Shown in pieces: positions 1-64,000 of a DNA stretch of 64,000 nucleotides. This DNA comes from a virus. The notes beneath the pieces were generated by a model, which saw only the letters and a program-made list of their open reading frames with translations, was not told the origin of the DNA and did no database searches. Numbering within the stretch: the stretch's first letter is position 1; every line of letters begins with the position of its first letter. Both the position numbers and the translations under genes were made by a program. Location of the stretch: the IMG/VR virus record IMGVR_UViG_3300020473_000023, positions 1 through 64,000 of that record. One strand, given 5' to 3'.

Positions 1-274
1 CCTGCGATGATCTCTGAAGGGAGTATAGGGTCACAGCGTTTCCGTACTTTTCCCTACCGATCGTCGGGCCCCTGTGTCCCAGGGTGTCACGAATGTAATT
101 AAAAAAGTCCTCGTCCTGATTCTTGATTGTTCTCATCAGGACGACTCTTCGAGTGCCATCCTCACTTAGAAGCTGAATGTCGTGCCGGATGGCTTCGCGC
201 ATCAGCTCCTTTCTTCGAATCAGCTCCTCCTCCTCTCGAATGATTTGCATAAGCTTTCTTCTACTAATTTTCAA
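1..274 (-). CDS. Helix-tagged protein, N-terminal part (runs off left edge)
   Basis: The reading frame is open from a TTG start at 274 to the window edge, so only about 91 N-terminal residues are visible. A good ribosome binding site (GGAGAAGGG) sits just upstream of the TTG. The protein begins KISRRKLMQIIREEEEL, one of the clearest copies of the basic amphipathic N-terminal helix shared by many proteins in this window. The rest is charged and helical with no domain I recognise. The real C-terminus is outside the window. Confidence 0.75.
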   Translation of the reverse strand, partial: MKISRRKLMQIIREEEELIRRKELMREAIRHDIQLLSEDGTRRVVLMRTIKNQDEDFFNYIRDTLGHRGPTIGREKYGNAVTLYSLQRSSQ

Positions 275-316
275 GGCCCTTCTCCTCGCACAAAGATAGA
301 TAACATAGACTAATTA

Positions 317-556
317 TTACACACCTGGGCTACTTACCACCTCAAATTGCCAATAGGGAGAGTTAAACTTCATAAGAACGCCGCCAACCAGGACAGTTCG
401 CGTAACTAGAAATGCGGCGGTAGGATCATCTGCCGCTCCGATCAGCGTTTCCTGCGTCTCAATGAACAGCCCAATGTGCTCCTCGGAGACTGGTGAGTGT
501 TCGGGACGCCGAACGCGAACTAGGTCTCCGGCCTTAGCTCTCTTATAGTCTTTCAT
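317..556 (-). CDS. Small SH3/KOW-like protein (GDLV family)
   Basis: A 79-residue protein if translation starts at the ATG at 556. A longer frame back to 676 would overlap the upstream gene by 79 bases and adds unrelated sequence, so the short start is preferred. The core reads AGDLVRVRRP, then HIGLFIETQ, then a VLVGGVLMKF strand pair and a final WQFEVVS. This is the pattern of a small five-stranded barrel seen in many small genes here: a GD[LV]V start, a central hydrophobic G[LI]I strand, and a last strand ending in EV or VI. The function is unknown. A nucleic-acid or protein-binding adaptor is only an inference from the fold-like pattern. Confidence 0.65.
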   Translation of the reverse strand: MKDYKRAKAGDLVRVRRPEHSPVSEEHIGLFIETQETLIGAADDPTAAFLVTRTVLVGGVLMKFNSPYWQFEVVSSPGV

Positions 557-597
557 GTCTCTTTTTCGTAGCCGAACCTCGGCTAATTCTATTCCCC

Positions 598-1413
598 TCA
601 ACCACCGTGATGGGATTCTCCTGAGATCATATCCTCTAGATGATCGAAGATTGCCGCCCGTGTTGACTTGGGGCACGTTGATCCACTCATCCGCATAAGA
701 CTTTCAATGGCCATGTCAATTAGATCTGGATTTGCCTGAAGAAACATTCGAACCTTGTCATAGCTTTCGGAGTGAGGAGCATCTCTCGTCTCATCTTCTC
801 CACCTAGCCCCATCATTCCTGCCTGGCGGCCTAGTCCCATTGCCTCTTCAGGTGAAAGGTCAGAAAGGTCGCCTGTATAGTCAAAAACCTCTCTCTCATC
901 GTGACCGCTAGCATACCCTGCACCAAAAGCTTCTTCCGGAGACATCATATCTTCTTCTGGAGGTTCAACCATCGACATTATCTGATCCTTCATGTCACAT
1001 CTATTGCATGTTCCGCATCCACAGCCGTGTCCTTCTCTAATAAGCTTAGCTGCTTCTTGAATCACCATTGTTCTTAAATTCATATTTCTTTCCTCATTAT
1101 TTTCTAAATCAGCTTCGCAGGCAGCATAGCCAACTCCTGCTGCCTCACCAGGCGTTAGAGAGTCGGGATCGTGAGACCATGATATTGAATCATGTGGGCC
1201 TGCGTTGCTCTCTTGTGTTTCAAAGTATGCGTGATCAAGGTTGTCCTCAATGTTATCCCCTCCAGCCCAGGCATCTTCTCTTGGTACAACTTCCGCAGGA
1301 TGAAATGCATCTGTTACATCCCTAGGTTCCACTTCAATTGGTAGCGGGGAGATTAAAACAAGCCCAATCTCTTCCTGAATAATTCTTTTCAATCTTTCTC
1401 TAGTCACAGTCAT
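598..1413 (-). CDS. Acidic helix-tagged protein with PEEAxGxGY repeats and a Cys cluster
   Basis: A 271-residue acidic protein opening with TRERLKRIIQEEIGLVL, a variant of the shared N-terminal helix. Inside is REDAWAGGDN, which recurs in the protein at 20733-21398. Three diverged copies of a motif like SPEEAFGAGY follow, at about residues 86, 158 and 186. The same motif occurs in the SET-domain protein at 18766-19188. Around residue 130 a CGCGTCNRC cluster could bind zinc or a metal. No catalytic domain is recognised. A modular virion or delivered protein is possible but is inference. The ATG at 1413 follows a weak ribosome site and an AT-rich upstream element. Confidence 0.7.
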   Translation of the reverse strand: MTVTRERLKRIIQEEIGLVLISPLPIEVEPRDVTDAFHPAEVVPREDAWAGGDNIEDNLDHAYFETQESNAGPHDSISWSHDPDSLTPGEAAGVGYAACEADLENNEERNMNLRTMVIQEAAKLIREGHGCGCGTCNRCDMKDQIMSMVEPPEEDMMSPEEAFGAGYASGHDEREVFDYTGDLSDLSPEEAMGLGRQAGMMGLGGEDETRDAPHSESYDKVRMFLQANPDLIDMAIESLMRMSGSTCPKSTRAAIFDHLEDMISGESHHGG

Positions 1414-1436
1414 GATATATTCTCTATCACAAATAA

Positions 1437-1634
1437 CTATTTTGATTCAAGGGTAACGATCCATGATTCTGCAACATTTTTTACGCTTCCTCCAACGAGG
1501 ACTGCCCACATTCTGTACCTCTCATCGTAGTGGGTGGACAAAGATCTTATGACAAGTCCAAATTCTCGTCGAACCTCCCTATCGGGAGGAACTACTAAGA
1601 CAACGTCACCTGACCTAATCCAACCCTTAGTCAT
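1437..1634 (-). CDS. Small SH3/KOW-like protein (GDLV family)
   Basis: A 65-residue protein with the family pattern: SGDVVLVVPP, a central FGLVIRS strand, MWAVLVGGSVKNV, and a final strand ending in IVTLES. Its start overlaps the end of the next upstream gene by four bases (ATGA), so it sits in a tight run of paralogous small genes. Function is unknown. Confidence 0.65.
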   Translation of the reverse strand: MTKGWIRSGDVVLVVPPDREVRREFGLVIRSLSTHYDERYRMWAVLVGGSVKNVAESWIVTLESK

Positions 1635-1834
1635 CCTATCTTCACAAAGAACTGCGTGTTATAAGTGCTGACAGTTCCTTCAAACAAAACTTCAGCTAGA
1701 TCAAGTATCTTACCCTCCGTCGTCCTATAAGTGTATACCCTAAGTATGAGTCCTATCGATCCAACACTCTTGTAGAACGCACCTGTCTCTGTTGCGTCAA
1801 TAAAATAGGCTAGGTCATTTTCACCTATTTCCAT
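1631..1834 (-). CDS. Small SH3/KOW-like protein, diverged
   Basis: A 67-residue protein. The GD motif is replaced by ENDLAYFID, but the order IGLILRVYTY, DLAEVLFEG and final FFVKIG matches the small-barrel family around it. Its ATG directly follows the stop codon of the membrane peptide upstream (TAGATG). Function is unknown. Confidence 0.55.
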   Translation of the reverse strand: MEIGENDLAYFIDATETGAFYKSVGSIGLILRVYTYRTTEGKILDLAEVLFEGTVSTYNTQFFVKIG

Positions 1835-1975
1835 CTAAAATAGAAGTGCACCAATTGCACCGTAGAGAAGAACACCAACCATAGCAGTGAGAAACCCCAT
1901 GGCCAGAATGACTGATATGAAGTCTTTTACGGTCACGCCCCTGCTGTCAAGAAAATCAGTAAGCTTATCAAACAT
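1835..1975 (-). CDS. 46-residue membrane peptide
   Basis: A 46-residue open frame with a short charged N-terminus (MFDKLTDFLDSRGVTVKDF) followed by about 25 hydrophobic residues that would span the membrane once. The ATG at 1975 is preceded by a GGGGG-containing ribosome site and a TACGTATTTTTAA stretch, which resembles the upstream element of the VWA lipoprotein gene near 31170. It fills an otherwise empty gap and abuts its downstream neighbour exactly, which supports it being real. Function is unknown. Confidence 0.6.
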   Translation of the reverse strand: MFDKLTDFLDSRGVTVKDFISVILAMGFLTAMVGVLLYGAIGALLF

Positions 1976-2003
1976 ATTACCCCCTTAAAAATACGTATGG
2001 GGG

Positions 2004-2219
2004 TCAAGAAGATTCAGATATGACCTCTATCATTGATCCGCTTCTCTCGGTGGTCATAAAGCAGCGCTGACCTTCTGAAAGGACGTAGACATGATCTTGA
2101 GAGATGTGGGTGATCATTCCCCTTCTGGGAATAGATGTCATGACGACCTCGCTCTTGCCAGCTCGTGATATGACGTACATTCCTGAGAAACTAATCAGAT
2201 CGCCTGCCTTGTATTTCAA
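2004..2219 (-). CDS. Small SH3/KOW-like protein (GDLV family), TTG start
   Basis: A 71-residue protein starting at a TTG codon inside the end of the upstream gene, with GAGGTGAT about a dozen bases before it. The core is KAGDLISFSGMYVIS, then RRGMITHIS, VYVLSEG and a final MIEVISES, the family pattern. The 29-base overlap with the upstream gene is longer than usual, so the start could lie slightly further in. Function is unknown. Confidence 0.55.
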   Translation of the reverse strand: MKYKAGDLISFSGMYVISRAGKSEVVMTSIPRRGMITHISQDHVYVLSEGQRCFMTTERSGSMIEVISESS

Positions 2220-2457
2220 TTTCGCTTATCACCTCAAAATGCTTAGGGGACACCCACGAAGTAACTCTTTCTCCTTTTGTAGACATCGCCTTCGCATTAA
2301 TAGGTATGTCGCTGCCCATCCACATGACTCTAATTCTGTGGTGATATTCTGATTCAGGAGAGCTTTGATCAATGATCATTCCCATGGGTCGGTCAAATGA
2401 GACAACATCACCCCAGTACATCTTTACATTGTATATCACTAGATCGCCAATCTTCAT
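2191..2457 (-). CDS. Small SH3/KOW-like protein (GDLV family)
   Basis: Taken from the ATG at 2457, this gives 88 residues beginning MKIGDLVIYNVKMYWGD. A longer frame to 2505 would overlap the NfuA-like gene. The core continues with GMIIDQS, IRVMWMGSD and a closing HFEVISEIE, as in the other small-barrel paralogues. Function is unknown. Confidence 0.6.
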   Translation of the reverse strand: MKIGDLVIYNVKMYWGDVVSFDRPMGMIIDQSSPESEYHHRIRVMWMGSDIPINAKAMSTKGERVTSWVSPKHFEVISEIEIQGRRSD

Positions 2458-2470
2458 TTTTAAGCTCAAT

Positions 2471-2734
2471 TTATTTTTCGTAATATGGGTTTTCCGCTTT
2501 GTCATGATCTGTAAGATCTACGATGTCTGTCACTTCTGGAAACTCTTCTGTGAGATACGCGCTAACCTGACCTTGCAGCGTTTGTTTAGAAGCAGCGCAG
2601 CCTTGACAACCTCCACTAAGTGAAACATACAGAATGCCCTCTCCATCAATGTTTTCGACAGCTAGGTGGCCTCCATGTCCTGCAAGAGCTGGGTTGATAT
2701 ACTCATTAACAAAATGCCTTATCTTTTCAATCAT
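2471..2734 (-). CDS. NfuA/NifU C-terminal-type Fe-S carrier protein
   Basis: An 87-residue protein matching the NifU C-terminal (NfuA scaffold) domain. It has an N-terminal helix, then INPALAGHGGHLAVENIDG, then the strand-turn GGCQGCAAS carrying the CxxC pair that holds a bridging [4Fe-4S] cluster in the family, then a helix and VTDIVDLTDH. In bacteria these proteins deliver Fe-S clusters to client enzymes. Here it stands alone without the A-type or aconitase-like partner domain of NfuA. It lies among SH3-like genes and shows no sign of decay. A role in maturing a phage or host Fe-S enzyme during infection is inference. Confidence 0.85.
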   Translation of the reverse strand: MIEKIRHFVNEYINPALAGHGGHLAVENIDGEGILYVSLSGGCQGCAASKQTLQGQVSAYLTEEFPEVTDIVDLTDHDKAENPYYEK

Positions 2735-2737
2735 GCT

Positions 2738-2923
2738 TCACTTTCCTTCACTAATCACCCTCAACTTATCAGCGTACCACCATCCCATTGGATAAGATGG
2801 GCTGTGCCAAAGAACATAGACGTCAGCTCTTTCCGACCACGAGCGAGTATCGAGGATCATCCCAACGCAGTGAAGGCCTCGACGCGCATCCTCAAGGGCA
2901 ATGACAAGATCACCCTTCTTCAT
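2738..2923 (-). CDS. Small SH3/KOW-like protein (GDLV family)
   Basis: A 61-residue protein: KKGDLVIALED, VGMILDTRS, DVYVLWHSPS and a final KLRVISEGK, matching the family order. It starts inside the last codons of the DUF2061 gene. Function is unknown. Confidence 0.6.
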   Translation of the reverse strand: MKKGDLVIALEDARRGLHCVGMILDTRSWSERADVYVLWHSPSYPMGWWYADKLRVISEGK

Positions 2924-3098
2924 CTGTCATCTTATCCCAGGTGATCTCAAACCCCCAGTGAAGAGACACAAGGAGAAGGTGAAGCAGCATCGTAAATCCA
3001 GATGCTTCCTTCACGCTACCGGTCACTGCCCATGTCAAGATAAATGTAGCTGTGAGTGATATCAGTCGCCACGTGATGACCTTATACAGCCGATTCAT
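2910..3098 (-). CDS. DUF2061-type membrane protein
   Basis: A 62-residue protein with the DUF2061 signature: a basic start RLYKVITWRLIS, a first membrane helix, the turn VTGSVKEA, a second membrane helix and a tail with HWGFEITWDKM. The family consists of small two-helix inner-membrane proteins of unknown function. Its start overlaps the stop of the upstream gene by four bases. Confidence 0.75.
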   Translation of the reverse strand: MNRLYKVITWRLISLTATFILTWAVTGSVKEASGFTMLLHLLLVSLHWGFEITWDKMTDEEG

Positions 3099-3940
3099 TT
3101 ATTGCCACCGATCAACTTCTTCTGATTGACAAGCCACATTGGAATCAGAGCGCTGACTGTGTCTCCGATCTTTGCTCTTCTAATCGAGTCAACCTGGCTA
3201 AATGGGACCCACGCCTTCTTTCCGTTTGTCGTAACAATTAGTGCAGCCTTGTTAGACTTCTTCTCAACTGTAACAATGATGGGAACTGCGTTGTTTTCAC
3301 GCTCAGCCTTCATAATCTTGTCATAAACAGTTGTGTCAGGCTCTGGGTCAACAACCTCAACAAGGGAGGTCGAAGGCCAGTGCTTCTTTCCTGCCTGATC
3401 AAGTACGATCAGCTTTTCTGTACCCCAGTTGTTAGTGAACTTCCTCTCGACGAGACCGACTGTCCCAACCTTTTGACGCCTTTCAATCGGTCCCCTGCCT
3501 GCCTTAACGATCTTCACAAGCTTTCCTTCTGACACCGTCCATCGTGCAAGCTCTTTACTGAGGTCGCCTGCAAGTTGCCGCCAACGATGGTCAAGAGCAT
3601 CAAGCTCTTTGGACTCTTCTGGCGTGTATGTGGGATGCCAGGTTGAATTCCGATTCCACTGATCATACTTGCTATTACCTGGAGCTAGACCAGACATCTC
3701 CCTAGAGTCAGGAGTGCAGCTATCACTCGGGCAAGAAGCATACTGTGCGTAGCTTCCTCGAATACAATCAAGGGTGTCCCACGTGACAACCCATCCTCGG
3801 CCTCGACACTTATCACAACCACCTGCGTCGATAAAGGCTTTCTCAGCGGCGACACGATGTGCTGCCTTGAAAGAGCCAAGCTCCTCACCGACTCGCTTGT
3901 ATTCTTCTCTAATTTCTTCGGTCCGATTCTTGAGTCGCAT
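3095..3940 (-). CDS. Unknown 281-residue protein with an N-terminal zinc-ribbon-like Cys motif
   Basis: The N-terminus is helical and charged. CDKCRGRGWVVTWDT follows at about residues 42-56 and further cysteines at about 70-76, which suggests a DnaJ-like or zinc-ribbon metal site. The C-terminal half contains repeated beta-rich units (VGTVGLVERKF, KKAWVPFSQVDSI, KIGDTVSALI) that could be one or two SH3/OB-like barrels related to the small GDLV proteins. The gene has a strong ribosome site (AAGGAGA) and is served by the promoter at 3961-3990. No enzymatic motif is seen. Confidence 0.7.
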   Translation of the reverse strand: MRLKNRTEEIREEYKRVGEELGSFKAAHRVAAEKAFIDAGGCDKCRGRGWVVTWDTLDCIRGSYAQYASCPSDSCTPDSREMSGLAPGNSKYDQWNRNSTWHPTYTPEESKELDALDHRWRQLAGDLSKELARWTVSEGKLVKIVKAGRGPIERRQKVGTVGLVERKFTNNWGTEKLIVLDQAGKKHWPSTSLVEVVDPEPDTTVYDKIMKAERENNAVPIIVTVEKKSNKAALIVTTNGKKAWVPFSQVDSIRRAKIGDTVSALIPMWLVNQKKLIGGNK

Positions 3941-3960
3941 ATTATCTCCTTGATGTTCCC

Positions 3961-3990
3961 ATTATACCATGGAAACAAGCAGCTTACATG
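3961..3990 (-). promoter_or_regulatory. Phage promoter, CATGTAA / 17 bp / TATAAT
   Basis: On the minus strand a CATGTAA box is followed by exactly 17 bases and a perfect TATAAT, 20 bases before the start at 3940. It belongs to a set of near-identical promoters in this window with the same -35 variant and spacer. Confidence 0.75.
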
Positions 3991-4209
3991 CTAAGCATCA
4001 TACCAATAAATAATCTCTTCAAGGTCGTTATTGATGCTCAATGCAATAGAGCAATATGAACTTTCCTCACACAATTTCTCTAGACAGCCACTTTCTTTTT
4101 TTCCTGACTTCTTAGATGCCCTGTGTATTCTTTGAAACTTTTCATCCTCTTCTGGGCGATCCCACGTCATCCTGTGAAATACAGATGAAACAGGTGTGAC
4201 CTTAGTCAT
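3991..4209 (-). CDS. Unknown small protein
   Basis: A 72-residue charged protein (MTKVTPVSSVFHRMTWDRPEE at the start, four cysteines and a WYDA end) that I do not recognise. It overlaps the upstream membrane-protein gene by four bases and ends directly at the -35 box of the next promoter, which supports a real operon member. Confidence 0.5.
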   Translation of the reverse strand: MTKVTPVSSVFHRMTWDRPEEDEKFQRIHRASKKSGKKESGCLEKLCEESSYCSIALSINNDLEEIIYWYDA

Positions 4210-4430
4210 CTCTCGTTACGACTAGGATTGTAGTCGTCACCCCTGCTAGCATCAACACTACAGCTACTACCAAAATTGTCATATTCATCACTATCTCCAT
4301 ATCTCTTTTTAAGACGGCTTGCAATTCTCCCTCTAAGAAGAACTACGCCTATTCCTACAAGCGCTGTAAACCCAAGTGCCACATAGTCAATTGAATCATC
4401 AAGCCTTTCTCTTAGAGATTTTCGATTCAT
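4206..4430 (-). CDS. Small single-span membrane protein
   Basis: A 74-residue protein with an N-terminal charged segment, one membrane helix (YVALGFTALVGIGVVLLRG) and a polar C-terminal tail rich in Asp, Ser and Arg. Its start overlaps the stop of the nuclease-like gene by one base. Function is unknown. Confidence 0.55.
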   Translation of the reverse strand: MNRKSLRERLDDSIDYVALGFTALVGIGVVLLRGRIASRLKKRYGDSDEYDNFGSSCSVDASRGDDYNPSRNER

Positions 4431-5200
4431 TATGACACAGCCTCAAGCCTAAAGCCTACTTGCGGGGGAGACTGGACCCAGAAATCAAGTTTACTAAAGA
4501 GCTTATCTTCTCTCGCATCAAGTCTGGACTTATTGTTCTTCATCATAGTTTCAAGGTTCTGCTTCTTTTTCACAGCTCTGTCAGAACACTCATTCAGTCG
4601 GTGAGTGAGCTCACTTCTTCGGGTAACATACTCAGATTGTGCAGCTGTTATCTGAGATGAAAGCTTATCAACTTCGGCGTGGTTTCTAATTACAACCTCC
4701 CCAAAAAGAACACTGCACTTCTTCATTGCCCGACCCTTTTTCATCCGCGCCTTTCCTCGAGATCCCGGAGCGGCCGGGTGAAAGTCATCAGGTGTTAGCC
4801 CTTCATAGAAGAGAACAGTAAATTCTGTGAAGCCTTCATTGGCGATTACATACAGGTAGTCAAGAGATCCCTTTTTCTTAAGGGTGGCAAGGTCTGTTTG
4901 AAGATCATACCCGCCAGAAGTTCTACCTGAAGTTAGCTTACACTCAAGCTCCTTTCCAATCTCTCCAATAACGATATCAGCCTTTCCCGTACGCCCATCA
5001 GCATCAACTCCGCTAAACTTCTTAGCTAGCTCCTTAGCAAAGAAATGCTCCTGGGTTTGTGACATAATAACATTTCTTCGACCAAGATTGCTTTTAAAGT
5101 CCATCCCCCAGTCAGCAAATAAGGCAATCATATTCTGGTGGAATCCCATCATGTTCTTCAGGGCAGCTTTTGTCATCTCATGTGTAATATACGATTCCAC
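4430..5200 (-). CDS. Probable PD-(D/E)xK-superfamily nuclease with C-terminal coiled coil
   Basis: GTG at 5200 is chosen as start because GGAGG lies eight bases upstream. The longer frame to 5275 overlaps the upstream gene by 74 bases. The middle of the protein has the nuclease core pattern ADIVIGEIG followed by KELECKLTSG, that is an Asp strand followed by an ExK strand, as in restriction-type nucleases and Holliday resolvase relatives. A basic patch (GSRGKARMKKGRAMKK) may bind DNA. The last 90 residues form a probable coiled coil. The substrate is unknown. An adjacent methyltransferase, expected for a restriction pair, is absent. Confidence 0.6.
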   Translation of the reverse strand: MESYITHEMTKAALKNMMGFHQNMIALFADWGMDFKSNLGRRNVIMSQTQEHFFAKELAKKFSGVDADGRTGKADIVIGEIGKELECKLTSGRTSGGYDLQTDLATLKKKGSLDYLYVIANEGFTEFTVLFYEGLTPDDFHPAAPGSRGKARMKKGRAMKKCSVLFGEVVIRNHAEVDKLSSQITAAQSEYVTRRSELTHRLNECSDRAVKKKQNLETMMKNNKSRLDAREDKLFSKLDFWVQSPPQVGFRLEAVS

Positions 5201-5201
5201 C

Positions 5202-5423
5202 CTATTCCTCCAGATCTCGAGGTCGACTAAACATATTTGTCTTCTTTTCATCATCAAGTCTTTCGACACAGTCAAGAGGAACGGGTACTGAATTTATAGA
5301 CTGTCCGCTTTTAACTTGGATGCCTTCAAAGAGGCTTACCCAGAGCTTATCTCCGACAGAAATGACTACACCATTCCCGTAGGGTGTCTTAACTCTGGCT
5401 CCAATTTCAATCTCATCGCTCAT
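5202..5423 (-). CDS. Small SH3/KOW-like protein
   Basis: A 73-residue protein: IGARVKTPYGNGVVISVGDKLWVSLF and VPVPLDCVERL. The VKTPYGNGVV turn is typical of KOW/Tudor-like small barrels. It lies just downstream of the tRNA pair. Function is unknown. Confidence 0.55.
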   Translation of the reverse strand: MSDEIEIGARVKTPYGNGVVISVGDKLWVSLFEGIQVKSGQSINSVPVPLDCVERLDDEKKTNMFSRPRDLEE

Positions 5424-5441
5424 TTTCTTTCTCCTGTTATG

Positions 5442-5518
<77 letters not shown>

Positions 5519-5524
5519 AATAAA

Positions 5525-5600
<76 letters not shown>

Positions 5601-5608
5601 ATAGGTCA

Positions 5609-5827
5609 CTATTTCTTCCTTTCTTTCTTCTTGGCCTTGGGCTTCTCAACTGACTCACCGGTCAGGACCTTAAATCGAGATCCTCCCGCGCCACATCGTC
5701 GAATCTTTGTAAGCTCTCCCTTTTCATTGAGAGCAGCTCTCTTCTCATCAGCATCTTTATATGTGCTATAGATGCCTACCTTATTCCACTTAAACTTCTG
5801 TGGATTGTGTTTGACTTCTTCTTCCAC
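5609..5827 (-). CDS. Unknown small basic protein
   Basis: A 72-residue protein with KVGIYSTYKDADEKRAALNE, then KIRRCGAGGSRFKVLTGE and a very lysine-rich tail (KPKAKKKERKK). The middle resembles small phage proteins in which a residue-counting 'DADEKR' helix is followed by a basic beta hairpin, but no function is assigned to those. It lies immediately upstream of the tRNA-Arg gene. Confidence 0.5.
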   Translation of the reverse strand: MEEEVKHNPQKFKWNKVGIYSTYKDADEKRAALNEKGELTKIRRCGAGGSRFKVLTGESVEKPKAKKKERKK

Positions 5828-5866
5828 GATTTCTCCTGTGTTAGAATAGTTATTGTAAAGGGTTAA

Positions 5867-5923
5867 GGTGTCAGGCGGCCAACCAAGGAGGCTTCACAGA
5901 GGCATCCCGAACCGCCTGACACC
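5867..5923. repeat. Perfect 12-bp inverted repeat, long stem-loop
   Basis: GGTGTCAGGCGG at 5867-5878 is exactly complementary to CCGCCTGACACC at 5912-5923, with a 33-base loop. It lies in the roughly 100-base gap after radA. No U-run follows on the minus strand, so it is not a classic intrinsic terminator. A structured RNA, an mRNA 3' protective hairpin or a binding site are the alternatives. Confidence 0.8.
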
Positions 5924-5931
5924 GATGTCTT

Positions 5932-6681
5932 CTACGAGACTGACACTCGAGACACCTCCATGAAACCCTTCTCTTGAAGCTGAAGGAAGAAGATGTGACC
6001 GGCACCGCCGAATCGGTTCTTCTCAACCTGAAGGACTCGGCATCCAGCCAAGTCCTGGTCCTTTCGCTCCACATCAAGTGTAACCATTGCGTCCACCATG
6101 TGCTTAAGGACATTGGCACCAGCCATTTGTCCGTTCTTCGTGACCTGTCCAATCACGATGGCATTGCAAAAGTTAGCCTTGCAGTAATCTGTAATCATAG
6201 ACAGCGACCGCTGTGCTGTCTTAGAGTTAGTCTGATGGTCGCCGTACTTTCCATCATTGAGACACTGAAGAGAGTCAATGATCAGAAAGAACGGCTTGTT
6301 TGGATTCTTAGCACGGAGCTTATCACAGTCCTCAAGAAGCTTCGGAACCATTGTCTCTTGCCCGGCAACAAATCCGTGTCGGAGGCGAAGCCTCTCAACA
6401 GTCATCTTAAGCTGGAAGAGAGATTCCTCTGCTGTGTTGAATAGAACTGTGGCGCCATTGCCAGTAAATGCATTTGCCAGCTCCAGCATCATTGTGGTCT
6501 TTCCAGCACCGGGAGTCCCAGTGAAAAGTGTAACCATCGAAGGAGTAAACCCACGTCCTCCCATTGCATCATCAAAGTATGTAAGTCCGGATCGGACGCG
6601 ACGTCGCAACTGCTGTGGTACTTCAACATCAAGAATGTTGGTTCCAAACTTAATATCACCTGCGTTTACATTGAGCTTCAT
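5932..6681 (-). CDS. radA: RadA/Sms-like RecA-superfamily ATPase
   Basis: A 249-residue protein containing the ATPase core of RadA. It has Walker A GTPGAGKTT near residue 55, a Walker B-like FFLIIDS, the GQVTKNGQMAG segment typical of RadA, and the diagnostic KNRFG motif near residue 223. In bacteria RadA drives branch migration during recombination. The phage version lacks both the N-terminal zinc finger and the C-terminal Lon-like domain, so it is a minimal form. It could act in recombination-dependent replication. The promoter at 6731-6760 lies inside the end of the upstream gene. The 12-bp inverted repeat follows it. Confidence 0.85.
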   Translation of the reverse strand: MKLNVNAGDIKFGTNILDVEVPQQLRRRVRSGLTYFDDAMGGRGFTPSMVTLFTGTPGAGKTTMMLELANAFTGNGATVLFNTAEESLFQLKMTVERLRLRHGFVAGQETMVPKLLEDCDKLRAKNPNKPFFLIIDSLQCLNDGKYGDHQTNSKTAQRSLSMITDYCKANFCNAIVIGQVTKNGQMAGANVLKHMVDAMVTLDVERKDQDLAGCRVLQVEKNRFGGAGHIFFLQLQEKGFMEVSRVSVS

Positions 6682-6706
6682 AACATCTCCTTGGTTGTGT
6701 GTGCTG

Positions 6707-6997
6707 TTAGCTCTGTTTCCTTTCTAAAATATTATACCACACCACTTTGCTGTTTACACGCGGCATAAAGTAACTATGCCAAATCATGTGATAGACTGCC
6801 CTGTGCCCCTCTTTAAGAAGACAATCGGCAAATTCAGTGATATCTGGTCTCCGAAAACCCTTTGAGCTATTGTGATAAAACCAGCCGTCTTTATAGTCGA
6901 CATCGTGATCCTTTGGGTCAGAGCCCGCGTCTGAGAGAATATCATTGAATAGTGCAATGCACATCTTCTTTTTCTCGTAACTGTTCCATTTTGCCAT
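6707..6997 (-). CDS. Unknown 96-residue protein
   Basis: The protein starts MAKWNSYEKKKMCIALFND and contains GWFYHNSSKGFRRPDITEFADCLLKEGHRAVYHMIWHSY. It is aromatic and histidine rich with no motif I recognise. Its own promoter lies at 7004-7033, and its final codons contain the promoter for radA. Confidence 0.55.
   Translation of the reverse strand: MAKWNSYEKKKMCIALFNDILSDAGSDPKDHDVDYKDGWFYHNSSKGFRRPDITEFADCLLKEGHRAVYHMIWHSYFMPRVNSKVVWYNILERKQS
6731..6760 (-). promoter_or_regulatory. Phage promoter, CGTGTAA / 17 bp / TATAAT
   Basis: On the minus strand CGTGTAA, a 17-base spacer and a perfect TATAAT. The -10 box is about 50 bases upstream of radA and embedded in the 3' end of the preceding gene. 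Confidence 0.75.
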
Positions 6998-7003
6998 AGC
7001 TTT

Positions 7004-7033
7004 ATTATACAGCAGCTTCTAAGAAATTACACG
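7004..7033 (-). promoter_or_regulatory. Phage promoter, CGTGTAA / 17 bp / TATAAT
   Basis: A minus-strand CGTGTAA box, a 17-base spacer and a perfect TATAAT seven bases before the ATG at 6997. The transcript would therefore have almost no leader. A short inverted repeat (ATTAC/GTAAT) overlaps the -35 box. Confidence 0.7.
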
Positions 7034-7040
7034 GGTAATG

Positions 7041-7256
7041 CTAACTTAGCTGCCTAGATAAAAGGACTAAAGATGTTCCACTTTCAATTGTGGGATTTTT
7101 ATCATCTTTTACTGGAACCTGATTCCAGAAGACTTCATATTCATCACACAAGGGCCTGTGAGCTCTCGTGTAGCAGCTTACTATGATTCCAACACACTCA
7201 GGAAAGACAGAGTGTCTAACAAGATCACCCGGGGAAAATGAATCTTCTGCCCCCAC
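7041..7256 (-). CDS. Small SH3/KOW-like protein (GDLV family), GTG start
   Basis: A 71-residue protein starting at GTG, with SPGDLVRHSVFPECVGIIVSCYTR, then YEVFWNQVPV and a final SLVLLSRQLS, the family pattern. GGAGCT just upstream, overlapping the end of the tagged peptide gene, supports the GTG start. Confidence 0.6.
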   Translation of the reverse strand: MGAEDSFSPGDLVRHSVFPECVGIIVSCYTRAHRPLCDEYEVFWNQVPVKDDKNPTIESGTSLVLLSRQLS

Positions 7257-7262
7257 AGCTCC

Positions 7263-7424
7263 TCACACAGATCCTTTGTATGCCTCTCTCAAAAGCTTTC
7301 TAATTAGCAACCTGGTCTTTTCAGACTCTGAAAGCTTTGGCTTCTCAATTTTTTCTTTTGATCCGGGATCTTTTAAAGCTTCGCTAATTAAAATCTCTCT
7401 CAGCTGTCTTCTGGAAATTTTCAT
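7263..7424 (-). CDS. 53-residue helix-tagged peptide
   Basis: A complete small gene with an ATG at 7424 after GAGGAAG. The peptide begins MKISRRQLREILISEALK, an almost canonical copy of the shared N-terminal helix. It ends with a second similar helix (RLLIRKLLREAYKG). Apart from these two helices there is only a short charged linker, so this gene is essentially tag alone. A role independent of any enzyme domain, such as scaffold or decoy, is possible but unproven. Confidence 0.75.
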   Translation of the reverse strand: MKISRRQLREILISEALKDPGSKEKIEKPKLSESEKTRLLIRKLLREAYKGSV

Positions 7425-7475
7425 GGCTTCCTCATAAGATAACTATATCTCGCAATATGAAATAGTATTCACTGT

Positions 7476-7727
7476 CTAGACTTCTTCTTCAGATTCGTCT
7501 AAAAGCCCAAGAGACTTAAGATAGTCTGATATCTGCCTATTCACAGGAACATCACTATATGCACTTCGGGAAGGACCTTCAGGCCAGCCGCCGTGTGACG
7601 TATCCCTGTCTAGAAACAGATTGCTGTCAGTTGCGGTGACATACCGCTGGTCGGGATAAGAGCCACCTGTGGACTTTTTAAGCCGCTCCCTTATGATGGT
7701 GCGAAGTTGTGTCTCGCTAATCTTCAT
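7476..7727 (-). CDS. Helix-tagged small protein
   Basis: An 83-residue protein starting MKISETQLRTIIRERLKK followed by a polar, Gly/Ser/Asp-rich segment with no recognisable domain and an acidic end (DESEEEV). It sits two bases downstream of the large 609-residue gene and is probably translated with it. Confidence 0.65.
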   Translation of the reverse strand: MKISETQLRTIIRERLKKSTGGSYPDQRYVTATDSNLFLDRDTSHGGWPEGPSRSAYSDVPVNRQISDYLKSLGLLDESEEEV

Positions 7728-7729
7728 CT

Positions 7730-9559
7730 TTACTTTAAGAGGTCAGCAAGACTAACATTTCCATCCAGGTAGGAGGCTGCTCCTCGCACCCTGTGTCTCA
7801 CGACCGACTCGTTCATGCTGAGCCCAGTTGCTGTGGCAGTGCCAGCTCCTAAAGCTGCGGTACCCCTTCCATATTTAGGTACACGTCTACCACCAGATCC
7901 GGCAGGAGCTGCACCGCCTGCGGGTGCTGGAGCGCTGCCGCCACCAGTTGGAGCTGGAGCTGTCCCCCCAGACGAACCACCAGAAGCTCGAGAGCCACCG
8001 CTTGCAGGAGCAGCAGCAGTTCCGCCGCCTCCGGCTGGTGCAGCAGCTCTACCCGTGTCTGTGGCTGTTCGACCAGTAGCAGTTACACCTGCCGGAGCTG
8101 GAACTGCAGTTCCAGCTGCTGTCAGCTCTGTTCTTGCCGTTCCGATCACAGCGAGATCATCCACAGAATTCTTAAGTTGCTGTCCCCCGGCAGCGAGAAC
8201 AAAATCATCTGAGAGGTTTTGAATTGGGACCATAGTTCCTCTTCCACCTGCCAGCCCTGTATTTACTGTTCCAAGACGTCTGACAAACTCACCGTCCGGC
8301 CCACTGGTCATTCTAAAACTTCGACCAACCTGGCCAACGCCTTCTGGTCCGCGTCGACCGACTTTGGCAATTACGGCAAATGTCTGCGTAGTTCCATCAT
8401 CAGCTGTCTGAGTAACGAACTTTCTAATTCCAAATCCTGACGGATTGGTGAGTGTGACTGTCCTTCCTGCAGCATTTTTAACTGTGAGCTCTGTCATTTC
8501 AGTCGCAGCTTTTCCGACAACCTGAGAGTTCATAGCCTTAAGTGTGGCTCCTTCTGCCCTGGCGATCCTAGTCGCAACCACAGCTACATCATCCGTCGCG
8601 CTAACACCGAACTTAGAAAGGTTTCTAACACTCTGTCTAGAGATAATGGTGTTAATTGCAGTAGAGGCTCTCTGAACCGCAAGACCGAGCATTCTTCTAA
8701 CTGCGTCAATTCCCCTCTGAAGAGCAGTGGCCATCTTACTCATCATGGTTGGCGCTCCACCCTTTGCTTGGATTCTAGCCGCGTATTGACCTGCCTTGTC
8801 AACTGGGAGGGCTTTCCACATCTTCATCACCCATTCCCAAACAGTTCCTCCGGGCTTGAACTGCTTGGTAAGGGGAGTGATCACTTCGACAACTTTCTGG
8901 CCGATCTTCTTAATCGGGCCCCATCTCATGATTCTTGCAACTGCCTTTCCTGCAAGACCCTTAGCTTTATTTACTTCCTTCCCTAGCCAGAAGATGGGGC
9001 CGGCTGTTAGGCCAAGGGCATCACCAACAGCTGGAATTGCCATAACCATAAATACAGCTGACATGAGAAGTTCAAAGTTGCTAGTAGACTTAAGAAACAT
9101 GTCAAGAGAGTTGACAATATCTATAACAGCTCCGGAGCCTGGGGCAACTAAGTCCGCGCCCATTCCCACAAAAGGTATGATCAGGTTGATCCACTTATTT
9201 TCAACACCAAAGACACCTTGTGCCCTGATCGGCTCCATTCCCTGGGAAGCTGCAGCATCGACATCAGCATCAGTGGGCGGAGTAACTGCAACAGCCTGTT
9301 CTCTTAGAAGCTTTTCAAGATTAGGAAACTCAGATTCAAAAAGCATATCAGCTTCTTCATTAAGCCTCTCAATCTCCAGCTTTATCTCAGAAAGTCTCGT
9401 AAAAGAAGTTCCAAAGTTATCTTTGTAGTATTTATCTAGATGCTCACGAATGGTATCACGGGCCACAAGCTCTAGAGAAACTCTTCTTCTTGCCTCAGCC
9501 TGGACAAGTGTTTTGGTAACCTCATAGGATATTATTGCTCGAGGAGATGTAAGTTGCAT
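7730..9559 (-). CDS. Large hydrophobic/low-complexity protein, possible virion protein
   Basis: A 609-residue protein. Residues 1-100 are helical and charged. Residues 120-210 hold several hydrophobic segments (LIIPFVGMGADLVAPG, MVMAIPAVGDALGL), which resemble the glycine-rich hydrophobic stretches before toxin domains in secreted effectors. The middle is basic and helical. Residues 480-570 are an Ala/Gly/Pro/Ser low-complexity linker. The end carries SMNESVVRHRVRGAASYL, a weak copy of the ESLLR-type tag. No catalytic motif is seen. A virion protein or an effector delivered with the genome are both possible. An AT-rich TATATTTATAA element lies about 36 bases upstream of the start. Confidence 0.6.
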   Translation of the reverse strand: MQLTSPRAIISYEVTKTLVQAEARRRVSLELVARDTIREHLDKYYKDNFGTSFTRLSEIKLEIERLNEEADMLFESEFPNLEKLLREQAVAVTPPTDADVDAAASQGMEPIRAQGVFGVENKWINLIIPFVGMGADLVAPGSGAVIDIVNSLDMFLKSTSNFELLMSAVFMVMAIPAVGDALGLTAGPIFWLGKEVNKAKGLAGKAVARIMRWGPIKKIGQKVVEVITPLTKQFKPGGTVWEWVMKMWKALPVDKAGQYAARIQAKGGAPTMMSKMATALQRGIDAVRRMLGLAVQRASTAINTIISRQSVRNLSKFGVSATDDVAVVATRIARAEGATLKAMNSQVVGKAATEMTELTVKNAAGRTVTLTNPSGFGIRKFVTQTADDGTTQTFAVIAKVGRRGPEGVGQVGRSFRMTSGPDGEFVRRLGTVNTGLAGGRGTMVPIQNLSDDFVLAAGGQQLKNSVDDLAVIGTARTELTAAGTAVPAPAGVTATGRTATDTGRAAAPAGGGGTAAAPASGGSRASGGSSGGTAPAPTGGGSAPAPAGGAAPAGSGGRRVPKYGRGTAALGAGTATATGLSMNESVVRHRVRGAASYLDGNVSLADLLK

Positions 9560-9621
9560 TATAGACTTCTCGTAACTTTATTTGATCGACATTATAAATA
9601 TATCGCTCAGAAGACAATAGC

Positions 9622-10410
9622 CTATAGAGCAGTTCTTATAATTCTTCTAATATTCCTTCTAGTCCTGCGGTCCGAAATGTCAGCAAGATTTGAGATTCCT
9701 CGGAGTATTTCTACCTCATCAATCATGTGAGCAGGCGTCACCCAGATAATGTCCTCAATTACCTGTGGGACAAATGCCCTCTCAACAGAAACGCCCCACA
9801 AGATTCCTACAAACCTTCCCCTGTCGTCATACACCCCGGAACCTGAACATCCGAACCATCCGTATGTGTGGAGCATGACAACAGGACCGTTCGGAACTGT
9901 GTGCTCATATCCGGCAACTGTTCCTCTGATTGACATCAAGTTTAAATCTGAAGGGTAGCCAGAATATAGTGTAGTTGTTCCAATAGATGCGCTTATATCA
10001 AGAGGTCTATATCTCATCGGAGACTGTCCCTCAATAGGCTCAACTAAAATTGCTGCAACGTCAATGTCCCTGTCTTGATAGACTAGTCTTCCAACTGTTC
10101 TTGAATCACCTCTGCCAACTATCTCATAGGGGTCTCCAAGAGCTCCCTCTGTAACGTGAGCAGCTGTTAGAATAAGGTGAAATCCTCGATACTTGATGTA
10201 TGTCCCAGATCCATGACCTCCTCCCGCAAGGACCTTCACAGCAGAGTCTCGAATTCTTCTCTCAGTGCTCCTAAGTGATGCTACATCTTGAACACCCGCG
10301 GAGGAAATGCTGGCATCATTAATAAGATGTGCCTCTGTGACCTCATCAGCGGCAAAAGAACTTAGGCAAAAAGCCCAAAACAATAAAGCAACCCTAAAAA
10401 TAAATTTCAC
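9622..10410 (-). CDS. Secreted trypsin/HtrA-like serine protease
   Basis: A 262-residue protein with GTG start after a strong AAGGAGG site. A signal peptide of about 20 residues (hydrophobic core ending SFAADE) predicts export. The chymotrypsin-fold triad is visible: His85 in TAAHV, Asp117 in DRDIDVAA and Ser189 in GCSGSG. The spacing and the WFGCSGSGVYDDRGRFVGI context fit the S1/HtrA-like group without a PDZ domain. It would act in the periplasm or outside the cell. The end is arginine-rich. Its neighbour across a small membrane-protein gene is a second exported protease on the opposite strand. Confidence 0.85.
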   Translation of the reverse strand: MKFIFRVALLFWAFCLSSFAADEVTEAHLINDASISSAGVQDVASLRSTERRIRDSAVKVLAGGGHGSGTYIKYRGFHLILTAAHVTEGALGDPYEIVGRGDSRTVGRLVYQDRDIDVAAILVEPIEGQSPMRYRPLDISASIGTTTLYSGYPSDLNLMSIRGTVAGYEHTVPNGPVVMLHTYGWFGCSGSGVYDDRGRFVGILWGVSVERAFVPQVIEDIIWVTPAHMIDEVEILRGISNLADISDRRTRRNIRRIIRTAL

Positions 10411-10444
10411 ACGACACCTCCTTGGGATTCACCCCTAAAAATAA

Positions 10445-10645
10445 CTAATCATCTAAGTCTCTTTCTCTACTCTTTTTGGACAATGAATGACCAAGTTTAC
10501 AAAACAACATCATGGCAAGATGCCAGATCATCATTCCCGGATCTTTGTACACCAGGAAGACAAAGAAGCAGAAGATATTAATGAATATGAAGACAGTCCA
10601 CACGTACGGTGGTATAAATTTAGTAGGATCCCACCTGTCAGGCAA
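10445..10645 (-). CDS. Small two-span membrane protein
   Basis: A 66-residue protein with two hydrophobic segments (YVWTVFIFINIFCFFVFLVY and MMIWHLAMMLFC) and a charged C-terminal tail. It lies between the two exported proteases. Function is unknown. Holin-like topology is possible but nothing else supports it. Confidence 0.5.
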   Translation of the reverse strand: MPDRWDPTKFIPPYVWTVFIFINIFCFFVFLVYKDPGMMIWHLAMMLFCKLGHSLSKKSRERDLDD

Positions 10646-10691
10646 CTCAAACCTCGTTGATTAATTTAATCTACTGTAATACGTATTTTAT

Positions 10692-11261
10692 GTGAAAGGC
10701 TTCAACCATACCTTTAAGCTTTTATTAGTAGCTATGATGATTATAGCTGGCTCAATCCCATTGATGGCTGAGGCTTCTACAAGAAACAGGTTTAGACAGC
10801 GTCCAGTTGAGGATACTGTTCAGATCAGAAGAATCCCGATCCAAAACGGATCCTGGCAGATGACTCCAACGGTCGTAATATGCAATTCGTCAATAGCTGA
10901 CATCCACGATGTTGAATCAGCAGTCGAGTGGTGGAGAGAGAGGGGCCATATGATTGGACAGGTAATTGTCAATGATTCGGGACAGGTTTGTCATCAAGCC
11001 GGAAGAGATGGATTTATTACAATTGAAGGTCCCGATGCTAAGTTCGACTTTGACTTTCTTGCAATCACACACAGAAAATCCTCGCGAGACGAAATATTGT
11101 CTGCGAGGATTCAACTAAGAGGTTCGAGTGAGAGAAGTAGAGTTCTAGAACATGAAATTGGCCATGCTCTAGGATGGAGTCACTGCAACAGGCGTGGTCA
11201 CATTATGAATCCAGAGTGGTCAAGAGGCGGTTGGAATGACTCTGGCCTCGAGAAACAATAG
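10692..11261 (+). CDS. Secreted matrixin-like zinc metalloprotease
   Basis: A 189-residue protein, one of very few on the plus strand. A signal peptide ends near residue 28 (LMAEAS). The metzincin zinc motif HEIGHALGWSH lies at residues 154-164, with the Met-turn at about 172 (HIMNPEW), as in matrix metalloprotease-like peptidases. Four cysteines could form disulfides after export. The GTG start has no clear ribosome site and follows closely on a TACGTATTTTAT element, so the start is uncertain. The gene is divergent from the small membrane-protein gene and convergent with the gene at 11265. Confidence 0.85.
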   Translation: MKGFNHTFKLLLVAMMIIAGSIPLMAEASTRNRFRQRPVEDTVQIRRIPIQNGSWQMTPTVVICNSSIADIHDVESAVEWWRERGHMIGQVIVNDSGQVCHQAGRDGFITIEGPDAKFDFDFLAITHRKSSRDEILSARIQLRGSSERSRVLEHEIGHALGWSHCNRRGHIMNPEWSRGGWNDSGLEKQ

Positions 11262-11264
11262 CAG

Positions 11265-11495
11265 CTAAGACACTGCTTCCTGAATTTCATGGGACTTAGA
11301 TTCAAGAATGTGTGAAACCATCATCTGAATATGACCTGAGTCCTGAAGACTTCGATGGACCTGGGAGACAGAATCTACTGACCATCTAACAGATATCTCA
11401 TTCCACATTAAAACCATAGATTCAACTTTAGCCCCTCTCATTTCAAGGAGAACCCTGCTGATTTCATCCTCAGATGCAATGTGCTTATCCTTCAT
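11265..11495 (-). CDS. Unknown small protein
   Basis: Taken from the ATG at 11495, which directly follows the stop of the upstream small gene. A longer frame to 11555 would overlap that gene. The 76 residues are helical (ISRVLLEMRGAKVESMVLMWNEISVRW, histidines near the end). No family is recognised. Confidence 0.45.
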   Translation of the reverse strand: MKDKHIASEDEISRVLLEMRGAKVESMVLMWNEISVRWSVDSVSQVHRSLQDSGHIQMMVSHILESKSHEIQEAVS

Positions 11496-11496
11496 T

Positions 11497-11646
11497 TCAC
11501 GACACCAGCGCCACATGGCCAGAAAGAATTGAGCCCTTTCCATACATTGCTTCAATCATTGCCTTGGCAGCCATTTGATCTGGAGCTTGAACGGTAATGG
11601 TTACTTGACCAGATGGGAAGCTAATTAGTGCCTTCCAAGTTTTCAT
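11497..11646 (-). CDS. 49-residue small phage protein
   Basis: ATG at 11646 overlaps the upstream stop by four bases. The peptide reads MKTWKALISFPSGQVTITVQ, then PDQMAAKAMIEAMYGKGSIL. This beta-hairpin plus AKxMxEAxYGKGS helix pattern resembles a small protein type I associate with marine phages. Its function is unknown. Confidence 0.6.
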   Translation of the reverse strand: MKTWKALISFPSGQVTITVQAPDQMAAKAMIEAMYGKGSILSGHVALVS

Positions 11647-11837
11647 TTTTTCTCCTCTTGATTTTCAGAAACTTCATCCTGAACATTGTTGTTAATTCTC
11701 TTTTCAGAAAGCTTTGCATTCGCTTCAGCTGACTTGCCTGTGGAGACTCCGTAGCAGATATCAGTCCCTTTTACAAAGAGTCCCCACTTTTCTTTGGAGA
11801 TCTTTCTTGCTTCGTAGATCATTTTCTTCTTTGCCAT
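11643..11837 (-). CDS. Unknown small basic protein
   Basis: A 64-residue protein (MAKKKMIYEARKISKEKWGLFVKG, then a charged tail ending EENQEEKK-like). A strong AGGAGG-type site precedes its ATG, and the promoter at 11855-11884 lies 18 bases upstream, so it heads a short operon with the two small genes below it. Function is unknown. Confidence 0.55.
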   Translation of the reverse strand: MAKKKMIYEARKISKEKWGLFVKGTDICYGVSTGKSAEANAKLSEKRINNNVQDEVSENQEEKK

Positions 11838-11854
11838 TAATTCCTCCTGATAAT

Positions 11855-11884
11855 ATTATACCATGAGAAGGTATGAATTACACG
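11855..11884 (-). promoter_or_regulatory. Phage promoter, CGTGTAA / 17 bp / TATAAT
   Basis: Minus-strand CGTGTAA, a 17-base spacer and a perfect TATAAT. It overlaps the last codons of the IMPDH-like gene and drives the small genes 11265-11837. Confidence 0.75.
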
Positions 11885-12903
11885 CGATTGATATGCGTAG
11901 AGCTTTCAACTGAACCTGCTGAGGTTTGTCTAATGAAGCTAGAAGCTGCTTGCAGCTCAGCAATACTACGGGCACCTGTGTATGACATTCCACTTCTAAC
12001 ACCCGTCATAATTTCACTAATGATATCTTTGACATCTCCCTTTAGGGGAACTGTCGATGAAACACCTTCGATAGACGCTGTATGTCCCCTCCATTGAATT
12101 TGTGCGTCCTTGCTTGCCATTCCCCTATATGCTTTGCAGCGACCTCCATCAAGATAGATGATCTCACCAGGAGTCTCTGTTGCTCCTGCAAGCATTGATC
12201 CAAGCATAACCATATCAGCACCGGCAGCAAGAGCTTTGACAATATCTCCAGAATTCTTGATACCGCCGTCTGCAATTAGAAGTGAATCCCTATCAGTTTG
12301 AGAGCAATCCATGATAGACTGAAGGGTTGGGATACCGTGTCCGGTTTGAATTCTTGTAGAGCAGATCGAACCTCCTCCGACACCGACTCTAATTGAATCT
12401 GCTCCCCAGTCTGACAAATCATTGAATGCTTCAAGAGTTGCAACGTTTCCTGCCATTATGTGAACTTTATCTGCAAAAATCTTGCGCAGCTCCTGGATGG
12501 CAGACTTCATTAAGATGTGGTGACCGTGAGCGATATCGACACAAATGACTCTAGCACCTGCCTCTGACGCAGAAATTGCCCTATCAAGATAATCTCCAGA
12601 AACTCCAACAGCTACTCCGACCAGCCCGGTTATTGACTGCCTAAGAGTTTCTGAAACTAGAGACGACTGCCTCTCAATTGTGTTGTATCTGTGAATAATT
12701 CCAAGGCCTCCACAATCAATCATAGCACCAGCCATTGAGCTTTCAGTCACAGTATCCATTGGACTAGATACGATAGGGATCCCTAGTGTCGATGCACTGC
12801 TAAGCTTAACGTTTGTATTGACCTCTTTTCTAGATCGAATATCACTATACTGCGGCTTGAGAAGGACATCATCAAAGCAAAGACCCTGTTTAATTTTATT
12901 CAA
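11878..12903 (-). CDS. IMP dehydrogenase / GMP reductase family enzyme without CBS domains
   Basis: A 341-residue TIM-barrel enzyme. It has the start [18 protein letters not shown] near residue 47, the catalytic loop GGGSICSTR with Cys181, the phosphate-binding DGGIKNSGD near 212, and YRGMAS near 259. The YRGM element and the ending IRQTSAG favour IMP dehydrogenase (IMP to XMP, GTP synthesis). The short length without the usual CBS pair and the GDVKDII segment resemble GMP reductase, so the exact reaction is open. Losing the CBS pair would remove nucleotide feedback control, which could suit a phage needing guanine nucleotides. It overlaps the TilS-like gene by eight bases. Confidence 0.85.
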
Positions 12904-13519
12904 CTTTATTCTCCCAATTTTTCTTGTAGTCTTTCTTGACTTTTTTCTTAATAACTTTTCTTAGCCCTGGGTTGACTCTAAGGCACTGCGGAACAATTGA
13001 ATGACGAATAATTGATCTCATAAATTTTTCATCATAGTTGCCAGGATCAGTAAGATATTCAACTTTATTTTTCTCACACCATCTAATGAATGATGCCTTT
13101 GGCGTCGTCAAAAAGGGTCTGATTACATTGCCCCTTCTATACGGAATCAATCTTGTGTTCCCATGGAGAGAGGTGAACAAATACCACTCAAGGCAGTCAT
13201 CAAGATGATGGCCGGTCACAATATCACCTGGTATGCAGTCAAGCCACGCATACCTCTCATCTCTCCAGTGTTCTTCAAGAGACTTATCTATCGGCTTAGA
13301 AGGAAAAATTGAACCAATTATAACAGGAACTTTCTTCTTCTTGCACCAGTCAACGATAAACTCTCTCGCTTGGGTCCCGTGAGATGTTCCGTGATTAAAA
13401 TATGCAACAGTTACATTCTTCTTTCCCTTTATTAGAAAGTCGACGATGGCCATTGAGTCTGGACCGCCGCTGCATGCAACTGTAATATCATTCGGAATCT
13501 TTCCAAGAATGCGAATCAT
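12896..13519 (-). CDS. TilS-like PP-loop ATPase (tRNA-Ile lysidine synthetase N-domain)
   Basis: About 207 residues from the ATG at 13519, which has GAGG just upstream. The earlier in-frame ATG at 13540 lies inside the -10 box and cannot be used. The PP-loop SGGPDS is at residues 17-22, followed by VAYFNHGTSHGTQAREF, DERYAWLD and VTGHHLDDCLEWYL. These match TilS, which adenylates C34 of tRNA-Ile(CAU) and adds lysine. The two C-terminal TilS domains are missing. A tRNA-Ile(CAU) gene is not in the window, so the substrate could be a host tRNA. Another PP-loop activity cannot be excluded. Confidence 0.75.
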   Translation of the reverse strand: MIRILGKIPNDITVACSGGPDSMAIVDFLIKGKKNVTVAYFNHGTSHGTQAREFIVDWCKKKKVPVIIGSIFPSKPIDKSLEEHWRDERYAWLDCIPGDIVTGHHLDDCLEWYLFTSLHGNTRLIPYRRGNVIRPFLTTPKASFIRWCEKNKVEYLTDPGNYDEKFMRSIIRHSIVPQCLRVNPGLRKVIKKKVKKDYKKNWENKVE

Positions 13520-13535
13520 TTTTTCCTCATGGTAT

Positions 13536-13565
13536 ATCATACCACAACAGTACTCGATTTACACG
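13536..13565 (-). promoter_or_regulatory. Phage promoter, CGTGTAA / 17 bp / TATGAT
   Basis: Minus-strand CGTGTAA, 17 bases, TATGAT, just upstream of the TilS/IMPDH-like pair. The -35 box overlaps the stop end of the SH3-like gene at 13559. Confidence 0.65.
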
Positions 13566-13798
13566 TCTTGATCTTTTGTGCTAATTAGAACTAGTTCAAA
13601 GTTTCCGTACATATAGCAGGCACCACTAACATAAACGTGAAAATACCTTTCAATGTACATTCCCCCATCGTCTTCGCTGAATACGGAAAAAGAAGAGTCT
13701 ACAGGAACAGAATCAGCTTCCTCAACTAAAATTCCAAGCTTTCCGCACATGCTATCTCTCATATCTGTGCTAACTTTAACAAGATCGCCTGGCTTCAT
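13559..13798 (-). CDS. Small SH3/KOW-like protein (GDLV family)
   Basis: A 79-residue protein with the canonical start MKPGDLVKVSTDMRDSMCGK, then LGILVEE, an acidic insertion, FHVYVSGACYMYG and a final FELVLIS. This is one of the clearest family members. Function is unknown. Confidence 0.65.
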   Translation of the reverse strand: MKPGDLVKVSTDMRDSMCGKLGILVEEADSVPVDSSFSVFSEDDGGMYIERYFHVYVSGACYMYGNFELVLISTKDQDV

Positions 13799-13806
13799 TT
13801 TTTAAT

Positions 13807-14073
13807 TTAACTTTCTTGATCAACCATCTTTAATTTAAGAATTTGATCTGTTCCGTCTATTCCTTGATATTTTATCTCTTCGTCATGCTCTTCGTCAAGA
13901 GTTTGTCTATATAACCCGTCTAAAACAACCTCCTCTCCTTGCTTGACTTCATTTGTATCTCTATTTCTATAGACAGTTTTCTCCACCTTTCTAAAAAACC
14001 CATCTTCATCTCTGATAAATGAAAATATCTTTTCTTCCTTAACATCAAGCACAAGGCTTCTTATTTGCTTCAT
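13807..14073 (-). CDS. Unknown 88-residue protein
   Basis: A charged, beta-leaning protein (IRSLVLDVKEEKIFSFIRDE, then NEVKQGEEVVLDGLYRQTLDEE) with no family recognised. It directly abuts the upstream gene and is probably co-transcribed with it. Confidence 0.5.
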   Translation of the reverse strand: MKQIRSLVLDVKEEKIFSFIRDEDGFFRKVEKTVYRNRDTNEVKQGEEVVLDGLYRQTLDEEHDEEIKYQGIDGTDQILKLKMVDQES

Positions 14074-14349
14074 CTAATTGTAACCTACCTCAATTACTTC
14101 ATCATTGTTGACCACGAGAATCAGCCCATGAGACATGACAAGGCTCTTCTCACAATCATATTCAGACAATAAAACAATTTCTGAACCCCTAAGTGCCCTG
14201 GCCATTTGCCTTGTTTGTGGGTTCCAGAACCATCCGTAACCACTTCCGCTAAGAATGCACTGGGGAACATTGTCTTCTGATGCTGAAGACAATAGAAGCT
14301 GATCTACTATCTCTTGAACTTCATCAGATTCCTCTATGATTGTATTCAT
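14074..14349 (-). CDS. Unknown 91-residue protein
   Basis: An acidic N-terminal helix is followed by ILSGSGYGWFWNPQTRQMARALRGSEIV and a hydrophobic beta end LILVVNNDEVIEVGY. No family recognised. A strong CCGGAG ribosome site precedes it, with an operator-like inverted repeat at 14369-14387. Confidence 0.5.
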   Translation of the reverse strand: MNTIIEESDEVQEIVDQLLLSSASEDNVPQCILSGSGYGWFWNPQTRQMARALRGSEIVLLSEYDCEKSLVMSHGLILVVNNDEVIEVGYN

Positions 14350-14368
14350 CGGTTTTATTCTCCGGATA

Positions 14369-14387
14369 TAGTCTAACTATATCGATT
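14369..14387. repeat. Inverted repeat in gene leader
   Basis: GATATAG, five bases, CTATATC: seven-base perfect arms about 20 bases upstream of the gene starting at 14349. The site could be an operator or a leader hairpin. The sequence alone does not decide. Confidence 0.5.
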
Positions 14388-14400
14388 GAAAAAGTTAACG

Positions 14401-14796
14401 TCATCGATGTACAAACAGCATCCCGGGCTTAGGGTGAACTTGTATTGAATTTCCCTGAAGATATGACAGAAATTGATTGTCTGTTACGCCGATGTTTTCA
14501 ATCTGGCCCGGGAAGATTATAGTAAACTTATCTCCAGGACTCCTCTTAATCCTAACTTGTCGAAGAGCTCTGTTTCCATTTTTCCCTCTACAAAAAACGG
14601 GCTGATATTCTATTTGAGCCGGCTCAAGACTGCTATACGGAACTTCAAGGACGTCACAAAGAAACCTCTCAATGGCTCTTTTAGTGACCTTCTTAACAAG
14701 GTCTGTGCCACTTAGGGTCGCTACTTTCTTTCCAGCTCTTCTAATTGTAATAGGAATTTTAGATCTCGCAATTGGATAAAAATAACTATAAGTCAC
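14401..14796 (-). CDS. Unknown 131-residue protein
   Basis: A GTG start overlaps the upstream gene by 11 bases. The protein is basic and beta-rich: SKIPITIRRAGKKVATLSG, RQVRIKRSPGDKFTIIFPG, VHPKPGMLFVHR. No domain is recognised. The overlap suggests translational coupling to the SH3-like gene before it. Confidence 0.5.
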   Translation of the reverse strand: MTYSYFYPIARSKIPITIRRAGKKVATLSGTDLVKKVTKRAIERFLCDVLEVPYSSLEPAQIEYQPVFCRGKNGNRALRQVRIKRSPGDKFTIIFPGQIENIGVTDNQFLSYLQGNSIQVHPKPGMLFVHR

Positions 14797-15022
14797 TCAT
14801 GCAAGATAACGGCTTCAAATATACATCAGTTAAAAAAACAACTCTAGAGAAAGCAGGGGACATGACACCGTACTTTAAAAGTCTAACCCTCCTGTCAGGG
14901 TCAAACGTTCTTTCACTAGTATGTGTTCTTTCAACTATGATCCCTACGGAATCAAGTGAGACACGCTTTCCCATATGGTTGGGGACATGAATATGTACGA
15001 CGTCACCAACACTATACTGCAC
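14786..15022 (-). CDS. Small SH3/KOW-like protein (GDLV family), GTG start
   Basis: A 78-residue protein. The GTG start shares its first base with the upstream stop (TAGTG). The core is SVGDVVHIHVPNHMGKRVSL, then VGIIVERTHTS, RRVRLLKYG and VYLKPLS. Function is unknown. Confidence 0.6.
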   Translation of the reverse strand: MQYSVGDVVHIHVPNHMGKRVSLDSVGIIVERTHTSERTFDPDRRVRLLKYGVMSPAFSRVVFLTDVYLKPLSCMSDL

Positions 15023-15252
15023 TACATCTTCCTATAGGTACCTGTTCTCGGATCTATCCTAATAACATTGCTATGCTGAGAGTGTTCTTCATCCTCTTCT
15101 CTTTCCCAGCCTCCTGGCGGGACACTGTCAAGAAGTGCTTGGACTCTTCTATTTAATTGACGCCTCTGGGCACGTGCCATCACAAATATACAGATAAAGA
15201 TGGCAAATACTATCCAAGTAACTATGAACAGTGGGATAAAATTGCTGATCAT
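15022..15252 (-). CDS. Small single-span membrane protein
   Basis: A 76-residue protein with an N-terminal membrane helix (FIPLFIVTWIVFAIFICIFV) and a cytoplasmic, acidic/arginine-rich tail (RRQLNRRVQALL, WEREEDEEH). It overlaps the upstream gene by four bases. Function is unknown. Confidence 0.55.
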   Translation of the reverse strand: MISNFIPLFIVTWIVFAIFICIFVMARAQRRQLNRRVQALLDSVPPGGWEREEDEEHSQHSNVIRIDPRTGTYRKM

Positions 15253-15458
15253 CCTCTACTATCTCTCTTAAACATTTTAAAGAGGTTCCTAAACTTTTTG
15301 CCAGGGACACTATTGTAAACCTCTTCAGTATCGATATCGCTCCTTTCACAGATCTCAGCAAGAGCTCTTGCAACCTCTTCTGTAATGTCGTCGATTTCAA
15401 TATTCATTTCATGAGTGATTTCATCAAATGATGTAATTGGCTTCGCTACCTTTTTCAT
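15249..15458 (-). CDS. Unknown small acidic protein
   Basis: Starts at the ATG at 15458, after AAGGGGGAG. A longer frame would run into the tRNA-Asn gene. The 69 residues include IEIDDITEEVARALAEICERSD, a probable helix, and a basic end FKMFKRDSRG. No family recognised. Confidence 0.5.
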   Translation of the reverse strand: MKKVAKPITSFDEITHEMNIEIDDITEEVARALAEICERSDIDTEEVYNSVPGKKFRNLFKMFKRDSRG

Positions 15459-15476
15459 ATTCTCCCCCTTCTGATC

Positions 15477-15553
15477 TGGCTCCCCCTGTTGGACTTGAAC
15501 CAACGACACCCGGATTAACAGTCCGGTGCTCTAACCAGCTGAGCTAAGGGGGA
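15477..15553 (-). tRNA. tRNA-Asn (anticodon GTT)
   Basis: A 77-base cloverleaf on the minus strand with acceptor TCCCCCT/AGGGGGA, anticodon loop CTGTTAA, T-arm GGTTCAAGTCC and an encoded CCA. Confidence 0.95.
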
Positions 15554-15600
15554 ATACATACATCTAAAATAATACTAATGGATGAGCCCAATGTTTAAGC

Positions 15601-16875
15601 TCACCTCTCCATCTTAATAACCACATCCCCTTTTGGCGGGTCAAAGGCTAGAGATCTTCCGGGAACAATTACCCAGGCCCGTCTTAGACGGCTTGGGCCT
15701 GGGCTAGAGCACTCACCGTCTGTCAAGACAATGTATCCATCAAACTTTCCAGCATTTTCTCGTGCGTGCCTGGCGACGGCATTAAAGCTAGTCCCACCGT
15801 ACCTGTGTCGAACAGGTGGGATATTTTGCCCCCTTCTCCATTCAATAGAGTTCTTCTCATCAACTTCAGTATCAAAGGGAAAGAGTGTAAAGTTGATCTT
15901 CTTTCCAAGGTTGTTAAGCTCTGCAAAGAGAAGTTCAATGCTATCAGATCCAACAGAACCAGATTGATCCATGTAGACGGCAATGTTTGCACTATGACCC
16001 CGTCGGATACCAGAGTGAATGTAGGGATACTTTCTATTAATCCTCTTCATAGTTCTACTCTTGTTCATCCGCTGGCTCCTTCCACAGAAGCTCTTAAGCA
16101 AAGTAGACCAGGGAATTGTATTGGAGACCATCTTTCTAAGATCCTCTCGAACAGATCCGGGAACAGATCCCCACTCTCCGCTACCATCACATCGCTTGAC
16201 TGCCTCAGAGACAGCCTGCCGGATCTTGCCCTCTACGATCTGACGATCTTCGTCGGACATCTCATCCCACTCGCCGTGGTCATCAATCATTACCTCAATG
16301 CCATCTCCTTGGCCCTGAATGGCTTCAGAGATCTCTTGGTCCTCCTGAAGCTTTCCAAAGTACCACTCGCTTGCCATCCCCTTGGGAAGTGACTCAATCA
16401 GGTCAGAGACCTTCTTCCACTTTTCAAGCAGGGCAGGATCTTCAACCTTGCTAAGATCAAGTGCCTTTCCTGGCATAAGACCACCCTCAGGAAGCTCCTT
16501 CTCCCTGATGAGGCCGTTGATTGCAAGGTCAGTCCCCCAGTTCCAGAGAATATGTGGGTCTTTCTTTCTGGACGTTACGTGCTTGTAAATCCAGTGATAG
16601 CACTCATGCTTCATAAGCCCTCTAACTTGAATGGGCTTTAAGCTCGCAAGGAACTTCGGGTTCCAGAAGAGTGTGGGATCCTGGTCAACAACTCCGATCC
16701 CAGCGGTTGAAATATCAGCCTTTCTCTTATTGAACTTACGAAGAACATGGCTAAAGAATGGCTCGTGAAGCATTAGATTGATGAGGTGGGGATCCAGTTC
16801 AAATGATGCTGCTTCCTCATCGGAAACCTCGTCAACTGTGACAGGAACATCGGTTTCAGTAGTCTTACCTTTCAT
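15601..16875 (-). CDS. DUF2201-type VWA-like / metallopeptidase-like protein
   Basis: A 424-residue protein. The first half fits the putative metallopeptidase domain of the DUF2201 family, with KHECYHWIYKH carrying an HExxH-like HECYH near residue 110 and WNWGTDLAIN after it. The second half is a VWA-like domain with a MIDAS-type YMDQSGSVG near residue 318 and VLTDGECSS near 392. In bacteria such proteins pair with MoxR-type AAA+ ATPases, and exactly such an ATPase is the next gene upstream (16939-18012). The pair is thought to act as a chaperone or metal-insertion machine. Its target in this phage is unknown. It has its own promoter at 16892-16921. Confidence 0.8.
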   Translation of the reverse strand: MKGKTTETDVPVTVDEVSDEEAASFELDPHLINLMLHEPFFSHVLRKFNKRKADISTAGIGVVDQDPTLFWNPKFLASLKPIQVRGLMKHECYHWIYKHVTSRKKDPHILWNWGTDLAINGLIREKELPEGGLMPGKALDLSKVEDPALLEKWKKVSDLIESLPKGMASEWYFGKLQEDQEISEAIQGQGDGIEVMIDDHGEWDEMSDEDRQIVEGKIRQAVSEAVKRCDGSGEWGSVPGSVREDLRKMVSNTIPWSTLLKSFCGRSQRMNKSRTMKRINRKYPYIHSGIRRGHSANIAVYMDQSGSVGSDSIELLFAELNNLGKKINFTLFPFDTEVDEKNSIEWRRGQNIPPVRHRYGGTSFNAVARHARENAGKFDGYIVLTDGECSSPGPSRLRRAWVIVPGRSLAFDPPKGDVVIKMER

Positions 16876-16891
16876 ATTTCCTCCTACCCCT

Positions 16892-16921
16892 ATTATAACA
16901 CAATTGGGGGTTGCTTACATG
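16892..16921 (-). promoter_or_regulatory. Phage promoter, CATGTAA / 17 bp / TATAAT, inside an inverted repeat
   Basis: Minus-strand CATGTAA, a 17-base spacer and a perfect TATAAT, 17 bases before the VWA gene. The six-base -35 core is exactly the loop of the 10-bp inverted repeat at 16905-16930. Confidence 0.75.
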
Positions 16922-16930
16922 CAACCCCCA
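16905..16930. repeat. Perfect 10-bp inverted repeat enclosing the -35 box
   Basis: TGGGGGTTGC at 16905-16914 pairs with GCAACCCCCA at 16921-16930 around the loop TTACAT. It lies between the MoxR and VWA genes. As RNA it would form a strong hairpin after the MoxR stop codon but has no U-run. As DNA it is a candidate operator over the VWA promoter. Confidence 0.8.
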
Positions 16931-16938
16931 GTATTTAA

Positions 16939-18012
16939 CTATTGAAGATTTCGAGCTACTGTAACTGCTTCTAGAACAGCCTGACCCAAGAACTTGTGAA
17001 GACGAGTGATGTTATTAACCTCACCAGAATCCATCACGTTGTTCCAGAGAGAAACAAGCATCTCACCCGGAAGAGTCTTTGCGAATACAGAAATCCTCTT
17101 GCACTGCTCTGCTGTCCACTCATTATTCTTACAGTGCTCACTGATCTTGTCAATGATGGAATTAACCTTATCATTGCTCAGGTCACTGATCTTCTCAGAG
17201 AACTCTTCATAGCGATCAATGACGTCCTCTGCAGAGATTTGAAGATCGTAGTTCTTGACAAAATCAACAAAGGTGATTGCTGCCTCAGCTCCTACGAAAC
17301 CAAGTGACATTGCATAGAATCCAGAGGGAGTATTCCTTCCGCAGATGGAAGAGGGAGTCATCCCAGCAGACTTTAAAGAAGTATCAATCCGCTCCCAGGA
17401 GCGGGGAGATGGGTAAACCTTTCCAGGCTCAATTTGCCCGACATGTCGAAGGTGAGCGGGATGGTGGCTGATAAAGTCCACAACAACCTCGTCAATCCCA
17501 GCTGCCTTGGCCCACTCAATCCAGTCCTTATCAGTTGGCTCGAGGTCAACAACCCAGAATCGATCCAGCAATGCAGGATCCATCTCATTGACCTGATAGT
17601 CAGCGGATGCGTTAACTGCGCAGAAGATACGAGTTTCTGGGTGAAGCTTATGACCATTCAGCTCACGGTCTAGAACGAGCTGGAAAGCACACTGCATCAC
17701 TTCAGGGGTTGCCCGATTAACCTCATCAAGGAAGAGTGCAACAGGTTCCCGACAAGCTCGAAGCAGCCAGTCAACCGGTGCAAATCGAGTGACACCGTCA
17801 ACAAGCTCCGGGAGTCCGATGATATCTCCCTCAGTCATCTGTGCGAGACGTCGGTCAATAAGGTCAATCCCGGTGGAGCCGTCTTCCAGATCGATTGCTG
17901 CTGCAACCTGTCGGAAAATCTGAGACTTACCAATTCCGTGGGGACCTCTCACGAGGATTGAAACGTCAGAAGGTAGCGAGGAAGCTACGTTAACAAAAGT
18001 CTTGATGTCCAT
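16939..18012 (-). CDS. MoxR-type AAA+ ATPase
   Basis: A 357-residue AAA+ protein with Walker A GPHGIGKSQ near residue 24, Walker B VALFLDEVNRA near 91, sensor 1 in FCAVNAS near 130, and ALLDRFWVVDL with the arginine-finger region near 146. The layout is the AAA_5/MoxR type. It is the partner of the DUF2201/VWA gene downstream. Together they resemble the RavA-ViaA or MoxR-VWA systems, in which the ATPase remodels or activates metalloproteins or complexes. The C-terminal 120 residues are helical. It is transcribed from the promoter at 18042-18071. Confidence 0.85.
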   Translation of the reverse strand: MDIKTFVNVASSLPSDVSILVRGPHGIGKSQIFRQVAAAIDLEDGSTGIDLIDRRLAQMTEGDIIGLPELVDGVTRFAPVDWLLRACREPVALFLDEVNRATPEVMQCAFQLVLDRELNGHKLHPETRIFCAVNASADYQVNEMDPALLDRFWVVDLEPTDKDWIEWAKAAGIDEVVVDFISHHPAHLRHVGQIEPGKVYPSPRSWERIDTSLKSAGMTPSSICGRNTPSGFYAMSLGFVGAEAAITFVDFVKNYDLQISAEDVIDRYEEFSEKISDLSNDKVNSIIDKISEHCKNNEWTAEQCKRISVFAKTLPGEMLVSLWNNVMDSGEVNNITRLHKFLGQAVLEAVTVARNLQ

Positions 18013-18041
18013 TACATCTCCTTGGTTGTGTTTACTTTTCT

Positions 18042-18071
18042 ATTATAAAACAAAACGTGCACAGTTACATG
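18042..18071 (-). promoter_or_regulatory. Phage promoter, CATGTAA / 17 bp / TATAAT
   Basis: Minus-strand CATGTAA, 17 bases, TATAAT, about 30 bases before the MoxR gene. GCACA/TGTGC half-sites flank the -35 box. Confidence 0.75.
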
Positions 18072-18076
18072 TGCTA

Positions 18077-18343
18077 TTACCACTTTTTGCTTTGAATCCT
18101 TTTAAGCTTGCCGGCATAGACTGTCTTCTTTCCAGATGATGTCATCACAGTCATCAAACCAGAGCTGCTAGGCTTGCTAACAACAAGACCCCAGATATCT
18201 GAATCTGATTCTCTAACAAGGTCACCTACTTCAAACATCCACTGCTTCTTTCTTGTAGGTCTGGAGCTAGGATGGGCGGAAGTAGATCTAGAGTTGGTAA
18301 AAGCCTTCTTTAAATCTTTCTTATACTTTTTGGGAATAGCCAT
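18077..18343 (-). CDS. Small SH3/KOW-like protein with basic N-terminal extension
   Basis: An 88-residue protein. The first 32 residues are lysine/serine rich (IPKKYKKDLKKAFTNSRSTS). The core then reads FEVGDLVRESDSDIWGLVVSK, LMTVMTSSGKKTVYAGKLKRI, the family pattern. The basic extension suggests nucleic-acid contact (inference). Confidence 0.65.
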   Translation of the reverse strand: MAIPKKYKKDLKKAFTNSRSTSAHPSSRPTRKKQWMFEVGDLVRESDSDIWGLVVSKPSSSGLMTVMTSSGKKTVYAGKLKRIQSKKW

Positions 18344-18364
18344 TAAGCCCCTCCTTTACTATTA

Positions 18365-18394
18365 ATTGTAACACAAACATTAGCCAATTACATG
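18365..18394 (-). promoter_or_regulatory. Phage promoter, CATGTAA / 17 bp / TACAAT
   Basis: Minus-strand CATGTAA, 17 bases, TACAAT, upstream of the SH3-like gene at 18343. The -35 box overlaps the stop codon of the small membrane-protein gene. Confidence 0.65.
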
Positions 18395-18555
18395 CATGAC
18401 ATGCAGAAACTTATTTGAAAAACAATTGAAAGTATAGAGACAATAACACCTGCTATCGAAAGACAGACAGCTGTCTTTGCACATTTGTCAATCTCATCAA
18501 CACGATTTAAGAGCTTCTTAAGAGCTTGAATTCTTGACATTCTTTTTTCTGTCAT
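18388..18555 (-). CDS. 55-residue membrane peptide
   Basis: ATG at 18555 follows a very strong AGGAGGAGGTG ribosome site. The peptide starts MTEKRMSRIQALKKLLNRVD and has one membrane helix (TAVCLSIAGVIVSILSIVF) and a Cys-rich end (FCMSCM). Function is unknown. Confidence 0.7.
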   Translation of the reverse strand: MTEKRMSRIQALKKLLNRVDEIDKCAKTAVCLSIAGVIVSILSIVFQISFCMSCM

Positions 18556-18570
18556 GGCACACCTCCTCCT

Positions 18571-18724
18571 CTACATTACATATTCAGAGAGAGGGGGATG
18601 CACGTCAATTTTAAGGTGGTCGCCATTTGACAGGCCTGGCTTAACAGACAGTGCTTCGCCGTCCCCCACGGCGGTCCCTCCGGGACACGGCATATTTTTT
18701 GCCACCCAATGGGAGCTTAGTCAT
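18571..18724 (-). pseudogene. Possible short ORF split by one base in an A6 run
   Basis: ATG at 18724, after a GAGG, opens MTKLPLGGKK and ends early in one frame. Dropping one base in the A6 run joins it to a second frame that runs to a stop at 18571, with NMPCPGGTAVGDGEALSVKP and then GDHLKIDVHPPLSEYVM. The fused product would be about 50 residues. The alternatives are a sequencing or assembly indel, a programmed slip, or no protein at all. Two adjacent GC-rich hairpins lie just after the A-run, GTCCC/GGGAC and CGCCGT/ACGGCG, so a structured RNA is also possible. The rest of the 210-base gap holds nothing else I can support. Confidence 0.35.
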
Positions 18725-18765
18725 GAGGATCGCGCCTCACTAGCTAGCGGCCAACTAGCAAAAGT

Positions 18766-19188
18766 TTAAGTGCACCAACTTTCTTCAGGTTGTTCAAGAT
18801 CAGGTTGTTCTCTATAGTCAACTGTAATCTCTGTGCCGACAGGAAGGTCCCTGAGTGTATGCAATCTTCTAACGTTTCCGTCCATCACATTTGCACAATT
18901 CGGTTCCTCAGAGTGATTGTGGTATCTTCCGAGCTCGGTGACATCCCACCCACTCTCCGGCCTTCTGACGTGGCAGACACCAATCTCCTCTCCCTGTCTA
19001 AAATCTCTATCTGTAAATGCACCCATTCCCTGGATATCAGACTGTTGTATCACAAAATCTTTTCCAGTATTGTAGCCGAGACCGTAAGCCTCCTCGGGCC
19101 CCATGTCATCCAGATCACTGGGAGCAAGATGCATCTCAAGCTCTTCCCTAATGATTCTTCTTAGATCGGACCCTTTAATACGCATCAA
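18766..19188 (-). CDS. Helix-tagged SET-domain protein (putative protein methyltransferase)
   Basis: A 140-residue protein. Residues 3-20 are the shared tag (RIKGSDLRRIIREELEMHL). Residues 29-41 hold the PEEAYGLGY motif seen in the protein at 598-1413. From residue 45 a compact SET domain follows: SDIQGMGAFTDRDFRQGEEIG, the NHSEEPN motif at 91-97 and the final GTEITVDY at 118-125. In the family the NHS and DY elements bind S-adenosylmethionine and form the active site that methylates lysines. The post-SET region is short (ending ESWCT). The substrate is unknown. Its gene starts overlapped with the double-tagged protein upstream. Confidence 0.8.
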   Translation of the reverse strand: MMRIKGSDLRRIIREELEMHLAPSDLDDMGPEEAYGLGYNTGKDFVIQQSDIQGMGAFTDRDFRQGEEIGVCHVRRPESGWDVTELGRYHNHSEEPNCANVMDGNVRRLHTLRDLPVGTEITVDYREQPDLEQPEESWCT

Positions 19189-20249
19189 ACTCTCATTCGA
19201 GGAGGTAGAACTTCCATCTCAGATGCATAGTCTTCTGGTTGAACTCCAGCCCTCCAAGCATCGATGGGCATTCCATGCAACGCACTATTTCCGATCTGAT
19301 ACAGATTGCTATCATCTCCCGGGGTTGCTGTGGGCAAGCCTTTCGCTACAAGGACCTGGTTGGCCCAATCTAGAAATCTTGCCTGGACCCTACCCTGCAT
19401 CGCCCGCGCCTCGAAATCATCAAACATAGCCTGTTCAGATTCAAGGTCTGATGCCTCGCAGAGAAGTGTACCTGCCATCTTGTTCCAGCGACCCAGATCT
19501 ATACGGGATTCAGATAACTGGCTCAAATCCACATGTCCAGGAGGTAAGCCTCGAAGCTTTTCATCCAGGTCCATGTAACCTGTCGTACCCCCGGGCGGTC
19601 CGAGACCTTGTGCTTCTAGTGCAACCATCGAGAGCATGCTAGCCATCTGTTCTGGATCGTGAGTGTCACGTTCGAAATCGACGAGCAGTTTATTGTATGC
19701 TTTCTCAAAGTGGCCATAGTTATCAGGTGTGGCGAGATCTGACCTATATGCTTTAAGCTTATTCCAGGCTGCTCTCTGTCTCGGTCGCCAGTGGGCGGGA
19801 GGCTTGCTGGGTAAGATGTTCGCACTTGGATCCCCTCCATGTTGGGCATACGGGTCTCCATGGTATACTTCAGAAAGACTTGAAAACTCTTCCTTAATCA
19901 TTCTCTTTAGGTCTGCTTTATTTATCTTCATCTCTCTCATTCCTACCATATTTTGTGGGACTGTGAAGTCTCCGCTGTCAACCTTAGCTCTTATCTCATC
20001 CAGTGCGCTGTCAACATATGATTCAAATGTCGGCTTATCAACATTCATAGTCTGATACTGTTGAGTTGTCTCCCACTCTGTAGTTAGCCCCTTCCAGTGG
20101 TTGATCTCCCCCATTGCAGATCTGACGATGGCATTTCTCATGAACGGCCCAGTGTCCTCAAGAGACATCTGAGTCCTGGGCGCTGGACCTGACTGAGCCT
20201 GAAATTGCTCTCTAATGATCTTCCTAAGCTGGCTGATCGTGATTTTCAT
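19185..20249 (-). CDS. Double helix-tagged protein, unknown function
   Basis: About 354 residues from the ATG at 20249, which overlaps the upstream stop as TAATG. It carries two copies of the shared helix: MKITISQLRKIIREQFQAQ at the start and MKINKADLKRMIKEEF near residue 108. This looks like two tagged modules fused in one frame. The rest is polar and helical (WRPRQRAAWNKLKAYRSDL, LDWANQVLVAKGLP) with no catalytic motif. Confidence 0.65.
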   Translation of the reverse strand: MKITISQLRKIIREQFQAQSGPAPRTQMSLEDTGPFMRNAIVRSAMGEINHWKGLTTEWETTQQYQTMNVDKPTFESYVDSALDEIRAKVDSGDFTVPQNMVGMREMKINKADLKRMIKEEFSSLSEVYHGDPYAQHGGDPSANILPSKPPAHWRPRQRAAWNKLKAYRSDLATPDNYGHFEKAYNKLLVDFERDTHDPEQMASMLSMVALEAQGLGPPGGTTGYMDLDEKLRGLPPGHVDLSQLSESRIDLGRWNKMAGTLLCEASDLESEQAMFDDFEARAMQGRVQARFLDWANQVLVAKGLPTATPGDDSNLYQIGNSALHGMPIDAWRAGVQPEDYASEMEVLPPRMRV

Positions 20250-20479
20250 TATTTGCATCCGCTGGGAAGGTGAGACCTAAGTGTCTCTTTATATTTGCTT
20301 AGCGGAGGCTGTGTCCAGTCTAGGTGCGGACAGTACTCCTCATAATCCTTCTGATCCTGAAGATATAACTCCAGCGCTCGGGCATCACGCTCAAGGTCAT
20401 TCAGATCACCCATCAGCTTCTCAGCCGAAGGAATGAAGAGCATCACACTCGATATGATTGCTAGAGAGGGGAGGTTCAT
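20249..20479 (-). CDS. Small protein with N-terminal hydrophobic segment
   Basis: A 76-residue protein with a short hydrophobic start (LPSLAIISSVMLFIPSAEK), possibly a signal sequence or anchor. A charged helix (LNDLERDARALELYLQDQKDY) and two cysteines follow. With the coiled-coil membrane protein next to it, it could form an envelope pair such as a spanin-like unit, but no lipobox is seen, so this is speculation. Confidence 0.5.
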   Translation of the reverse strand: MNLPSLAIISSVMLFIPSAEKLMGDLNDLERDARALELYLQDQKDYEEYCPHLDWTQPPLSKYKETLRSHLPSGCK

Positions 20480-20736
20480 CAGTCTATCAGATCCTCTATC
20501 CTGTCTAGGATATCTCTCAAGTGCCTGAGGTCGCTCTCAACTCTGATTAGTGTTCTTGTCGCCTCCTCCTGCTCATCAACCTGCGCTTCCAGCGAGGCAA
20601 CCTGACGTTCGAGATCTCCGATGTCGTTTCTCAACTGAGACACCTCAACGTTCACTGACCACACCCATCCAGCGAGGGGCATGACCAGGGCGCCGAGAAC
20701 GACAGTAAATACCTTCCACATCATGTCTGGCTTCAT
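20479..20736 (-). CDS. Membrane-anchored coiled-coil protein
   Basis: An 85-residue protein with an N-terminal membrane helix (VFTVVLGALVMPLAGWVWSV) followed by an uninterrupted heptad-like coiled coil to the end. The anchor-plus-coil layout occurs in phage inner-membrane spanins and in many uncharacterised phage proteins. Confidence 0.6.
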   Translation of the reverse strand: MKPDMMWKVFTVVLGALVMPLAGWVWSVNVEVSQLRNDIGDLERQVASLEAQVDEQEEATRTLIRVESDLRHLRDILDRIEDLID

Positions 20737-21398
20737 GGCCTAATCTTCTCATAGTGCTGACGGCGAAGATCTTCGTATGTGAAGTCGTCGGAACCGTGTT
20801 GCATAGGAGCTGTCTCTGTCGGAAAGTCTTCCATCCCAAGCTCCGCGTCCATAGGATCATCGTATGGGTCTTGCTCGAAAGCTAGCATATCTGGCATGCC
20901 GACTGTCTTAGAAAGCTGATCAACTGCCTCAACACCGAGGTCTGCGTCTCCAGCAAGAAGCCCCCAAATTACCTGCTCATCACCGATCCTCTGTCTAAGA
21001 GAGTTGAGAGCATCAAGTGTATCAACATCCTGAGGTGATGAAAACCTGGGCATCGGCTCACCGACTTCGGAGATCATTCTCATCTCTCTGTTAATCATTG
21101 CACGAAGCTCTGTGATCGACATGATCTCCTGCTCTGCTGTAACTGCCTCTGATCCGCCTGCCTTGGAGTGGTCTATGGCATTAAAGACATTATCACCGCC
21201 GGCCCAGGCATCTTCACGTGCCTTGACGTCTGCAGCGGGCCCGCCTTTAAAATACGCACCGTCACCGTAGTTAGGCTCTTTCTTTTTTGCCTCTACGAGA
21301 ATCCCGTCACCCCTGGCAGATTCTTCATAGTTGCCCTGAGTAATATTCTCAATAAAGTGTCTTGTCATATCTCTAAGGCTAAACTTGTCTTCGCTCAT
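20733..21398 (-). CDS. Helix-tagged acidic protein sharing the REDAWAGGDN motif
   Basis: About 221 residues from ATG at 21398, which has AGGAGA upstream. A longer frame to 21551 has no ribosome site and is rejected. The N-terminus (MSEDKFSLRDMTRHFIENIT) differs from the tag. REDAWAGGDNVFNAIDH occurs near residue 60, as in the protein at 598-1413. A tag-like SITELRAMINREMRMISEVG follows near residue 91, so the first 90 residues look like a leader module. An AATATTTATTTG element lies about 20 bases upstream. Function is unknown. Confidence 0.6.
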   Translation of the reverse strand: MSEDKFSLRDMTRHFIENITQGNYEESARGDGILVEAKKKEPNYGDGAYFKGGPAADVKAREDAWAGGDNVFNAIDHSKAGGSEAVTAEQEIMSITELRAMINREMRMISEVGEPMPRFSSPQDVDTLDALNSLRQRIGDEQVIWGLLAGDADLGVEAVDQLSKTVGMPDMLAFEQDPYDDPMDAELGMEDFPTETAPMQHGSDDFTYEDLRRQHYEKIRP

Positions 21399-21440
21399 GA
21401 TAGTCTCCTGCAAATAAATATTCTCGTTAAGTTGATTATC

Positions 21441-21469
21441 TTGAACAAAGACGAGGCGCAGTGTATTGT
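21441..21469 (+). promoter_or_regulatory. Sigma-70-like promoter for the GapR-like gene
   Basis: TTGAAC, a 17-base spacer and TATTGT on the plus strand, 20 bases before the ATG at 21490. It differs from the RTGTAA class and looks like an ordinary housekeeping promoter. Confidence 0.45.
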
Positions 21470-21489
21470 TTAAATGACACGGAGGAGTC

Positions 21490-21705
21490 ATGAACAAGCA
21501 AACAGTCGCAGAACTAGTCGAAAGACTTACCAAAGTTAACAATGAAATCAAGCTTTTACAGGAAGATAGAAGAGAACTTCTTGCAGACTATAAGGAGAAA
21601 CTTGACATCAGAGCATTTAAAGCAGCAATGAGAATTACGAAGATGAGAGAGGAGGTTGATGAAGCACAGCTTGACAATATTCTTCTCGTGATGGAAGATA
21701 TGTAA
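21490..21705 (+). CDS. GapR/DUF2312-like coiled-coil DNA-binding protein
   Basis: A 71-residue plus-strand protein with GGAGGAG before its ATG. The order ELVERLTKVNNEIKLLQEDRRELLADYKEK, then DIRAFKAAMRITKMREEVDE, matches the two-helix DUF2312/GapR pattern: a long coil, then ADYKExxD, then IRxFKxxxRxxKM. GapR-type proteins clamp over-twisted DNA. The identification rests on helix pattern and a few residues, so it is tentative. It has its own promoter and terminator, making it a self-contained unit against the local gene direction. Confidence 0.55.
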   Translation: MNKQTVAELVERLTKVNNEIKLLQEDRRELLADYKEKLDIRAFKAAMRITKMREEVDEAQLDNILLVMEDM

Positions 21706-21725
21706 AGATCACTTTAGAAATGAGC

Positions 21726-21751
21726 AAGCCCCGGAAATCCGGGGCTTTTTT
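21726..21751 (+). terminator. Intrinsic terminator of the GapR-like gene
   Basis: GCCCCGGA, a two-base loop, TCCGGGGC, then six T on the plus strand, 20 bases after the stop at 21705. The U-run end overlaps the stop codon of the convergent gene at 21750. Confidence 0.9.
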
Positions 21752-22220
21752 ATTTTGTGTGTCTGTCAGCAACAGAGGCCGAGGCCCAAGCATCAGGTTT
21801 AATCTTATACGAAAACCCGGCACCAAGGGCCCAGCCGCCAAGAGCATCCTTAAGATCTCTGGTCTTTGAGAGAGGTGTCGATCCGATGTCGATATGAATT
21901 TCAACAGGTGCATCTGGATTTGACTCCATTACCTTCATTCCGATCTCTATTGACCTTTCTACTTCACAGGTAATTCTGTGCCTGAGTGTATCTAGATTCT
22001 TATTTTTCTCAACTGTCCTTCTATAGAAGTATCTACCTCCTGACTGACCGTCTCCTCCATGAAGACAGATAGCGGATGCAAATGTGCATCCGTCAATCCT
22101 TAGCATGCTATCTGTCCCAATAAACACACTTCCGTTAAGCTTTACATGCTTCTTAATTTCCAATAGGACATCATTGAATTTCAGCTCATAGCCTTTACCA
22201 GAAATCCACGTGTCGTCCAC
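21750..22220 (-). CDS. YkuK/DUF458-like RNase H-fold protein
   Basis: A 156-residue protein. SVFIGTDSMLRIDGCTFASAI near residue 31 gives the first acidic strand of an RNase H-like fold. Then come GGRYFYRRTVE, EIHIDIGSTP near 107 and a conserved-looking end KIKPDAWASASVADRHTK. This order matches the DUF458/YkuK family, predicted RNase H-like nucleases of unknown substrate. Confidence 0.75.
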   Translation of the reverse strand: MDDTWISGKGYELKFNDVLLEIKKHVKLNGSVFIGTDSMLRIDGCTFASAICLHGGDGQSGGRYFYRRTVEKNKNLDTLRHRITCEVERSIEIGMKVMESNPDAPVEIHIDIGSTPLSKTRDLKDALGGWALGAGFSYKIKPDAWASASVADRHTK

Positions 22221-22230
22221 TTTGCAATCC

Positions 22231-22626
22231 TTAGATTATTTTAAAATATAATAAAGAAGAGAAGATACTAGTCGCGCAAAGGACAATGATCCAGGTAATA
22301 ATCACTCTTTGCATCTTTGATAGTGACTCAACCCTCTCTATCGAGCTCGTATCAGACAGGAAAGCTAGAGAATTTTCATGAGACTGAATGCTTTGTCCGT
22401 GTGAGTCTATAGATAGTTGAAATTTGTCATTAACCTCAATGATAGCGGAGCTATTCTCACCCATAAGATCTGATAGATTCTCAATTCTAGATTCAAGAGA
22501 GTTCATCCTTAATTCAAGAATCTCTATTGTATCTTTCTGATCATCAGCAAGAAATTGAAGATCTTCAATGATCTCCTCTAGCTTTTCAATCTTCTGATCA
22601 TTTTTTTTGAGAAAGGAAAAAAGCAT
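22231..22626 (-). CDS. Coiled-coil protein with C-terminal membrane anchor
   Basis: A 131-residue protein: long N-terminal coiled coil (KIEKLEEIIEDLQFLADDQK onward) and a C-terminal membrane helix (VIITWIIVLCATSIFSSLLYF). A tail-anchored layout. Function unknown. Confidence 0.55.
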   Translation of the reverse strand: MLFSFLKKNDQKIEKLEEIIEDLQFLADDQKDTIEILELRMNSLESRIENLSDLMGENSSAIIEVNDKFQLSIDSHGQSIQSHENSLAFLSDTSSIERVESLSKMQRVIITWIIVLCATSIFSSLLYFKII

Positions 22627-22640
22627 GTGGGTTCCTAAAT

Positions 22641-23390
22641 TTAAGTATCTTGAAAAAGCTTTTTACTGATGTATTCTCTTAATAAACTCTCTTGCTTTAC
22701 ACTCAGAGAATCGTCAAAATCTTTTGTCGCCGTGCTGTATAGTCTTTCAAGATATCCATTCCTTCTGAGTATTTTAAAGGCAAGATTTTCTGTGGAAAAT
22801 TCACCTGCTCTCTCGAGACCAGACTGCCTCATACTCCTTATCTTTTCTTTTATTCTATTAATCTTAGGAAGCCTATTTGGACTCTGAAGAACTTGATCGA
22901 TCTCGTACATTAATGATTCAGCCTTGCACCTAATGGCCTGAAAATCTACGTCAGTATTGATAGGAGTGGGCTTGGTAATCCACTTATCACCTAGCACGCT
23001 ATAGACGCCTGTTGAGTGATGGGGTTCACTTGCATCTTGGGCGTAAAGTTCAACCTCGTACCCCTTTATTCTAATGTCATGTTTATCATTCCATGTGGAC
23101 TTCTTCGCCATCATATAATTTTTAACCAGATCATAATTTTCATCTACAGTAAAATAGTCTATTAAAAGATGAAGATCGATATCACTAAACTTTGTGTAAT
23201 TAAAGTTAGCCAAGCTTCCTGTAAATGTTATATCAGCAACGGGAACGTTAATATCGAGTGATATGTAGAATTCATTTGCTATTCTTAGAAGCGCTTTTCT
23301 AATTTTAGAATTTAGCTTATAGTCTTCCCAAATTTCAGAATTAAGATCTTCATGAGGAAGCAGGGACTGTATTTGATCTTTGTGTATCAT
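22641..23390 (-). CDS. Nucleotidyltransferase-fold protein with C-terminal ESLLR motif
   Basis: A 249-residue protein with the polymerase-beta-like signature GSLANFNYTKFSDIDLHLLI near residue 54, where Ser-Asp-Ile-Asp gives the catalytic DxD, and VELYAQD near 112 as the third acidic strand. The C-terminus carries KQESLLREYISKKL, a copy of the ESLLR-type tag. This family transfers nucleotides to tRNA, proteins or drugs. The substrate here is unknown. The AGTTATTTT element lies just upstream of the start. Confidence 0.75.
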   Translation of the reverse strand: MIHKDQIQSLLPHEDLNSEIWEDYKLNSKIRKALLRIANEFYISLDINVPVADITFTGSLANFNYTKFSDIDLHLLIDYFTVDENYDLVKNYMMAKKSTWNDKHDIRIKGYEVELYAQDASEPHHSTGVYSVLGDKWITKPTPINTDVDFQAIRCKAESLMYEIDQVLQSPNRLPKINRIKEKIRSMRQSGLERAGEFSTENLAFKILRRNGYLERLYSTATKDFDDSLSVKQESLLREYISKKLFQDT

Positions 23391-23455
23391 CGAAAATAAC
23401 TGGTAACAGAATTAATTATCCCGCTGCCTTAGAAGTTATTAAAGATAAAAAGCAA

Positions 23456-23614
23456 CTAAGAAACTTCTCTGTCCTGATATTCAGAAGCAAATCTAAATAC
23501 TCCCGATACACACCCGATAGAAACAAGAGCTATAAGCCCTGTCGTGCTTCCAAAAATTCCTAATGCTGTTCCGCATATAATCAAAACTTCTGGTGACCCT
23601 ATAGTAATTTTCAC
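23456..23614 (-). CDS. 52-residue hydrophobic peptide
   Basis: GTG start at 23614 after AGGAAG. KITIGSPEVLIICGTALGIFG is followed by a second hydrophobic run and a charged end (RFASEYQDREVS). It could span the membrane once or twice. It fills the gap between tRNA-Ser and the nucleotidyltransferase. Function is unknown. Confidence 0.55.
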   Translation of the reverse strand: MKITIGSPEVLIICGTALGIFGSTTGLIALVSIGCVSGVFRFASEYQDREVS

Positions 23615-23633
23615 TTTAACTTCCTTTTGTTAA

Positions 23634-23721
23634 TGGCGGAAGCGGTGAGATTCGAACTCACGGTAGGTTTCCCTACGCCGGTTTTCAAGACCGGTACCTT
23701 AAACCACTCGGTCACGCTTCC
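23634..23721 (-). tRNA. tRNA-Ser (anticodon TGA)
   Basis: An 88-base minus-strand tRNA with the long variable arm of serine tRNAs, acceptor GGAAGCG/CGCTTCC, anticodon loop CTTGAAA, T-arm AGTTCGAATCT and encoded CCA. Confidence 0.95.
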
Positions 23722-23737
23722 ATTAAAATAATTCTTT

Positions 23738-24337
23738 TCAAACTTTCCACTTTCCAGATTCATTTCCAACACCCTTCCATCCCGGTCTTGCAGTCCGGGA
23801 ATAAAGATCTAAGTACGGGCCCCTGCTTCTAGACTCAACAAATTTATAAAATTCTTCAGGCTTTCTAGAGTGCTGCCTTCGATCAGCTAGGATAAAATCC
23901 TTTGAACCACACAAGCCCTTTCCGTTTGGAACGGATTCAATGTCAGAATTACCTGAATATCTGGTTCTTCTTCCATGTCCTTTCCGATATCTAACTGCAA
24001 AGATGCACATCTCTGTATATCTCATTCCGTATGGGGTTGGGCTCCCAATATTTGACTTAACCCATGGTATCAGGGTTATAGGCTTAAAGCCAAGGTGTTC
24101 ACAAACGTTCATGGCTGCAAGGATTCCCTGGTCCTTTCCGGCAGTGAAGGAGTTTATAGTCCACATATAAAGATGAGACTCTGGAGCAACGGGATATCGA
24201 GAAAACCAATCAGAGATTGTCCCAATAACTTCTCCCACAGTTTGAACGGGATAGTGCGTGGACGCCTGAAGTGTTGCATGCCCAACTCCTCCTGTTGACT
24301 TTTTCCAAGGCGGATCAATCACTACTGTCTTATACAT
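23738..24337 (-). CDS. MT-A70-type adenine N6-methyltransferase
   Basis: A 199-residue protein with the catalytic DPPW at residues 8-11 (VVIDPPWKK), HLYMWTINSF near 55, and the C-terminal RQHSRKPEEFYKFVES with YLDLYSR, all typical of the MT-A70 family. It would methylate adenine in DNA, possibly to protect phage DNA from restriction or mark it. No matching nuclease is adjacent. Confidence 0.85.
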   Translation of the reverse strand: MYKTVVIDPPWKKSTGGVGHATLQASTHYPVQTVGEVIGTISDWFSRYPVAPESHLYMWTINSFTAGKDQGILAAMNVCEHLGFKPITLIPWVKSNIGSPTPYGMRYTEMCIFAVRYRKGHGRRTRYSGNSDIESVPNGKGLCGSKDFILADRRQHSRKPEEFYKFVESRSRGPYLDLYSRTARPGWKGVGNESGKWKV

Positions 24338-24364
24338 TGAAATCTCATCTTCCTAAACTGGGAA

Positions 24365-24398
24365 TGAGGCACCTATAGACCCGTGCCTCCCTGCGGTT
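24365..24398. repeat. Duplicated hairpin element, copy 1
   Basis: GAGGCAC and GTGCCTC seven-base arms with a ten-base loop, followed by CCTGCGGTT. It lies directly after the stop of the lipoprotein at 24406. Copy 2 at 24546-24580 keeps both arms and the flanking CCTGCGG while the loop differs. Confidence 0.75.
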
Positions 24399-24405
24399 AA
24401 TTGCA

Positions 24406-24525
24406 CTACTCTTCTGCAGTGTCGGATGAATCTTCAACAGTAGCTGTATCAGATCCAGAATCTTCATCTGAACCACTGCATGCAGAAATCATTCCACAAG
24501 CAATAATTGAAATAATATACTTCAT
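24406..24525 (-). CDS. 39-residue lipoprotein
   Basis: A tiny exported protein: MKYIISIIACGMISACSGSD, with lipobox ISAC giving a lipid-anchored cysteine at residue 16. An acidic Ser/Asp/Thr tail (DEDSGSDTATVEDSSD) follows. The mature part is only about 24 residues. It is the first of several lipoproteins between 24.4 and 34 kb. Function is unknown. Confidence 0.65.
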   Translation of the reverse strand: MKYIISIIACGMISACSGSDEDSGSDTATVEDSSDTAEE

Positions 24526-24545
24526 TTTTCCCTCTCTATTGAAGA

Positions 24546-24580
24546 TGAGGCACCTGTATCCCGTGCCTCCCTGCGGTTTT
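24546..24580. repeat. Duplicated hairpin element, copy 2
   Basis: Same GAGGCAC/GTGCCTC arms as copy 1, here with a nine-base loop, followed on the plus strand by CCTGCGG and six T. It lies directly after the stop of the lipoprotein at 24585. On the plus strand this would be a terminator. On the coding (minus) strand it has an A-run before and no U-run after the stem. Confidence 0.75.
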
Positions 24581-24584
24581 TTAT

Positions 24585-24851
24585 TTACTCTTCTGTATTT
24601 TCGCTATTTTCTGTCGTGCCCGAATTCTTCGTCTCTTCTGTATTATTCTCAGAATTGTCTGTAGAGTTCGTGGTTGTCTCCGTCGTCTCACTTGTAGTAC
24701 CACTCGTTTCAGTGGTCGTGTTATCACTGGTGGTATTCTCAGTAGCATTCTCAGCTGCTTCGGTTCCATCAGTAGTGTTGGCAGTCTCATCAGTTTCAAC
24801 ACATCCGACTGCAATTACAGCTGCAAGAGCAGCCAGCTTAGTTCTCCACAT
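24585..24851 (-). CDS. Ser/Thr/Asn/Glu-rich lipoprotein
   Basis: An 88-residue protein from the ATG at 24851. A longer frame would read through tRNA-Leu. The signal sequence ends AVIAVGCVETDE, giving a lipobox cysteine at about residue 17. The mature chain is a low-complexity string of Thr, Ser, Asn and Glu, resembling a flexible surface stalk. Possible roles are surface masking or superinfection exclusion (inference). Confidence 0.65.
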   Translation of the reverse strand: MWRTKLAALAAVIAVGCVETDETANTTDGTEAAENATENTTSDNTTTETSGTTSETTETTTNSTDNSENNTEETKNSGTTENSENTEE

Positions 24852-24874
24852 TTTATGTCTCCTTTTAGTGGGTA

Positions 24875-24959
<85 letters not shown>

Positions 24960-24977
24960 TTTGTTAACCATTTATGG

Positions 24978-25006
24978 ATTATAACGTCAATCCATAAGTG
25001 TGTACA
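24978..25006 (-). promoter_or_regulatory. Weaker promoter of the same spacing (TGTACA / 17 bp / TATAAT)
   Basis: Minus strand TGTACA, 17 bases, TATAAT, about 20 bases before tRNA-Leu. The -35 box departs from the RTGTAA consensus at two positions. Confidence 0.45.
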
Positions 25007-25008
25007 AG

Positions 25009-25200
25009 CTAATATCCGTTATAATTTGTCTCTTCTCTAAGCTTGAGAACTTCTTCCATAAGATCCGGAATCTTCTCCATGACAGTAAATGCAATTCTTG
25101 CAGCACTTAAAGAATCCTCATCTCCGCTAAGTCGCCCAACCCTGATCTCATTCCACTCTGTGTAAAGAAGTGCAATCTTCTGAAGGTCTTCTTGTGTCAT
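25009..25200 (-). CDS. Unknown small helical protein
   Basis: A 63-residue protein (MTQEDLQKIALLYTEWNEIRVGR, then ARIAFTVMEKIPDLMEEVLKL), predicted all-helical. No family recognised. Confidence 0.5.
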   Translation of the reverse strand: MTQEDLQKIALLYTEWNEIRVGRLSGDEDSLSAARIAFTVMEKIPDLMEEVLKLREETNYNGY

Positions 25201-25230
25201 AACTAATCCTAACCTAAGCCAATGTATTCG

Positions 25231-26130
25231 TTAAAGAATTCCAAATTTTCTATAAATCTCAGACAAAGCAACTGTATCATCAACAGCTGGGGCTGCCACT
25301 GTCGAACCTTTAAGCGCTATATCTTCCGCTGTGGGTTCATGTGGGGTGTAGTCAGCTGTCCTGTCTTCTGATCTCTGATACTTAAGCCTTATGAGGTCTT
25401 CAGGGGTCATATATCGAGGAGCTTCCCAATCTTTTCCTTGAAGCCCGTAGTGGGAGGTATGAGCCTCTTCAGCAGCGACGACTCCCTTAAAAGAGTAGTC
25501 TCGCTTGTCTGATCTCTGCTGCCCAAGAAAAAGTCTTTCGAGTTGCGCGTAAAGTTTTTCTGTCGCTGAGTCCTTTAGGTAGGCTTCTACTTTTTCCGGC
25601 GTCCTGGGACCGAGAGGGTCTGCAAGATAGTCAAATTGTGCCATTGCGTCTGCACGCTTAGCAAACTTATTAGCCTGATCACTGATGAATTCAAATTCTG
25701 CCTGTGGGTTATCTGCAGCAACATGAAGTGCAATGTCTAAAATATCTCGCCCTTCAAGCCGCTCAACTATTAAATCTATCGCCCTCTGTCTTTTCATCAT
25801 CTCTCTCAGTGCACCATCTGAAGACTCGGTCAGCTTAATTGCTGTGTGAAGGTCTGTAGCTCTCTTATAGCCGAGATTGGTTGAAGCCTTGGTGATCGGT
25901 GCACCTCTCTTGGTTGCCTTCAATCTCTGCTTTCTCTTACCTTTTCTCTTTGGTCTCGTCTTACCGTGAACTACCTTCCACTTATCACCCTTTGTCTCAT
26001 CAGCATACTCCTTGTTGCTGATTCCTTCTTCTTCCTTCTTCTTGAGCCAGCTTTCAAGGCTGTAGCCCATGGGAACTACATATTCAGCAAGAAGGGCTTC
26101 TCTTATATATTCTCTAAGTACATCATCCAT
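25231..26130 (-). CDS. Helix-tagged basic protein, unknown function
   Basis: A 299-residue protein. The start DDVLREYIREALLAEYV is the ESLLR-type tag, followed by a strongly basic region (KTRPKRKGKRKQRLKATKRG, residues about 57-76) that could bind nucleic acid. A helical remainder follows. The gene overlaps the PAP2 gene by eight bases, so the three tagged or linked genes 25231-27420 form one operon. No catalytic motif is visible. Confidence 0.6.
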   Translation of the reverse strand: MDDVLREYIREALLAEYVVPMGYSLESWLKKKEEEGISNKEYADETKGDKWKVVHGKTRPKRKGKRKQRLKATKRGAPITKASTNLGYKRATDLHTAIKLTESSDGALREMMKRQRAIDLIVERLEGRDILDIALHVAADNPQAEFEFISDQANKFAKRADAMAQFDYLADPLGPRTPEKVEAYLKDSATEKLYAQLERLFLGQQRSDKRDYSFKGVVAAEEAHTSHYGLQGKDWEAPRYMTPEDLIRLKYQRSEDRTADYTPHEPTAEDIALKGSTVAAPAVDDTVALSEIYRKFGIL

Positions 26131-26653
26131 CGAGGATCTCTCTACCTATTAAATATGCAATCTGTCTTCCAAAATCTACATCTGATGGGAAGTGAACCCC
26201 CCTGTCAATTCTTGATTGAGCAATCATCTCAGCAAGACTTAGGAAGTCTTCTGCGTGTTGAGGAAACTTTCTACCTAAGATCAAAGCGTGAACAAATGCC
26301 TGAATGGTATGACCGCTGGGATATGACGGGCTCTGTGCAGAGTCGAGATCATCCCCTCGCCATGGAATCCCAAGCCGCTCTGCTGTAGAAGTAGGCCTTT
26401 CTCTACCATACAGCTCCTTCATAGACATAGCGATGGGCCCTAGGGCGTTGTGGATTCTATCGTGAAAGTCAGAATCGTATGGCAGACCCTTGCCCTTAAG
26501 ATACGTCTCAAATATTTCCCTCATATTCTCATCACATATTTTCTGAAGGGCTTGTGGGACTTTAGGGTTTTTGTGTTGTCTAATGACCTGCGCTAGATCT
26601 TCTATCTCTTCATGAGATCCTGGTGCTGGAGGTGGAATGCTTGGAATCTTCAT
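26123..26653 (-). CDS. PAP2-family (class A acid phosphatase-like) phosphatase
   Basis: 176 residues from ATG at 26653 (TAATG coupling with the upstream gene). All three PAP2 motifs are intact: KELYGRERP (Kx6RP), YPSGH (PSGH) and SRIDRGVHFPSD (SRx5Hx3D). No signal peptide or membrane helices are seen, unlike lipid phosphatases and typical periplasmic class A enzymes, so it is soluble in the cytoplasm or virion. It would remove phosphate from small molecules or lipids through a phospho-histidine intermediate. Its neighbours carry the helix tag but it starts MKIPSIPPPAPGS, without a helix. Confidence 0.85.
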   Translation of the reverse strand: MKIPSIPPPAPGSHEEIEDLAQVIRQHKNPKVPQALQKICDENMREIFETYLKGKGLPYDSDFHDRIHNALGPIAMSMKELYGRERPTSTAERLGIPWRGDDLDSAQSPSYPSGHTIQAFVHALILGRKFPQHAEDFLSLAEMIAQSRIDRGVHFPSDVDFGRQIAYLIGREILDG

Positions 26654-27420
26654 TAATCCTCCCTCATCTCTGCCGGCCAGTCTTGCTGTGGCCATCTTGT
26701 CATTAGATAATACTGATAGATTTCACGAATTCTTGCCATAACTGGGCCCATCTCTTCCTCTGTATATCCCTTGTGAAGCGCAGTGGCATAAATGTTTTGT
26801 AATTCCCAGTCTATCACATCAGCAGCCTCTACTCCCTCCATCTTTGCCTGCAAGACCCAGTCTGAGACATGTGCTGGAGTCTCCGCCTTATCTACAAAGT
26901 ATGCCTCAATGCTTTCAGGAGAAGCCCAGATAGAATCTTCATCTTTAATCTTTCTCTGGGTTGCCATAAGATCTTCTGTGGGCTGACCGGAGTGTTCTAG
27001 CTCGTGACGAATAGTTCCAACAATCTTGGACTCAAACCAGTCTACATCTTTATCAGTGTAGGAAGTAGGCATGAATAGGTTAAGAATAAGATCAGAGTTT
27101 CTCCTCTCTTCTGGCGATGCATTTAGGGAATACTCATAAGCAGCAGATGCGTTAAATTCTTGACTACCAATAGGAGGCTTCATTTTTATAATTACGTCTC
27201 TAAGCCACGTGACGTCGTCTGGGGGTGTGTAGTCAAGTCTAAATTCTAGCGGGAAGCTTCTGCCAGGTTTAGAAAAAAACGCCTTTATCTCTTCATCTTT
27301 AAGCGCAATTGTAGCTTCTCTACCTATTCTTCGAGCAGCTCTCTCTAGTTTTCGACCTGTTAGAGATTTTTCAATAAGAATCTCTCTCACATATTCACGA
27401 AGAATCTTCTCGCTTGACAT
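26653..27420 (-). CDS. Helix-tagged zinc-metallopeptidase-like protein
   Basis: 255 residues from the ATG at 27420, preceded by GAGGCG. The tag is SSEKILREYVREILIEKS. Later comes VGTIRHELEHSGQ near residue 160, an HExxH zinc motif whose His-Glu-Leu-Glu-His fits a gluzincin or metzincin-like helix. A third ligand (possibly Glu or His downstream) cannot be assigned with confidence. The target could be a capsid, cell-wall or host protein. Confidence 0.6.
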   Translation of the reverse strand: MSSEKILREYVREILIEKSLTGRKLERAARRIGREATIALKDEEIKAFFSKPGRSFPLEFRLDYTPPDDVTWLRDVIIKMKPPIGSQEFNASAAYEYSLNASPEERRNSDLILNLFMPTSYTDKDVDWFESKIVGTIRHELEHSGQPTEDLMATQRKIKDEDSIWASPESIEAYFVDKAETPAHVSDWVLQAKMEGVEAADVIDWELQNIYATALHKGYTEEEMGPVMARIREIYQYYLMTRWPQQDWPAEMRED

Positions 27421-27757
27421 TTCGACTGCGCCTCTTTGTGACAACCACATTATAATTATCTTGCTGTCGATGAGATTTTCTTCTATTTCTTTTCTTGTAA
27501 GGCCCTCGGACCTCTTTAATCACATTGCTGTGAAAGACAAAGCACTCAGCCTCCCCAGGCTTGTCAGTCTTTGGGTCCCACGGAACACAAGCTTTATTAA
27601 GGGCAACGAGGTCCTGATGTCTTATAATGACGGCAAAGAAGCCATACGGCTCTTTCGGATCAGACTTTATCGCCTTCACATGAATCTTCGGTCCTGCAGG
27701 CGTCTTCACCTCGTAGACCTTCCCGATTCTTATCTTTCTCTCTTTCCCACTCGTCAA
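27395..27757 (-). CDS. Unknown basic protein
   Basis: A 120-residue protein with a TTG start. IRIGKVYEVKTPAGPKIHVKAI suggests a small beta barrel, and the end is strongly basic (YKKRNRRKSHRQQ, VVTKRRSRNVKRE), suggesting nucleic-acid binding. Its first 98 bases overlap the upstream gene in another frame, so the true start may be further in. Confidence 0.45.
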   Translation of the reverse strand: MTSGKERKIRIGKVYEVKTPAGPKIHVKAIKSDPKEPYGFFAVIIRHQDLVALNKACVPWDPKTDKPGEAECFVFHSNVIKEVRGPYKKRNRRKSHRQQDNYNVVVTKRRSRNVKREDSS

Positions 27758-27983
27758 GAGATTCTTCCCACTGTTTTAAAAAATGTAGACACCTACAAGT
27801 ATCATTGATGCTAGCTGCCAGTTTATCAACGCCAATATTAACGCTGTAGTATGCGTCAAAACCGTCTCTTTCAATCTTGTCTATTAGACCTTCACATGTT
27901 TTTTTTAAAGCTTCAGCCTTGGCCTTGAGACTTTTAATTCTATAGCTTCTCTCAGAGAAAATCTTTTCTCTCAGCTCAGACAT
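27660..27983 (-). CDS. Unknown helical protein
   Basis: 107 residues from ATG at 27983, which sits just after the upstream stop. Basic/helical (KIFSERSYRIKSLKAKAEALKK) with a charged end. The 98-base overlap with the downstream gene is unusual for this genome. One of the two annotated ends may be wrong. Confidence 0.5.
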   Translation of the reverse strand: MSELREKIFSERSYRIKSLKAKAEALKKTCEGLIDKIERDGFDAYYSVNIGVDKLAASINDTCRCLHFLKQWEESLDEWEREKDKNREGLRGEDACRTEDSCEGDKV

Positions 27984-27984
27984 A

Positions 27985-28728
27985 CTATTTCTTAATAACA
28001 AACAGAGCTATTCCATGCCACCAGTTTATATCTGGATGCTCGAGCCTTTTCTCTCTATCAGCGGGAAAAATTTGCCACTGGGCAAGAATCTTATATCCAA
28101 GCTCGCTAAACGCTTCAAATGTTCCTTCTCTCACAGCACCCTTTTCCCAATCGTCTATGACAGTAATAAAAGTATCACAAAGAGCATCGTTAAAATATGT
28201 GAATGCTTTCTTCTGTGACTCTTTTGAATGATGCCCGTCATAAAAGTAAACGTTTGCTTTTTCTTTTATTTCTTCAGAAACATCAATAGAGAAGCAATCA
28301 GCCTCTATGACTGTAAGCTTATCTTCTTTAAATCCGGGTATAAAGGTATCTAGATTCTTTTTAAACACACCCTTTGGATCATCACCCTCATTAAATTCAG
28401 ACCAGTTATCAATTGCATAGGCGTGCTTAATTTGATTATAGTTTCCATAAAGAGAGGAAATTAAAGATGAGCCACAATAAGATCCAACCTCTAAATAAAC
28501 ACAATCTTCAAAGTTACTTAAGTTATTAAGCAGATGTCTAAATGACCTTCCTGTAAACCCTGGAAGAATATTGTGAAGTAGCATCTCACCTGAGAGATTT
28601 GATGACTTTGAAAAGCCTGCTGTAATAGAAGAAGCTGCTTGGACTATTAGTTTAGCAATATCTGCAAATCCCACAGATACTTTAAGATTCGGACCTGAGT
28701 CAAAAGCATAGATCGGCGGTGATGTCAA
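27985..28728 (-). CDS. Class I SAM methyltransferase-like protein, copy A
   Basis: A 247-residue protein of the Methyltransf_24 type: YLEVGSYCGSSLISSLYG (motif I) near residue 91, AYAIDNWSEF near 119, VIEADCFSID near 151 and YFYDGHHSKESQKKAF near 170. It is a tandem paralogue of the next gene, with the same ending HPDxNWWHGxALFVIKK. Such enzymes often act on sugars or peptides in surface biosynthesis. The substrate is unknown. Its start overlaps the upstream copy by four bases. Confidence 0.7.
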   Translation of the reverse strand: MTSPPIYAFDSGPNLKVSVGFADIAKLIVQAASSITAGFSKSSNLSGEMLLHNILPGFTGRSFRHLLNNLSNFEDCVYLEVGSYCGSSLISSLYGNYNQIKHAYAIDNWSEFNEGDDPKGVFKKNLDTFIPGFKEDKLTVIEADCFSIDVSEEIKEKANVYFYDGHHSKESQKKAFTYFNDALCDTFITVIDDWEKGAVREGTFEAFSELGYKILAQWQIFPADREKRLEHPDINWWHGIALFVIKK

Positions 28729-29489
28729 GTTACTGCCTTGGACTTTTTAATAACGAACAGGGCCATTCCATGCCACCAGTTCATATCTGGGTGCTCCATC
28801 GGCTTCTTCCGATCTGGCGGGGTAACTTCCCAACTTGCAAGAATATTATAGTTCAGCTCATTAAATGCTTCATGAGTTGCATCTCTAACTTTCTTCTTTT
28901 CCCAATCATCAACGACAGCAATAAAAGTATCATGAAAGACGTCATTAAAGTATGTGAATGCTTTCTTGTGATCATCGTACGTGTGCGCACCGTCATAAAA
29001 GTAAATGTCAATTTTTTCATCTATTTCTGACAGGTCAAGAGAAAAACAGTCTCCTTCAATTATCTTTAAGCTGTCGCTATACTCTGGTATATAGGCTTCT
29101 CTATTTTTAGAAAATCGTTCTTCAGGCTTACAATATTCTCTAAATTCTGACCAGTTGTCAATGGCATATGCTTTTTTAATTTTTCCATGATTTCCGTAGA
29201 GAGCGGAGACCAGAGATGATCCGCAAAATGTACCTACTTCAAGGTATGTGCAATTTTGCATTTTACAAAGACTGTTAAGAAGGTGCCTAAATGATCTTCC
29301 TGTAAATCCATTAAGTGAGTCTTGAGACTCCAGCTCCGCTGCCAGGCCTGACGCTTTAGAGAATCCTGTAGAAAATGCAACCAGGCACTGAGCAGTTAGC
29401 TGTTGCTCTCTCGCATAATTGATAGACACCTTTAGCTCATCATGTACCACGACTGATCCACTGTCATCTTTTCCTTCTAGTTCTGACAT
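28725..29489 (-). CDS. Class I SAM methyltransferase-like protein, copy B
   Basis: A 254-residue paralogue of copy A with the same motif order: YLEVGTFCGSSLVSALYG, AYAIDNWSEF, IIEGDCFSLD, YFYDGAHTYDDHKKAF. The pair arose by tandem duplication and has diverged substantially, so both copies are probably kept for function. Transcription probably starts at 29634-29663 together with tRNA-Leu. Confidence 0.7.
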   Translation of the reverse strand: MSELEGKDDSGSVVVHDELKVSINYAREQQLTAQCLVAFSTGFSKASGLAAELESQDSLNGFTGRSFRHLLNSLCKMQNCTYLEVGTFCGSSLVSALYGNHGKIKKAYAIDNWSEFREYCKPEERFSKNREAYIPEYSDSLKIIEGDCFSLDLSEIDEKIDIYFYDGAHTYDDHKKAFTYFNDVFHDTFIAVVDDWEKKKVRDATHEAFNELNYNILASWEVTPPDRKKPMEHPDMNWWHGMALFVIKKSKAVT

Positions 29490-29518
29490 TTTTTTCCTAG
29501 TTTAAGTTTAAAATAGAA

Positions 29519-29604
29519 TGGTACCCGGAGCCGGATTCGAACCGGCACGCCCTTACGAGCAGAAGATTTTAAGTCTCCTGTGTCTACCATTTCACCACCC
29601 GGGC
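29519..29604 (-). tRNA. tRNA-Leu (anticodon TAA)
   Basis: An 86-base minus-strand tRNA with a long variable arm, 5' GCCCGGGTGGTGAAATGG, anticodon loop CTTAAAA, T-arm GGTTCGAATCC and encoded CCA. Confidence 0.95.
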
Positions 29605-29633
29605 ATATAGGTATAGTACCCATAGGTGAATTT

Positions 29634-29663
29634 ATTATATCATACTATTACTTTCTTTACATG
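29634..29663 (-). promoter_or_regulatory. Phage promoter, CATGTAA / 17 bp / TATAAT
   Basis: Minus-strand CATGTAA, 17 bases, TATAAT, 30 bases before tRNA-Leu(TAA) and the two methyltransferase genes. Confidence 0.75.
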
Positions 29664-29683
29664 TAATAGAAATTACTTATAAA
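29656..29683 (+). promoter_or_regulatory. Possible divergent sigma-70-like promoter
   Basis: TTTACA, 16 bases, TATAAA on the plus strand ahead of the gene at 29700. It shares the ACATGT palindrome with the minus-strand promoter, so the two may be co-regulated. Confidence 0.4.
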
Positions 29684-29699
29684 AAAGGGGGATTGTCTC

Positions 29700-29948
29700 A
29701 TGGATAACATTACATACCATCCAAAAGCCATTCTCAAAAAATCTGAATCTCTGACGATTTGGGAAAGTCACCTTCGATCCAAAGAAAATGATCTTAAGCA
29801 TAGAGAGCTTGATTTAATTCAAATGAGAAGAGAAGTTAGATTTAAAGAAATCCAAATAGACGCAGAAAGAAGACGACATATTGTTCAAGTAATTTTAATG
29901 TTCTTCGTTGGAATGATCTCAGGTGCCCTCATAGCAAGCGCCCTTTAA
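29700..29948 (+). CDS. Coiled-coil membrane-anchored protein
   Basis: An 82-residue plus-strand protein after AGGGGGA. An N-terminal charged helical region (SESLTIWESHLRSKENDLKH) leads into a C-terminal membrane helix (VQVILMFFVGMISGALIASAL). It is convergent with, and overlaps by four bases, the SH3-like gene at 29945. Function is unknown. Confidence 0.6.
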   Translation: MDNITYHPKAILKKSESLTIWESHLRSKENDLKHRELDLIQMRREVRFKEIQIDAERRRHIVQVILMFFVGMISGALIASAL

Positions 29949-30139
29949 GAGATTTTAGTGAGCATTCCAGAAGAAAGGCCATACACCTTTCCACATATAA
30001 AGACTTGAATCTTTCCATCTCTTCTAACATTTGTAACAAGCCCGACATCACCTGCTCGTGCTATGTGACCAGGCTTCATGACATAGTTAATGTTTTCATT
30101 AAGACTTACAAGATCTCCAGAAGATATAGTGCCCTTCAT
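29945..30139 (-). CDS. Small SH3/KOW-like protein (GDLV family)
   Basis: A 64-residue protein: SSGDLVSLNENINYVMKPGH, then AGDVGLVTNVRRDGKIQVFICG and LSSGMLTKIS. This is a clear family member with the DVGLVTNV strand and the usual L-xxI ending. Function is unknown. Confidence 0.65.
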   Translation of the reverse strand: MKGTISSGDLVSLNENINYVMKPGHIARAGDVGLVTNVRRDGKIQVFICGKVYGLSSGMLTKIS

Positions 30140-31161
30140 TACGCACCTGTATCGAGACCAGTGTCACCTGTATCTGATCCGCTTTCAACTGGAAAGTATC
30201 TATAGCCTACTTCAACTAACTCATTTCCACCAGGTATAACGGTAAAGTAGACTGTATTGTCTGCAGAAGAATAATACCAGTCATAATTTAGAGACCCATT
30301 AATAAAGACTCTGATTGATTCTTCAATTGCCTCATGAGTTAGGCTGATATATTCATAAGGTTCAAGACGAGAAGTTGCATCTATGACACCTGCTGACCAG
30401 TCTTCAGAGCATATGTCTACGATCTGTCCCGCAAAGTGATTTGTTGCCTCAATATACCTATCACCTGTATTCGTATCTGTTTGATTACATAGAGATTCAG
30501 CTGGGGGTACGTTGACTATGCTTGATAGAAATGATGAACCGCCCCGCTGAGTCTGGTACCAGCTCACATATTCACTAACAGATGGAAAGTGATCATCACT
30601 TTGTTCCTCTTCATCAGAAACAAAAACTACAAGAAGCGCTGCATCATGTCTGAGCCATGTTTGAGCATAAGAATTGTTGATAATATATTCATATGATGCA
30701 TCAAACCCTTCTTCTCTGTGACCCCTTCCCATTCCTAGATACATGGATTCAGCATCTGCAACATCGTCACCGGGAACTAGAGGGAACTGAGATTCGATTG
30801 AAGCTGATCCTGGATCATTTGACATCATTGCAAGACGCCACCCAGACTCAGGTAGTGCGAGCATCATTGCTTCAATTCCTGCTAGCAGCTCTTCATCAAA
30901 CCTATTCATTGATCCTGATGTGTCAATTACCCAGAGTATATCAACTCCATCAACACTTTGCGGCTGAGTAAAGGAATCTATCCATATTTCACCCGGATCT
31001 GTTGGTACCTCAACCTCAACGTAGACTGGAACTTCTATCTCTACTTCAACCTCTTCATAGACTGTTTCTACGACCGTTTCGGTTCCAGATCCAACGATGT
31101 AATAGTCCATGTTTGTAGTGCATCCTACTAGAAAAATCAGTAGCAAGAGCCTTGCAAACAT
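30139..31161 (-). CDS. VWA-domain lipoprotein
   Basis: A 340-residue exported protein with lipobox FLVGC (cysteine at about residue 14). A Val/Glu/Pro-rich stalk follows (VEVEIEVPVYVEVEVP), then a von Willebrand A domain with the MIDAS motif DTSGSMNRF near residue 81, LVVFVSDEEEQS near 180 and a C-terminal DTGDTGLDTGA tail. VWA lipoproteins of this layout with DTG-rich ends are familiar to me from predatory and other delta-type bacteria, so the gene may come from the host. It would sit on the cell surface and bind a ligand through a divalent metal. A role in surface exclusion or adhesion is inference. Confidence 0.75.
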   Translation of the reverse strand: MFARLLLLIFLVGCTTNMDYYIVGSGTETVVETVYEEVEVEIEVPVYVEVEVPTDPGEIWIDSFTQPQSVDGVDILWVIDTSGSMNRFDEELLAGIEAMMLALPESGWRLAMMSNDPGSASIESQFPLVPGDDVADAESMYLGMGRGHREEGFDASYEYIINNSYAQTWLRHDAALLVVFVSDEEEQSDDHFPSVSEYVSWYQTQRGGSSFLSSIVNVPPAESLCNQTDTNTGDRYIEATNHFAGQIVDICSEDWSAGVIDATSRLEPYEYISLTHEAIEESIRVFINGSLNYDWYYSSADNTVYFTVIPGGNELVEVGYRYFPVESGSDTGDTGLDTGA

Positions 31162-31234
31162 ATAGCCTCCCTTAAAATTACGTATAACGCAACTTAAGGG
31201 CTAGCTAAAAAAACTTAAAGGAAACTATAAAGGG

Positions 31235-31420
31235 TTACGAAAAGTTAACTTTATCTTTGATTAAATCATCTAGGCTTCTAATTGTTGTTTCAAGAATTGT
31301 AGCGACAGATCTCTCACTCATAATAGCATTTGGTGCTTCATTCGGATTGTTAAGCTTTTGATACTCATTGATTAGATGCTTCCGAAGCCTAACGATCTTT
31401 TTTACATCATTATCGTTCAT
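31235..31420 (-). CDS. Unknown small helical protein
   Basis: A 61-residue protein: DNDVKKIVRLRKHLINEYQKL and SVATILETTIRSLDDLIKDK. Predicted two-helix hairpin. No family recognised. Confidence 0.5.
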   Translation of the reverse strand: MNDNDVKKIVRLRKHLINEYQKLNNPNEAPNAIMSERSVATILETTIRSLDDLIKDKVNFS

Positions 31421-31482
31421 TTTTTCTCCACAGATTCCAATAGAGCATAATATTTCACAGAAGTGCCTAAGTTAATTAAATC

Positions 31483-31899
31483 TTAAATTTTATACCAGCT
31501 GCTACTTCCATCTGATATCAATCTAAAAGCCTCGGCATTGCTAGAGAATTGAATAGACGTCGTCGATGGGTTTCCTTCAAAGTTATCAGATCCATCTCTC
31601 TGAATTGTGATGGCATTTGTCTGTGAATACCCGCCTGCATCTTTTATCACAACAACTCTACCGGCTGTTGACGCACTTGGCATTGTTATTGTAATTGCAC
31701 TATTTATTCCGTTTTGTGCAGTAGGTCTAGTGTTGACTAGAATGGTATAGTCTCCATCTGCCACAGTGTAAGTTGTTCCGGGATCGTTTCCCGACCAGAG
31801 CACAGTCACAGGATATCGAAGTGTGCTTTCATCAATATCGCTACCCGTAATTGAGTCATCCTGTATTTGTGCTCCCCTTATTCCAGTTTTTCCTGCCAT
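31483..31899 (-). CDS. Probable tail-fibre or baseplate beta-rich protein
   Basis: A 138-residue, Ser/Thr/Gly/Asp-rich beta protein. The order ITITMPSASTAGRVVVIKDAGG, then NAITIQRDGSDNFEGN, then FRLISDGSSSWYKI is the pattern of repeat units in phage tail-fibre and appendage proteins, where TMPSA...VVIKDxxG and a closing W are typical. It is the best candidate virion protein by motif in the window. Confidence 0.6.
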   Translation of the reverse strand: MAGKTGIRGAQIQDDSITGSDIDESTLRYPVTVLWSGNDPGTTYTVADGDYTILVNTRPTAQNGINSAITITMPSASTAGRVVVIKDAGGYSQTNAITIQRDGSDNFEGNPSTTSIQFSSNAEAFRLISDGSSSWYKI

Positions 31900-31913
31900 T
31901 TCTATTCCTTATG

Positions 31914-31989
31914 TGGAGCCACCGAGAGGACTCGAACCTCCGACCGGCTGATTACAAATCAGCTGCTCTACCAGCTGAGCTACGGTGGC
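31914..31989 (-). tRNA. tRNA-Thr (anticodon TGT)
   Basis: A 76-base minus-strand cloverleaf with acceptor GCCACCG/CGGTGGC, anticodon loop TTTGTAA, T-arm GGTTCGAGTCC and encoded CCA. Confidence 0.95.
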
Positions 31990-32023
31990 ACCATTCAATA
32001 ATATTCAAACTTAACAAGATGTA

Positions 32024-33010
32024 TCATTCAATTTCAACTATAAGACCTGACGCTATCCAGGCCTCAAGACCGTCAGCAGACCAGGAACGGATTCCGTCTT
32101 CTGATAGGCCTGTCATTGACATGACAGAAGCCGTGCCTAGAGTAATAATTGCAGATCTAATTTCTGAATCTCCAAATATTACTGTTGAATTTTCACAGCT
32201 CATTTCACACACAGCGTCTGTTGGATTTTCAAAGTCACAGTGATCAGAGCTTGCAACCCTAACAGACCGATAATCACTCATCATTCTGAATAAGTCTATC
32301 CCATTATTTTCTGCATTGCATGTAGAGGGCTCTCCAGCTATAAGGAATGCTGGGCATGATACACTTCCAGCGTGACTCTGGCCAATGTGATCATCAACAC
32401 CTGGGATGTCTTCTGTATCTGTGGTATCTAGGCCGAGAACTCCAGCAGCATTTTTATCTTGTGATGCTGCTATGATAGCTGCCAAGCCTCCGGCCGAGTG
32501 CCCAGCATACACAGTGCTTGCTGAACCGTGCAGCGAAGCGAGCTCTACCATATTCCAACCATTCATCTCATGATCCACACCAAGCCAGATATTGTAGTGA
32601 CAAAGCGTAGGAAGAAGAACCTCCGCACCCCAGGATGACAGGTGCTCAGCCCACCCTGTCATTACTCCAGAACCACGAGCAAATCCATGACCTAGAACAA
32701 CAACAGGCGGGTCAGAAACTCCAGGAGAATATACGCTATAGACCATGCTAGGGCAATCTGTTACGCTTGCTGTGTGACTATCAACTGTCACTGAAAACGG
32801 TCCGGATTGAAGAAAGTCAGTGATCGGATCATCTACCTGTTCTTCTTCAACTGTATCTTCCTGACTGTCTTCGACTCCTGTCCCACTTTCCTCTAGCAGC
32901 TCTATGGAGCCGGTATCATTCTGAACTACTCCTGGTCGATGAATTATATCCACACCACAAGAAAGTGCGGCACAAAGGGATAGGCTTATTAAAAATACTC
33001 TTGTTTTCAT
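32024..33010 (-). CDS. Alpha/beta-hydrolase lipoprotein
   Basis: 328 residues from ATG at 33010 (ATGA overlap upstream). The signal ends SLCAALSCG with a lipobox cysteine near residue 18. An acidic linker follows, then an alpha/beta-hydrolase core: VVVLGHGFARGSG (oxyanion region), the nucleophile elbow VYAGHSAGGLAA, and a late DHCDF with the catalytic His. The cutinase/chlorophyllase-like arrangement suggests an esterase on the cell surface. The substrate is unknown. Confidence 0.75.
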   Translation of the reverse strand: MKTRVFLISLSLCAALSCGVDIIHRPGVVQNDTGSIELLEESGTGVEDSQEDTVEEEQVDDPITDFLQSGPFSVTVDSHTASVTDCPSMVYSVYSPGVSDPPVVVLGHGFARGSGVMTGWAEHLSSWGAEVLLPTLCHYNIWLGVDHEMNGWNMVELASLHGSASTVYAGHSAGGLAAIIAASQDKNAAGVLGLDTTDTEDIPGVDDHIGQSHAGSVSCPAFLIAGEPSTCNAENNGIDLFRMMSDYRSVRVASSDHCDFENPTDAVCEMSCENSTVIFGDSEIRSAIITLGTASVMSMTGLSEDGIRSWSADGLEAWIASGLIVEIE

Positions 33011-33909
33011 ATTGCACCTGCACTGTCCAGTGCTGCTAGAACTCCATCGATAGTCCAAAAAGCAGTGTAAATTTCGCTCTCAGCAATCCATCCACCCCAC
33101 CATTGCTCAAGATACCATCTGTTGTTCCAAGATTTAGTTCTGATAGTTTGGTATGATAGAGTAATTGTTGTATCTTGACCGTACGCGCCATCGACCCAAT
33201 CCCCAAGGAAAAATCCATTTAAAAGATCTTCTGTTTCTGTGTCGTAATAATATCGGAGATCTTCAATAAAATCAGGCGTAATCTCTATCATCAACTCTCC
33301 CAGCACAAAATAATCGTCTTTATGATCTTCAGTAGTTTCAATATCGACTAAAGAATAGGGTAGGTCGAGTGTGAGGTGAGCAACCATGGCTACAACTACT
33401 GCACGGGTACGAGAAGCCTCTGGATTATCTGCCAAATAGTAGTATTGGTTCCAGGCATATGAAGGTTGACCGCCCATCAGAGCCAGCTGAAGATTGGCCA
33501 TGTAGCGTGATGCAAAATCTACAACAATTCTCTCACCCCACTCTTGATCTTCTATTTCTCCGCTCTCTATTGCTCTAATAATTCGATTAGTGATATGTCG
33601 ATAAGTCGTTGGAAACATGCCCCAGGGGTCACTGCAACTCTCAAATAAGGTAGCAATTCCATCAATACGTTCGTATGTACTGTAGACAGTCTCAGAGTCA
33701 GTTACAGCTGCTAGTGCATACACCTGATGGGCAGCTTCGGCTGAGATCAATTCTCCATTACACATAAGCTGATCAACATGACCTGAGCTGATCTCGTGAC
33801 GATCATAGTCTGCTTCTTGACCTGTGTCACCAGCCCCTGTATCTTCAACAACATCATCCGCGCAAGCAGAAATAAAAACAAGGAAAATAATCCTAATAAT
33901 ATACTTCAT
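33007..33909 (-). CDS. DUF5995-like lipoprotein
   Basis: A 300-residue protein with lipobox ISAC (cysteine near residue 16) and an acidic VEDTGAGDTGQE linker like the other lipoproteins. The body has FPTTYRHITNRIIRAIESG, RIVVDFASRYMANL and MVAHLTLDLPYSLVDI, which I associate with the DUF5995 family of helical proteins. It is coupled to the hydrolase gene by ATGA. Function is unknown. Confidence 0.6.
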   Translation of the reverse strand: MKYIIRIIFLVFISACADDVVEDTGAGDTGQEADYDRHEISSGHVDQLMCNGELISAEAAHQVYALAAVTDSETVYSTYERIDGIATLFESCSDPWGMFPTTYRHITNRIIRAIESGEIEDQEWGERIVVDFASRYMANLQLALMGGQPSYAWNQYYYLADNPEASRTRAVVVAMVAHLTLDLPYSLVDIETTEDHKDDYFVLGELMIEITPDFIEDLRYYYDTETEDLLNGFFLGDWVDGAYGQDTTITLSYQTIRTKSWNNRWYLEQWWGGWIAESEIYTAFWTIDGVLAALDSAGAI

Positions 33910-33974
33910 TATTTACTCCTAAGAGACAAATATACTCTTGAGTAAATTAATGTATACTGCTCACACTAAACCAT

Positions 33975-34826
33975 TCACAGGTTTTGTAGAATCCAATCTT
34001 CTGCAGTTGCTGACAGCGGACCCTGTATGAATCTATTTATCTTCTGAATATCCTCAGAAGTAACTGCCGTCCCTCTCGGCTTTGTATTATCAATCTCGAC
34101 AAACCGATCCTCACCAAACGCTGCCATGTACTCTGGAATTAGTGATGGGGTGGGCGGAGCTTCAGGCTTGTCTGGATTGATTCCCCCAAACAGTCTCCAG
34201 CATGTTCTTTCAACAGCAATATCGGCAAGCCCTCTTCCGGGTGGGTCAGCAAGGCCCCTCTCTCTATTCCTTCTGACCGACTCTTCTCTTGGAACATTGA
34301 CTGCAATCATCATTGTTTCATATCCCAGCTTTTCTAAAATAGCCTTCTGCTCGAGTGTCTTGTTTAGAGACGCAGCTGTTCCATCGATTATAAGGCCGAG
34401 CCTTCCGTCTACGTAGAATTCTTGAGAGCTTTTCTTTGACAAGCTTCTTCCGGGCTTCAAGCCAAATTCTTCGGGGTCGAGACCCTGCCTCTCAGGTGTG
34501 ACTCCATGCCATCCGGTAATGTTCTTTCTAGCCCTTGCTCCGAGCTTACCGGCTGCTGACTGCTGATCACTGGTAAAGTCCTGCTGATATCCCATCAGGC
34601 CGCTTGCTGTCAAATATCTATCAAGGGCATCATCTTGATTAACAATCTTCATACTGTTGGCTGCTAGAGTTGGAACATTGTTCAATACAAAGCCTATGAC
34701 AGATCCCTTTCCAGACCCTGGACATCCCGCCATGAAGATTGCCTTAAATATCCCTTCATCTCTTGGGCCCTCTCTCAGGAGCTCTTCTCTGATAATTCTT
34801 CTAAGCTGCCTGCGTGAGATCTTCAT
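33975..34826 (-). CDS. Helix-tagged P-loop kinase (zeta-toxin/AAA_33-like)
   Basis: A 283-residue protein beginning MKISRRQLRRIIREELLREG, the most canonical copy of the tag. FKAIFMAGCPGSGKGSVIGF follows, with Walker A near residue 33. KIVNQDDALDRYL matches the substrate-Asp region of zeta-toxin-like kinases. LGLIIDGTAAS is the Walker B strand, and VPREESVRRNRERGL forms the arginine-rich lid. The family phosphorylates small molecules or UDP-sugars. The substrate here is not known. An AATATTTATAG element is just upstream. Confidence 0.75.
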   Translation of the reverse strand: MKISRRQLRRIIREELLREGPRDEGIFKAIFMAGCPGSGKGSVIGFVLNNVPTLAANSMKIVNQDDALDRYLTASGLMGYQQDFTSDQQSAAGKLGARARKNITGWHGVTPERQGLDPEEFGLKPGRSLSKKSSQEFYVDGRLGLIIDGTAASLNKTLEQKAILEKLGYETMMIAVNVPREESVRRNRERGLADPPGRGLADIAVERTCWRLFGGINPDKPEAPPTPSLIPEYMAAFGEDRFVEIDNTKPRGTAVTSEDIQKINRFIQGPLSATAEDWILQNL

Positions 34827-34862
34827 AGACTATAAATATTGCTGACACATCCATTTAACAGG

Positions 34863-35087
34863 CTATAGTGGGGGCTCTCCGCACCTTATCTCAGTCACAC
34901 CGTCTATAATTTCCGCATAGAAGTGAGATCCCTCTGAAACCTCGCATGGAAATAGGTCAATCGGAATATCAGCGTGATACGTCTCCTGATCATCAGTCTT
35001 AAATTCCACAGTAGCCATATTGCCCTCAATAACATCAACAACGCCCAGACAAAAAAGCGTTGCAACAAGTAAGTTACAAACTCTCAT
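34863..35087 (-). CDS. Small exported DUF3006-like protein
   Basis: A 74-residue protein with a short hydrophobic start (NLLVATLFCLGVVDVIEG) that could be a signal or the first strand. GVVDVIEGNMATVEF and DIPIDLFPCEVSEGSHFYAEI match the small DUF3006 barrel pattern (a VxDxIEG start and an EGxxL end). Function is unknown. Confidence 0.5.
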   Translation of the reverse strand: MRVCNLLVATLFCLGVVDVIEGNMATVEFKTDDQETYHADIPIDLFPCEVSEGSHFYAEIIDGVTEIRCGEPPL

Positions 35088-35094
35088 ATTTTCC

Positions 35095-35592
35095 TCAATT
35101 TTCTACAGAGATTTTTCCGTTCACAAGGGCGCTGGAGCTCTGTACTTTCCCGCCTCCCACGTTAAATAAAACTTTACATCCGACTTCCTGGCATATCTCC
35201 CATTCTGGAATGTCCTCAGGAGCGGCTCTGTCTCCACCTTTGGTAAAGTAGGTTGGCCTAAGCTTTGCTATTGCACCCGTGACTGTCTGGCCCCCGTCGT
35301 CCCATATAACAGCTGCATCGACACCACGTATCCCAGCGATAATCTCTGCTCTTTCTTTTTCTGGCATAAAAGCAAAGCCCTTCTTCCTATCTAGAAATCC
35401 ATCTCCGTTGACTATCACAACGACATATCCGCCATCTTTATCAGCCATGGATGTTGTATCTAAAATACATCTAAGGTGCCCAATATGAAGCGGGTCAAAA
35501 CCTCCCGATGTCATGTAGATTGGGCACCGCTTTTCAAGCCAATCATTGTCAACACATTCCAGAAAATCTTCTATCGTCTCATATACTTTCAT
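35095..35592 (-). CDS. HldE C-domain-like nucleotidyltransferase
   Basis: A 165-residue cytidylyl/adenylyltransferase with SGGFDPLHIGHLR (HIGH motif) near residue 29, VVVIVNGDGFLDRKKGF, MPEKERAEII and YFTKGGDR. The order matches the adenylyltransferase domain of HldE (RfaE), which makes ADP-heptose for LPS, though related NMN or pantetheine enzymes share the motifs. Possible role in modifying host surface or NAD metabolism (inference). Confidence 0.75.
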   Translation of the reverse strand: MKVYETIEDFLECVDNDWLEKRCPIYMTSGGFDPLHIGHLRCILDTTSMADKDGGYVVVIVNGDGFLDRKKGFAFMPEKERAEIIAGIRGVDAAVIWDDGGQTVTGAIAKLRPTYFTKGGDRAAPEDIPEWEICQEVGCKVLFNVGGGKVQSSSALVNGKISVEN

Positions 35593-35933
35593 TAGAATCT
35601 TTCGTCCTTTACAATTCGCATCACTCGCCTGAGATGGCTAAAGTTTTCTTCATTATATCCAATGTCGGAGCCAAGTACAATATCATCATTTTTAATACTG
35701 TTAATAAGGCAGAGGTCTATTTCCCAGATTTTTTCCAGACTTCCCTTGACAAGAACGTCCCAGACCCTGCTGCCAAAGCCTAGACTCTCAACATCCTCTT
35801 CGCTATACTCAGCTGTTCTCTCTCTGAGGAGTATTCCAAATACATCATCATCAACAGCATTTTTTACTGATGGGTCAATTGCAGAATAAAGCCGAGCGAC
35901 ACCTGTTAGTCTAACTAAGTCTCCAGGTTTCAA
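35592..35933 (-). CDS. SH3/KOW-like protein (GDLV family), longer member
   Basis: A 113-residue protein: MKPGDLVRLTGVARLY, VFGILLRERT, VWDVLVKGSLEKIWEIDL, then a C-terminal extension (HLRRVMRIVKDERF). It shares its first base with the stop of the acidic gene upstream (overlap). Function is unknown. Confidence 0.6.
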   Translation of the reverse strand: MKPGDLVRLTGVARLYSAIDPSVKNAVDDDVFGILLRERTAEYSEEDVESLGFGSRVWDVLVKGSLEKIWEIDLCLINSIKNDDIVLGSDIGYNEENFSHLRRVMRIVKDERF

Positions 35934-36466
35934 GCTATCGTGAACTTGGGCATCGTGAGAGATTTACCTGTTGGGAGCCTTGGATCCCAATTCCACTCTG
36001 CATAAGTCGCTGGATCTCCTAGATCTTCTAGATAATCTTCTTTGCCGGTCCCTTCAATTTCTAGACCATCATCCATTACGGTGGCACTGGCAACAGCGAA
36101 TCCATCGTCATCACGAGAAAATGATAATTGAACTGTGAACGATCCACTGACGTCGTCACGGTTTAATTTTGAAGAGTAATCTCTCCAAGTATTCGAGATG
36201 CTCTTGTTGATATCATCGGCGCGGACGAGCTCGTCGACATCATCTTCTTCTTCTTCTTCGTCGTCGTCTTCGTCTTCGTCTTCGTCTTCGTCTTGGTCGT
36301 CTTCTTCTTCTTCGTCTTCTTCGTCTTCATCATCAGCGTCGTCTTCGTCTTCTTCGTCCTCGTCTTCGTCGTCGCCCAGGGCATCAGCTCCCGGGGAGGC
36401 TTCAAGAATTAAGCTAATAAGCTCGTCCCTGACGATCTTTCTAAATTCACTAAGTCTTAATCTCAT
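35930..36466 (-). CDS. Helix-tagged protein with Asp/Glu run
   Basis: A 178-residue protein. RLRLSEFRKIVRDELISLILE is the tag. Residues about 28-78 are almost uninterrupted Asp and Glu, coded by GA(C/A/T) triplets that form a trinucleotide repeat at about 36240-36380. A structured C-terminal domain follows (GSFTVQLSFSRDDDGFAVASATVMDD). Acidic runs of this kind occur in DNA-mimic and histone-binding proteins. The exact number of repeat units is prone to sequencing error. Function is unknown. Confidence 0.65.
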   Translation of the reverse strand: MRLRLSEFRKIVRDELISLILEASPGADALGDDEDEDEEDEDDADDEDEEDEEEEDDQDEDEDEDEDDDEEEEEDDVDELVRADDINKSISNTWRDYSSKLNRDDVSGSFTVQLSFSRDDDGFAVASATVMDDGLEIEGTGKEDYLEDLGDPATYAEWNWDPRLPTGKSLTMPKFTIA

Positions 36467-36501
36467 AGGATCCTCGCTTCAATCAATAAGTATTTACTTC
36501 A

Positions 36502-36756
36502 CTAGTTAAAGTCATCTTCTTCAGGTGTCAGCATAAATTGTTCATATGTAACTCCATCGACCTCATATGTTCCGAGAGTTACACCGGGTGTTGACTTAAG
36601 GGTCTCTGCTATTGACTGTGTAATGGTAAGAAAGTCTGAGAACTCTTCTAGGGGAAGTGTGATTGTAACCCTCTCACTCACAGAAAAACTAACTGTCCCG
36701 GAAGATAGATCAAGCCAAGCGTAATCAGTTACTAGTTCGCCGTCTTTGTTTGACAT
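36502..36756 (-). CDS. Unknown small beta protein
   Basis: An 84-residue protein, mostly beta (DLSSGTVSFSVSERVTITL, TLGTYEVDGVTYEQFML). No family recognised. It overlaps the upstream SH3-like gene by 32 bases. Confidence 0.5.
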   Translation of the reverse strand: MSNKDGELVTDYAWLDLSSGTVSFSVSERVTITLPLEEFSDFLTITQSIAETLKSTPGVTLGTYEVDGVTYEQFMLTPEEDDFN

Positions 36757-36937
36757 TTTTCTCTTGAAACCTTTCTATGTTTGGCTCAAACCACGTCACA
36801 ACGTCATCAGCAATAAGAACATTCCAGTAATCTTCGTGTGTAACGCATCGCTTTATTAGAACACCAATCTCAGAGTCTTCAGACTTTCGAGATGTATTTT
36901 TTACTATTTCACCGGGCAAGAATGTAGAAATCGTCAT
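36725..36937 (-). CDS. Small SH3/KOW-like protein (GDLV family)
   Basis: A 70-residue protein: FLPGEIVKNTSRKSEDSEIG, VLIKRCVTHEDYWNVLIADD, then FEPNIERFQ and a basic end KQRRRTSN. The G-E-I-V variant of the GDLV start with the conserved WNVLI strand. Function is unknown. Confidence 0.55.
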   Translation of the reverse strand: MTISTFLPGEIVKNTSRKSEDSEIGVLIKRCVTHEDYWNVLIADDVVTWFEPNIERFQEKNVKQRRRTSN

Positions 36938-36947
36938 AGGCTACCCA

Positions 36948-37286
36948 TCACTTCTTTGAAGTCTTAGATGGAGCTTTTTTCCTTGTTGACCTTCTAGCCC
37001 GTGGCTTTCTCTTAGGCACAGGGATTTCTTTAGTAGGAGTGGTAGCTTTCTTTTCTTTAGTGGGCTTCTGTACCACAGGCACCTCGGGAGGCAGTTCAGG
37101 TGGCAGTGGAGCCTCAGGTGGGCCAAGGATCGCTAGGACATCTTCATGAGATTCATGAGGTGGAATAACACCAGCCCTGAGCAGGTGCTTTCTCATGTCG
37201 CTATATGTTTTAATTTCATGATGAGCAGCCCAACCTAGAATCTTAAGAAATCTTCTATTTTTATAATCTTCCCATCTAATTCCCAT
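36948..37286 (-). CDS. Small protein with Lys/Pro/Arg-rich tail
   Basis: A 112-residue protein. Residues 1-52 are folded-looking (RWEDYKNRRFLKILGWAAH). The rest is a proline/lysine/arginine tail (PTKEIPVPKRKPRARRSTRKK) like histone-H1-type or DNA-condensing tails. Binding to nucleic acid is inferred from composition alone. Confidence 0.5.
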   Translation of the reverse strand: MGIRWEDYKNRRFLKILGWAAHHEIKTYSDMRKHLLRAGVIPPHESHEDVLAILGPPEAPLPPELPPEVPVVQKPTKEKKATTPTKEIPVPKRKPRARRSTRKKAPSKTSKK

Positions 37287-37566
37287 CTGACATAATTCCT
37301 TCTAAGTTTTGAGAGATAATATCATTAAGTATGCTGAGAACAGAATTTACCTGATCTTCTGATAACAAGTCTCCCAAATCTTTAGAAATTTTATCTCTGA
37401 AACTGTTTGGAGAAGCGTAGTTTTGAATATTAGTCTCCATCTCACTAATAGACTTTGCACACACTTCCATTACTTTTTGGAGCTTGTCATCTGACCAGTC
37501 AAGAGACTCTAGAATTGCTGTTTGCTTCGAAATATTAGAAAGCTCATTAAAGAAAAACTCTAACAA
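37276..37566 (-). CDS. Unknown helical protein
   Basis: A 96-residue, probably all-helical protein (LSNISKQTAILESLDWSDDKL, LGDLLSEDQVNSVLSILNDI). No family recognised. It is part of the sigma-factor operon. Confidence 0.5.
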   Translation of the reverse strand: MLEFFFNELSNISKQTAILESLDWSDDKLQKVMEVCAKSISEMETNIQNYASPNSFRDKISKDLGDLLSEDQVNSVLSILNDIISQNLEGIMSDGN

Positions 37567-37568
37567 GA

Positions 37569-37850
37569 CTAAATCTCCAAATCCCTAATTGCTTCAGATA
37601 CACCTAGTTGAAATCTAGGATCAATCGATACCTCATCAATCTTTTCTTGATTTGGGCTACAGTCATAAAGCGTAACCATATCTTCAGCAATTTTTCTCAT
37701 TGCAGAAATAAAAACATTTCTAGCAGTTGAGTGATTCATCTTAAAACCATCTTCAGACATCTTTTCTGCAATCTCTCTATATCCGAGTCCTCCATCAGAA
37801 CTGACAGTTGCATATCCTCTCTCAACCTTAAAGCCTTTGGGCATTGACAT
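37569..37850 (-). CDS. Sigma region 4.2-like helix-turn-helix protein
   Basis: A 93-residue protein. GLGYREIAEKMSEDGFKMNHSTARNVFISAMRK has the layout of the sigma region-4.2 helix-turn-helix: an IAExM first helix, a turn, a STARNVFxxAM recognition helix, then KIAEDM. It follows a sigma factor gene that ends before region 4.2, so it may supply the missing -35-recognition unit in trans. It is in a different frame from the sigma gene and has its own AAGGAGAG ribosome site, so this is not a simple frameshift. An independent repressor or activator is the alternative. Confidence 0.6.
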   Translation of the reverse strand: MSMPKGFKVERGYATVSSDGGLGYREIAEKMSEDGFKMNHSTARNVFISAMRKIAEDMVTLYDCSPNQEKIDEVSIDPRFQLGVSEAIRDLEI

Positions 37851-37881
37851 TTATTCTCTCCTTTGGTATAAGTTTATTTTT

Positions 37882-38616
37882 CTATACAGAGACGTTAAAC
37901 TCTTCGTCTCTTTCAATGTCTTCATAGATTCCAAATCGAAGTCTTAGAATCTTTTCTTCTCTTGGCGAAAGCTTTCTTAAAGAGCTCTTAATCACCTCGA
38001 GTGTTTTTTGTCTATCGAGGGCTGCATCAGGCGTCTCTGTCCTGTCATCAGAGATAATCTCTTCAAACCTTCTTCCATTTTTTTCATCGCCGAGTGCAGC
38101 ATCTAATGAAATTGAATTTTGAACAGCTGCAGATTCAAGACTAAGCTTGATCATCGCTTCTGTTACGCCAAGCAAGTCTGCAATCTCACTAGTAGTGGGC
38201 TGGTGTCGAAATTCATCTTCATATTCCTTGCAAATTCTTTTAATTTTCCATATTAAGCCAGAAGCATGAGCAGGAACTCTAACAGTCGACTTATGAGAGC
38301 TCAAGTGCCGACTCACAGACTGTCTAATCCACCAGCTGGCATATGTGCTAAATTTAAAACCTCGTCTCCAGTCAAATCGATCAACAGCTTTCATAAGCCC
38401 AATATTTGATTCCTGGATTAAGTCCTCTAAATCACAGCCCATTTTAGAATATTTTTTTGCAATACTGATCGCTAGTCGAAGATTACACTGAATCATTCTA
38501 TCTCTAGCGTGAAGATCACCATTTTCAATGGCTTGAGAGAGAATAACTTCTTCTTCTCGAGTTAAAAGGTCGTATCTTGATACATCTTTAAAGTAATAGT
38601 TTAATATATTTGACAT
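37882..38616 (-). CDS. Sigma-70-family factor lacking region 4.2
   Basis: A 244-residue protein with region 1.2/2 (DLLTREEEVILSQAIENGD), 2.1-2.4 (NLRLAISIAKKYSKMG, DLIQESNIGLMKAVDRFDWRRGFKFSTYASWWIRQ), region 3 (HRSTVRVPAHASG-like segment and the HQPTTSEIADLLGVTEAMI helix-turn-helix), and region 4.1 (LRKLSPREEKILRLRFGIYED). It stops within about ten residues of 4.1, where the -35-binding HTH of RpoD-like factors should follow. It would direct RNA polymerase to phage promoters, perhaps with the HTH protein downstream. An inverted repeat at 38648-38665 lies just upstream. Confidence 0.85.
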   Translation of the reverse strand: MSNILNYYFKDVSRYDLLTREEEVILSQAIENGDLHARDRMIQCNLRLAISIAKKYSKMGCDLEDLIQESNIGLMKAVDRFDWRRGFKFSTYASWWIRQSVSRHLSSHKSTVRVPAHASGLIWKIKRICKEYEDEFRHQPTTSEIADLLGVTEAMIKLSLESAAVQNSISLDAALGDEKNGRRFEEIISDDRTETPDAALDRQKTLEVIKSSLRKLSPREEKILRLRFGIYEDIERDEEFNVSV

Positions 38617-38647
38617 TTAATTTACAAATTGATAATTGAAATATTAA

Positions 38648-38665
38648 TGACACAGAATTGTGTCA
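38648..38665. repeat. Operator-like inverted repeat before the sigma gene
   Basis: TGACACA, four bases, TGTGTCA: perfect seven-base arms about 32 bases upstream of the sigma start. A dimeric regulator site is likely. The binder is unknown. Confidence 0.6.
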
Positions 38666-38702
38666 CACTAAATATAGTCACGACAATAATAAAGGAAAGG
38701 CT

Positions 38703-38924
38703 TTATTTATTTCTTCGTGATCTTTTTTGAATAAATTCTTCATGAGCCCTTCGTCGCTTCTCTCTAATGAAGATTTCTCTCTGAAGATAACAGAGCTCGA
38801 TTTCAAGATGTTTCTTGTTATCTTTTTGATTTTTATAGGTTAAAAGGTTTTTAATTTTAGAAGATTGACCATACAAATCTTCATCTGCCATAACTGAAAT
38901 CTTATCAATGTTCAGCTTTCTCAT
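38703..38924 (-). CDS. Unknown small basic helical protein
   Basis: A 73-residue protein (IDKISVMADEDLYGQSSKIKN, IELCYLQREIFIREKRRRAHEE), helical with a basic end. It has its own promoter at 38993-39022 with an inverted repeat just below the -10 box. No family recognised. Confidence 0.5.
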   Translation of the reverse strand: MRKLNIDKISVMADEDLYGQSSKIKNLLTYKNQKDNKKHLEIELCYLQREIFIREKRRRAHEEFIQKRSRRNK

Positions 38925-38970
38925 AGATATCCTCTTTTTTAATGTTATCTAGTTGATTAAAAACAGCCAT

Positions 38971-38988
38971 ATTGGGATAGTTCCCAAT
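38971..38988. repeat. Operator-like inverted repeat just downstream of a -10 box
   Basis: ATTGGGA, four bases, TCCCAAT, beginning four bases after the TATAAT of the promoter at 38993-39022. The position over the transcription start fits a repressor site. Confidence 0.6.
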
Positions 38989-38992
38989 TAAT

Positions 38993-39022
38993 ATTATAAA
39001 TCACAATTACACTTTTTACACG
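38993..39022 (-). promoter_or_regulatory. Phage promoter, CGTGTAA / 17 bp / TATAAT
   Basis: Minus-strand CGTGTAA, 17 bases, TATAAT, overlapping the 3' end of the gene at 38994 and driving 38703-38924 and perhaps the sigma factor. Confidence 0.75.
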
Positions 39023-39215
39023 TAGATCCAAGCATTTCTTTATATATTTTTTTAACCCTTCTAGAGGCAGTGTGTGTAAATAGAAATGGAACAAGAGAAT
39101 GAACAAAGAGAGCAAAAGAAGCTATGCATGACTCACCGGACCACCTAAGTGATCTTTTCATATGATCAACATAGGAAATATTATTTTCTTTAAGATGAGA
39201 ATCTAGAAGTCCCAT
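38994..39215 (-). CDS. DUF6356-like membrane protein
   Basis: A 73-residue protein with MGLLDSHLKENNISYVDHMK, a central hydrophobic segment (SFALFVHSLVPFLFTHTASRR) and a Cys-rich end (CKKCNCDL). The MGLLDSHL start and the FVHSLVPFLF segment match the DUF6356 family of small single-span proteins. Function is unknown. Confidence 0.65.
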   Translation of the reverse strand: MGLLDSHLKENNISYVDHMKRSLRWSGESCIASFALFVHSLVPFLFTHTASRRVKKIYKEMLGSTCKKCNCDL

Positions 39216-39216
39216 A

Positions 39217-39552
39217 TCACACCGCCATTAAATCAAAAAACGTTTTAACTACAAGCCCAACAAGAACAGAAATCACCATCCAGCTTACCTTTCTATAGGA
39301 GGCAAGCTGAGACTTCATAACAGCAAAGTCCTCTCCAAGCGCTGCTGGGATTCTTGAACAATGTGCTTCAAGAAGCTGAAGCCTTGTCTCTTGGTTGGAA
39401 GTGATATTTTTCATATCATCTAGTGATGTTTCTAGCTTGTTCATGCCCACCATAAGTTGCTCAATCTTTGCCTCGACATTTGCAGAAGAAACTTTAATCT
39501 CTGTTAAAGATTCCTGAAGCTTTCCTACCCATTCAGCGCTAGCATTAGACAT
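39217..39552 (-). CDS. Coiled-coil protein with C-terminal membrane anchor
   Basis: A 111-residue protein: long coiled coil (LQESLTEIKVSSANVEAKIE onward) and a C-terminal membrane helix (VSWMVISVLVGLVVKTFFDL). Same tail-anchored architecture as the protein at 22231-22626. The upstream gap (39553-39651) holds an AGATTAATTAATCT palindrome at 39598-39611 and a plus-strand TATAAT. Confidence 0.55.
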   Translation of the reverse strand: MSNASAEWVGKLQESLTEIKVSSANVEAKIEQLMVGMNKLETSLDDMKNITSNQETRLQLLEAHCSRIPAALGEDFAVMKSQLASYRKVSWMVISVLVGLVVKTFFDLMAV

Positions 39553-39651
39553 TTTCTACCCTCCCTCTAAAGCGAAAACAAAACAAACAAAGCACAAGAT
39601 TAATTAATCTGAACTTAGTACTTTTCTATAATATAAAAGTAAAGGAGTCTT

Positions 39652-39699
39652 GTGAACACTGAAGAAGAAAATCTATTATCTACGATCATAAGACAATAG
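39652..39699 (+). CDS. Possible 15-residue plus-strand peptide
   Basis: GTG start preceded by AAAGGAG and, further up, a perfect plus-strand TATAAT at 39627-39632. It codes for 15 residues (VNTEEENLLSTIIRQ), ending inside the 3' end of the convergent gene. The promoter and ribosome site are better than chance would suggest, but the peptide is tiny. It may be a remnant gene or the transcript may act as RNA. Confidence 0.3.
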   Translation: MNTEEENLLSTIIRQ

Positions 39700-40069
39700 G
39701 TTTTCCATTATGTAGAACCCTCTTACTGTTAACTGTAATTACTTTAACAATCTCTACACCAGGTAATTTTTTAATATTTTTGCAAAGGCTGTAAATGTTA
39801 TCATAGTTCGTCTGACCGTCTTTCGGTAAAAACTTAACATAAACAATAAGAATAGAGTTTCCACCTCTTGTACTTCTAAGCACCTTATCACCCTGTCCGA
39901 CAACAGAAACACCTTCAAGAACTCTAATTCTTGTTAAAGTGTCTGGAACATGACCGTCTGGATGCATTATTAGTCGCAACGTTGTCTTGGCAAGATTTAC
40001 TTTAAGTCGAAAGTCTGCCTCAAGCAGAAGGTCAATAGCTGATCTTAAATCTTCTTCTTCCCTTTTCAT
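39686..40069 (-). CDS. Unknown 127-residue alpha/beta protein
   Basis: A tag-less protein with VNLAKTTLRLIMHPDGHVPDT, ILIVYVKFLPKDG and IKKLPGVEIVKVITVNSKRV, probably a ferredoxin-like fold. GATATTTATTCAC lies about 30 bases upstream of the start. No function recognised. Confidence 0.5.
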   Translation of the reverse strand: MKREEEDLRSAIDLLLEADFRLKVNLAKTTLRLIMHPDGHVPDTLTRIRVLEGVSVVGQGDKVLRSTRGGNSILIVYVKFLPKDGQTNYDNIYSLCKNIKKLPGVEIVKVITVNSKRVLHNGKPIVL

Positions 40070-40116
40070 TGCAAGAAGCCCCCGTGTGAATAAATATCAT
40101 CCACAGTAGGTAAAAT

Positions 40117-41727
40117 CTACAACTGATGAAACTCAGCTTGGTCCTCGTCTACCATCGTGCATCCGACAGTAAGCATCATAGATGCAGCTGAGGAAGCATT
40201 CTCCAGTGCAGTTCTAACAACCTTTAAAGGATCTATAATTCCCATCTCCATCATATCACCATACTCATCTGAAAATGCGTTGTAGCCAAGATTCTTTTTC
40301 ATTCCAGTAACCCTGTCTAGAACAACATCCGGTGTTCCTCCAGAATTAATTACGATCTGTCTCAAGGGTTCAGAGCATGCTCTTCTTACAATCTGCCTTC
40401 CAGCCTCGAATCCAGACATAGCATCTGCATCATTATTAGAAAGTATGCTCGCTGCCCTAACAAGGGCAACTCCTCCGCCAGGTAAGATCCCTTCTTCTAT
40501 TGCTGCCTGAGTAGCGTGAAGCGCATCATCAACCCTGTCTTTTCTCTCCCGTAATTCAACCTCTGTCGCACCACCAACCTTAAGAACAGCAACACCACCA
40601 GAGAGCTTCGAAAGCCTATCTTTTAAAATCAACTCCTCAGCCTCTTCAAGAGCGGGGGATTTAAGCTGCTCCCGTATTGAAGTGACTCTTTCCTTAACAG
40701 CTGATTGATCACCTGAACATCCGATAAAGACGGTATTGTTTTTTCCACATATTATCTTTTTACACGTTCCAAGGTTTTCAATGCTGGCTTCTTTAAGAGA
40801 GGTCCCTGTCGTATCCGAGACAATATCACAATCTAAAAGAACGGCGAGGTCTTGAAGCATCGCTATTCTGCTTTCTCCAAATCCAGGAGACTTAATTGCA
40901 CAAGACTCAAGTGTCCCTTTAAGGTGATTAACAACAAGACCCTGCATTGCATCTCCGTCGACATCATCTGCAATTACAAACAAGGGATGACCTGATTCGA
41001 GAACGACTTCAAGAATGTGCATAATATCTTTAAGATTTGTAATTCTAGAATTAGAAAGTAAAACATAGGGATTCTTAATCTCAGATATCATCTTGTCTTG
41101 ATTGTTGACAAAGTATGGAGACAGGTACCCTCTTTCAATATTCATTCCCTCTACAGTTGTTAAAGTAGTATTAAATCCTTTTGCCTCCTCAACTGTGATC
41201 ACACCATCTCTTCCAACAGAGTTAATTGCCTCAACTAAAAGAGATCCAATTTCTGTCTCCCCGTTGGCTGAAATAGTACCAACATGTTCTATTTCTTTAT
41301 CTGTTGTAACTTCAATAGAAAGCTCTCTTAGCTTGTCTATTACATCTGAGACTGCACTTTCGATACCCTTCTTAATTTCTGATGATTGAAATCCAGCAGC
41401 AAGCATCCGAACCCCCTCAGAAAATATTGATTGAGATAGAACTGTTGCTGTTGTGGTGCCGTCACCTGCAACTTCAGCCGTTCTAGAGGCTGCCTCTTTA
41501 ATAATTTGAACACCTAGATTGTCAAACTTATCTTTTAAATTTACAGCCCTGGCAACTGTAACCCCATCTTTTGTCAGGATTGGCGAGCCAGATTGTTGCT
41601 CAATGACTACGTTTTGACCTCTTGGTCCCATAGTTATTTTAACTGCATTTGCCAAGATATTTACTCCGGTTAGGAGCCTCTCTCTTGCAGAAACATCAAA
41701 CTTTATAATCTTATTTGTCTGAGACAT
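40117..41727 (-). CDS. groEL: GroEL-type chaperonin (Hsp60)
   Basis: A 536-residue group I chaperonin, near the usual 540-550. It has MGPRGQNVVIEQQ near residue 31, the ATP-site GDGTTTATVL near 85, apical-domain VEGMNIERGYLSPYF near 190, and the intermediate-domain GGVAVLKVGGATEVE and GILPGGGVAL near 405. The C-terminus ends VDEDQAEFHQL, without the GGM tail of GroEL. It would form a folding chamber for phage proteins. No GroES-like gene is visible next to it, so it may use host GroES or act alone, as reported for some phage single-ring chaperonins. Confidence 0.95.
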   Translation of the reverse strand: MSQTNKIIKFDVSARERLLTGVNILANAVKITMGPRGQNVVIEQQSGSPILTKDGVTVARAVNLKDKFDNLGVQIIKEAASRTAEVAGDGTTTATVLSQSIFSEGVRMLAAGFQSSEIKKGIESAVSDVIDKLRELSIEVTTDKEIEHVGTISANGETEIGSLLVEAINSVGRDGVITVEEAKGFNTTLTTVEGMNIERGYLSPYFVNNQDKMISEIKNPYVLLSNSRITNLKDIMHILEVVLESGHPLFVIADDVDGDAMQGLVVNHLKGTLESCAIKSPGFGESRIAMLQDLAVLLDCDIVSDTTGTSLKEASIENLGTCKKIICGKNNTVFIGCSGDQSAVKERVTSIREQLKSPALEEAEELILKDRLSKLSGGVAVLKVGGATEVELRERKDRVDDALHATQAAIEEGILPGGGVALVRAASILSNNDADAMSGFEAGRQIVRRACSEPLRQIVINSGGTPDVVLDRVTGMKKNLGYNAFSDEYGDMMEMGIIDPLKVVRTALENASSAASMMLTVGCTMVDEDQAEFHQL

Positions 41728-41729
41728 TT

Positions 41730-41921
41730 TTACCCTTTAAGGATTTTCCGCTTAGATTCTGAAATAATTGAACCTGCATCGAGAACTCTTCGGGACTTTG
41801 TGAGAACATTTTCTGCAACCACTATATCTCCAACCTGTATTGCAACCTCACACTCCTGAAGAACGCCTTTGTCTCTTAGATCCTTGATATCAGAATCAGA
41901 TAAAATCTTTTCAATGCTCAT
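41730..41921 (-). CDS. Unknown small protein of the groEL operon
   Basis: A 63-residue protein (KILSDSDIKDLRDKGVLQEC, VAIQVGDIVVAENVLTKSRRV). It lies between groEL and the next gene with a four-base overlap upstream. It has a GDIVVAENV segment recalling the GroES barrel, but the length and remaining sequence do not support GroES. Confidence 0.5.
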   Translation of the reverse strand: MSIEKILSDSDIKDLRDKGVLQECEVAIQVGDIVVAENVLTKSRRVLDAGSIISESKRKILKG

Positions 41922-42364
41922 ATTAGCCCCTCTATTTTTGACATATTAACCTTTCCTTTAATCCCATTTCCGAGATCTATCATTACTGTACTATCTAACT
42001 GGCTTCCGGTGTCCATGATATCAATAGCCTTTTTACTTATATCTTCATCATCACTGGAATTAAAAATTTCACTACTGGTCTCAAACTTTGAATTAGCAAT
42101 TGCAATAGATTCATTAACAAGAGTATCTATTGCAGATGTTGCATTTTCTACCATTAAGGCTCTAATATCTTTTGAACTTGTAAATATTTCACAATCTATT
42201 TTTGAAAGATCGATCTTAGTGCCTTCAGAATTCGGAAGCTTAACGACATAAGAAACATTTTCTCCCTCAATGCTCTTTCTAACTATTTGCTCGACAATTT
42301 GAACCGGTGCTATTTTTTGGCTTTTGTTAATTAAGAGATATAAAATTTGACCAACATCATACAC
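41918..42364 (-). CDS. Unknown protein of the groEL operon
   Basis: A 148-residue protein from a GTG start: YDVGQILYLLINKSQKIAPVQ, VSYVVKLPNSEGTKIDL, then a Ser/Asp-rich linker and LGNGIKGKVNMSKIEGL. The beta-rich start resembles proteins I associate with T4-like marine phages. No function is known. Confidence 0.55.
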   Translation of the reverse strand: MYDVGQILYLLINKSQKIAPVQIVEQIVRKSIEGENVSYVVKLPNSEGTKIDLSKIDCEIFTSSKDIRALMVENATSAIDTLVNESIAIANSKFETSSEIFNSSDDEDISKKAIDIMDTGSQLDSTVMIDLGNGIKGKVNMSKIEGLI

Positions 42365-42410
42365 TTGAATTCTCCGACTAGAAAAGATACACTACAGAAC
42401 AGAAAAAGTA

Positions 42411-42439
42411 TAAAAAAATAGGAGACCTTTCGGCCTCCT
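42411..42439 (-). terminator. Intrinsic terminator (GAAA tetraloop)
   Basis: On the minus strand AGGAGGCC, GAAA loop, GGTCTCCT (one G-U pair), then ATTTTTTT. It ends the operon read from 42661 and upstream, isolating the groEL group. Confidence 0.9.
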
Positions 42440-42463
42440 AGTTTTAAACTATAGAAAAATAAA

Positions 42464-42661
42464 TCACCGCTTTAAGCTATTGAGATATTCTTCTATATCA
42501 CCCGTAAGGACAAGAAAGGTCTCCTTCCCGCCGGATTGTTTTGTATATGGTGATAAGTTAAGTCTCATTAACTCATCTCTTAGGCGATGCTCTTCTCTGT
42601 ATCCGCCATATGTGGTATAAATCTGTACTAACCGCTCAATAACGGAAGGATGTAGCTGCAT
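42464..42661 (-). CDS. Unknown small protein
   Basis: A 65-residue protein: VIERLVQIYTTYGGYREEHR, LRDELMRLNLSPYTKQSGGK, FLVLTGDIEEYLN. Probably alpha/beta. No family recognised. Its end lies just before the terminator. Confidence 0.5.
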   Translation of the reverse strand: MQLHPSVIERLVQIYTTYGGYREEHRLRDELMRLNLSPYTKQSGGKETFLVLTGDIEEYLNSLKR

Positions 42662-42673
42662 TATTTCTCCTGG

Positions 42674-43282
42674 CTATTTAAACCCGATTCCAAGTCCCGC
42701 AACAGCAACCTGTCCAGGCTTGCTGTGTTGAGGCTTATTATCACCGTACATCCAGTTTCTTGTAGTGTATAGGCCGCCGTCACCCATTTCTTCAACTATG
42801 CTACCAATCTCTTTTCTAATGGCATCTCTAAGTTGATTTTCTTCCTGCAACCTCTTGCTTGACAAGTTGTTTCGCTTAGCTCGCTCTTTCTTCATTCTAG
42901 AAATCTCTCTTCGAAGCATAGACTCATTAATCTCAACCATCTCTTCCATCGGGCCGCCAAGCTCTTCATCGGTGATGGCGTCATAGTCCTGCTCCTCAAC
43001 TGGGGCGAGCGAATCGAGGGCTTCCGCGTCTTCATCACTCATCGTCATCTCATCACCGCCTCCTGGAGGATCATCAAGTTCTCCCATGGCGAATGGGTTG
43101 TTATCTTCATCGCCGCCCTCTGGAGGCTCGTCAAGCTCATTCAGGTCTCCTGAATACCAATCAACTCCCTCATCATGGCCCTCATCATGTCGGCTTTGAT
43201 TTCCTGACTCATTTAGTGATCTTCTGTCTGAAGAAGTAGAAATTCCAGCAAGCTTTGCTAGTCTATTGGCATTGAAACGCAT
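42674..43282 (-). CDS. Acidic phage protein with internal NESMLRREI motif
   Basis: A 202-residue protein. It starts RFNANRLAKLAGISTS, then an acidic Gly/Asp/Pro-rich middle (ELDDPPGGGDE type), then EINESMLRREISRMKKERA, which is an internal copy of the ESLLR-type tag. It ends with a Gly/Val segment. An AAATATTTAATTC element precedes the AGGAG site. A virion or scaffold role is inference. Confidence 0.6.
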   Translation of the reverse strand: MRFNANRLAKLAGISTSSDRRSLNESGNQSRHDEGHDEGVDWYSGDLNELDEPPEGGDEDNNPFAMGELDDPPGGGDEMTMSDEDAEALDSLAPVEEQDYDAITDEELGGPMEEMVEINESMLRREISRMKKERAKRNNLSSKRLQEENQLRDAIRKEIGSIVEEMGDGGLYTTRNWMYGDNKPQHSKPGQVAVAGLGIGFK

Positions 43283-43330
43283 GATAAATCTCCTATACGC
43301 TGAATTAAATATTTCACAACTTTAGAAAAT

Positions 43331-43717
43331 TCAATCAACTTTTATATGTTCTTGCTCTGTAGTTTCAGCTTCTAGGTTATTTCTAACCCTCCCGGTTATT
43401 GCAGAACCCTTTGCGGCAGCAACTCCAAGCGGCTCTAATCCCAGAGCGCCTCTAACAATATCGTAAATTGAAGGAGAAAGCTTATCTTTAAGAACAGCCA
43501 TGTCTGCGTATTGGTGAAGATCCCACTCATATACGGGAACCTCTTCGCCCTCCAGCCCCGGTTCGTAATTTCCACTAGCACGACTTTCAAATATAAATAG
43601 CATTCTGGGCATATCTTCACCCAGTGGAACCATTATAAAGGGTATCTGGGAAGATACACCCTCCTGAGACTCTTCATACATGATCTCAGGAAACCAATTA
43701 GAAACTTTTTCTGTCAT
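43331..43717 (-). CDS. Unknown 128-residue protein
   Basis: Starts MTEKVSNWFPEIMYEESQEG and has IPFIMVPLGEDMPRMLFIFESRA and VYEWDLHQYADMAVLKDKL. It is probably alpha/beta and preceded by a strong GGAGG site. No function recognised. Confidence 0.55.
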   Translation of the reverse strand: MTEKVSNWFPEIMYEESQEGVSSQIPFIMVPLGEDMPRMLFIFESRASGNYEPGLEGEEVPVYEWDLHQYADMAVLKDKLSPSIYDIVRGALGLEPLGVAAAKGSAITGRVRNNLEAETTEQEHIKVD

Positions 43718-43781
43718 AGCAAACCTCCGCTAATATGTGTATTATGCCACAATTAAATCCAAAAGTTTATATTATATTTCT

Positions 43782-44951
43782 CTATAAAGCCGGCTCTGCT
43801 TCAAGGGGTCGAATTTGCTGCAGTGTTTCTTCATAGATTGGCTTTATTGCTACTAGGATTGCCTCTTGGACTTCGGGTGAATCAGAGGAAGTCTCGCTTA
43901 CAATTCTATCAAGAGACCCCCCGATAACACCAGAAAAAATATCTGGAATTAAAACCCTTATTTGAGAAAATAAATCCTCAGACCCTGCCTGAATATCTTC
44001 GACAGTAACGTTTTCTCCAGTAATCTTTTTCACTCTTTGAGCAAGGACTTGCGGGGTAAAAGACCCTGATTCTCCGGGTTTTCCCATAAGAGAAGAAAGG
44101 CTTATAGCAAGTGAATTTAAATCTTGAGAAGACATGGCATCACGATACATTACCAATAGATTGTCCATGTCTAATCTGGCAGAATTTGACAATTCAGAAA
44201 CTACTTCTGGAACCTGTGACACATCAATCTGTGGCAGCACTTCTTGAGCTGGGTCAGGAAGTTCACCCAATCCATCATCAGGCTCTTGAAGGTCATCAAT
44301 CTCTGGATCAACCTCAACGACTTCAGGATCTATTTGACTCTGATCAATGGGCTCTAGATCGACAAGAGGCTCATCTTCTAAGGGTGTAGCCAAGATAGTT
44401 TCTTGTGCCTCTTCCTCTTCCTCTGCAGCCGCCTCAATCGCATCGTCAACTATTTTATCTGCCTCTGCCTCTTCTCCAGCCCTAGCCTCATCTGCCTCTA
44501 ATAAAAAATCAAGCGACATATTTTCAAGACTGAACGTATCAAGTGAATAGTGAATGCTTTCTGTTGCAAGGCCAGTTGTCTGAAGAATTCCTGGACGCTG
44601 CTGCGTACGCCCGAGAAAACCTCGTGCCTTTCTAAGTGTTGTAGCTTGATTGGTCACGATGCTTTCATAATCCGGAGTCCCACCCCCAAGAAGTCCCTTC
44701 ATCCCTTCAGCACCTATCTTAAATACTGATTCAGCTCCCTTGTAGGCAGCAACACCAGCGTAAGCAAGAGATGAGACAACACCTATGGCATGCCCTATTA
44801 TCTTCTTAACAGAACCTATCCACCCAATAACGTCAGGCATAGTACCCACACCGACAGACTGACCGGCACGTCGGACGTCTCCTCGATCTTTTCGTTCAGC
44901 AATTAAAGACTCTCTAATAAACTGACGGATTAATTTTTCATTTGAGCTCAC
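43782..44951 (-). CDS. Helix-tagged acidic protein
   Basis: About 389 residues from GTG at 44951 (GGGAG upstream), overlapping the upstream gene by 14 bases. The tag is SSNEKLIRQFIRESLIAERK. A hydrophobic stretch follows (IIGHAIGVVSSLAYAGVAAYKG), then a long acidic region (EEEEEAQETILATPLEDEP and a Val/Glu/Asp/Pro-rich part), then a helical C-terminus. No enzyme motif. Confidence 0.6.
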   Translation of the reverse strand: MSSNEKLIRQFIRESLIAERKDRGDVRRAGQSVGVGTMPDVIGWIGSVKKIIGHAIGVVSSLAYAGVAAYKGAESVFKIGAEGMKGLLGGGTPDYESIVTNQATTLRKARGFLGRTQQRPGILQTTGLATESIHYSLDTFSLENMSLDFLLEADEARAGEEAEADKIVDDAIEAAAEEEEEAQETILATPLEDEPLVDLEPIDQSQIDPEVVEVDPEIDDLQEPDDGLGELPDPAQEVLPQIDVSQVPEVVSELSNSARLDMDNLLVMYRDAMSSQDLNSLAISLSSLMGKPGESGSFTPQVLAQRVKKITGENVTVEDIQAGSEDLFSQIRVLIPDIFSGVIGGSLDRIVSETSSDSPEVQEAILVAIKPIYEETLQQIRPLEAEPAL

Positions 44952-45207
44952 CAAACAACTCCCTTCTCTCAGCAAGTGTTCTTAGGACAAGCCTAACACC
45001 TGTTAGATCATGATAATAATTAATCAGCTCCTGCTCAAAATTATTAAGCCACTGCTCCTTTGTCTTAGGGTCTCTGGTGGAAAAATTCTTTCTAAGCCCT
45101 GAGGGTATTCCAAGCATGATCTGCTTCTTAATCATAACCCAGTCATCCATGTCGCCCGCGTAAGATGACACAAATTCAACTTGCTCCCTGATCCTGTCAG
45201 GAATCAT
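44938..45207 (-). CDS. Unknown 89-residue protein
   Basis: A helical protein (IREQVEFVSSYAGDMDDWVM, EQWLNNFEQELINYYHDLTG). No family recognised. It lies between two tagged genes and overlaps both. Confidence 0.5.
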   Translation of the reverse strand: MIPDRIREQVEFVSSYAGDMDDWVMIKKQIMLGIPSGLRKNFSTRDPKTKEQWLNNFEQELINYYHDLTGVRLVLRTLAERRELFGELK

Positions 45208-46679
45208 CTATTCATTCCCAGCAAGAGCATCTCTCTGACGAACTCTCTTAGGAGCGATTCCCGAATCTTATCATACATGACAAATCCACTTTCTTGCCCT
45301 TGGGGCGACATCTGAACATCTCCAATTGTAATATCTTCCTTGTTAACAGCCCTAGCTGGATCAAGCATAACAGCAGCTTTTGCCCTATCTGCTATCACGA
45401 TTTGAAATCTAAGGCCCATTATCGGCTTGACGGGAGATGATTCCGAGTCTCCAGCGGGAGGTGAAAGATATTTCTTAGGCCTTCCTGCAGAACCGGTTAT
45501 AATTACTGTAGGTTTCTCATTTGGAGAGAGGTCATCAATAGAAGAGTAGACAGATCCAGGTATAGTGAGTGTTTTTGTGGATGGGTCCCATTCTCCTACG
45601 GGCTCATCGGCGTAATAGTCTCCTTTAAGGACAAGGTCTGCTCTATTTTCTCCAGACCCAAAGACAGCATGCTCCATAAACTCAGGACCCAAATACTCAT
45701 CTGGAACTGTAAAGTTGGTTCTAATCTGTTGACCATCCTTTTCAACAACCATCTTAGAGCCCGCTTGATTTGGACCTGCTCCAACTATCTTTGCTATTCC
45801 CCCACCGTCAACCTCGACTCCAGAACCTTCCAGGGCCTGAAGGAGCGGGCTTAGCAGGGGAAAGGACATGTCCGCAGAGAGCCAGTGACCAGCATTTATC
45901 ATTTTCATGCTGACACCTATCTCACTCTCACCTCCGTTGTACACAATGTCGACATCACTCTTTGAGGTAACTCCGCCCTTCTTTTCTGTTCCGGCAGCCT
46001 TGGCGCTAATAACTCCCTTAAGTGACGTATTATTCTTGCCTTTCCGATCCAGAAAGACAACAGTTAAAGGATAATCTCGACCGAGATCCGACTCATACGG
46101 GGGAAGCCCTTGCACAGCAAGATTTATGTCATCAGTGACTCTTTCTTCGCTTATAATCCCTAGAGACTTCGAGCCTCCTGCCCCTTGGACCTTAAATGCA
46201 AGTTTTTGATGAGGTGTAATGTCATCTTTCCCTGTCTTTGTAAACTGGCCAAGAGATTTAACAAACTCAATTGGACCAAGGCCCTGTGGGCCTTGCATGA
46301 CCTGAACTTTTATTCCTTGATTTTTCACCATTTTCTGGAGAGCCTGAGCCCCTGACTCTCTCTGCTCCTGGTCTTTTCCAGAAATTAGTGAGAGGTTCTC
46401 AAGAAATGTAATTATCTCTCGATTGTGTGGATCATCTTTGAGAATTATACCTTGAATAAATTCTTCTGGATAAAGATCTCCGTCAATGGAAGCTTCTTTG
46501 CGAACGCTAATTGTAAAGTAGTCGCCTGTTCGGATCTTCTCCAGCATTATTAAAAATCTATCAGGCCTACCGGCACTGCTCTTTGGCTTTGATAGCTCTC
46601 CAGCAGTCAGCCCGACCCGATTGGCTTCTAGAAAAAGCTCTCTTATGTACTGTCTAAGAAGTGACTCAGAAATCATCAT
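45204..46679 (-). CDS. Protein tagged at both ends
   Basis: A 491-residue protein. It begins SESLLRQYIRELFLEANRVG and ends YDKIRESLLREFVREMLLLG, so both termini carry the ESLLR-type helix. The body is alpha/beta with glycine-rich turns (IISEERVTDDINLAVQGLPP, SKSDVDIVYNGGESEIGVSMK, the last recalling a DxD nucleotidyltransferase or nuclease strand). No enzyme can be named. The GTATAC repeats at about 46688-46707 form an inverted pair upstream. Confidence 0.6.
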   Translation of the reverse strand: MMISESLLRQYIRELFLEANRVGLTAGELSKPKSSAGRPDRFLIMLEKIRTGDYFTISVRKEASIDGDLYPEEFIQGIILKDDPHNREIITFLENLSLISGKDQEQRESGAQALQKMVKNQGIKVQVMQGPQGLGPIEFVKSLGQFTKTGKDDITPHQKLAFKVQGAGGSKSLGIISEERVTDDINLAVQGLPPYESDLGRDYPLTVVFLDRKGKNNTSLKGVISAKAAGTEKKGGVTSKSDVDIVYNGGESEIGVSMKMINAGHWLSADMSFPLLSPLLQALEGSGVEVDGGGIAKIVGAGPNQAGSKMVVEKDGQQIRTNFTVPDEYLGPEFMEHAVFGSGENRADLVLKGDYYADEPVGEWDPSTKTLTIPGSVYSSIDDLSPNEKPTVIITGSAGRPKKYLSPPAGDSESSPVKPIMGLRFQIVIADRAKAAVMLDPARAVNKEDITIGDVQMSPQGQESGFVMYDKIRESLLREFVREMLLLGMNR

Positions 46680-46715
46680 TATTGTATACCTGATTATCTA
46701 GTATACATATTCACT

Positions 46716-47525
46716 CTAAGACGTTCTTAATAGCGACTCATTAATATAGTTAGTCGCCCGTAGAGCCTCTCTGGGCATCTTTGACTCATAGTCTGCAATG
46801 TAATTCATGCCCGTTGCACCTGTGACTCTGTCGCTGAATTCACGCAAAACAGGCCTAATTCGTGCGTCCTTTACACAGTAGTTAACGAGACCCTTAAAGG
46901 TTCGGACATCTTCAGGTTGCGCCTTAAGCTTAAGGACCTTCATGATGTGCCGTGGACAGGTGATTCTACGCTCTAGAATCGGACCCCTGCCTCGCTTAAT
47001 CATCATCCCACCTGGATAGGCTATGGTAATCTTAACATCCTCTCCTGAAGATTCAGTAATCTCTCTAGATCGATCCTTAGCAATCAGGCTAAGTAGAAGG
47101 TTTCTAAAGACACCCTTTACCTGGCCTCCCGACATAAGCCACGCAGTTCCGGAAGGATCTTGGCTTGTCATCACATCTATCTGAACATGTTCATTTAATT
47201 GGGTGCCTCTAATTGGGTACCTGACTGAGACAATTGATCCAACCTTCTTAACTTGGTCTAGACCGAGAGACTCAGATAGATATTCAAACACCTCATGCTT
47301 AAAGTATTTTGGATCTAGATCTCCGCAGCCTACGACCACATCCATGTCACCCAGAAGCTGTGATGTTGATCTACTGTCTGTGCTTCCCAGTGGGTGGCAC
47401 TCAGTTATTCCAAGCTGACTAAGGTAGTCATCCCTAAATGAGCATAGCGTCTCTTCAACGTTCTCTCGCCTAATCATTGTAACAGTTGGATTTCCAAAAG
47501 CGTCCCTAAAAACCTTACCACCCAT
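46716..47525 (-). CDS. Nucleotidyltransferase-fold protein with C-terminal NESLLR
   Basis: About 269 residues from ATG at 47525. HPLGSTDSRSTSQLLGDMDVVVG (residues about 45-67) has the GS...DxD pattern and EHVQIDVMTSQD the third acidic strand of nucleotidyltransferases. The basic middle (PRHIMKVLKLKAQ) may bind RNA. It ends YINESLLRTS, a short tag copy. It overlaps the ligase-like gene by 11 bases and may act with it. Confidence 0.65.
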   Translation of the reverse strand: MGGKVFRDAFGNPTVTMIRRENVEETLCSFRDDYLSQLGITECHPLGSTDSRSTSQLLGDMDVVVGCGDLDPKYFKHEVFEYLSESLGLDQVKKVGSIVSVRYPIRGTQLNEHVQIDVMTSQDPSGTAWLMSGGQVKGVFRNLLLSLIAKDRSREITESSGEDVKITIAYPGGMMIKRGRGPILERRITCPRHIMKVLKLKAQPEDVRTFKGLVNYCVKDARIRPVLREFSDRVTGATGMNYIADYESKMPREALRATNYINESLLRTS

Positions 47526-48750
47526 GCCAGTAATCCTCTTCAAAAAATGTCTTTGTCCAGTAGGTCTTCTTGGCAAAAGTTATGGGATCTTTGCCATAGG
47601 AAAATAGGGCATTCAATCTATTGACCGGTGTGAACATGCCTACAAGTTTGGTCTCCCTTCCCTTCCACTCAAATACAAAACCCTCTGTGGATTTTTCAAT
47701 TAAATCCTCATTGGTCTCAATGCACTTAAGAAGAATTCTAACCTCATCTATCTGATCAACTGTTCCTATCAGGCGACTATTAACGAATGCCTCTCTGATA
47801 ATTGTCATCCCTTTCTTAATCTGATCTGGGGGGTATGCTTCCAGCTTAAAGTCAATGGGTCTAAGAGTGATAGCGCCTATCTTCTGAATGGCATTATCAA
47901 ATGGGATTCGGGCCTCTGCGACAATAAGCCTTCCTTTCTTTTGTAATTTTTTAAACTGATCCCAGGAGCCTGGCCTGCCATACTGCTTAAACTTTCCAGC
48001 AATCGGACCCTTGTTAAAGACGAGTCTTTTCGCTGCATCTCTTCTGATCTCAGGTGGAATAAAGGCGTACTTGGAGATGTGGGACTCAACTAGAGAAACC
48101 ACAAGATCTCCAATTGTGTGGTCGTCATTCAAATTATGCTCGACAAGAATCCCGCCGAGTTCGTCACAAATATCTATAATTTCTTGAAAAGATACGTCGG
48201 GCTTTTTAAGATCGACCTTATGTGGATGTCTAATGGGTATTGTTGTAGACGTTCTTGCGGCATCGGAGAGAAGCGCCCTATAGTTGTCATTGTCAACCTT
48301 GGCATCTCTCTCAAGATCCCACCCTTGAATAAAGTAAATTCCCGAGTCCTTATAGGGAATAGTGTTCATATTTTTTGGATCTATTAGTGCAGTCTCAACA
48401 ACAACAGTTCCATCTTTAAAGAATCCAGCGTGCCTCCTTGCAACATCTTTTAGGGAGGAATATGCATTTAGATACGCACGCCTTACGCTTTCTTTCTCTT
48501 CAATATCGTATTTTTCACAAATCCCGCGCTCATTAAGGCCACCTGACCTGATCGAGGAGAGAGTCACGCCCTTGAAGAAAAACCTGAGTTCACCGTTTAT
48601 GACGGTGAATGTAAGGTTTTGTCCATCCATTTTTTCAACTGGATTCTTAATCAACCGGGTGTCTGCAGTAAAAAATGCATCAATCATTTCAAACAAATCA
48701 CCAATTGGAAGATCTGTAAGCTCATAAATATTTTTAATATGTCCTCTCAT
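47515..48750 (-). CDS. ATP-dependent ligase-like protein
   Basis: A 411-residue protein with VEKMDGQNLTF, where Lys40 in the KxDG motif would be the adenylated lysine. VVVETALID is the motif-III-like strand, EGFVFEWKG the motif IV and KLVGMF a motif V-like segment near 365-385. This order fits the RNA/DNA ligase nucleotidyltransferase superfamily, with an N-terminal extension. The substrate (RNA end repair or DNA nick) is not decidable from sequence. Confidence 0.65.
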   Translation of the reverse strand: MRGHIKNIYELTDLPIGDLFEMIDAFFTADTRLIKNPVEKMDGQNLTFTVINGELRFFFKGVTLSSIRSGGLNERGICEKYDIEEKESVRRAYLNAYSSLKDVARRHAGFFKDGTVVVETALIDPKNMNTIPYKDSGIYFIQGWDLERDAKVDNDNYRALLSDAARTSTTIPIRHPHKVDLKKPDVSFQEIIDICDELGGILVEHNLNDDHTIGDLVVSLVESHISKYAFIPPEIRRDAAKRLVFNKGPIAGKFKQYGRPGSWDQFKKLQKKGRLIVAEARIPFDNAIQKIGAITLRPIDFKLEAYPPDQIKKGMTIIREAFVNSRLIGTVDQIDEVRILLKCIETNEDLIEKSTEGFVFEWKGRETKLVGMFTPVNRLNALFSYGKDPITFAKKTYWTKTFFEEDYWHGW

Positions 48751-49401
48751 CTAACCTCCGCAAAGCACTTTTAAAAATTCATCAGAAGACCTAATTCCAT
48801 TATAATTAGTTTCAAACAGGAATGAAGGTACATAGTTTTTAACTGATTCTACATCTTTTTTAAGAACAGCCCTTCTTATAGCTGAGCCCCTGACCTTTAC
48901 AAGATCTTCTATTTTCTTATTAGACAGAGTAGGGTAAAAATTTTTCATTGACATGGTCAATCTTTCAATATCTCCAGATGTAAAGAAAAGTCTATTATCC
49001 GACACAAGATTTCCAAAATACTTCTCTTCAAGGGGAGTTCCAATATATTTGGTAAACCTATGCTCATCATCCTCACCTGAATATACAGTTAACAGGTCGT
49101 TGCTATTTTTATCATTTTTAATTCTTTCAATTAGAAAAAATATCTCAACGAGAGGATTGGGAACACCTTTCTTAACAATGATCCTGTCTCCAAACATTTC
49201 ATCTAATGAAGACTTAACAATATTAAAGATTCTCTCAGCCATCTCTTCTGTATAGAGAAAGTCCGAGTTTTTCTTTCTAGGTGAAACACCATAAAATAAA
49301 TAAGTTATATCATTGTCATCCAGAGATAAAGATATTTTTGAAAAATGACCCGTTGTGAAAGGCTTGAACCCGCCTCCAAAGACACCTATTTTCATTTTCA
49401 C
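48751..49401 (-). CDS. HxGH-type nucleotidyltransferase
   Basis: A 216-residue protein with GVFGGGFKPFTTGHF at the start (TTGH in place of HxGH) and VRGSAIRRAV near residue 167 as the conserved (I/V)SxTxIR-like segment of NMN or pantetheine adenylyltransferases. The altered HxGH suggests a diverged substrate. It directly precedes the ligase-like gene. Confidence 0.6.
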   Translation of the reverse strand: MKMKIGVFGGGFKPFTTGHFSKISLSLDDNDITYLFYGVSPRKKNSDFLYTEEMAERIFNIVKSSLDEMFGDRIIVKKGVPNPLVEIFFLIERIKNDKNSNDLLTVYSGEDDEHRFTKYIGTPLEEKYFGNLVSDNRLFFTSGDIERLTMSMKNFYPTLSNKKIEDLVKVRGSAIRRAVLKKDVESVKNYVPSFLFETNYNGIRSSDEFLKVLCGG

Positions 49402-49412
49402 ACCAGTATTTA

Positions 49413-49616
49413 TTAATCGTTCTTTTCTTCCAGCTCTCTTTCTGCCTTGTCAATTGCGCCCTTAAAAGAAGAATAGACAAATGACCTTAGTTCATCATCT
49501 GTTATCTCTCTAAACTCAGAGATCTTCATTGACTTTCTAACAATATTATAAAATTCAGGCGTGCAATCTATCTCAAGATTTCCGCCATTTCGTAGCTTAA
49601 TAGTTCTTTTTTCCAT
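49413..49616 (-). CDS. Unknown small protein
   Basis: 67 residues from the ATG at 49616. A longer start at 49631 lies inside the -10 box of the promoter. RTIKLRNGGNLEIDCTPEFYNIV and ITDDELRSFVYSSFKGAIDKAE. No function recognised. Confidence 0.55.
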   Translation of the reverse strand: MEKRTIKLRNGGNLEIDCTPEFYNIVRKSMKISEFREITDDELRSFVYSSFKGAIDKAERELEEKND

Positions 49617-49622
49617 AAGCTT

Positions 49623-49652
49623 ATTATACAATATACTGTGCTATTTTACATG
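49623..49652 (-). promoter_or_regulatory. Phage promoter, CATGTAA / 17 bp / TATAAT
   Basis: Minus-strand CATGTAA, 17 bases, TATAAT, just upstream of the gene at 49616 and the nucleotidyltransferase/ligase-like genes below it. Confidence 0.75.
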
Positions 49653-49668
49653 AGTACGGCTTATAAAC

Positions 49669-50367
49669 CTAATTTCTCATCAGCTGCTTCAGCCGAGATC
49701 TAACTTCTGAAAGGTCTTGGCCGGCGCCCGCTTTAATTGGTGGAGATGTATCTTCTTCTCCCGGGGCAGGCTCTTCTTCTCTCCGATCTTCTTCGGGCTC
49801 TTCTTCAGATCCATCTGATTCTCCGCTAGATACATCAATAGAGGCTGGGGGTTCGGAGGGATCCTGGGCTTCTGTTCCTGAAACTTGACTTCGCATGAGT
49901 TGGTCAACTGTAGCTAGATATCCGAGAAGAAGCTCTTTCTCACTATCATCTAGTCGGTCAAGCCACGCTTCCATGTCCTGCTTTACTTCCTTTCCTTTGA
50001 GAGAGGGTGCAGCTCGAATATCATTAATCTGATCTCTGATCTTGTAATATGTTACGTCTGGAGATGTTTCAATCTGTTCTTCCTCGTCGCCTGCGGGCTC
50101 GGGTTCTCCCCCTTCTTCATCTCCTTCAGGCTCGGAGAGATCTGAGCCTTCTTCGTCAGCGGGAGGGTCTTCCCCTTCATCTTCTTCACCCGCTTCCTCT
50201 TCTTCCTGCTCTGATATCTCTCCGTACTTTCTAAGATCGTCTTGGATTCTTTTTGACATCGCCTCTTGGCGCTGTTTGAGAACACCCTCCCTGCCTTCGC
50301 TCTCTTCTTGAAGAATTGTTAAGAAACTCTCAAGTTGAGATGCATTCCCTATTCTAAAGATGCTCAC
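49669..50367 (-). CDS. Acidic low-complexity protein
   Basis: A 232-residue protein. It starts FRIGNASQLESFLTILQEES, then two acidic Glu/Asp/Pro/Gly-rich regions (residues about 53-100 and 180-215) around a folded middle (YYKIRDQINDIRAAP, MEAWLDRLDDSEKELLLGYL). The end SEVRSRLKQLMRN is a weak tag-like helix. A virion or scaffold-type role is possible (inference). Confidence 0.55.
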   Translation of the reverse strand: MSIFRIGNASQLESFLTILQEESEGREGVLKQRQEAMSKRIQDDLRKYGEISEQEEEEAGEEDEGEDPPADEEGSDLSEPEGDEEGGEPEPAGDEEEQIETSPDVTYYKIRDQINDIRAAPSLKGKEVKQDMEAWLDRLDDSEKELLLGYLATVDQLMRSQVSGTEAQDPSEPPASIDVSSGESDGSEEEPEEDRREEEPAPGEEDTSPPIKAGAGQDLSEVRSRLKQLMRN

Positions 50368-50537
50368 TTCTTTCTCCCATACTTAATGGTATTTTGCCAT
50401 CTCTCCCTATAGAGCTTATTATACCTTCTCTGGGGTGTTTCCTCAATTTTTTCAAGATCTTCCTTTGGCATTTGCTTAGCAGCATTTTCTCTCTTAACGA
50501 TATCCTTGATAAACTTATCAAACTTAAACTTGCTCAT
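50364..50537 (-). CDS. Unknown small basic protein
   Basis: 57 residues from ATG at 50537 after GGAGGGCAG. MSKFKFDKFIKDIVKRENAA and LYRERWQNTIKYGRKK. Basic and helical, and coupled to the acidic protein by a four-base overlap. Function is unknown. Confidence 0.55.
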   Translation of the reverse strand: MSKFKFDKFIKDIVKRENAAKQMPKEDLEKIEETPQRRYNKLYRERWQNTIKYGRKK

Positions 50538-50569
50538 TTTTTCTGCCCTCCAAGACATTATTAACTATT

Positions 50570-50923
50570 TCAATCAAGACAAATAGTCAACTCAACATTG
50601 TGATCATATGAAGATAAATTTACCTTAACGCCTGTGTTTTCTAAATTAATTTTCTCAAAGCTTAGCAAATTTAAGTCACCATGCTTAACGTACAGTGATC
50701 CTTTAAGATTGCCTCTCACAAGAAGCTTAACAAGCTCTGTTGTTGAATTAAATGAAATTTTAACTTTTTTTTCTGCTCTTGCAAATTCATTAATTTCAAA
50801 TGAAAATGCTCTGTTGTCAATAAAGATCTGACCAATGAACAAAGTGCTAGCGTCAGTTGCATCTCCAGATAAACATCTTGGATCAATCTTTCCTACAAGA
50901 GAGTCGCTCATCATAACAGTCAT
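50570..50923 (-). CDS. Unknown beta-rich protein
   Basis: A 117-residue protein of mostly beta strands (STLFIGQIFIDNRAFSFEIN, GSLYVKHGDLNLLSFEKINL, VELTICLD). No family recognised. It overlaps the pterin-dehydratase-like gene by four bases. Confidence 0.5.
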   Translation of the reverse strand: MTVMMSDSLVGKIDPRCLSGDATDASTLFIGQIFIDNRAFSFEINEFARAEKKVKISFNSTTELVKLLVRGNLKGSLYVKHGDLNLLSFEKINLENTGVKVNLSSYDHNVELTICLD

Positions 50924-51348
50924 AGCTGATCCTCACCTTGCTGGTCGGAAATATAAAAGTCTTGAATATCTCTGTATAAATTGTCACAAAAGCCAGCCAG
51001 CTCTTTATCCAGCTCTGTAACCTCATTAACATTATGTGTATAAGTTTCAATCTTAACATCGCTACCTTCGATAATAATTCTGGCATGATGTCCCATTTCC
51101 TCTTGCTCAAAGATTAAGTGTGTCACAAAATCTTTTACCATTCTAGGATCGTTAAAGGAAAACACCCGAGTTAATCTTTCAACCTCGCCGTCGCTTACAA
51201 CCATCCACTCAGACCTGCTAACAGCAACAGGAAGCTCTCCGATCACACCGGGAGAAAGATTTCCTAAAATTGAATCTATTCCTTTCATTTTCATATCACT
51301 CTCCTCCTGCAAGATTGACCTTCCAACAACTTCTAAGAGTGACTGCAT
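50920..51348 (-). CDS. Pterin-4a-carbinolamine dehydratase-like protein
   Basis: A 142-residue protein. After a helical start (MQSLLEVVGRSILQEESDMK) the second half reads FSFNDPRMVKDFVTHLIFEQEEMGHHARIIIEGSDVKIETYTHNVNEVTELDKELAGF. This has the FxFxD strand, the EMGHH pair of histidines, the THNVNEVTxLD loop and the final ELA helix of the PCD/DCoH family. The family dehydrates 4a-hydroxytetrahydrobiopterin and also serves as a transcription cofactor. Its role in the phage is unknown. Confidence 0.7.
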   Translation of the reverse strand: MQSLLEVVGRSILQEESDMKMKGIDSILGNLSPGVIGELPVAVSRSEWMVVSDGEVERLTRVFSFNDPRMVKDFVTHLIFEQEEMGHHARIIIEGSDVKIETYTHNVNEVTELDKELAGFCDNLYRDIQDFYISDQQGEDQL

Positions 51349-51373
51349 TAGAATATCCCCTGTAGTATTATAC

Positions 51374-53068
51374 TCAAACTTCCGGATTACTTAAAGCTTT
51401 TTGAATGGAATTCTTAACCTTGGCTGGTTCCTCAATCCTTTGAGCGTACTGTTGAGCAAGCGCGGTAGAATTAGCTGGATCAGCCGACCAAGCTCGAGCT
51501 CTTTCTAGTGCTTGTGAGAATTGAATCGGTGTCATTCCAGCTGCAATCTTTGCCTTAGCAGATTTTGAATTTGGACTAGTCTCTCCAATTAGCATCTTTG
51601 CAAATACTTGCTTGGGGTCTTGAATTCCCATTTCTGAGAGTATGACTCCCGCCTGTACCTTCCACGCCTTTAAGAAATCATTGACAAAGGGTTGAAAGAA
51701 TATTAGTTTAAAGTAAGTCCTAAAGTGATCGCCCGACATCTCAGGAGCTATTCTTGATGACCTAACAATCTGATTGACCTGATTTCTATCAACTCCCAAA
51801 CTAAAAGATCTCATTCCTCGCTTAAACGTTTGAAGAGCTCTTCCTTTAATTGTTTCCATGACGTCAGGAGGAATTGCCATACTTTCAAGATAATACTTAA
51901 TCATCGGCTTAAAGGCAAACTGTCTAGCACCTGCTGCTGATGCAAACCCCTCTTCCTTTGCTATTTGCGTCCAGAGATCTGATAGATCTTTTGGTGCAGC
52001 AACGACTTCTTCTTCCTCTGCAGCATCTTGAGCTCGAAGGGCTTGAATTTCCCTTTCTGATTCTCTTCTTGCTCTAAGTTCTTCAGCTGCACCCGATTTA
52101 GATAAGATCATCTGTGCCATTTCTTGATATGCATTAATCATATTCTGGTCTGTCTCAGATTCAGATCTTCTAACTAGTTCAGCGGCAACGTCTTCTTGTG
52201 TGGCTGGCGGCGCCATCCACTCACCTGTTTGTGAGTCTTTTTCACCCTTGAGCATCCTAAGAGCTATCTGATCAACAGCTTTATTTGCATCAAGCTGCTC
52301 TTGACTCCAGTCAGTGGGAGGGGGCTCTGACTGTACCGGTGTCACGGACTTCATAACAGCCTGTGTCACTCCGTGCCTAACCATATCAATTTGATCTGGT
52401 GTAAGATTGTATCTGCTAAAAATTTGAGAAACCGCAGGATCAACATCGGCAGGACCTATCTTTTGACGGAGCTGGATTTGCATCATATCGGGTGACTGAG
52501 GCCTTTGTCCGGTTCCTCCTAGAACTTTTCCGACTGTTGTGTATCCAAAGTTTATGGATCTTAAATGGTCTAATACACCTTGAATAGCATCTTCAACAGA
52601 GGGAGCATCATCCTGCTCTGCAAGAAGCCTACGAATTGACTCTCTTATCTGATCTTCGGCTGACTTCTTTTCAAACTTTTCTAAATCAGGGCTATAGTCT
52701 ATAAGCCTTACACCGCTGCTCCCGTCAAGATCTCCTCGAAGTCTGGCTTCCTCTCTATCTAGTGCCTTATCAAGAAGCTTATGAAGCTGCCTATAGTAGT
52801 ACTCAATCTGGTGAGAAGGAACTTCTCTTGCAATAACAGAGGCTGAATTTCCAAGCTCAACTGATGAAGCGGGGATAAATTCTGGGTCTTCAACCGGTGG
52901 TTCGTCAACAGAAAGCTGAACTGCCATCTGCTCTCTTGGGACTATTGGTTCGTCTTCATCGTCTTTGGCAGGAATTTCAGAAATATTTGCAGTATGAAAA
53001 CTTCTTTCTTCATTAACCATTGACTTAATAAAGTCTTCTAGAGCCCTTCTATCAATAATTACATTCAT
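51374..53068 (-). CDS. Large helical protein with internal tag-like helix
   Basis: A 564-residue mostly helical protein with no enzyme motif. The start (MNVIIDRRALEDFIKSMVNEE) is tag-like, and residues about 136-149 read DQIRESIRRLLAEQ, another tag-like copy. Many Glu/Arg-rich helices follow. CATATTTATCC lies about 25 bases upstream. A virion, tape-measure-independent structural or ejected protein is plausible but unproven. Confidence 0.55.
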   Translation of the reverse strand: MNVIIDRRALEDFIKSMVNEERSFHTANISEIPAKDDEDEPIVPREQMAVQLSVDEPPVEDPEFIPASSVELGNSASVIAREVPSHQIEYYYRQLHKLLDKALDREEARLRGDLDGSSGVRLIDYSPDLEKFEKKSAEDQIRESIRRLLAEQDDAPSVEDAIQGVLDHLRSINFGYTTVGKVLGGTGQRPQSPDMMQIQLRQKIGPADVDPAVSQIFSRYNLTPDQIDMVRHGVTQAVMKSVTPVQSEPPPTDWSQEQLDANKAVDQIALRMLKGEKDSQTGEWMAPPATQEDVAAELVRRSESETDQNMINAYQEMAQMILSKSGAAEELRARRESEREIQALRAQDAAEEEEVVAAPKDLSDLWTQIAKEEGFASAAGARQFAFKPMIKYYLESMAIPPDVMETIKGRALQTFKRGMRSFSLGVDRNQVNQIVRSSRIAPEMSGDHFRTYFKLIFFQPFVNDFLKAWKVQAGVILSEMGIQDPKQVFAKMLIGETSPNSKSAKAKIAAGMTPIQFSQALERARAWSADPANSTALAQQYAQRIEEPAKVKNSIQKALSNPEV

Positions 53069-53104
53069 ATTCTAACCCTCAAAGGATAAATATGGACCAA
53101 TGGT

Positions 53105-53566
53105 TTAATTTGCTGACGAAGAGATTGAATTTAAAATCCAAACTGATAGTGCAGTCATCCCTATCCCAGCTGCTGTCCCGACGCCGAACCAAACAGCGTT
53201 CTTATTTCCCGAAGCTCTCCTCAGTCTATCATATAAAAAGTTCACTTCTTCACGCTTGATATTCATGTGCATATCATATCTTTCCTGACATGCATTGGAA
53301 GAGATCTCTGACCTTTCTATTTGAAGATTTAGCTCAGCCTCCCTTAGCCCGACCTCTCTATCGATCCTTATCTGGCATGCAGCATCTTGATTTTCTAACT
53401 GAACAAGTATGTCAGCTGCTGCCCTTGTGCTAAAAAGTGTACCATCAAAGGGTGCAACCTCACCCTCTTCAATTGACACTATGACTGCCCCTACTTCGTC
53501 ATCTGCCTGTGCGGTTGAAGAGAAGATCCCAAGTGAAAGAAGAACCATCAGAGATCTTAATAACAT
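53105..53566 (-). CDS. Exported protein with C-terminal membrane helix (lysis-cassette candidate)
   Basis: A 153-residue protein with a signal peptide (LLRSLMVLLSLGIFSSTAQADD), then EVAPFDGTLFSTRAAADILVQLENQDAACQ, a charged helical middle, and a C-terminal membrane helix (VWFGVGTAAGIGMTALSVWIL). This layout, with GTLFST...LxxxE...C, is seen in phage envelope proteins near lysis genes. Two membrane genes follow. A spanin or antiholin role is inference. Confidence 0.55.
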   Translation of the reverse strand: MLLRSLMVLLSLGIFSSTAQADDEVGAVIVSIEEGEVAPFDGTLFSTRAAADILVQLENQDAACQIRIDREVGLREAELNLQIERSEISSNACQERYDMHMNIKREEVNFLYDRLRRASGNKNAVWFGVGTAAGIGMTALSVWILNSISSSAN

Positions 53567-53569
53567 TTT

Positions 53570-54007
53570 TTACTCCACATGAATTTCAAATCCAGTAAGC
53601 TCAGAGAGTCTTCTCGTAATTTCATCTGGATCTTTTTTATTTTTCTTGACTAGAGACTCTATTTCCTTCTTCTTCTTTTCATCGAGTTCTTGATTTGATT
53701 TCTCATATTCCTCCTCGACTTTTTTCATAGTCTCAATCATTCTATCTTCTGCTTTCTTGAGCTCTTCTTTTTCATTTTCATGTATATCCTGTAACGCTTT
53801 CATCTCTTGTTCATGAAGCTTTCTAGAATTTTCCAGAACCTTTGACATTGAAGATGTCTTTGCTCTCTGCGTCGCATACACAAAAATGACCAGAATGGCG
53901 CCTAGAACAAGCTCCCAATGTGCTTTAATCCATATCCAAGATTTCTTAAGATAGTATTTTAGCCTTAACCATGTCAGCATTTCTAACCATTCTTTCCATG
54001 CTTCCAT
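53570..54007 (-). CDS. Membrane-anchored coiled-coil protein
   Basis: A 145-residue protein: N-terminal Trp-rich amphipathic segment, one membrane helix (HWELVLGAILVIFVYATQ), then a long charged coiled coil (EQEMKALQDIHENEKEELKK onward). Anchor-plus-coil geometry is compatible with an inner-membrane spanin-like role but is not diagnostic. Confidence 0.55.
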   Translation of the reverse strand: MEAWKEWLEMLTWLRLKYYLKKSWIWIKAHWELVLGAILVIFVYATQRAKTSSMSKVLENSRKLHEQEMKALQDIHENEKEELKKAEDRMIETMKKVEEEYEKSNQELDEKKKKEIESLVKKNKKDPDEITRRLSELTGFEIHVE

Positions 54008-54228
54008 GAAATCGCAGCGTCAATAACTGTTTGACCGCCAATATAGATCATTGCAATCATACCCCAAGAGTCAGCATCTAAAAAATTATAAACAAGTAAT
54101 CCTGTGGCTGCTAAAAACACAAAGAACTTTCTTGAGATTAGTCGTCCCATTATCCTATCCAGAAAGCCAAGTTTTTCACCTTCTGCTATCGCCTTAACTT
54201 CTCTCATGACAATTTCATCATCACCCAT
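53983..54228 (-). CDS. Two-span membrane protein (holin-like candidate)
   Basis: An 81-residue protein with two hydrophobic helices (FFVFLAATGLLVYNFL and WGMIAMIYIGGQTVIDAAI) and charged ends. Size and topology resemble small class II holins, and it sits next to other envelope proteins, but no endolysin gene is visible nearby. Confidence 0.5.
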   Translation of the reverse strand: MGDDEIVMREVKAIAEGEKLGFLDRIMGRLISRKFFVFLAATGLLVYNFLDADSWGMIAMIYIGGQTVIDAAISWKHGKNG

Positions 54229-54239
54229 AGTATCTCTCC

Positions 54240-54566
54240 TTAATGAAATATATCATCATCGTCAACTTTGTGAAATGAATAATCACTTTCCATATCTTCT
54301 ATGGATATTTCTGTTAGGTCTGAATTGCTAAAATTCTTTATTCTATCTACCTCTAGGGTAAGCTCTTTTTGAACTGAAGTTAATCCGTACTGATTGACAG
54401 CGACCTGCTGAATGACTTCACTGTGGATGTCTTGAATCTTAGAAATTTTTACTATAATTTCTGAAATTGAATCTATGTGACTGGAGTCTTCAATAATCTT
54501 TGAGAACTTCTTTGGCTTCATTGAAAAAAGCTTCCATAAATTTCTTAAAAAATAAAAAAGTCTCAT
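54240..54566 (-). CDS. Unknown helical protein
   Basis: A 108-residue protein (MRLFYFLRNLWKLFSMKPKK, then helices ISEIIVKISKIQDIHSEVIQ) with an acidic end (VDDDDIFH). Coiled-coil-like. No family recognised. Confidence 0.45.
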   Translation of the reverse strand: MRLFYFLRNLWKLFSMKPKKFSKIIEDSSHIDSISEIIVKISKIQDIHSEVIQQVAVNQYGLTSVQKELTLEVDRIKNFSNSDLTEISIEDMESDYSFHKVDDDDIFH

Positions 54567-54569
54567 ACA

Positions 54570-54857
54570 CTACTCCGAAGACAGAGGGTTGTCTGTCTCA
54601 ATCACACTAAATATTGACTCTGCATCAGTGTCAGAAAGCCTTCCAATTGCCTTATCTCTCTTCTTTTTTTGAATTTCTTCAAGTATGTCAATCATATCTG
54701 GATTTGCCACTGCAATTCTTTGAACTATCTCTTCAAGAACCTCTTGCATTGAAAGGCTATGCTTAAAGCATGCAATTCTAAAATGCGAATGGGTCTCTCG
54801 CAACAGGGAAAAGTGAACTGACTTCTTTGTTTCAAAATCAATAAGCTTATCATTCAT
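54570..54857 (-). CDS. Ribbon-helix-helix-like small protein
   Basis: A 95-residue protein. KKSVHFSLLRETHSHFRIACFKHSLSMQEVLEEIVQRI has the strand-helix-helix pattern of RHH proteins (VxFSL strand, then two helices), with an acidic/variable tail. DNA or partner binding is inferred. Confidence 0.5.
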   Translation of the reverse strand: MNDKLIDFETKKSVHFSLLRETHSHFRIACFKHSLSMQEVLEEIVQRIAVANPDMIDILEEIQKKKRDKAIGRLSDTDAESIFSVIETDNPLSSE

Positions 54858-54866
54858 CTCAAGTCA

Positions 54867-55475
54867 CTAGTCTCCGCCAGTAGCGGGCAAGCCTTCAGGG
54901 TCACCAATAGCACCGATTCCTGGCTCTCTCCCACCAGCAAGTGCAGAAGCAGGTTCTCTAATAGGGGCTATATTGAAATCAAAGTTTGTATCTAGAATAT
55001 TTTTAAATTCATCTATATAACCTTGGTCATAATTTTCGTCTAAGAAGTTAATAGCTCTATTTATTATAACAGTAGGGATATCTAGTCTAGCTCGGTATCC
55101 CAAGGCTAGTTGGGCAACTTTTTTAGTAAAAGAGTCAATATTCATTGCAGGACGCTTGGCAGGCTCTACAGGAGCAGATACATCGATATCTTCGCTTCCG
55201 ACGGGATCTTCAACTCCTGGGTCTTCCGGGGCTAGATTTTCATCTTGCTCAAATAGAAATGCTGATAGATTAAGATTGCTCAATGACTCAGTGACAAGAT
55301 CATCTGAGCTGACTATTGAACTAGCCTCGAAGTCAATCATGTGTGAGTCAATTTGATCGTCAACTGAATCCATAGACAGCCTGACTTTTGTCGAAGCATC
55401 TGCCATTGAAACAGGTTGATTTTCTTCATCCTGCTCTAGGATCATCTTCCTAAGATCATTAATTGAAATTTTCAT
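54867..55475 (-). CDS. Helix-tagged protein, unknown function
   Basis: A 202-residue protein starting MKISINDLRKMILEQDEEN, a clear tag. An acidic Asp/Glu/Pro-rich linker follows (residues about 75-100), then a folded segment (FTKKVAQLALGYRARLDIP, VIINRAINFLDENYDQGYI) and a Gly/Pro-rich end. It overlaps the SOD gene's stop by four bases. No enzyme motif. Confidence 0.6.
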   Translation of the reverse strand: MKISINDLRKMILEQDEENQPVSMADASTKVRLSMDSVDDQIDSHMIDFEASSIVSSDDLVTESLSNLNLSAFLFEQDENLAPEDPGVEDPVGSEDIDVSAPVEPAKRPAMNIDSFTKKVAQLALGYRARLDIPTVIINRAINFLDENYDQGYIDEFKNILDTNFDFNIAPIREPASALAGGREPGIGAIGDPEGLPATGGD

Positions 55476-56203
55476 GAGAACCTCAGTGCTTGTGCAATCT
55501 TTTCTGCTCTTTCAAACCTTGACTCAATTACAGGCCAGTTGAGCTGTTTCATCATTCCATAGGTATATGTCTTAGCATCCTTAAGATAATCTCTATAATA
55601 TGCATGCTGCCAAACGTCCATCACTATAATCGGATATCCGCCAAATGGAACATTTAGACTGTGAAGGTCAACAATAGTATTGACATACCTTTGCAAGTAT
55701 GTATTAAAATAGGTCACAGCCCAGCCGCAGCGAGATGCCATACAGCAAGCTATAAAATCTTTTTGCCAGGCATCGAACGTTCCAAAGTCACGCTCCAGCC
55801 TCATATATGCCAAAGAGTCCATTCCGATTTGACTGTGTAGATCGCTAATATTTGCAAAATAAAGCTCATGCAAATAAATGGCATTCATGTTATATGTTTC
55901 ATCAATCTTAAGTGCTCTGTACTGAGAATGATTTGAGCTTACCTCTTCTCTATTTGCTGAGTCCAGCTGAGCACTGATTTTATTGAAATCATCAATGTAT
56001 TGCTCGTAAAGCTCAAGATGGTTTGTCTTATTTTGCTTACTTAAAAGCTCAGTGGGCAAATTAAACACCTTGTCTTGAGCGACATATGCTTCTTTGACTA
56101 AATTATTTCCCGGAATATCAGTCTCAGCATCAGTAGTGGGTTCTTCTTTATCAATTCCCAGGGTTTCTCTTATGTTCTTAATGATTTCTTCTTCTGTGAT
56201 CAT
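55472..56203 (-). CDS. Fe/Mn superoxide dismutase
   Basis: A 243-residue protein. After a short helical start (ITEEEIIKNIRETLG, a weak tag) and a polar linker, the SOD fold begins at about residue 45. Candidate metal ligands are visible: His in KTNHLELYEQY, His in AIYLHELYFAN, and Asp and His in VMDVWQHAYYRDYL near residue 196. GTFDAWQKDF and GWAVTYFN are also typical. Some usual residues are changed (EHAYY to QHAYY, no clear Gln/His gatekeeper). It would remove superoxide in the infected cell. Its neighbours are the tagged gene below and an unknown gene above. Confidence 0.8.
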   Translation of the reverse strand: MITEEEIIKNIRETLGIDKEEPTTDAETDIPGNNLVKEAYVAQDKVFNLPTELLSKQNKTNHLELYEQYIDDFNKISAQLDSANREEVSSNHSQYRALKIDETYNMNAIYLHELYFANISDLHSQIGMDSLAYMRLERDFGTFDAWQKDFIACCMASRCGWAVTYFNTYLQRYVNTIVDLHSLNVPFGGYPIIVMDVWQHAYYRDYLKDAKTYTYGMMKQLNWPVIESRFERAEKIAQALRFS

Positions 56204-56208
56204 TGAAA

Positions 56209-56505
56209 CTACATCCTTTCATATTTAGAAATATCTGATGAAGGTATGGCATAATAGTCACCGTTTTCATCATCTTTAACTATTAAGACAGCCCCATCGG
56301 GTCGATCCAATAGCTTAACACAGGTGTAAGTATATCCTGAGTCTTTGTTTCGTATCTTAAACCCCTTGCTTATTAGGGAGGTTCTATCGTCTCCCACACC
56401 TGCAAATAGGGAAATACCATCCCCTTCGGAGATATCAGAGTCTTTCTTCTTTCTTTCAGACTCTATTATTTTTAAAATATTGCTTTTAGACAAGACAGTT
56501 GTCAC
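56209..56505 (-). CDS. Unknown 98-residue protein
   Basis: GTG start after GGAGAA. TTVLSKSNILKIIESERKKK is followed by a beta-rich part (GISLFAGVGDDRTSLISKGF, YTYTCVKLLDRPDGAVLIVK). The N-terminal helix resembles a weak tag. No function recognised. Confidence 0.5.
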   Translation of the reverse strand: MTTVLSKSNILKIIESERKKKDSDISEGDGISLFAGVGDDRTSLISKGFKIRNKDSGYTYTCVKLLDRPDGAVLIVKDDENGDYYAIPSSDISKYERM

Positions 56506-56526
56506 CTAAATTCTCCAAGATATAAA

Positions 56527-56946
56527 TTAATTATCATCCTTAGAGATAAACTTAACTACTTCTATCTCAGCATCTCTTAAGATTTCTAAAGAAGTTAAGT
56601 CCCTATAGTCTTCTGAATATACCACAGTAGAGATTCCTGAGTTGACAATTGCTTTTGCGCACATCCTGCACGGGCTTAGGGTGACATACATAATCTTCTT
56701 TTTAGGGTTGTTATAATCCATCTTAAGAAGGGCGTTAATTTCAGCATGAATCATTCCCGACTCTCCTGGAGAAGATGACTCTACTTCATTCGGGCCCCCC
56801 ATATAGTTTCCATTATATCCGACAGCAAGAACTTGAGTATTATCATCTGTCACAACAACAGCCCCCACTTGGTGCCTTTGATCAACCGATCTTCTTGCTA
56901 TTGAATAGGAAAAATCCATCCATATCTGGTGCCACGTAGGTCTCAT
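56527..56946 (-). CDS. dCMP deaminase
   Basis: 139 residues from ATG at 56946, after GAGGGA. A longer start at 57027 overlaps the sulfotransferase. It has VGAVVVTDDNTQVLAVGYNG, the zinc site HAEINALL and PCRMCAKAIVNSG. The arrangement matches phage and bacterial dCMP deaminases, which make dUMP for thymidylate synthesis. It fits with the thymidine kinase and TS-like domain nearby. Confidence 0.9.
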   Translation of the reverse strand: MRPTWHQIWMDFSYSIARRSVDQRHQVGAVVVTDDNTQVLAVGYNGNYMGGPNEVESSSPGESGMIHAEINALLKMDYNNPKKKIMYVTLSPCRMCAKAIVNSGISTVVYSEDYRDLTSLEILRDAEIEVVKFISKDDN

Positions 56947-56959
56947 TTGTCTTCCCTCT

Positions 56960-57634
56960 CTACAGTAAGTTAGAATAAATTGTAGAATAGCTTTTATTGT
57001 ATTTAAATTTTTCAAAATCCTTTTCATAAAATTTTAAAAATTCACTGAGCACATTTGGAAATCTTTCCCACGGAACTCTAATATCTGGAACGTCCTTAAG
57101 CGACACGTTCTCCCGAGGGAGAGAAGTTGATGGAGATATTATTTTTCTTCTCTGCAACTCAGACAAAAGTTCAGGTATTTGATCTTCTATCCTATACCAG
57201 TCTGTTCCTTCTCCGATAAATTCAAATTGGCTTCTAAAGTGATTATCATCTACCCCGGGTCCATTTTTAGGAATTACATTTTTAAAAAGATCTGTTACCC
57301 AGTCAATAAATCCCAGTGGGTGGGGATATTCAATTCCAAACTCTTTTGCCTGCTGCTTTGCTTTAGAAAATATTCTATCGTATGGGTTTCTAACAATAGT
57401 AAATTCATACTCCCACGTTCTATCCCAAAGATCCCTTAGGGCTCTATGCTGATGCTTGGACCGCTTATTGTCAGATACTTGAATCTCTCTAGACATTCTA
57501 GTCGGAAGAGGTCTATCTTTTTCAGCAATCTTCCACCCCTGGCTTTCGATCATCTTTCTAACAGAGCTTCCGCCAGCCTTTGGAATGTGAACAAATAAAA
57601 TTCTTCTTCCTTCACGTTCGTATATTGATGACAT
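56960..57634 (-). CDS. PAPS-dependent sulfotransferase-like protein
   Basis: A 224-residue protein with the 5'-PSB motif FVHIPKAGGSSVRKMI near residue 15 and the 3'-PB motif IVRNPYDRIFSKA near 81, as in carbohydrate sulfotransferases. It would transfer sulfate from PAPS to a glycan or other acceptor. It is coupled to the DHH gene by a one-base overlap. Confidence 0.75.
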   Translation of the reverse strand: MSSIYEREGRRILFVHIPKAGGSSVRKMIESQGWKIAEKDRPLPTRMSREIQVSDNKRSKHQHRALRDLWDRTWEYEFTIVRNPYDRIFSKAKQQAKEFGIEYPHPLGFIDWVTDLFKNVIPKNGPGVDDNHFRSQFEFIGEGTDWYRIEDQIPELLSELQRRKIISPSTSLPRENVSLKDVPDIRVPWERFPNVLSEFLKFYEKDFEKFKYNKSYSTIYSNLL

Positions 57635-58623
57635 TATTCCTCATCTTTAGATGACTCAATTTTATCTAAGATCTCTTCAACCTTGGCAACTGCCTCCTTG
57701 TCGCTCTCTTCTGCTAGAGCACTCTGAATTTTCTTAAGCTCTTCGCGAGCAGCTGAGGTGTCAACAGGCTCCTCTTCGACAGGCTCCTCTTCGGGGTCAA
57801 AGATATCATCAACACAAAGCTCGCCGCTTATCTGAAATCCTGCAGCTTTTTTGTGACCACCGCCTCCAAAACTCTTTGCAATCTCAGAAACATCAACTGC
57901 ATCATGAAAAGCCCTTAGGCTTACCTTGTTGATTCTATCCTCATGATCATAATACCATATAACAGCAAAGTCGCAATCAGGTGCAAGCCTAGCTCCGATC
58001 TCAGACATCCAGTGAGAAGAATTAACTACTATGACCTTCATTCCCTTATATTTTCTTACAACTGCCTTTTCACAAACCTTTTTAATGACTGTTTTACTAT
58101 AAGCAAGTATGTAAGATCCACGCTTAACAGCATCATCAAACACAGAATCATCTTCAAACTTCTCAAACTCTTCAAACTCGAATGGCACCATGTCAAATGC
58201 AGCACTAAACTCTTTTGAATAATCAAGCTCCCACTTCCAAAGATCTCGATCCTGAATATACTTGATAAACTTCGGCGGCTCTTTTCCTGGGTGAAACCAC
58301 TCCCATGCAAGCATTGCTCCGGATTTTGTCATATCAAAATGTGTGTTCGATATATCGTGAAGCTCTACCATCGCAGACTTATGGTGATCAATGACCAGCA
58401 ATGAGTTTGCTTCATCAATCATCTTCTTTGTCGTGGCATTGTCAAAGGAAAAATCTAAGATTACCACATTTTTTCCTTTGACATCTGGTGGAGGTGTGCC
58501 ATGTTTGCAAGCGTAGTATTCTGTTCTATTTCCTAAAAACTTCCAGGCTGAATAAGCCGCACCGAATCCGTCAGTACAGTTTGCATGGTAAATTACACAA
58601 TTCACACTGCTTGGTTCAATCAT
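57634..58623 (-). CDS. DHH/DHHA1-family phosphoesterase
   Basis: A 329-residue protein with VIYHANCTDGFGAAYSAW, VILDFSFD, the DHH motif VIDHHKSA near residue 78 and the DHHA1 element GGGGHKKAAGFQ near 254. The family hydrolyses nanoRNA, pAp or cyclic dinucleotides. An acidic/helical C-terminal extension of about 55 residues follows (VEEEPVDTSAAREELKKIQ). A role in degrading signalling nucleotides or short RNA is possible. Confidence 0.8.
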   Translation of the reverse strand: MIEPSSVNCVIYHANCTDGFGAAYSAWKFLGNRTEYYACKHGTPPPDVKGKNVVILDFSFDNATTKKMIDEANSLLVIDHHKSAMVELHDISNTHFDMTKSGAMLAWEWFHPGKEPPKFIKYIQDRDLWKWELDYSKEFSAAFDMVPFEFEEFEKFEDDSVFDDAVKRGSYILAYSKTVIKKVCEKAVVRKYKGMKVIVVNSSHWMSEIGARLAPDCDFAVIWYYDHEDRINKVSLRAFHDAVDVSEIAKSFGGGGHKKAAGFQISGELCVDDIFDPEEEPVEEEPVDTSAAREELKKIQSALAEESDKEAVAKVEEILDKIESSKDEE

Positions 58624-58658
58624 TTTTTACCCACCTGAAACAATAAGTTCATCAATAT

Positions 58659-59216
58659 CTATTTTGACTGATTCATAAAACTGTGATGAAACCAGGATCT
58701 TGGCTCATAGAGCTCAGAGCCACCGACAGTAATTTCATCAAGACCAGAAAGCTTTCTGTGTGTATAGTACGCATCCTGCCCGGAAATTGGACACACAGCG
58801 GGACAAACCTCAATCTTTGTTGCCCATGGCATCATGTCTCTAATTTCCTCAAAAACATTTCCACTAGCAGAAAGCTGAAGTGAAGATACTACAACAGTCT
58901 TTCCCTCTCTAAAGAGGGAGAGAAGTGCTGATGCAGAACCATCTATCATAAAAGCCTCATCTACGGCAATAACATGAATATTTTCTTTATCCTGTAGATA
59001 TTTTAATATATCTTCACCAGTTTTTACACATGTGGCTGAAATCTTTCCCCCTGAATGTGTACAGATCTCACCTAAAGAATACCTGTCGTCCATTGCAGGC
59101 TTAAAGCAGACAATATTTCTATTTTGATATCTAAATCGATCTAGAGTTGCCATAAGCCTGGTCGTCTTAGATCCAAACATGGGACCAGTAAAAATTATAA
59201 ATTCAGGAATTCTCAA
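58659..59216 (-). CDS. tdk: Thymidine kinase (type II)
   Basis: A 185-residue protein with the P-loop FTGPMFGSKTTRLM near residue 8, VIAVDEAFMID near 82 (Walker B and catalytic Glu), and the zinc-type CPAVCPISGQDAYYTHRK near 138. The match to type II thymidine kinase is full length. It phosphorylates thymidine for the dTTP pool. Confidence 0.95.
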   Translation of the reverse strand: MRIPEFIIFTGPMFGSKTTRLMATLDRFRYQNRNIVCFKPAMDDRYSLGEICTHSGGKISATCVKTGEDILKYLQDKENIHVIAVDEAFMIDGSASALLSLFREGKTVVVSSLQLSASGNVFEEIRDMMPWATKIEVCPAVCPISGQDAYYTHRKLSGLDEITVGGSELYEPRSWFHHSFMNQSK

Positions 59217-59634
59217 CTATAACCTCCGCAAGGTGTGCAAATGACTTATCCTCTCTTCCATAGTCGTCAATAATTCTAATTACACTATGATTTCTAGTGT
59301 CCCCTATTTCAAATATTATTGAATCTACTTCGGCTGTTATTCTATATGGACACTCAGATTGAATATTTAAGCACTCACCTTGAGACAGCGTCATCTTTCT
59401 CATTGGATGATTTGAAGGGTCTTCAAAAAATCCCTGATCTGCACAGTCAACAGAAACTCTCCCTTGAACGACAAATAAAGTTTCTGTCTTAACTTTATTC
59501 ATTTTAAAACTTAGCCTCTTTCCAGCTTCAATGGTTAGAATTTTTCCATAAGCATTTGGTGCTGTCCATGAAACCTCTGTGCCCCACGGCTTTACGTGAT
59601 TGTTGGAGACACCTCCCCATATTGCCTTACTCAT
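59203..59634 (-). CDS. Cupin, sugar-phosphate isomerase/mannose-type
   Basis: 143 residues from ATG at 59634 (overlaps the epimerase stop). It has HVKPWGTEVSWTAP, LTIEAGKRLSFKMN, LFVVQGRVSVDC and GECLNIQSECPYRI, the fold of the cupin domain of GDP-mannose pyrophosphorylase/phosphomannose isomerase-like proteins. The His of the first motif (usual SLQ.H) is replaced here (KRLSFKMN), so activity is uncertain. It is likely part of a sugar-nucleotide cluster with the epimerase. Confidence 0.65.
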   Translation of the reverse strand: MSKAIWGGVSNNHVKPWGTEVSWTAPNAYGKILTIEAGKRLSFKMNKVKTETLFVVQGRVSVDCADQGFFEDPSNHPMRKMTLSQGECLNIQSECPYRITAEVDSIIFEIGDTRNHSVIRIIDDYGREDKSFAHLAEVIVENS

Positions 59635-60631
59635 CTTTAAGACCCCACCACTCAACTGTTCTTTCTAGTCCCTCCCAAATTCTCACAACAGGCTCATACC
59701 CAAAATCTTCTCTAGCATTTGTAATATCTGCCTGAGTGTGCATAACGTCACCCGGCCTCCACGGTGCGTCAGTCACCTCTATATTAGGAAATTTATCTCT
59801 GAAGAAATCTAAGATTTGATTGTTTGTTGTTCTATCTCCGCAGGCAATATTATAATACTGTCCCTCAAAATCATCATCTCGACTTGCTACTAAAATATTA
59901 GCCTGAACAACGTTGTCAATATAGCAAAGGTCCCTTGACTGTGTTCCATCTCCATCACTCCTTAGGGGAAGGCCTCTAAGGACAGCATTGCACCATGCAG
60001 AAACAGCTGTTGAATACGGAGAATCTCCATACTGCCCTGGGCCAAATACATTAAAATATCTTAGGCACACAATATCAATATTATAAAGATTGCAAAAAAC
60101 ATTTGCGAGGTCTTCAATTGAAGATTTCTGCCAAGCATATGGAGATTTGGGGTCCTTTGGGTGATCTTCTGAAGTAGGCATTAAATCTGCCCCTCCGTAA
60201 ACAGAAGAGGATGATGCCCAGACAATTCTTCTAACGTTTCCAACACATGCTTCAAATAACCTGACAGTAGATCCAATATTTGTATTTGTTGTTATAGAGG
60301 GATTTTCAACAGAAAACAAGACTCTGGGTATTGCTGCCTGATGAAATACAACATCATATTTTCTCTGAGATATTTGATAAATTATTCCATCGGCAGCGAA
60401 GTCATCCTGAATAACCACAACAGTTTCCTGACCCCTTCCTGACTGTTTGTTAAATTCCGGGAGAAACTCTGAACTCGGAATTACTCTAAAGCTTAGCCCT
60501 TCTAAAAGCTCTAGATGGCCGTTTGACATATCGTCTACGATGTCAACTGTCCAGCCTTGACTGACAAGCTCTTTTGTTAGATTTGATCCGATGAATCCAC
60601 ATCCGCCTGTAACTAGTGCTCTTTTTTCCAT
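59627..60631 (-). CDS. NAD-dependent sugar epimerase/dehydratase (extended SDR)
   Basis: 334 residues from ATG at 60631, after GAGG. VTGGCGFIGSNL gives the NAD-binding loop, VFHQAAIPRV and SSSVYGG the core, and YAWQKSS the catalytic YxxxK near residue 155. FNVFGPGQYG and RDLCYIDNVV are typical of UDP-glucose 4-epimerase-like enzymes. It probably makes a sugar nucleotide for surface glycan or DNA modification. Confidence 0.85.
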   Translation of the reverse strand: MEKRALVTGGCGFIGSNLTKELVSQGWTVDIVDDMSNGHLELLEGLSFRVIPSSEFLPEFNKQSGRGQETVVVIQDDFAADGIIYQISQRKYDVVFHQAAIPRVLFSVENPSITTNTNIGSTVRLFEACVGNVRRIVWASSSSVYGGADLMPTSEDHPKDPKSPYAWQKSSIEDLANVFCNLYNIDIVCLRYFNVFGPGQYGDSPYSTAVSAWCNAVLRGLPLRSDGDGTQSRDLCYIDNVVQANILVASRDDDFEGQYYNIACGDRTTNNQILDFFRDKFPNIEVTDAPWRPGDVMHTQADITNAREDFGYEPVVRIWEGLERTVEWWGLKDE

Positions 60632-60650
60632 ATTTCTACCTCGGTATATC

Positions 60651-61559
60651 TTACTCAAGAATGTGTGCAGAGTTTAAAGTGAAATGCATTCTACAAAAAT
60701 TACATCCTTCACCAAGCAGGCTCCAGCATTCTGAAGCTATAAAGTATAGAAACTTTAAATCGTGCTGAAACTTGTTATTAATATCTGTTGATCTACAGAC
60801 AAATCTGATATCTAGGACTCCGCCTCTGTTGAGAATGTGAATCATTGAGATGCAGGTATCTTCTGTGAACACGTACCTTCTAGAGCCTATACCTTCTTTT
60901 CTTTCATACGGATTATTTCCTGCTTGCTCATCATCTATTTTATTCATCAGTGTGTTGTAGATGTGACAATAGTATTCTTTCTCTGACTCCTCACTCATAG
61001 AAGATATATCTGACTCTTTAAATTCACCATCGTCATGAAGTGTAAAGGTTAGTTGATTGCACTCCTTGTTTGGAAAGTGTTTGACAAAATTCCCAATCTG
61101 GCCGTAGATCTCTTTTAAGCTTAGATTCTTTTCAATGCAATTATGATAGTCAACAACCATGCTTGCAAGACGCCCTGATGCTCCATTCATAATGCCATAG
61201 ACGTTTGAGAGTGCAGGCCATCTGGCAAACTCTTTGTAAAAGTAATCATACGAATCCTTAAGAGATTCAATTGTGTGAATTTCATCTCCCCGGTGATTGT
61301 ACCTTTCTCTAAGGACCTCAAATGTAGGCATCATAAAAACATATCTGTTGTTAAGATTGCTAACCTCTTCATAGAATTCTCTAGTTGCTTGATCGACATC
61401 TCTGTTATACATCTTAGAAAATACCATTCTTGATAGCTTCGACCTATCCATTAGATGCCATCGGTAGTCAGTCTTTTTGTGAATGTCACTAATAAGTGTT
61501 GTCTTTCCAGAAAGGTCTGGCCCTTCAATGGAGATCATATTGATTGGAAAAGTTAGCAT
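60651..61559 (-). CDS. P-loop nucleotide kinase fused to a thymidylate-synthase-like domain
   Basis: A 302-residue protein. The first 140 residues form a P-loop kinase: ISIEGPDLSGKTTLISD near residue 9 (Walker A), the DRSKLSRMVF substrate region and RERYNHRGDEI lid, as in dNMP kinases. The last 90 residues (RFVCRSTDI, FQHDLKFLYFIASEC, MHFTLNSAHIL) resemble the dUMP-binding half of thymidylate synthase, but I see no catalytic PC(H/Q) site. The C-domain may bind dUMP or a modified pyrimidine. The gene follows the polymerase without a gap. Confidence 0.6.
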   Translation of the reverse strand: MLTFPINMISIEGPDLSGKTTLISDIHKKTDYRWHLMDRSKLSRMVFSKMYNRDVDQATREFYEEVSNLNNRYVFMMPTFEVLRERYNHRGDEIHTIESLKDSYDYFYKEFARWPALSNVYGIMNGASGRLASMVVDYHNCIEKNLSLKEIYGQIGNFVKHFPNKECNQLTFTLHDDGEFKESDISSMSEESEKEYYCHIYNTLMNKIDDEQAGNNPYERKEGIGSRRYVFTEDTCISMIHILNRGGVLDIRFVCRSTDINNKFQHDLKFLYFIASECWSLLGEGCNFCRMHFTLNSAHILE

Positions 61560-61568
61560 TATCCTACC

Positions 61569-64000
61569 TCACACATTAATCTTTCTCATCTTGTAGGAAG
61601 ATGTACTACATCCCCAAGATTCAGTTGATGCAACTTCAGCAATCCATATTGTATATGGATCAGGAACTTCTTTAAACTTTGTCCAGACTCTAAGCCAGCA
61701 GCTTTCAGAATTGTTATCGCAAACTCTCATTCTATAGAATATCTTTCCATTCTTGGTCTTCTTCTCAATAATTTCCTGAATGCAGAACCAGACTACATCT
61801 TTTGTCTTTCCAGAGAGTGCAGTAATCGGCTTAAGTTCAGACTTCTTAATCTTTTCCATTATCTTGGGAGGAAAGACAAGCGTCTCGTCAGCTCCTGACA
61901 TTAAGTCAACACTGAACCCGATCTTTAGGGTTCGAGACCAGTCAGCAGACCCGTAGTTGTCAACAATAAGCTTAGGAACAAATTCCTCAACAGTTGCCTG
62001 TGTCTTGAGGAGGCGCTTATGTGCAGTCTTTGTCATCCCATACCTACCTTTCTTCAATTGATCATAGTTTCCAACAATTATATCATGAAGCTGTCTGTGA
62101 TTTTGAATTTCTCCTTGGGATATTTCTGCTATACTTCCAAACGCCTCTACCTTACAAAGAGAATCAAAGGCTGTTTTATTTAGCTTGGAAGGCTTCCACT
62201 TCCCATCTTCTGTAAATAAAATATCATCAAGGGTGCTATATGGTCTATTTTCCATAATCTCAGTAACAGCAGATCCTCCAACACCTTTGATAGCAGTAAG
62301 CGGTGGTACGAACCCTTGCCTTTCTTCACTATACACCCAGACGTCTGAAGAAGCATTGATATCGGGTTGAAGGATTTTATATCCTAGTGACTTGATCTCT
62401 GCTATGATCTTTGCAAACTTTGGAGATCCGTTCCACGTCTGAAGGCATGTAGCGAGCCATTCCTTTTCATGGTATGTGTGTAACCATGCAGAATAATATG
62501 AATCAACAGCGTAGGCGACCGCATGTGACTTATTGAAGCCATAGGCAGAGAACGCCTCAATTGTCTCGTAGAGCTTGGTTGCTTTGTCTTCTGCCATGCC
62601 AGATAGTTTAACGGCACCTCCAATAAACTTCTCTCTAAGGTCAGCCCTCTCTTTTGCCTTTTTGTCATTCATGTCAAGAGACTTCTTGACAAGAGTCTTT
62701 CTCATCTTATCTGAAGCGCCTTTGTCGAATCCGCACAGCTTTTGTGCAATAAGCATGAACTGCTCCTGAAAGACGACGAATCCACGGCTTTCGCTTAGGA
62801 GATCTTCAAGGACAGGGTGGTCGTATGTAATGCTTTCAATGTTTTCACCGGCCCGAACATATTTCCTATGAACGTTAGCTGCAAGGGGTCCTGGTCGATA
62901 GATTGCTGTAATGGTTGCAAGGTCTTCAATAGATCTAGGCTTGGCAGCCACACAGAAGTTTCTAGCACCTGTATTTGTGAACTGAAATACTTGGACGAAT
63001 CTCCCATCGTGATAAACGTATTCCCAAACCTTTTGATCATCCATCTTGTGAAATCTACTATTTAGATTTGCATCAAAGAATTCATTAATATCGTCAAACG
63101 TAGGATTTTCTACGCCTTGGTTTCTTAGGATGAGTCTGATAGAATCTTCCACCATTTTAAGAGTTGCTAGCCCAAGAAAGTCAAATTTAAGAAATCCATT
63201 CTCTTCAAGGTGCCTCCAGTTCATTCCTTCTGACCACGGTGTTTGAAGCTCACCCCTAACTTTAATGACAGGCATACTGCTCTCAAGATCTGGGCAGACT
63301 AATACACCGCCAGCATGGCGACCGATCGATCTAGGCTCCATAAAGAGAGATTGAACGTGCTCTGCAATCTTAGGGTTATCGTTCATAAATTCCCGATAGG
63401 GTTCGCTGTATTTCATGCAGTCCTCATGAGAAAGAACATATGTTGACTTTTCCTCATGATCACCCATGGCTCTTGGCATTACCTCTCTTTCCAGCGGACC
63501 TGTTAGAGCGTTTATCTTATCAAAAGGAATTCCATAAAACTTAGAAACGTCCTTAACAAGTGACCTTAACTTTAAAGTGTTAAAGTTGGAGACAGGTATG
63601 ACAGAGTCTTCGCCAAAGAGCTCTCGAGAGACATCGATGAGTACATCTCTATCACCTACGTCAGAATCAATATCAGGCCAAGAAGCCTTGTGAATGCCAA
63701 GAAATCTCTCGAACAGAAGCCCATATTGAATAGGGTCAATGTGGGTAATCCCAAGGACATAGTTTACTAAGCTTCCGCCACCAGAACCTCGACCCGGACC
63801 GAGTAGAGTTCTATGCTGAGACTTCTCAAACACCTTAGTTAGAGTCAAGAAGTAATTTTCAAAGCCTAGCTGCTTAATAACAGACATTTCCTCCCTAATC
63901 CGATTGACGTACTCGAGATTGTCATGAAGCCCTTCTTTGATCATTCCCTGCTTTACCTGTTCAACAAGCTGAGTAAACGCAGGCTTCTCAGGTGTTCCGA
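61569..64000 (-). CDS. dnaE: DNA polymerase III alpha-type replicative polymerase, C-terminal part (runs off right edge)
   Basis: The frame stays open to the right edge, so the N-terminal PHP domain is outside the window. At least 810 residues are seen. GPGRGSGGGSLVNYVLGITHIDP and FERFLGIHKASWPDIDSDVGDRD hold the catalytic palm (the PDIDSD acidic pair). GRHAGGVLVCPD, FDFLGLATL, IYRPGPL and FQEQFMLIAQKL cover the fingers, and AYGFNKSHAVAYAVDSYYSAWL is another classic DnaE block. An OB-fold-like end follows. A phage with its own C-family polymerase replaces or supplements the host replicase. Confidence 0.9.
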   Translation of the reverse strand, partial: GTPEKPAFTQLVEQVKQGMIKEGLHDNLEYVNRIREEMSVIKQLGFENYFLTLTKVFEKSQHRTLLGPGRGSGGGSLVNYVLGITHIDPIQYGLLFERFLGIHKASWPDIDSDVGDRDVLIDVSRELFGEDSVIPVSNFNTLKLRSLVKDVSKFYGIPFDKINALTGPLEREVMPRAMGDHEEKSTYVLSHEDCMKYSEPYREFMNDNPKIAEHVQSLFMEPRSIGRHAGGVLVCPDLESSMPVIKVRGELQTPWSEGMNWRHLEENGFLKFDFLGLATLKMVEDSIRLILRNQGVENPTFDDINEFFDANLNSRFHKMDDQKVWEYVYHDGRFVQVFQFTNTGARNFCVAAKPRSIEDLATITAIYRPGPLAANVHRKYVRAGENIESITYDHPVLEDLLSESRGFVVFQEQFMLIAQKLCGFDKGASDKMRKTLVKKSLDMNDKKAKERADLREKFIGGAVKLSGMAEDKATKLYETIEAFSAYGFNKSHAVAYAVDSYYSAWLHTYHEKEWLATCLQTWNGSPKFAKIIAEIKSLGYKILQPDINASSDVWVYSEERQGFVPPLTAIKGVGGSAVTEIMENRPYSTLDDILFTEDGKWKPSKLNKTAFDSLCKVEAFGSIAEISQGEIQNHRQLHDIIVGNYDQLKKGRYGMTKTAHKRLLKTQATVEEFVPKLIVDNYGSADWSRTLKIGFSVDLMSGADETLVFPPKIMEKIKKSELKPITALSGKTKDVVWFCIQEIIEKKTKNGKIFYRMRVCDNNSESCWLRVWTKFKEVPDPYTIWIAEVASTESWGCSTSSYKMRKINV

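What the first reader, a model, noticed from the sequence alone, without database searches (positions are those of the whole stretch)
1..56505. A short helix tag shared by about twenty unrelated proteins
The sequence shows near-identical terminal helices on proteins with quite different bodies. Clear N-terminal copies (KISRRQLRRIIREEL or ESLLRxYIREEL type) start at 274, 1413, 7424, 7727, 19188 (SET), 20249, 26130, 27420 (HExxH peptidase), 34826 (kinase), 36466, 44951, 46679 and 55475. Internal or C-terminal copies are in 598-1413, 7730-9559, 19185-20249, 20733-21398, 22641-23390 (nucleotidyltransferase), 42674-43282, 45204-46679 (both ends), 46716-47525 and 51374-53068. One gene (7263-7424) is almost tag alone. 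T4 internal proteins carry N-terminal capsid-targeting sequences removed by the prohead protease. A similar packaging or localisation signal, used to load enzymes into the virion, is my inference. It could be an undescribed cargo system.
Basis: partly seen in the sequence, partly recalled or inferred. Interest (0 to 1): 0.88.

Follow-up and report, generated by a model that had tools for sequence, protein, structure and literature searches.

The report
Shared cleavable capsid-loading tag on phage proteins
About twenty otherwise unrelated proteins of this uncultured marine phage share a short tag that looks like an address label: it probably sends them into the new virus head and is then cut off, much as phage T4 loads a few proteins, but related giant phages use it on dozens of genes.

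Summary
A profile built from 13 N-terminal tags of this 106-kb record finds 95 copies in seven related records (76 in the six not used for training) against 0.6 expected. A degenerate DNA pattern finds the tag on 153 unrelated protein bodies in uncultured viral contigs. It is absent from 50,697 public phage records but for one weak match. One 201-kb relative has 47 tagged genes, many in a 15-kb array.

It works most like the T4 capsid targeting sequence: a targeting helix followed by a prohead-protease site. The T4 protease gp21 cuts after L/I-x-E (PMC9026906). Tags reading IIxE-A rarely have a second site (6 of 31); tags reading IIxE-E nearly always do (85 of 96; p = 4e-11). Orthologous cargo with different leaders keeps [LIV]xE-[AGS] at the junction (nine kinase loci, four superoxide dismutases). 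T4-type gp21 is present in 14 of 14 tag-bearing records of 142 kb or more; four relatives also have gp23.

Packaging and cleavage are inferred: no virion data exist, and the window's own record lacks the head genes. Verdict: real, a greatly expanded new variant of a known kind.

The parts
194..274 (-). N-terminal tag/propeptide MKISRRKLMQIIREEEELIRRKELMRE|A of gene 1-274
1372..1413 (-). N-terminal tag MTVTRERLKRIIQE|E of gene 598-1413
1033..1110 (-). internal tag-like segment MNLRTMVIQEAAKLIRE|G in gene 598-1413
   Evidence: by eye, below profile threshold
7380..7424 (-). N-terminal tag MKISRRQLREILISE|A of 53-aa gene 7263-7424
7284..7361 (-). second tag-like segment RLLIRKLLRE|A in gene 7263-7424
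7686..7727 (-). N-terminal tag MKISETQLRTIIRE|R of gene 7476-7727
9299..9376 (-). internal LEKLLRE|Q segment in gene 7730-9559
   Evidence: weak
19144..19185 (-). N-terminal tag MRIKGSDLRRIIRE|E on SET-domain protein 18766-19185
20208..20249 (-). N-terminal tag MKITISQLRKIIRE|Q of gene 19185-20249
19869..19946 (-). internal tag with own Met, MKINKADLKRMIKEEFSSLSE|V, in gene 19185-20249 (looks like a fusion of two tagged genes)
21066..21143 (-). internal tag MSITELRAMINREMRMISE|V in gene 20733-21398
26083..26130 (-). N-terminal tag MDDVLREYIREALLAE|Y of gene 25231-26130
   Evidence: below profile threshold
27370..27420 (-). N-terminal tag MSSEKILREYVREILIE|K on HExxH-type protein 26653-27420; the G006 ortholog has MKGLKLLRLVISE|A at the same place
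34770..34826 (-). N-terminal tag MKISRRQLRRIIREELLRE|G on Zeta-toxin-like P-loop kinase 33975-34826
36401..36466 (-). N-terminal tag MRLRLSEFRKIVRDELISLILE|A on acidic protein 35930-36466
43208..43282 (-). leader ending SLNE|S (G001 ortholog SLNE|A) of gene 42674-43282
44895..44951 (-). N-terminal tag MSSNEKLIRQFIRESLIAE|R of gene 43782-44951
46626..46679 (-). N-terminal tag MMISESLLRQYIRELFLE|A of gene 45204-46679; the G006 ortholog has an unrelated leader ending LLQE|A
45231..45308 (-). C-terminal tag KIRESLLREFVRE|M of gene 45204-46679
50305..50367 (-). leader MSIFRIGNASQLESFLTILQE|E of acidic gene 49669-50367
   Evidence: site conserved with G001
51304..51348 (-). leader MQSLLEVVGRSILQE|E of gene 50920-51348
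53009..53068 (-). leader MNVIIDRRALEDFIKSMVNE|E of gene 51374-53068
52616..52693 (-). internal segment DQIRESIRRLLAE|Q in gene 51374-53068
   Evidence: weak
55434..55475 (-). N-terminal tag MKISINDLRKMILE|Q of gene 54867-55475
56090..56203 (-). 38-residue leader MITEEEIIKNIRETLG...NLVKE|AYV of Fe/Mn superoxide dismutase 55472-56203

Best explanation
The tag is a capsid-targeting propeptide that works like the T4 CTS. While the prohead is being built, the helix (roughly residues 3-12, consensus M-K-I-[ST]-x-x-Q-L-R-x-I-I-x-E) docks the protein onto the internal core. The T4-type prohead protease (gp21 family) then cuts after [LI]-x-E, at IIxE when a small residue follows, or at a second LxE about seven residues later. 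The cargo stays free inside the head and is presumably ejected into the host with the DNA. Cargo here includes a superoxide dismutase, a SET-domain protein, a Zeta-like kinase, an HExxH protein and many small proteins of unknown function. Shown by sequence: the tag family, its virus-only distribution, the sharp end of conservation at [LI]xE, retention of the site when leaders change, and the T4-type protease and capsid protein in relatives. Inferred: binding to the core, presence in virions, actual cleavage, delivery to the host.
For: 95 tag copies against 0.6 expected in seven records. Tag on 153 unrelated bodies. Eight relatives of 200-293 kb hold 7-27 exact pattern matches each, and the reversed control pattern has none in 26 records. 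gp21 family PF03420 and gp23 family PF07068 in four relatives that include the head region; gp21 in 14 of 14 tag-bearing records of at least 142 kb. Residue 15 = A: 6/31 have a downstream [LIMV]xE; residue 15 = E: 85/96; body background 24%; p = 4e-11 with A pooled with other small residues, and p = 6e-8 for A against E without the K/R-type tags. Independent set: 39/48 of the E class against 16% background. Kinase leaders of very different sequence all end [LIV]xE|[GS] just before the kinase domain at nine loci; four superoxide dismutase leaders of 28-39 residues end [VLI]xE|[AS]YV. The relatives' capsid protein carries [LV]LRE|[AS] near its N terminus, like T4 gp23 FLTE|A and gp24 LLRE|S. T4 gp21 cuts after L/I-X-E, T4 CTSs are 10-19 residues, and Alt is cut at both ends (PMC9026906).
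Against: The window's own record is a fragment with no detectable gp21 or gp23, so the head type is taken from relatives. No virion proteomics exist. The tag shares no clear sequence with T4's MKTYQEF beyond the initial MK and hydrophobic spacing. The residue after the downstream site is mixed (Q, G, A, S, M). Tags share ancestry, so p values treat related leaders as independent. The A-class contrast could not be retested in the independent set (three cases, p = 0.11). The proteome-wide N-terminal LxE excess is modest (z 1.7-4.9). The gp22-like and core-like genes are assigned by position and N-terminal resemblance only. One C-terminal copy (9622-10410) is on a protein with a signal peptide, which would not be packaged.
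Confidence: 0.8

Rival explanations
1. The tag is a docking helix for a place or machine in the infected cell (a phage compartment, a membrane site, a chaperone or an mRNA/ribosome hub), not for the virion; the LxE run is only the end of the helix.
For: A helix shared by many bodies is also what a docking peptide looks like. The helix is Arg/Lys-rich and amphipathic in pattern (inspection). No packaging data.
Against: Does not predict the trade-off between E-A and E-E...LxE tags, nor retention of [LIV]xE|[AGS] when the leader sequence and length change, nor the match to the prohead protease motif.
Confidence: 0.11
2. The tags are traces of gene shuffling: a conserved DNA segment at gene starts that helps cassettes recombine, without a protein-level role.
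For: Head-to-tail array of small tagged genes in G006; codons for identical residues agree more often (61%) than codon usage predicts (36%), so the tags are homologous.
Against: Third positions have diverged (64% identity) while first and second positions stay at 87%, which is selection on the peptide. Tags outside arrays and at internal positions keep the peptide.
Confidence: 0.04
3. The tag is a leader cut by some other protease, for maturation or export of small peptides (bacteriocin-like arrays).
For: Arrays of small proteins with a common leader resemble leader-peptide arrays.
Against: No GG or similar export-leader motif; the motif equals that of T4-type prohead proteases, which these phages encode; cargo includes globular enzymes such as superoxide dismutase and a kinase; homologous cargo lies in T4-like phages with short leaders ending LxE|G.
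Confidence: 0.05

Closest known systems
T4 capsid targeting sequence (CTS) of internal proteins IPI, IPII, IPIII and Alt
   Same: Short N-terminal propeptide shared by unrelated proteins, ending in L/I-x-E for gp21; two layouts in T4 too (IPIII: MKTYQEFIAE|A; IPI: MKTFKEF...TITE|A, read from L486); one tagged protein here has tags at both ends, as Alt is cut at both ends (PMC9026906).
   Different: Different helix sequence; T4 has only a handful of such proteins, relatives of this phage have up to 47 tagged genes, in arrays; also internal copies between domains; cargo enzymes unlike those of T4.
phiKZ/SPN3US ejection-protein propeptides
   Same: Many inner-head proteins with propeptides removed after x-x-E by a gp21-like protease (PMC9026906, PMC5694885).
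   Different: Several of those propeptides are long (over 100 residues in SPN3US) and few share sequence; motif S/A-x-E in phiKZ rather than L/I-x-E.
Polyvalent and DarA-type head-packaged defence proteins (P1 and others)
   Same: Phage-encoded proteins thought to travel in the head and act early in the host.
   Different: No short common tag that I know of; not tested here.
Encapsulin cargo-loading peptides
   Same: Short peptide that loads varied enzymes into an HK97-fold shell.
   Different: C-terminal, uncleaved, cellular nanocompartments; from general knowledge, not tested.

Membership tests
T4-type capsid targeting sequence | Common short N-terminal sequence on otherwise unrelated proteins | tested here: met
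   153 body clusters; 72 of 95 profile hits within about 10 residues of the N terminus
T4-type capsid targeting sequence | Propeptide ends in the gp21 motif L/I-x-E | tested here: met
   85/96 in the E class and IIxE|A in the A class; P3 is L in 65/85; motif from PMC9026906
T4-type capsid targeting sequence | Phage encodes a gp21-family protease and gp23-type capsid protein | tested here: met
   Met in relatives: PF03420 and PF07068 in G006, G007, G008, G013; PF03420 in 14/14 tag-bearing records of at least 142 kb. The window's own record is a fragment without either
T4-type capsid targeting sequence | Sequence homology to the T4 CTS helix (MKTYQEF type) | tested here: not met
   The tag profile finds none of T4's internal proteins IPI-IPIII (one chance hit, regB, in 47 kb) and the pattern has no match in T4. 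Hence filed as a functional analogue and new variant, not as a member by descent
T4-type capsid targeting sequence | Tag directs the protein into the prohead core | not testable with these tools
   needs virion proteomics or fusions
T4-type capsid targeting sequence | Tag removed during head maturation | not testable with these tools
   needs N-terminal peptide mapping or an in vitro cleavage assay
phiKZ/SPN3US-type ejection propeptides | Cleavage motif S/A-x-E and mostly long propeptides | tested here: not met
   [LIMV]xE is enriched at the tag end (89% against 24% in bodies) while [STNQGDKR]xE is not (33% against 42%); leaders are 14-39 residues

The most novel reading that the evidence does not exclude
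Uncultured marine giant phages carry a modular effector arsenal: dozens of fast-evolving small proteins and enzymes, gained as tagged gene cassettes in arrays, all loaded into each virion through one standard cleavable tag and delivered to the host on infection, comparable in diversity to a bacterial secretion-system effector repertoire.
Probability: 0.5. Interest if true: 0.88.

Novelty: new variant of a known kind. Interest (0 to 1): 0.78.

Why it matters
A reliable tag turns an open question, which proteins a giant phage injects with its DNA, into a sequence search: every gene with the tag and an LxE site is a predicted virion cargo protein. It marks many unknown families in uncultured phages as likely early-infection effectors or anti-defence proteins, adds predicted cargo such as superoxide dismutase (chloroviruses package a Cu/Zn one, PMC7019647) and a SET-domain protein, and is a natural modular signal for loading proteins into particles.

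Tried and rejected
A simple regular expression and a first exact DNA pattern were too strict. GroEL as bait found no relatives. Pfam and PHROGs name few of the tagged bodies. The 194-aa ClpP-like protein at 84774 of the record matches 'head maturation protease' PHROGs, but it sits next to an endolysin and does not match the gp21 family; it was not taken as the tag's protease. Proteome-wide N-terminal LxE counts give only a modest excess. AlphaFold models were poor for the superoxide dismutase (pLDDT 44) and fair for the HExxH protein (68; leader a low-confidence helix at 3-13, body from about 22); Foldseek found nothing for the latter. The shuffling-only explanation was rejected on codon positions. 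No paper in the library prints the tag sequence.
Full report
What is in the window. The window is part of a 106,284-base IMG/VR record, a tailed-phage fragment with 157 called genes, nearly all on the minus strand. It encodes GroEL, a UvsX-like recombinase, single-strand binding protein, DnaB-like helicase, ribonucleotide reductase and tRNAs. Trained only on 13 N-terminal copies, it gives 95 hits in seven related records, 76 of them in the six not used for training, against 0.6 in shuffled proteins; 72 lie at the N terminus. T4 (47 kb) gives one chance-level hit and HTVC008M none.

Relatives. A collinear 84-kb relative and larger relatives keep tags on orthologous genes. Four relatives that include the head region have a gp23-type capsid protein and a gp21-type prohead protease. 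The window's record and the 84-kb one lack them. The 84-kb contig starts just downstream of where the capsid gene lies in the others, so there the absence reflects truncation, and the window's record ends further downstream still. The order in the relatives is a terminase-like gene, a portal-like gene, gp21, small genes, a gp22-like gene and gp23; names other than gp21 and gp23 rest on position and resemblance. Two of the small genes between gp21 and the gp22-like gene have tag-like N termini, such as MAKLSRNDLKGIVKECLIEILNEG. T4 keeps its core genes 67 and 68 in this neighbourhood, between 20 and 21.

Distribution. Fourteen of 14 tag-bearing records of 142 kb or more have gp21. A looser pattern finds up to 27 copies per record and none with the reversed control in 26 records; T4, HTVC008M, Melnitz-3 and Atu_ph07 have none. 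The public phage collection has one weak match, E = 6. Among about 85,000 prokaryote genomes only four MAGs match; one matching contig has the same length, 101,404 bases, as a viral record found. G006 (201 kb) has 47 tagged genes, with an array of small genes at 146.5-161 kb, most opening MKITKRQLRRIIKEEKARLLxE. Adjacency of tagged genes there is far above chance (24 pairs, 5.6 expected).

Cleavage logic. T4 gp21 cuts after L/I-X-E (PMC9026906). In the 153 bodies conservation runs through residue 15, then falls, with a last peak at E22. Tags with A at 15 (IIxE|A, a T4-like site) have a downstream [LIMV]xE in 6 of 31 cases, close to background (24%). Tags with E at 15 have it in 85 of 96 (p = 4e-11). 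Without the K/R-type tags it is 43 of 54 (p = 6e-8). P2 is variable and P3 mostly L. An independent set of 60 new bodies gives 39 of 48 for the E class against 16% background; its A class was too small to retest. These tests treat body clusters as independent although leaders share ancestry.

Junctions kept while leaders change. The kinase reads LLRE|GPRDEGIFKAIF here, LQE|G in Melnitz-3, LKE|G in HTVC008M, and LTE|G, LHE|G, IGE|G, LTE|G, ITE|S and VTE|G at other loci. The superoxide dismutase reads LVKE|AYV, ILSE|SYV, AVNE|AYV and KINE|AYV with leaders of 28-39 residues; its body matches solved SODs (1coj, E = 3.6e-31). The 45204 protein has LFLE|A here and an unrelated leader ending LLQE|A in G006; the HExxH protein has LIE|K here and ISE|A there. 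T4's own sequences, read from the fetched genome with cleavage positions from general knowledge, are IPIII FIAE|A, gp23 FLTE|A and gp24 LLRE|S; the relatives' capsid protein has [LV]LRE|[AS].

Selection. In the G006 array, tag codon positions 1 and 2 agree at 87% and position 3 at 64%; codons for the same residue agree at 61% against 36% expected. The tags are homologous and the peptide is under selection.

Internal copies. Several internal tags start with Met and end in [LI]xE or close to it (19185-20249, 20733-21398, and two G006 genes), as if tagged genes had fused; the protease would separate the parts. This is inference.

Verdict. It is a new, greatly expanded variant of the T4 capsid-targeting principle, not a member of the T4 tag family by sequence. 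Packaging, cleavage and delivery remain to be shown.

Noticed in passing
window 55472-56203; L193:9243-9950; L221:2642-3337: Fe/Mn superoxide dismutase conserved in four of these phages, always behind a variable leader; the G009 copy has EG for the usual EH or QH at a metal-ligand position and may be inactive.
   Followed up: partly
window 598-1413 and 20733-21398; G006 160923: A second recurrent motif, (E/N)DAWAGG(D/E)(N/D)..DHS, follows the leader or an internal stretch in several otherwise unrelated tagged proteins.
   Followed up: no
L026:2245-4581 (Atu_ph07): In Agrobacterium phage Atu_ph07 the Zeta-like kinase is fused behind another domain with VTE|G at the junction, as if a head polyprotein.
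   Followed up: no
window 24406-24851, 30139-33909: Lipoprotein-like genes rich in D/S/T/G (SDTGDTGLDTGA) of a style common in Myxococcota or Bdellovibrionota (general knowledge); a tagged phage-like contig sits in a Halobacteriovorax MAG. Possible host hint.
   Followed up: no
window 9622-10410: Trypsin-like peptidase with signal peptide and a C-terminal NIRRIIRTAL that resembles the tag; a secreted protein should not be packaged, so probably a coincidence or another use.
   Followed up: partly
L002:1374-1958: ClpP-like 194-aa protein matching head maturation protease PHROGs, next to an endolysin; role unclear in a phage group with a gp21-type protease.
   Followed up: no
L001:11014-19550: Three large proteins (1008, 417 and 1260 aa) with no or weak family matches; the 1008-aa one weakly resembles a tail spike, and the 417- and 1260-aa ones are 94% identical in the 84-kb relative.
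   Followed up: no

Follow-up and report, generated by a model that had tools for sequence, protein, structure and literature searches.

The window, a 64,000-nucleotide stretch of viral DNA (positions 1 to 64,000 of IMG/VR virus record IMGVR_UViG_3300020473_000023, itself 106,284 bases long), carries on its minus strand two intact neighbouring open reading frames, an ATPase gene on the 5' side and a gene for a VWA-domain protein on the 3' side. The features of the locus are as follows.

16939-18012, minus strand: complete MoxR/AAA_5 ATPase of 357 aa, N4 gp24-like (Pfam, PHROG, AlphaFold2/Foldseek)
17923-17946, minus strand: Walker A, GPHGIGKS, aa 23-30, with G26, G28, K29 and S30 invariant
17710-17739, minus strand: Walker B, ALFLDEVNRA, aa 92-101, with D96 and E97 invariant
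15601-16875, minus strand: DUF2201 protein of 424 aa, N4 gp25-like, with an N-terminal zincin-like HExxH domain and a C-terminal VWA domain (Pfam, PHROG, AlphaFold2)
16594-16608, minus strand: HECYH, aa 90-94, putative metal-binding and catalytic motif, in 126/126 unique proteins
15955-15969, minus strand: MIDAS motif 1, DQSGS, aa 303-307, with D303, S305 and S307 in 126/126
15790-15792, minus strand: MIDAS T362 (GGT), 126/126
15718-15720, minus strand: MIDAS D386 (TDG), 126/126
18041-18071, minus strand: promoter-like CATGTAA-N17-TATAATA, 28 bp 5' of the ATPase ATG (exact-copy scan; class kept in relatives)
16891-16921, minus strand: promoter-like CATGTAA-N17-TATAATA, 15 bp 5' of the VWA ATG (exact-copy scan; class kept in relatives)
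16905-16930, minus strand: GC-rich, terminator-like hairpin of 10 bp between the ATPase and VWA genes, overlapping the VWA promoter site
18077-18343, minus strand: 88-aa gene upstream of the ATPase, without a known family, with its own promoter-class site at 18394

The nearest relatives, a cluster of 10 loci that includes the window, have a homologue of the 88-aa gene 5' of the ATPase as well. A DNA-level search of a phage collection gave no close relatives beyond the tRNA region.

The ATPase matched Pfam AAA_5 (3e-13) above the curated cut-off, with AAA families the only Pfam hits, and PHROG family 1297, annotated as 'ATPase' (2e-61). Its motifs are all present, comprising Walker A GPHGIGKS, Walker B LFLDE, sensor-1 N134, the arginine finger R151 and SPRSW, and the Walker and sensor residues are invariant among 56 sequences. 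Structures of both proteins were predicted with AlphaFold2, using the window and IMG/VR sequences alone as input. The ATPase model is confident (mean pLDDT 93), and a Foldseek search of the PDB ranked NorQ first (E 1.9e-10), with NorQ alone and NorQ with the NorD VWA domain at the top, followed by CbbQ (4.6e-9). The predicted fold is that of a MoxR-type AAA+ protein, near the solved MoxR-VWA motors NorQ and CbbQ. In a sequence-profile search of the PDB, the best solved relative was midasin (2e-33), while RavA matched the ATPase profile weakly (5e-4), in an alignment confined to the AAA core. Assignment to the CobS-CobT cobaltochelatase was rejected: the match to the porphyrin-biosynthesis family PHROG 249 (7.9e-12) is far weaker than that to PHROG 1297, and the partner protein matches DUF2201 and no CobT family.

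The partner protein matched both DUF2201_N, described as a 'putative metallopeptidase' (3.2e-17), and DUF2201, described as 'VWA-like' (2.6e-6), each above its curated cut-off, as well as PHROG family 1314 (3.4e-51). Its MIDAS is complete (D303-x-S305-x-S307, T362 and D386). Across 126 unique full-length VWA proteins from the window and its IMG/VR relatives, H90, E91, H94, H99, D116, N120, D303, S305, S307, T362 and D386 are identical in every sequence, and nearly all of these HExxH and MIDAS residues are still invariant in 13 sequences from distant phage families with ~19-26% identity to the window. Phage V5 gave the sole degenerate HExxH seen (HGVGH), and its VWA homologue is moreover divided between two reading frames. 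In the AlphaFold2 model (mean pLDDT 87), a low-confidence stretch at about residues 251-290 divides the N-terminal part from the C-terminal VWA domain, which resembles MIDAS domains, integrin I-domains among them, with Z reaching 12.6 (128 residues, rmsd 2.6). The N-terminal half gave a weak profile match to the minigluzincin MJ1213 (1e-3), and the structure search with the whole model barely probed that half. From the conserved residues, we infer that H99 and D116 are candidate further metal ligands, and that the HExxH domain is a putative peptidase. The label HNH endonuclease, carried by PHROG 1314 and several RefSeq entries, was rejected: above cut-off, Pfam gives DUF2201_N and DUF2201 only, and the conserved motifs are HExxH and MIDAS, with no HNH domain found. 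A sequence-only reading of this locus had described a MoxR-type AAA+ ATPase followed by a DUF2201 protein with a VWA-like domain and an HECYH site; both identifications are borne out, and the MIDAS withstood alignment.

The two genes co-occur almost without exception. An IMG/VR scan with the VWA protein as single query returned no matches, and relatives were gathered instead with the ATPase and close-family alignments. The VWA gene lies downstream on the same strand in 73 of 80 ATPase-seeded loci, within 400 bases in 70 of them; one of the seven loci without it is a 3-kb fragment, leaving 73 of 79 evaluable loci. Conversely, the ATPase lies upstream in 77 of 80 VWA-seeded loci, the other three being cut off on that side, so that all 77 evaluable loci are paired. 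These two sets share contigs. In paired loci the order is always ATPase first, on the same strand. When the six unpaired ATPase loci were traced in whole records, two had the VWA gene elsewhere, one contig ended inside the VWA gene, and the remaining three were fragments of 11-30 kb without a VWA gene. This outcome disposes of the idea that in these six contigs the VWA protein had disappeared and a small HExxH protein had taken its place; that small protein, moreover, also lies 5' of the pair in many loci. In Vibrio phage Va1 the ATPase gene (at 28.5 kb) and the VWA gene (at 178 kb) are ~150 kb apart, and both are kept. A VWA homologue was present in 20/20 phage records, which were picked for carrying one of the genes and do not form an unbiased census. 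The pairing that the sequence-only reading had pointed to holds in relatives of the window. Viral sequences account for all of the nearest relatives (54-68% identity); a genome scan gave just two weak matches in bacterial bins (29-32%), both also with a VWA partner, and DUF2201_N was over the cut-off in 6 of 198 sampled genomes of one phylum.

Each gene is preceded by its own promoter-like site. The sequence CATGTAA-N17-TATAATA occurs in four exact copies in the window against an expectation of 0.00, all on the coding strand and with the same spacing, and two of the four precede the ATPase and VWA start codons by 28 and 15 bases. With up to two mismatches and the 17-base spacing retained, the whole record holds 14 sites on the minus strand versus one on the plus strand, including one at 65205 that precedes the DNA polymerase gene and one at 69020 that precedes a polynucleotide-kinase-like gene. 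Among relatives, CRTGYAn-N17-TATAATA (up to one mismatch, within ~100 bases upstream) was found at 32 of 113 ATPase loci and 37 of 118 VWA loci, compared with 0.2% and 0%, respectively, of shuffled upstream controls. A plain sigma-70 consensus scan of the region showed no excess over chance, and the promoter class is therefore regarded as a variant. The earlier statement that each gene has its own promoter is accurate as a sequence feature, the two sites being putative members of a phage-specific class, CRTGYAn-N17-TATAATA.

The pair in the window almost certainly belongs to the kind represented by N4 gp24/gp25, and this kind, a MoxR ATPase with a metallopeptidase-VWA protein, had already been described before the present analysis. 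N4-like phages have 14 reported core genes, gp24 and gp25 (vWFA) of N4 among them, and both of these are transcribed in the middle phase (PMC4193335; core also PMC2784036). The N4 pair (Schitoviridae; PHROG 1297/1314) has the same order, strand and PHROGs, an AAA_5/MoxR protein followed by a DUF2201 protein with HExxH and VWA parts, but identity is ~25%, the window has a promoter-class site for each gene, and the window need not come from an N4-like podovirus. Among the papers available, our literature search turned up no functional experiment with N4 gp24/gp25. The same two-gene architecture and domain fusion are found in group 2.2 jumbo phages (RaK2 ORF53/54, 121Q 563/564), where the neighbours are structural genes, in contrast to the tRNAs and small genes of the window and the replication and recombination genes of its relatives. 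Iyer et al. (2021), who reported the pair in these jumbo phages, proposed that it takes part in virion assembly and peptidolytic processing, and pointed to the MoxR-vWA system known from the archaeal virus ATV (PMC7824862). The sequence-only reading, which called the role in the phage not known, had missed this proposal.

Outside phages, the closest parallel is NorQ-NorD of Paracoccus denitrificans, a MoxR ring with a VWA partner built from an N-terminal domain, a linker and a C-terminal VWA domain, which functions in metal insertion (PMC13036017). In this system, the MoxR hexamer takes a 'finger' of the VWA domain into its pore, NorD and the target are remodelled through ATP hydrolysis, and the MIDAS is required for target activation, not for NorQ binding (PMC9976466, PMC13036017). 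The phage pair differs in its HExxH/zincin-like N-terminal domain, that of NorD being different (PMC9976466), and in an identity of only ~20%. Since NorQ is the closest solved analogue of the ATPase, the comparison with MoxR-VWA chaperones made in the sequence-only reading is a fair one. Midasin (Rea1/Mdn1) shares the logic of an AAA ring and a MIDAS, but combines six AAA modules and a MIDAS in a single giant chain, whereas the phage system consists of two small genes and includes an HExxH domain. RavA-ViaA of E. coli is likewise a MoxR-VWA chaperone couple, though RavA resembles the ATPase only weakly and in the AAA core alone. ViaA is not known to have an HExxH domain. In ATV, from an unrelated kind of virus, the MoxR ATPase p618 binds the VWA protein p892, and a role in tail development has been assigned (PMC4124505); no metallopeptidase domain is reported for this system.

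In the window, tRNAs and small uncharacterised genes surround the pair, and no structural gene was recognised nearby. Two possible host-directed genes also lie in this part of the window, encoding a SET-domain protein (18766-19188) and a trypsin-like protein (9622-10410). Neighbours in the IMG/VR relatives include an ATP-dependent DNA ligase (52 loci), a DnaB/RecA-like ATPase (51 loci), a small HExxH protein of the M78/SprT type (36 loci), an SbcCD-like phosphoesterase-SMC fusion (33 loci) and a primase-like protein (28 loci); the terminase large subunit also recurs, in 31 loci, at a greater distance than the other neighbours. The N4 pair is located between RNAP2 and dCTP deaminase, with a rIIA-like gene nearby; rIIA was rejected as a constant companion of the pair, being found in 8 of 20 records at the sensitivity used. 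In Vibrio SBP1 the pair is closely followed by genes for a helicase and DNA polymerase. RaK2-like phages have it between structural and head-completion genes on one side and thymidylate synthase on the other, and in 121Q it follows a block of structural-protein genes.

By analogy with NorQ-NorD, midasin and CbbQ-CbbO, the ATPase would form a hexameric ring onto which the VWA protein would dock, a client protein would be gripped at an acidic residue by the MIDAS metal, and the client held in this way would be remodelled at the expense of ATP. The N-terminal domain, with its invariant HExxH and with H99 and D116, would bind a metal and probably cut the client or a linked protein. The client would most likely be a phage-encoded complex of the early or middle phase. 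We give about even chances to the explanation that the pair is an ATP-driven MoxR-VWA remodeller and possible protease whose most likely client is a phage complex for replication, recombination or genome maturation, and not a host protein. Such a client is favoured because of the promoter class and the gene neighbourhood: the class is common to the pair and the DNA polymerase gene and is kept in relatives, and DnaB/RecA-like ATPase, ligase, SbcCD-like and primase-like genes are recurrent neighbours of the pair there. Consistent with this explanation, the core genes gp24/gp25 of N4 are transcribed in the middle phase (PMC4193335) and lie beside dCTP deaminase, and replication genes follow the pair in SBP1. 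Against it, neighbourhood is a weak guide, since phage genes are often co-transcribed without sharing a pathway; the pair borders a structural block in RaK2-like phages; the terminase, too, is within reach; and mass spectrometry probably picked up a MoxR homologue in a virion, as set out below. The protease part is deduced from conserved residues, and the motif of phage V5 is degenerate. More tentatively, the pair may be a split, midasin-like remodeller with a protease domain of its own, acting on the phage replication and recombination machinery in several large-phage lineages and switched on through the phage-specific promoter class that also precedes the DNA polymerase gene.

The strongest rival is that the pair is a chaperone-protease of virion assembly or maturation, remodelling and trimming structural or injected virion proteins, which we consider possible though rather doubtful. 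It is the role published for group 2.2 jumbo phages (PMC7824862), it has a precedent in ATV p618 and p892 in tail development (PMC4124505), and the position of the 121Q pair after the structural-protein block agrees with it. Further support comes from mass spectrometry of phAPEC6 virions, in which an 'ATPase', gp265c, of 49.52 kDa was detected with 6 peptides (PMC7247149); in the related phage 121Q, the MoxR homologue, gp563, has a computed mass of 49,514 Da. As an anchor for this correspondence, the 121Q thymidylate synthase (computed 35,510 Da) matches phAPEC6 gp259c (35.51 kDa), and the gene order agrees too. A MoxR homologue was thus probably detected in phAPEC6 virions. However, because thymidylate synthase is also present in these virions, carry-over or contamination is possible, and the VWA partner (computed 54.1 kDa, expected as gp264c) has no match by size among the virion proteins listed in the available part of that report. 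Moreover, the N4 transcripts are middle and not late (PMC4193335), and the pair in the window shares its promoter class with the DNA polymerase gene and has no recognised structural gene nearby.

An unlikely explanation is host takeover or counter-defence, in which the pair would dismantle a host complex or defence machine. ATP-driven remodelling combined with proteolysis would suit this task, and the SET-domain and trypsin-like genes lie nearby; however, the pair belongs to the core set of N4-like phages and its carriers infect many hosts, in contrast to the patchy distribution typical of counter-defence genes, and PADLOC matches were not beyond chance. The disassembly of host complexes suggested in the sequence-only reading gained no specific support. 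Its other suggestion, that a phage metalloenzyme is activated, here taken as metal insertion in the manner of NorQ-NorD and nitric oxide reductase, is very improbable: NorQ, including NorQ-NorD VWA complexes, is the closest solved ATPase fold and the large subunit of ribonucleotide reductase is encoded in this genome, but N4, Ebordelon, SBP1 and Axy04 have the pair without that subunit, which rules out ribonucleotide reductase as a general client and weakens the suggestion for this one general candidate, and the NorD N-terminal domain is not an HExxH domain (PMC9976466).

Besides being core to N4-like phages, the pair is found again in unrelated large phages with a wide range of hosts. Its invariant HExxH and MIDAS residues, its near-perfect pairing even when unlinked, and its replication-type neighbourhood and promoter class place a second hypothesis beside virion assembly, and N4 grown on E. 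coli K-12 offers a means of telling the replication and assembly hypotheses apart.

Both genes of the MoxR-VWA pair are preceded by a site of a phage-specific promoter-like class, CRTGYAn-N17-TATAATA, which is kept in related viruses. The form CATGTAA-N17-TATAATA occurs in four exact copies against none expected, and with up to two mismatches and a spacing of exactly 17 bases, 14 sites were found on the coding strand versus one on the opposite strand. The class looks like an alternative -35 element combined with a sigma-70-type -10. The 5' ends of its sites are as follows.

3990, 6760, 7033, 11884, 13565, 16921 (window, minus strand)
18071, 18394, 29663, 39022, 49652 (window, minus strand)
65205, 69020 (record, minus strand)

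The family of the VWA-metallopeptidase (15601-16875) is labelled 'HNH endonuclease' in PHROGs (PHROG 1314) and in several RefSeq phage records. Since no HNH domain was found in this family, the name looks like a propagated misannotation. In phage V5 (L008, record 7807-9199), the VWA homologue is split between two reading frames and carries HGVGH in place of HExxH; the MoxR gene appears intact. The V5 homologue is possibly a decaying or altered partner.

A small HExxH protein of about 160-185 aa, with weak M78/SprT/DUF6782 similarity and homologues in 36 loci, recurs close to the pair in marine relatives (for example, L048:6674-7237 and L051:7123-7668), where it lies either upstream of the ATPase or directly behind it. 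Around the window's own pair, no such protein was found.

The window also encodes a GroEL-type chaperonin and a SET-domain protein, the latter an unusual find for a phage. Two further genes overlap each other, one coding for an IMP dehydrogenase/GMP reductase-type enzyme and the other for a PP-loop ATPase. An ORF with a metzincin-type motif, HEIGHALGWSH, adjoins a trypsin-like protease gene and lies on the plus strand, although the genome is mostly minus-strand.

9622-10410, minus, trypsin-like protease
10692-11261, plus, HEIGHALGWSH ORF
11878-12903, minus, IMP dehydrogenase/GMP reductase-type enzyme (2.8e-104)
12896-13540, minus, PP-loop ATPase (2e-29)
18766-19188, minus, SET-domain protein, 140 aa (Pfam, 8.8e-9)
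40117-41727, minus, phage-encoded GroEL-type chaperonin (PHROG 5725, 1e-156)

Dispersed through the window are seven tRNA genes, every one of them on the coding strand (5442-5600, 15477-15553, 23634-23721, 24875-24959, 29519-29604 and 31914-31989).
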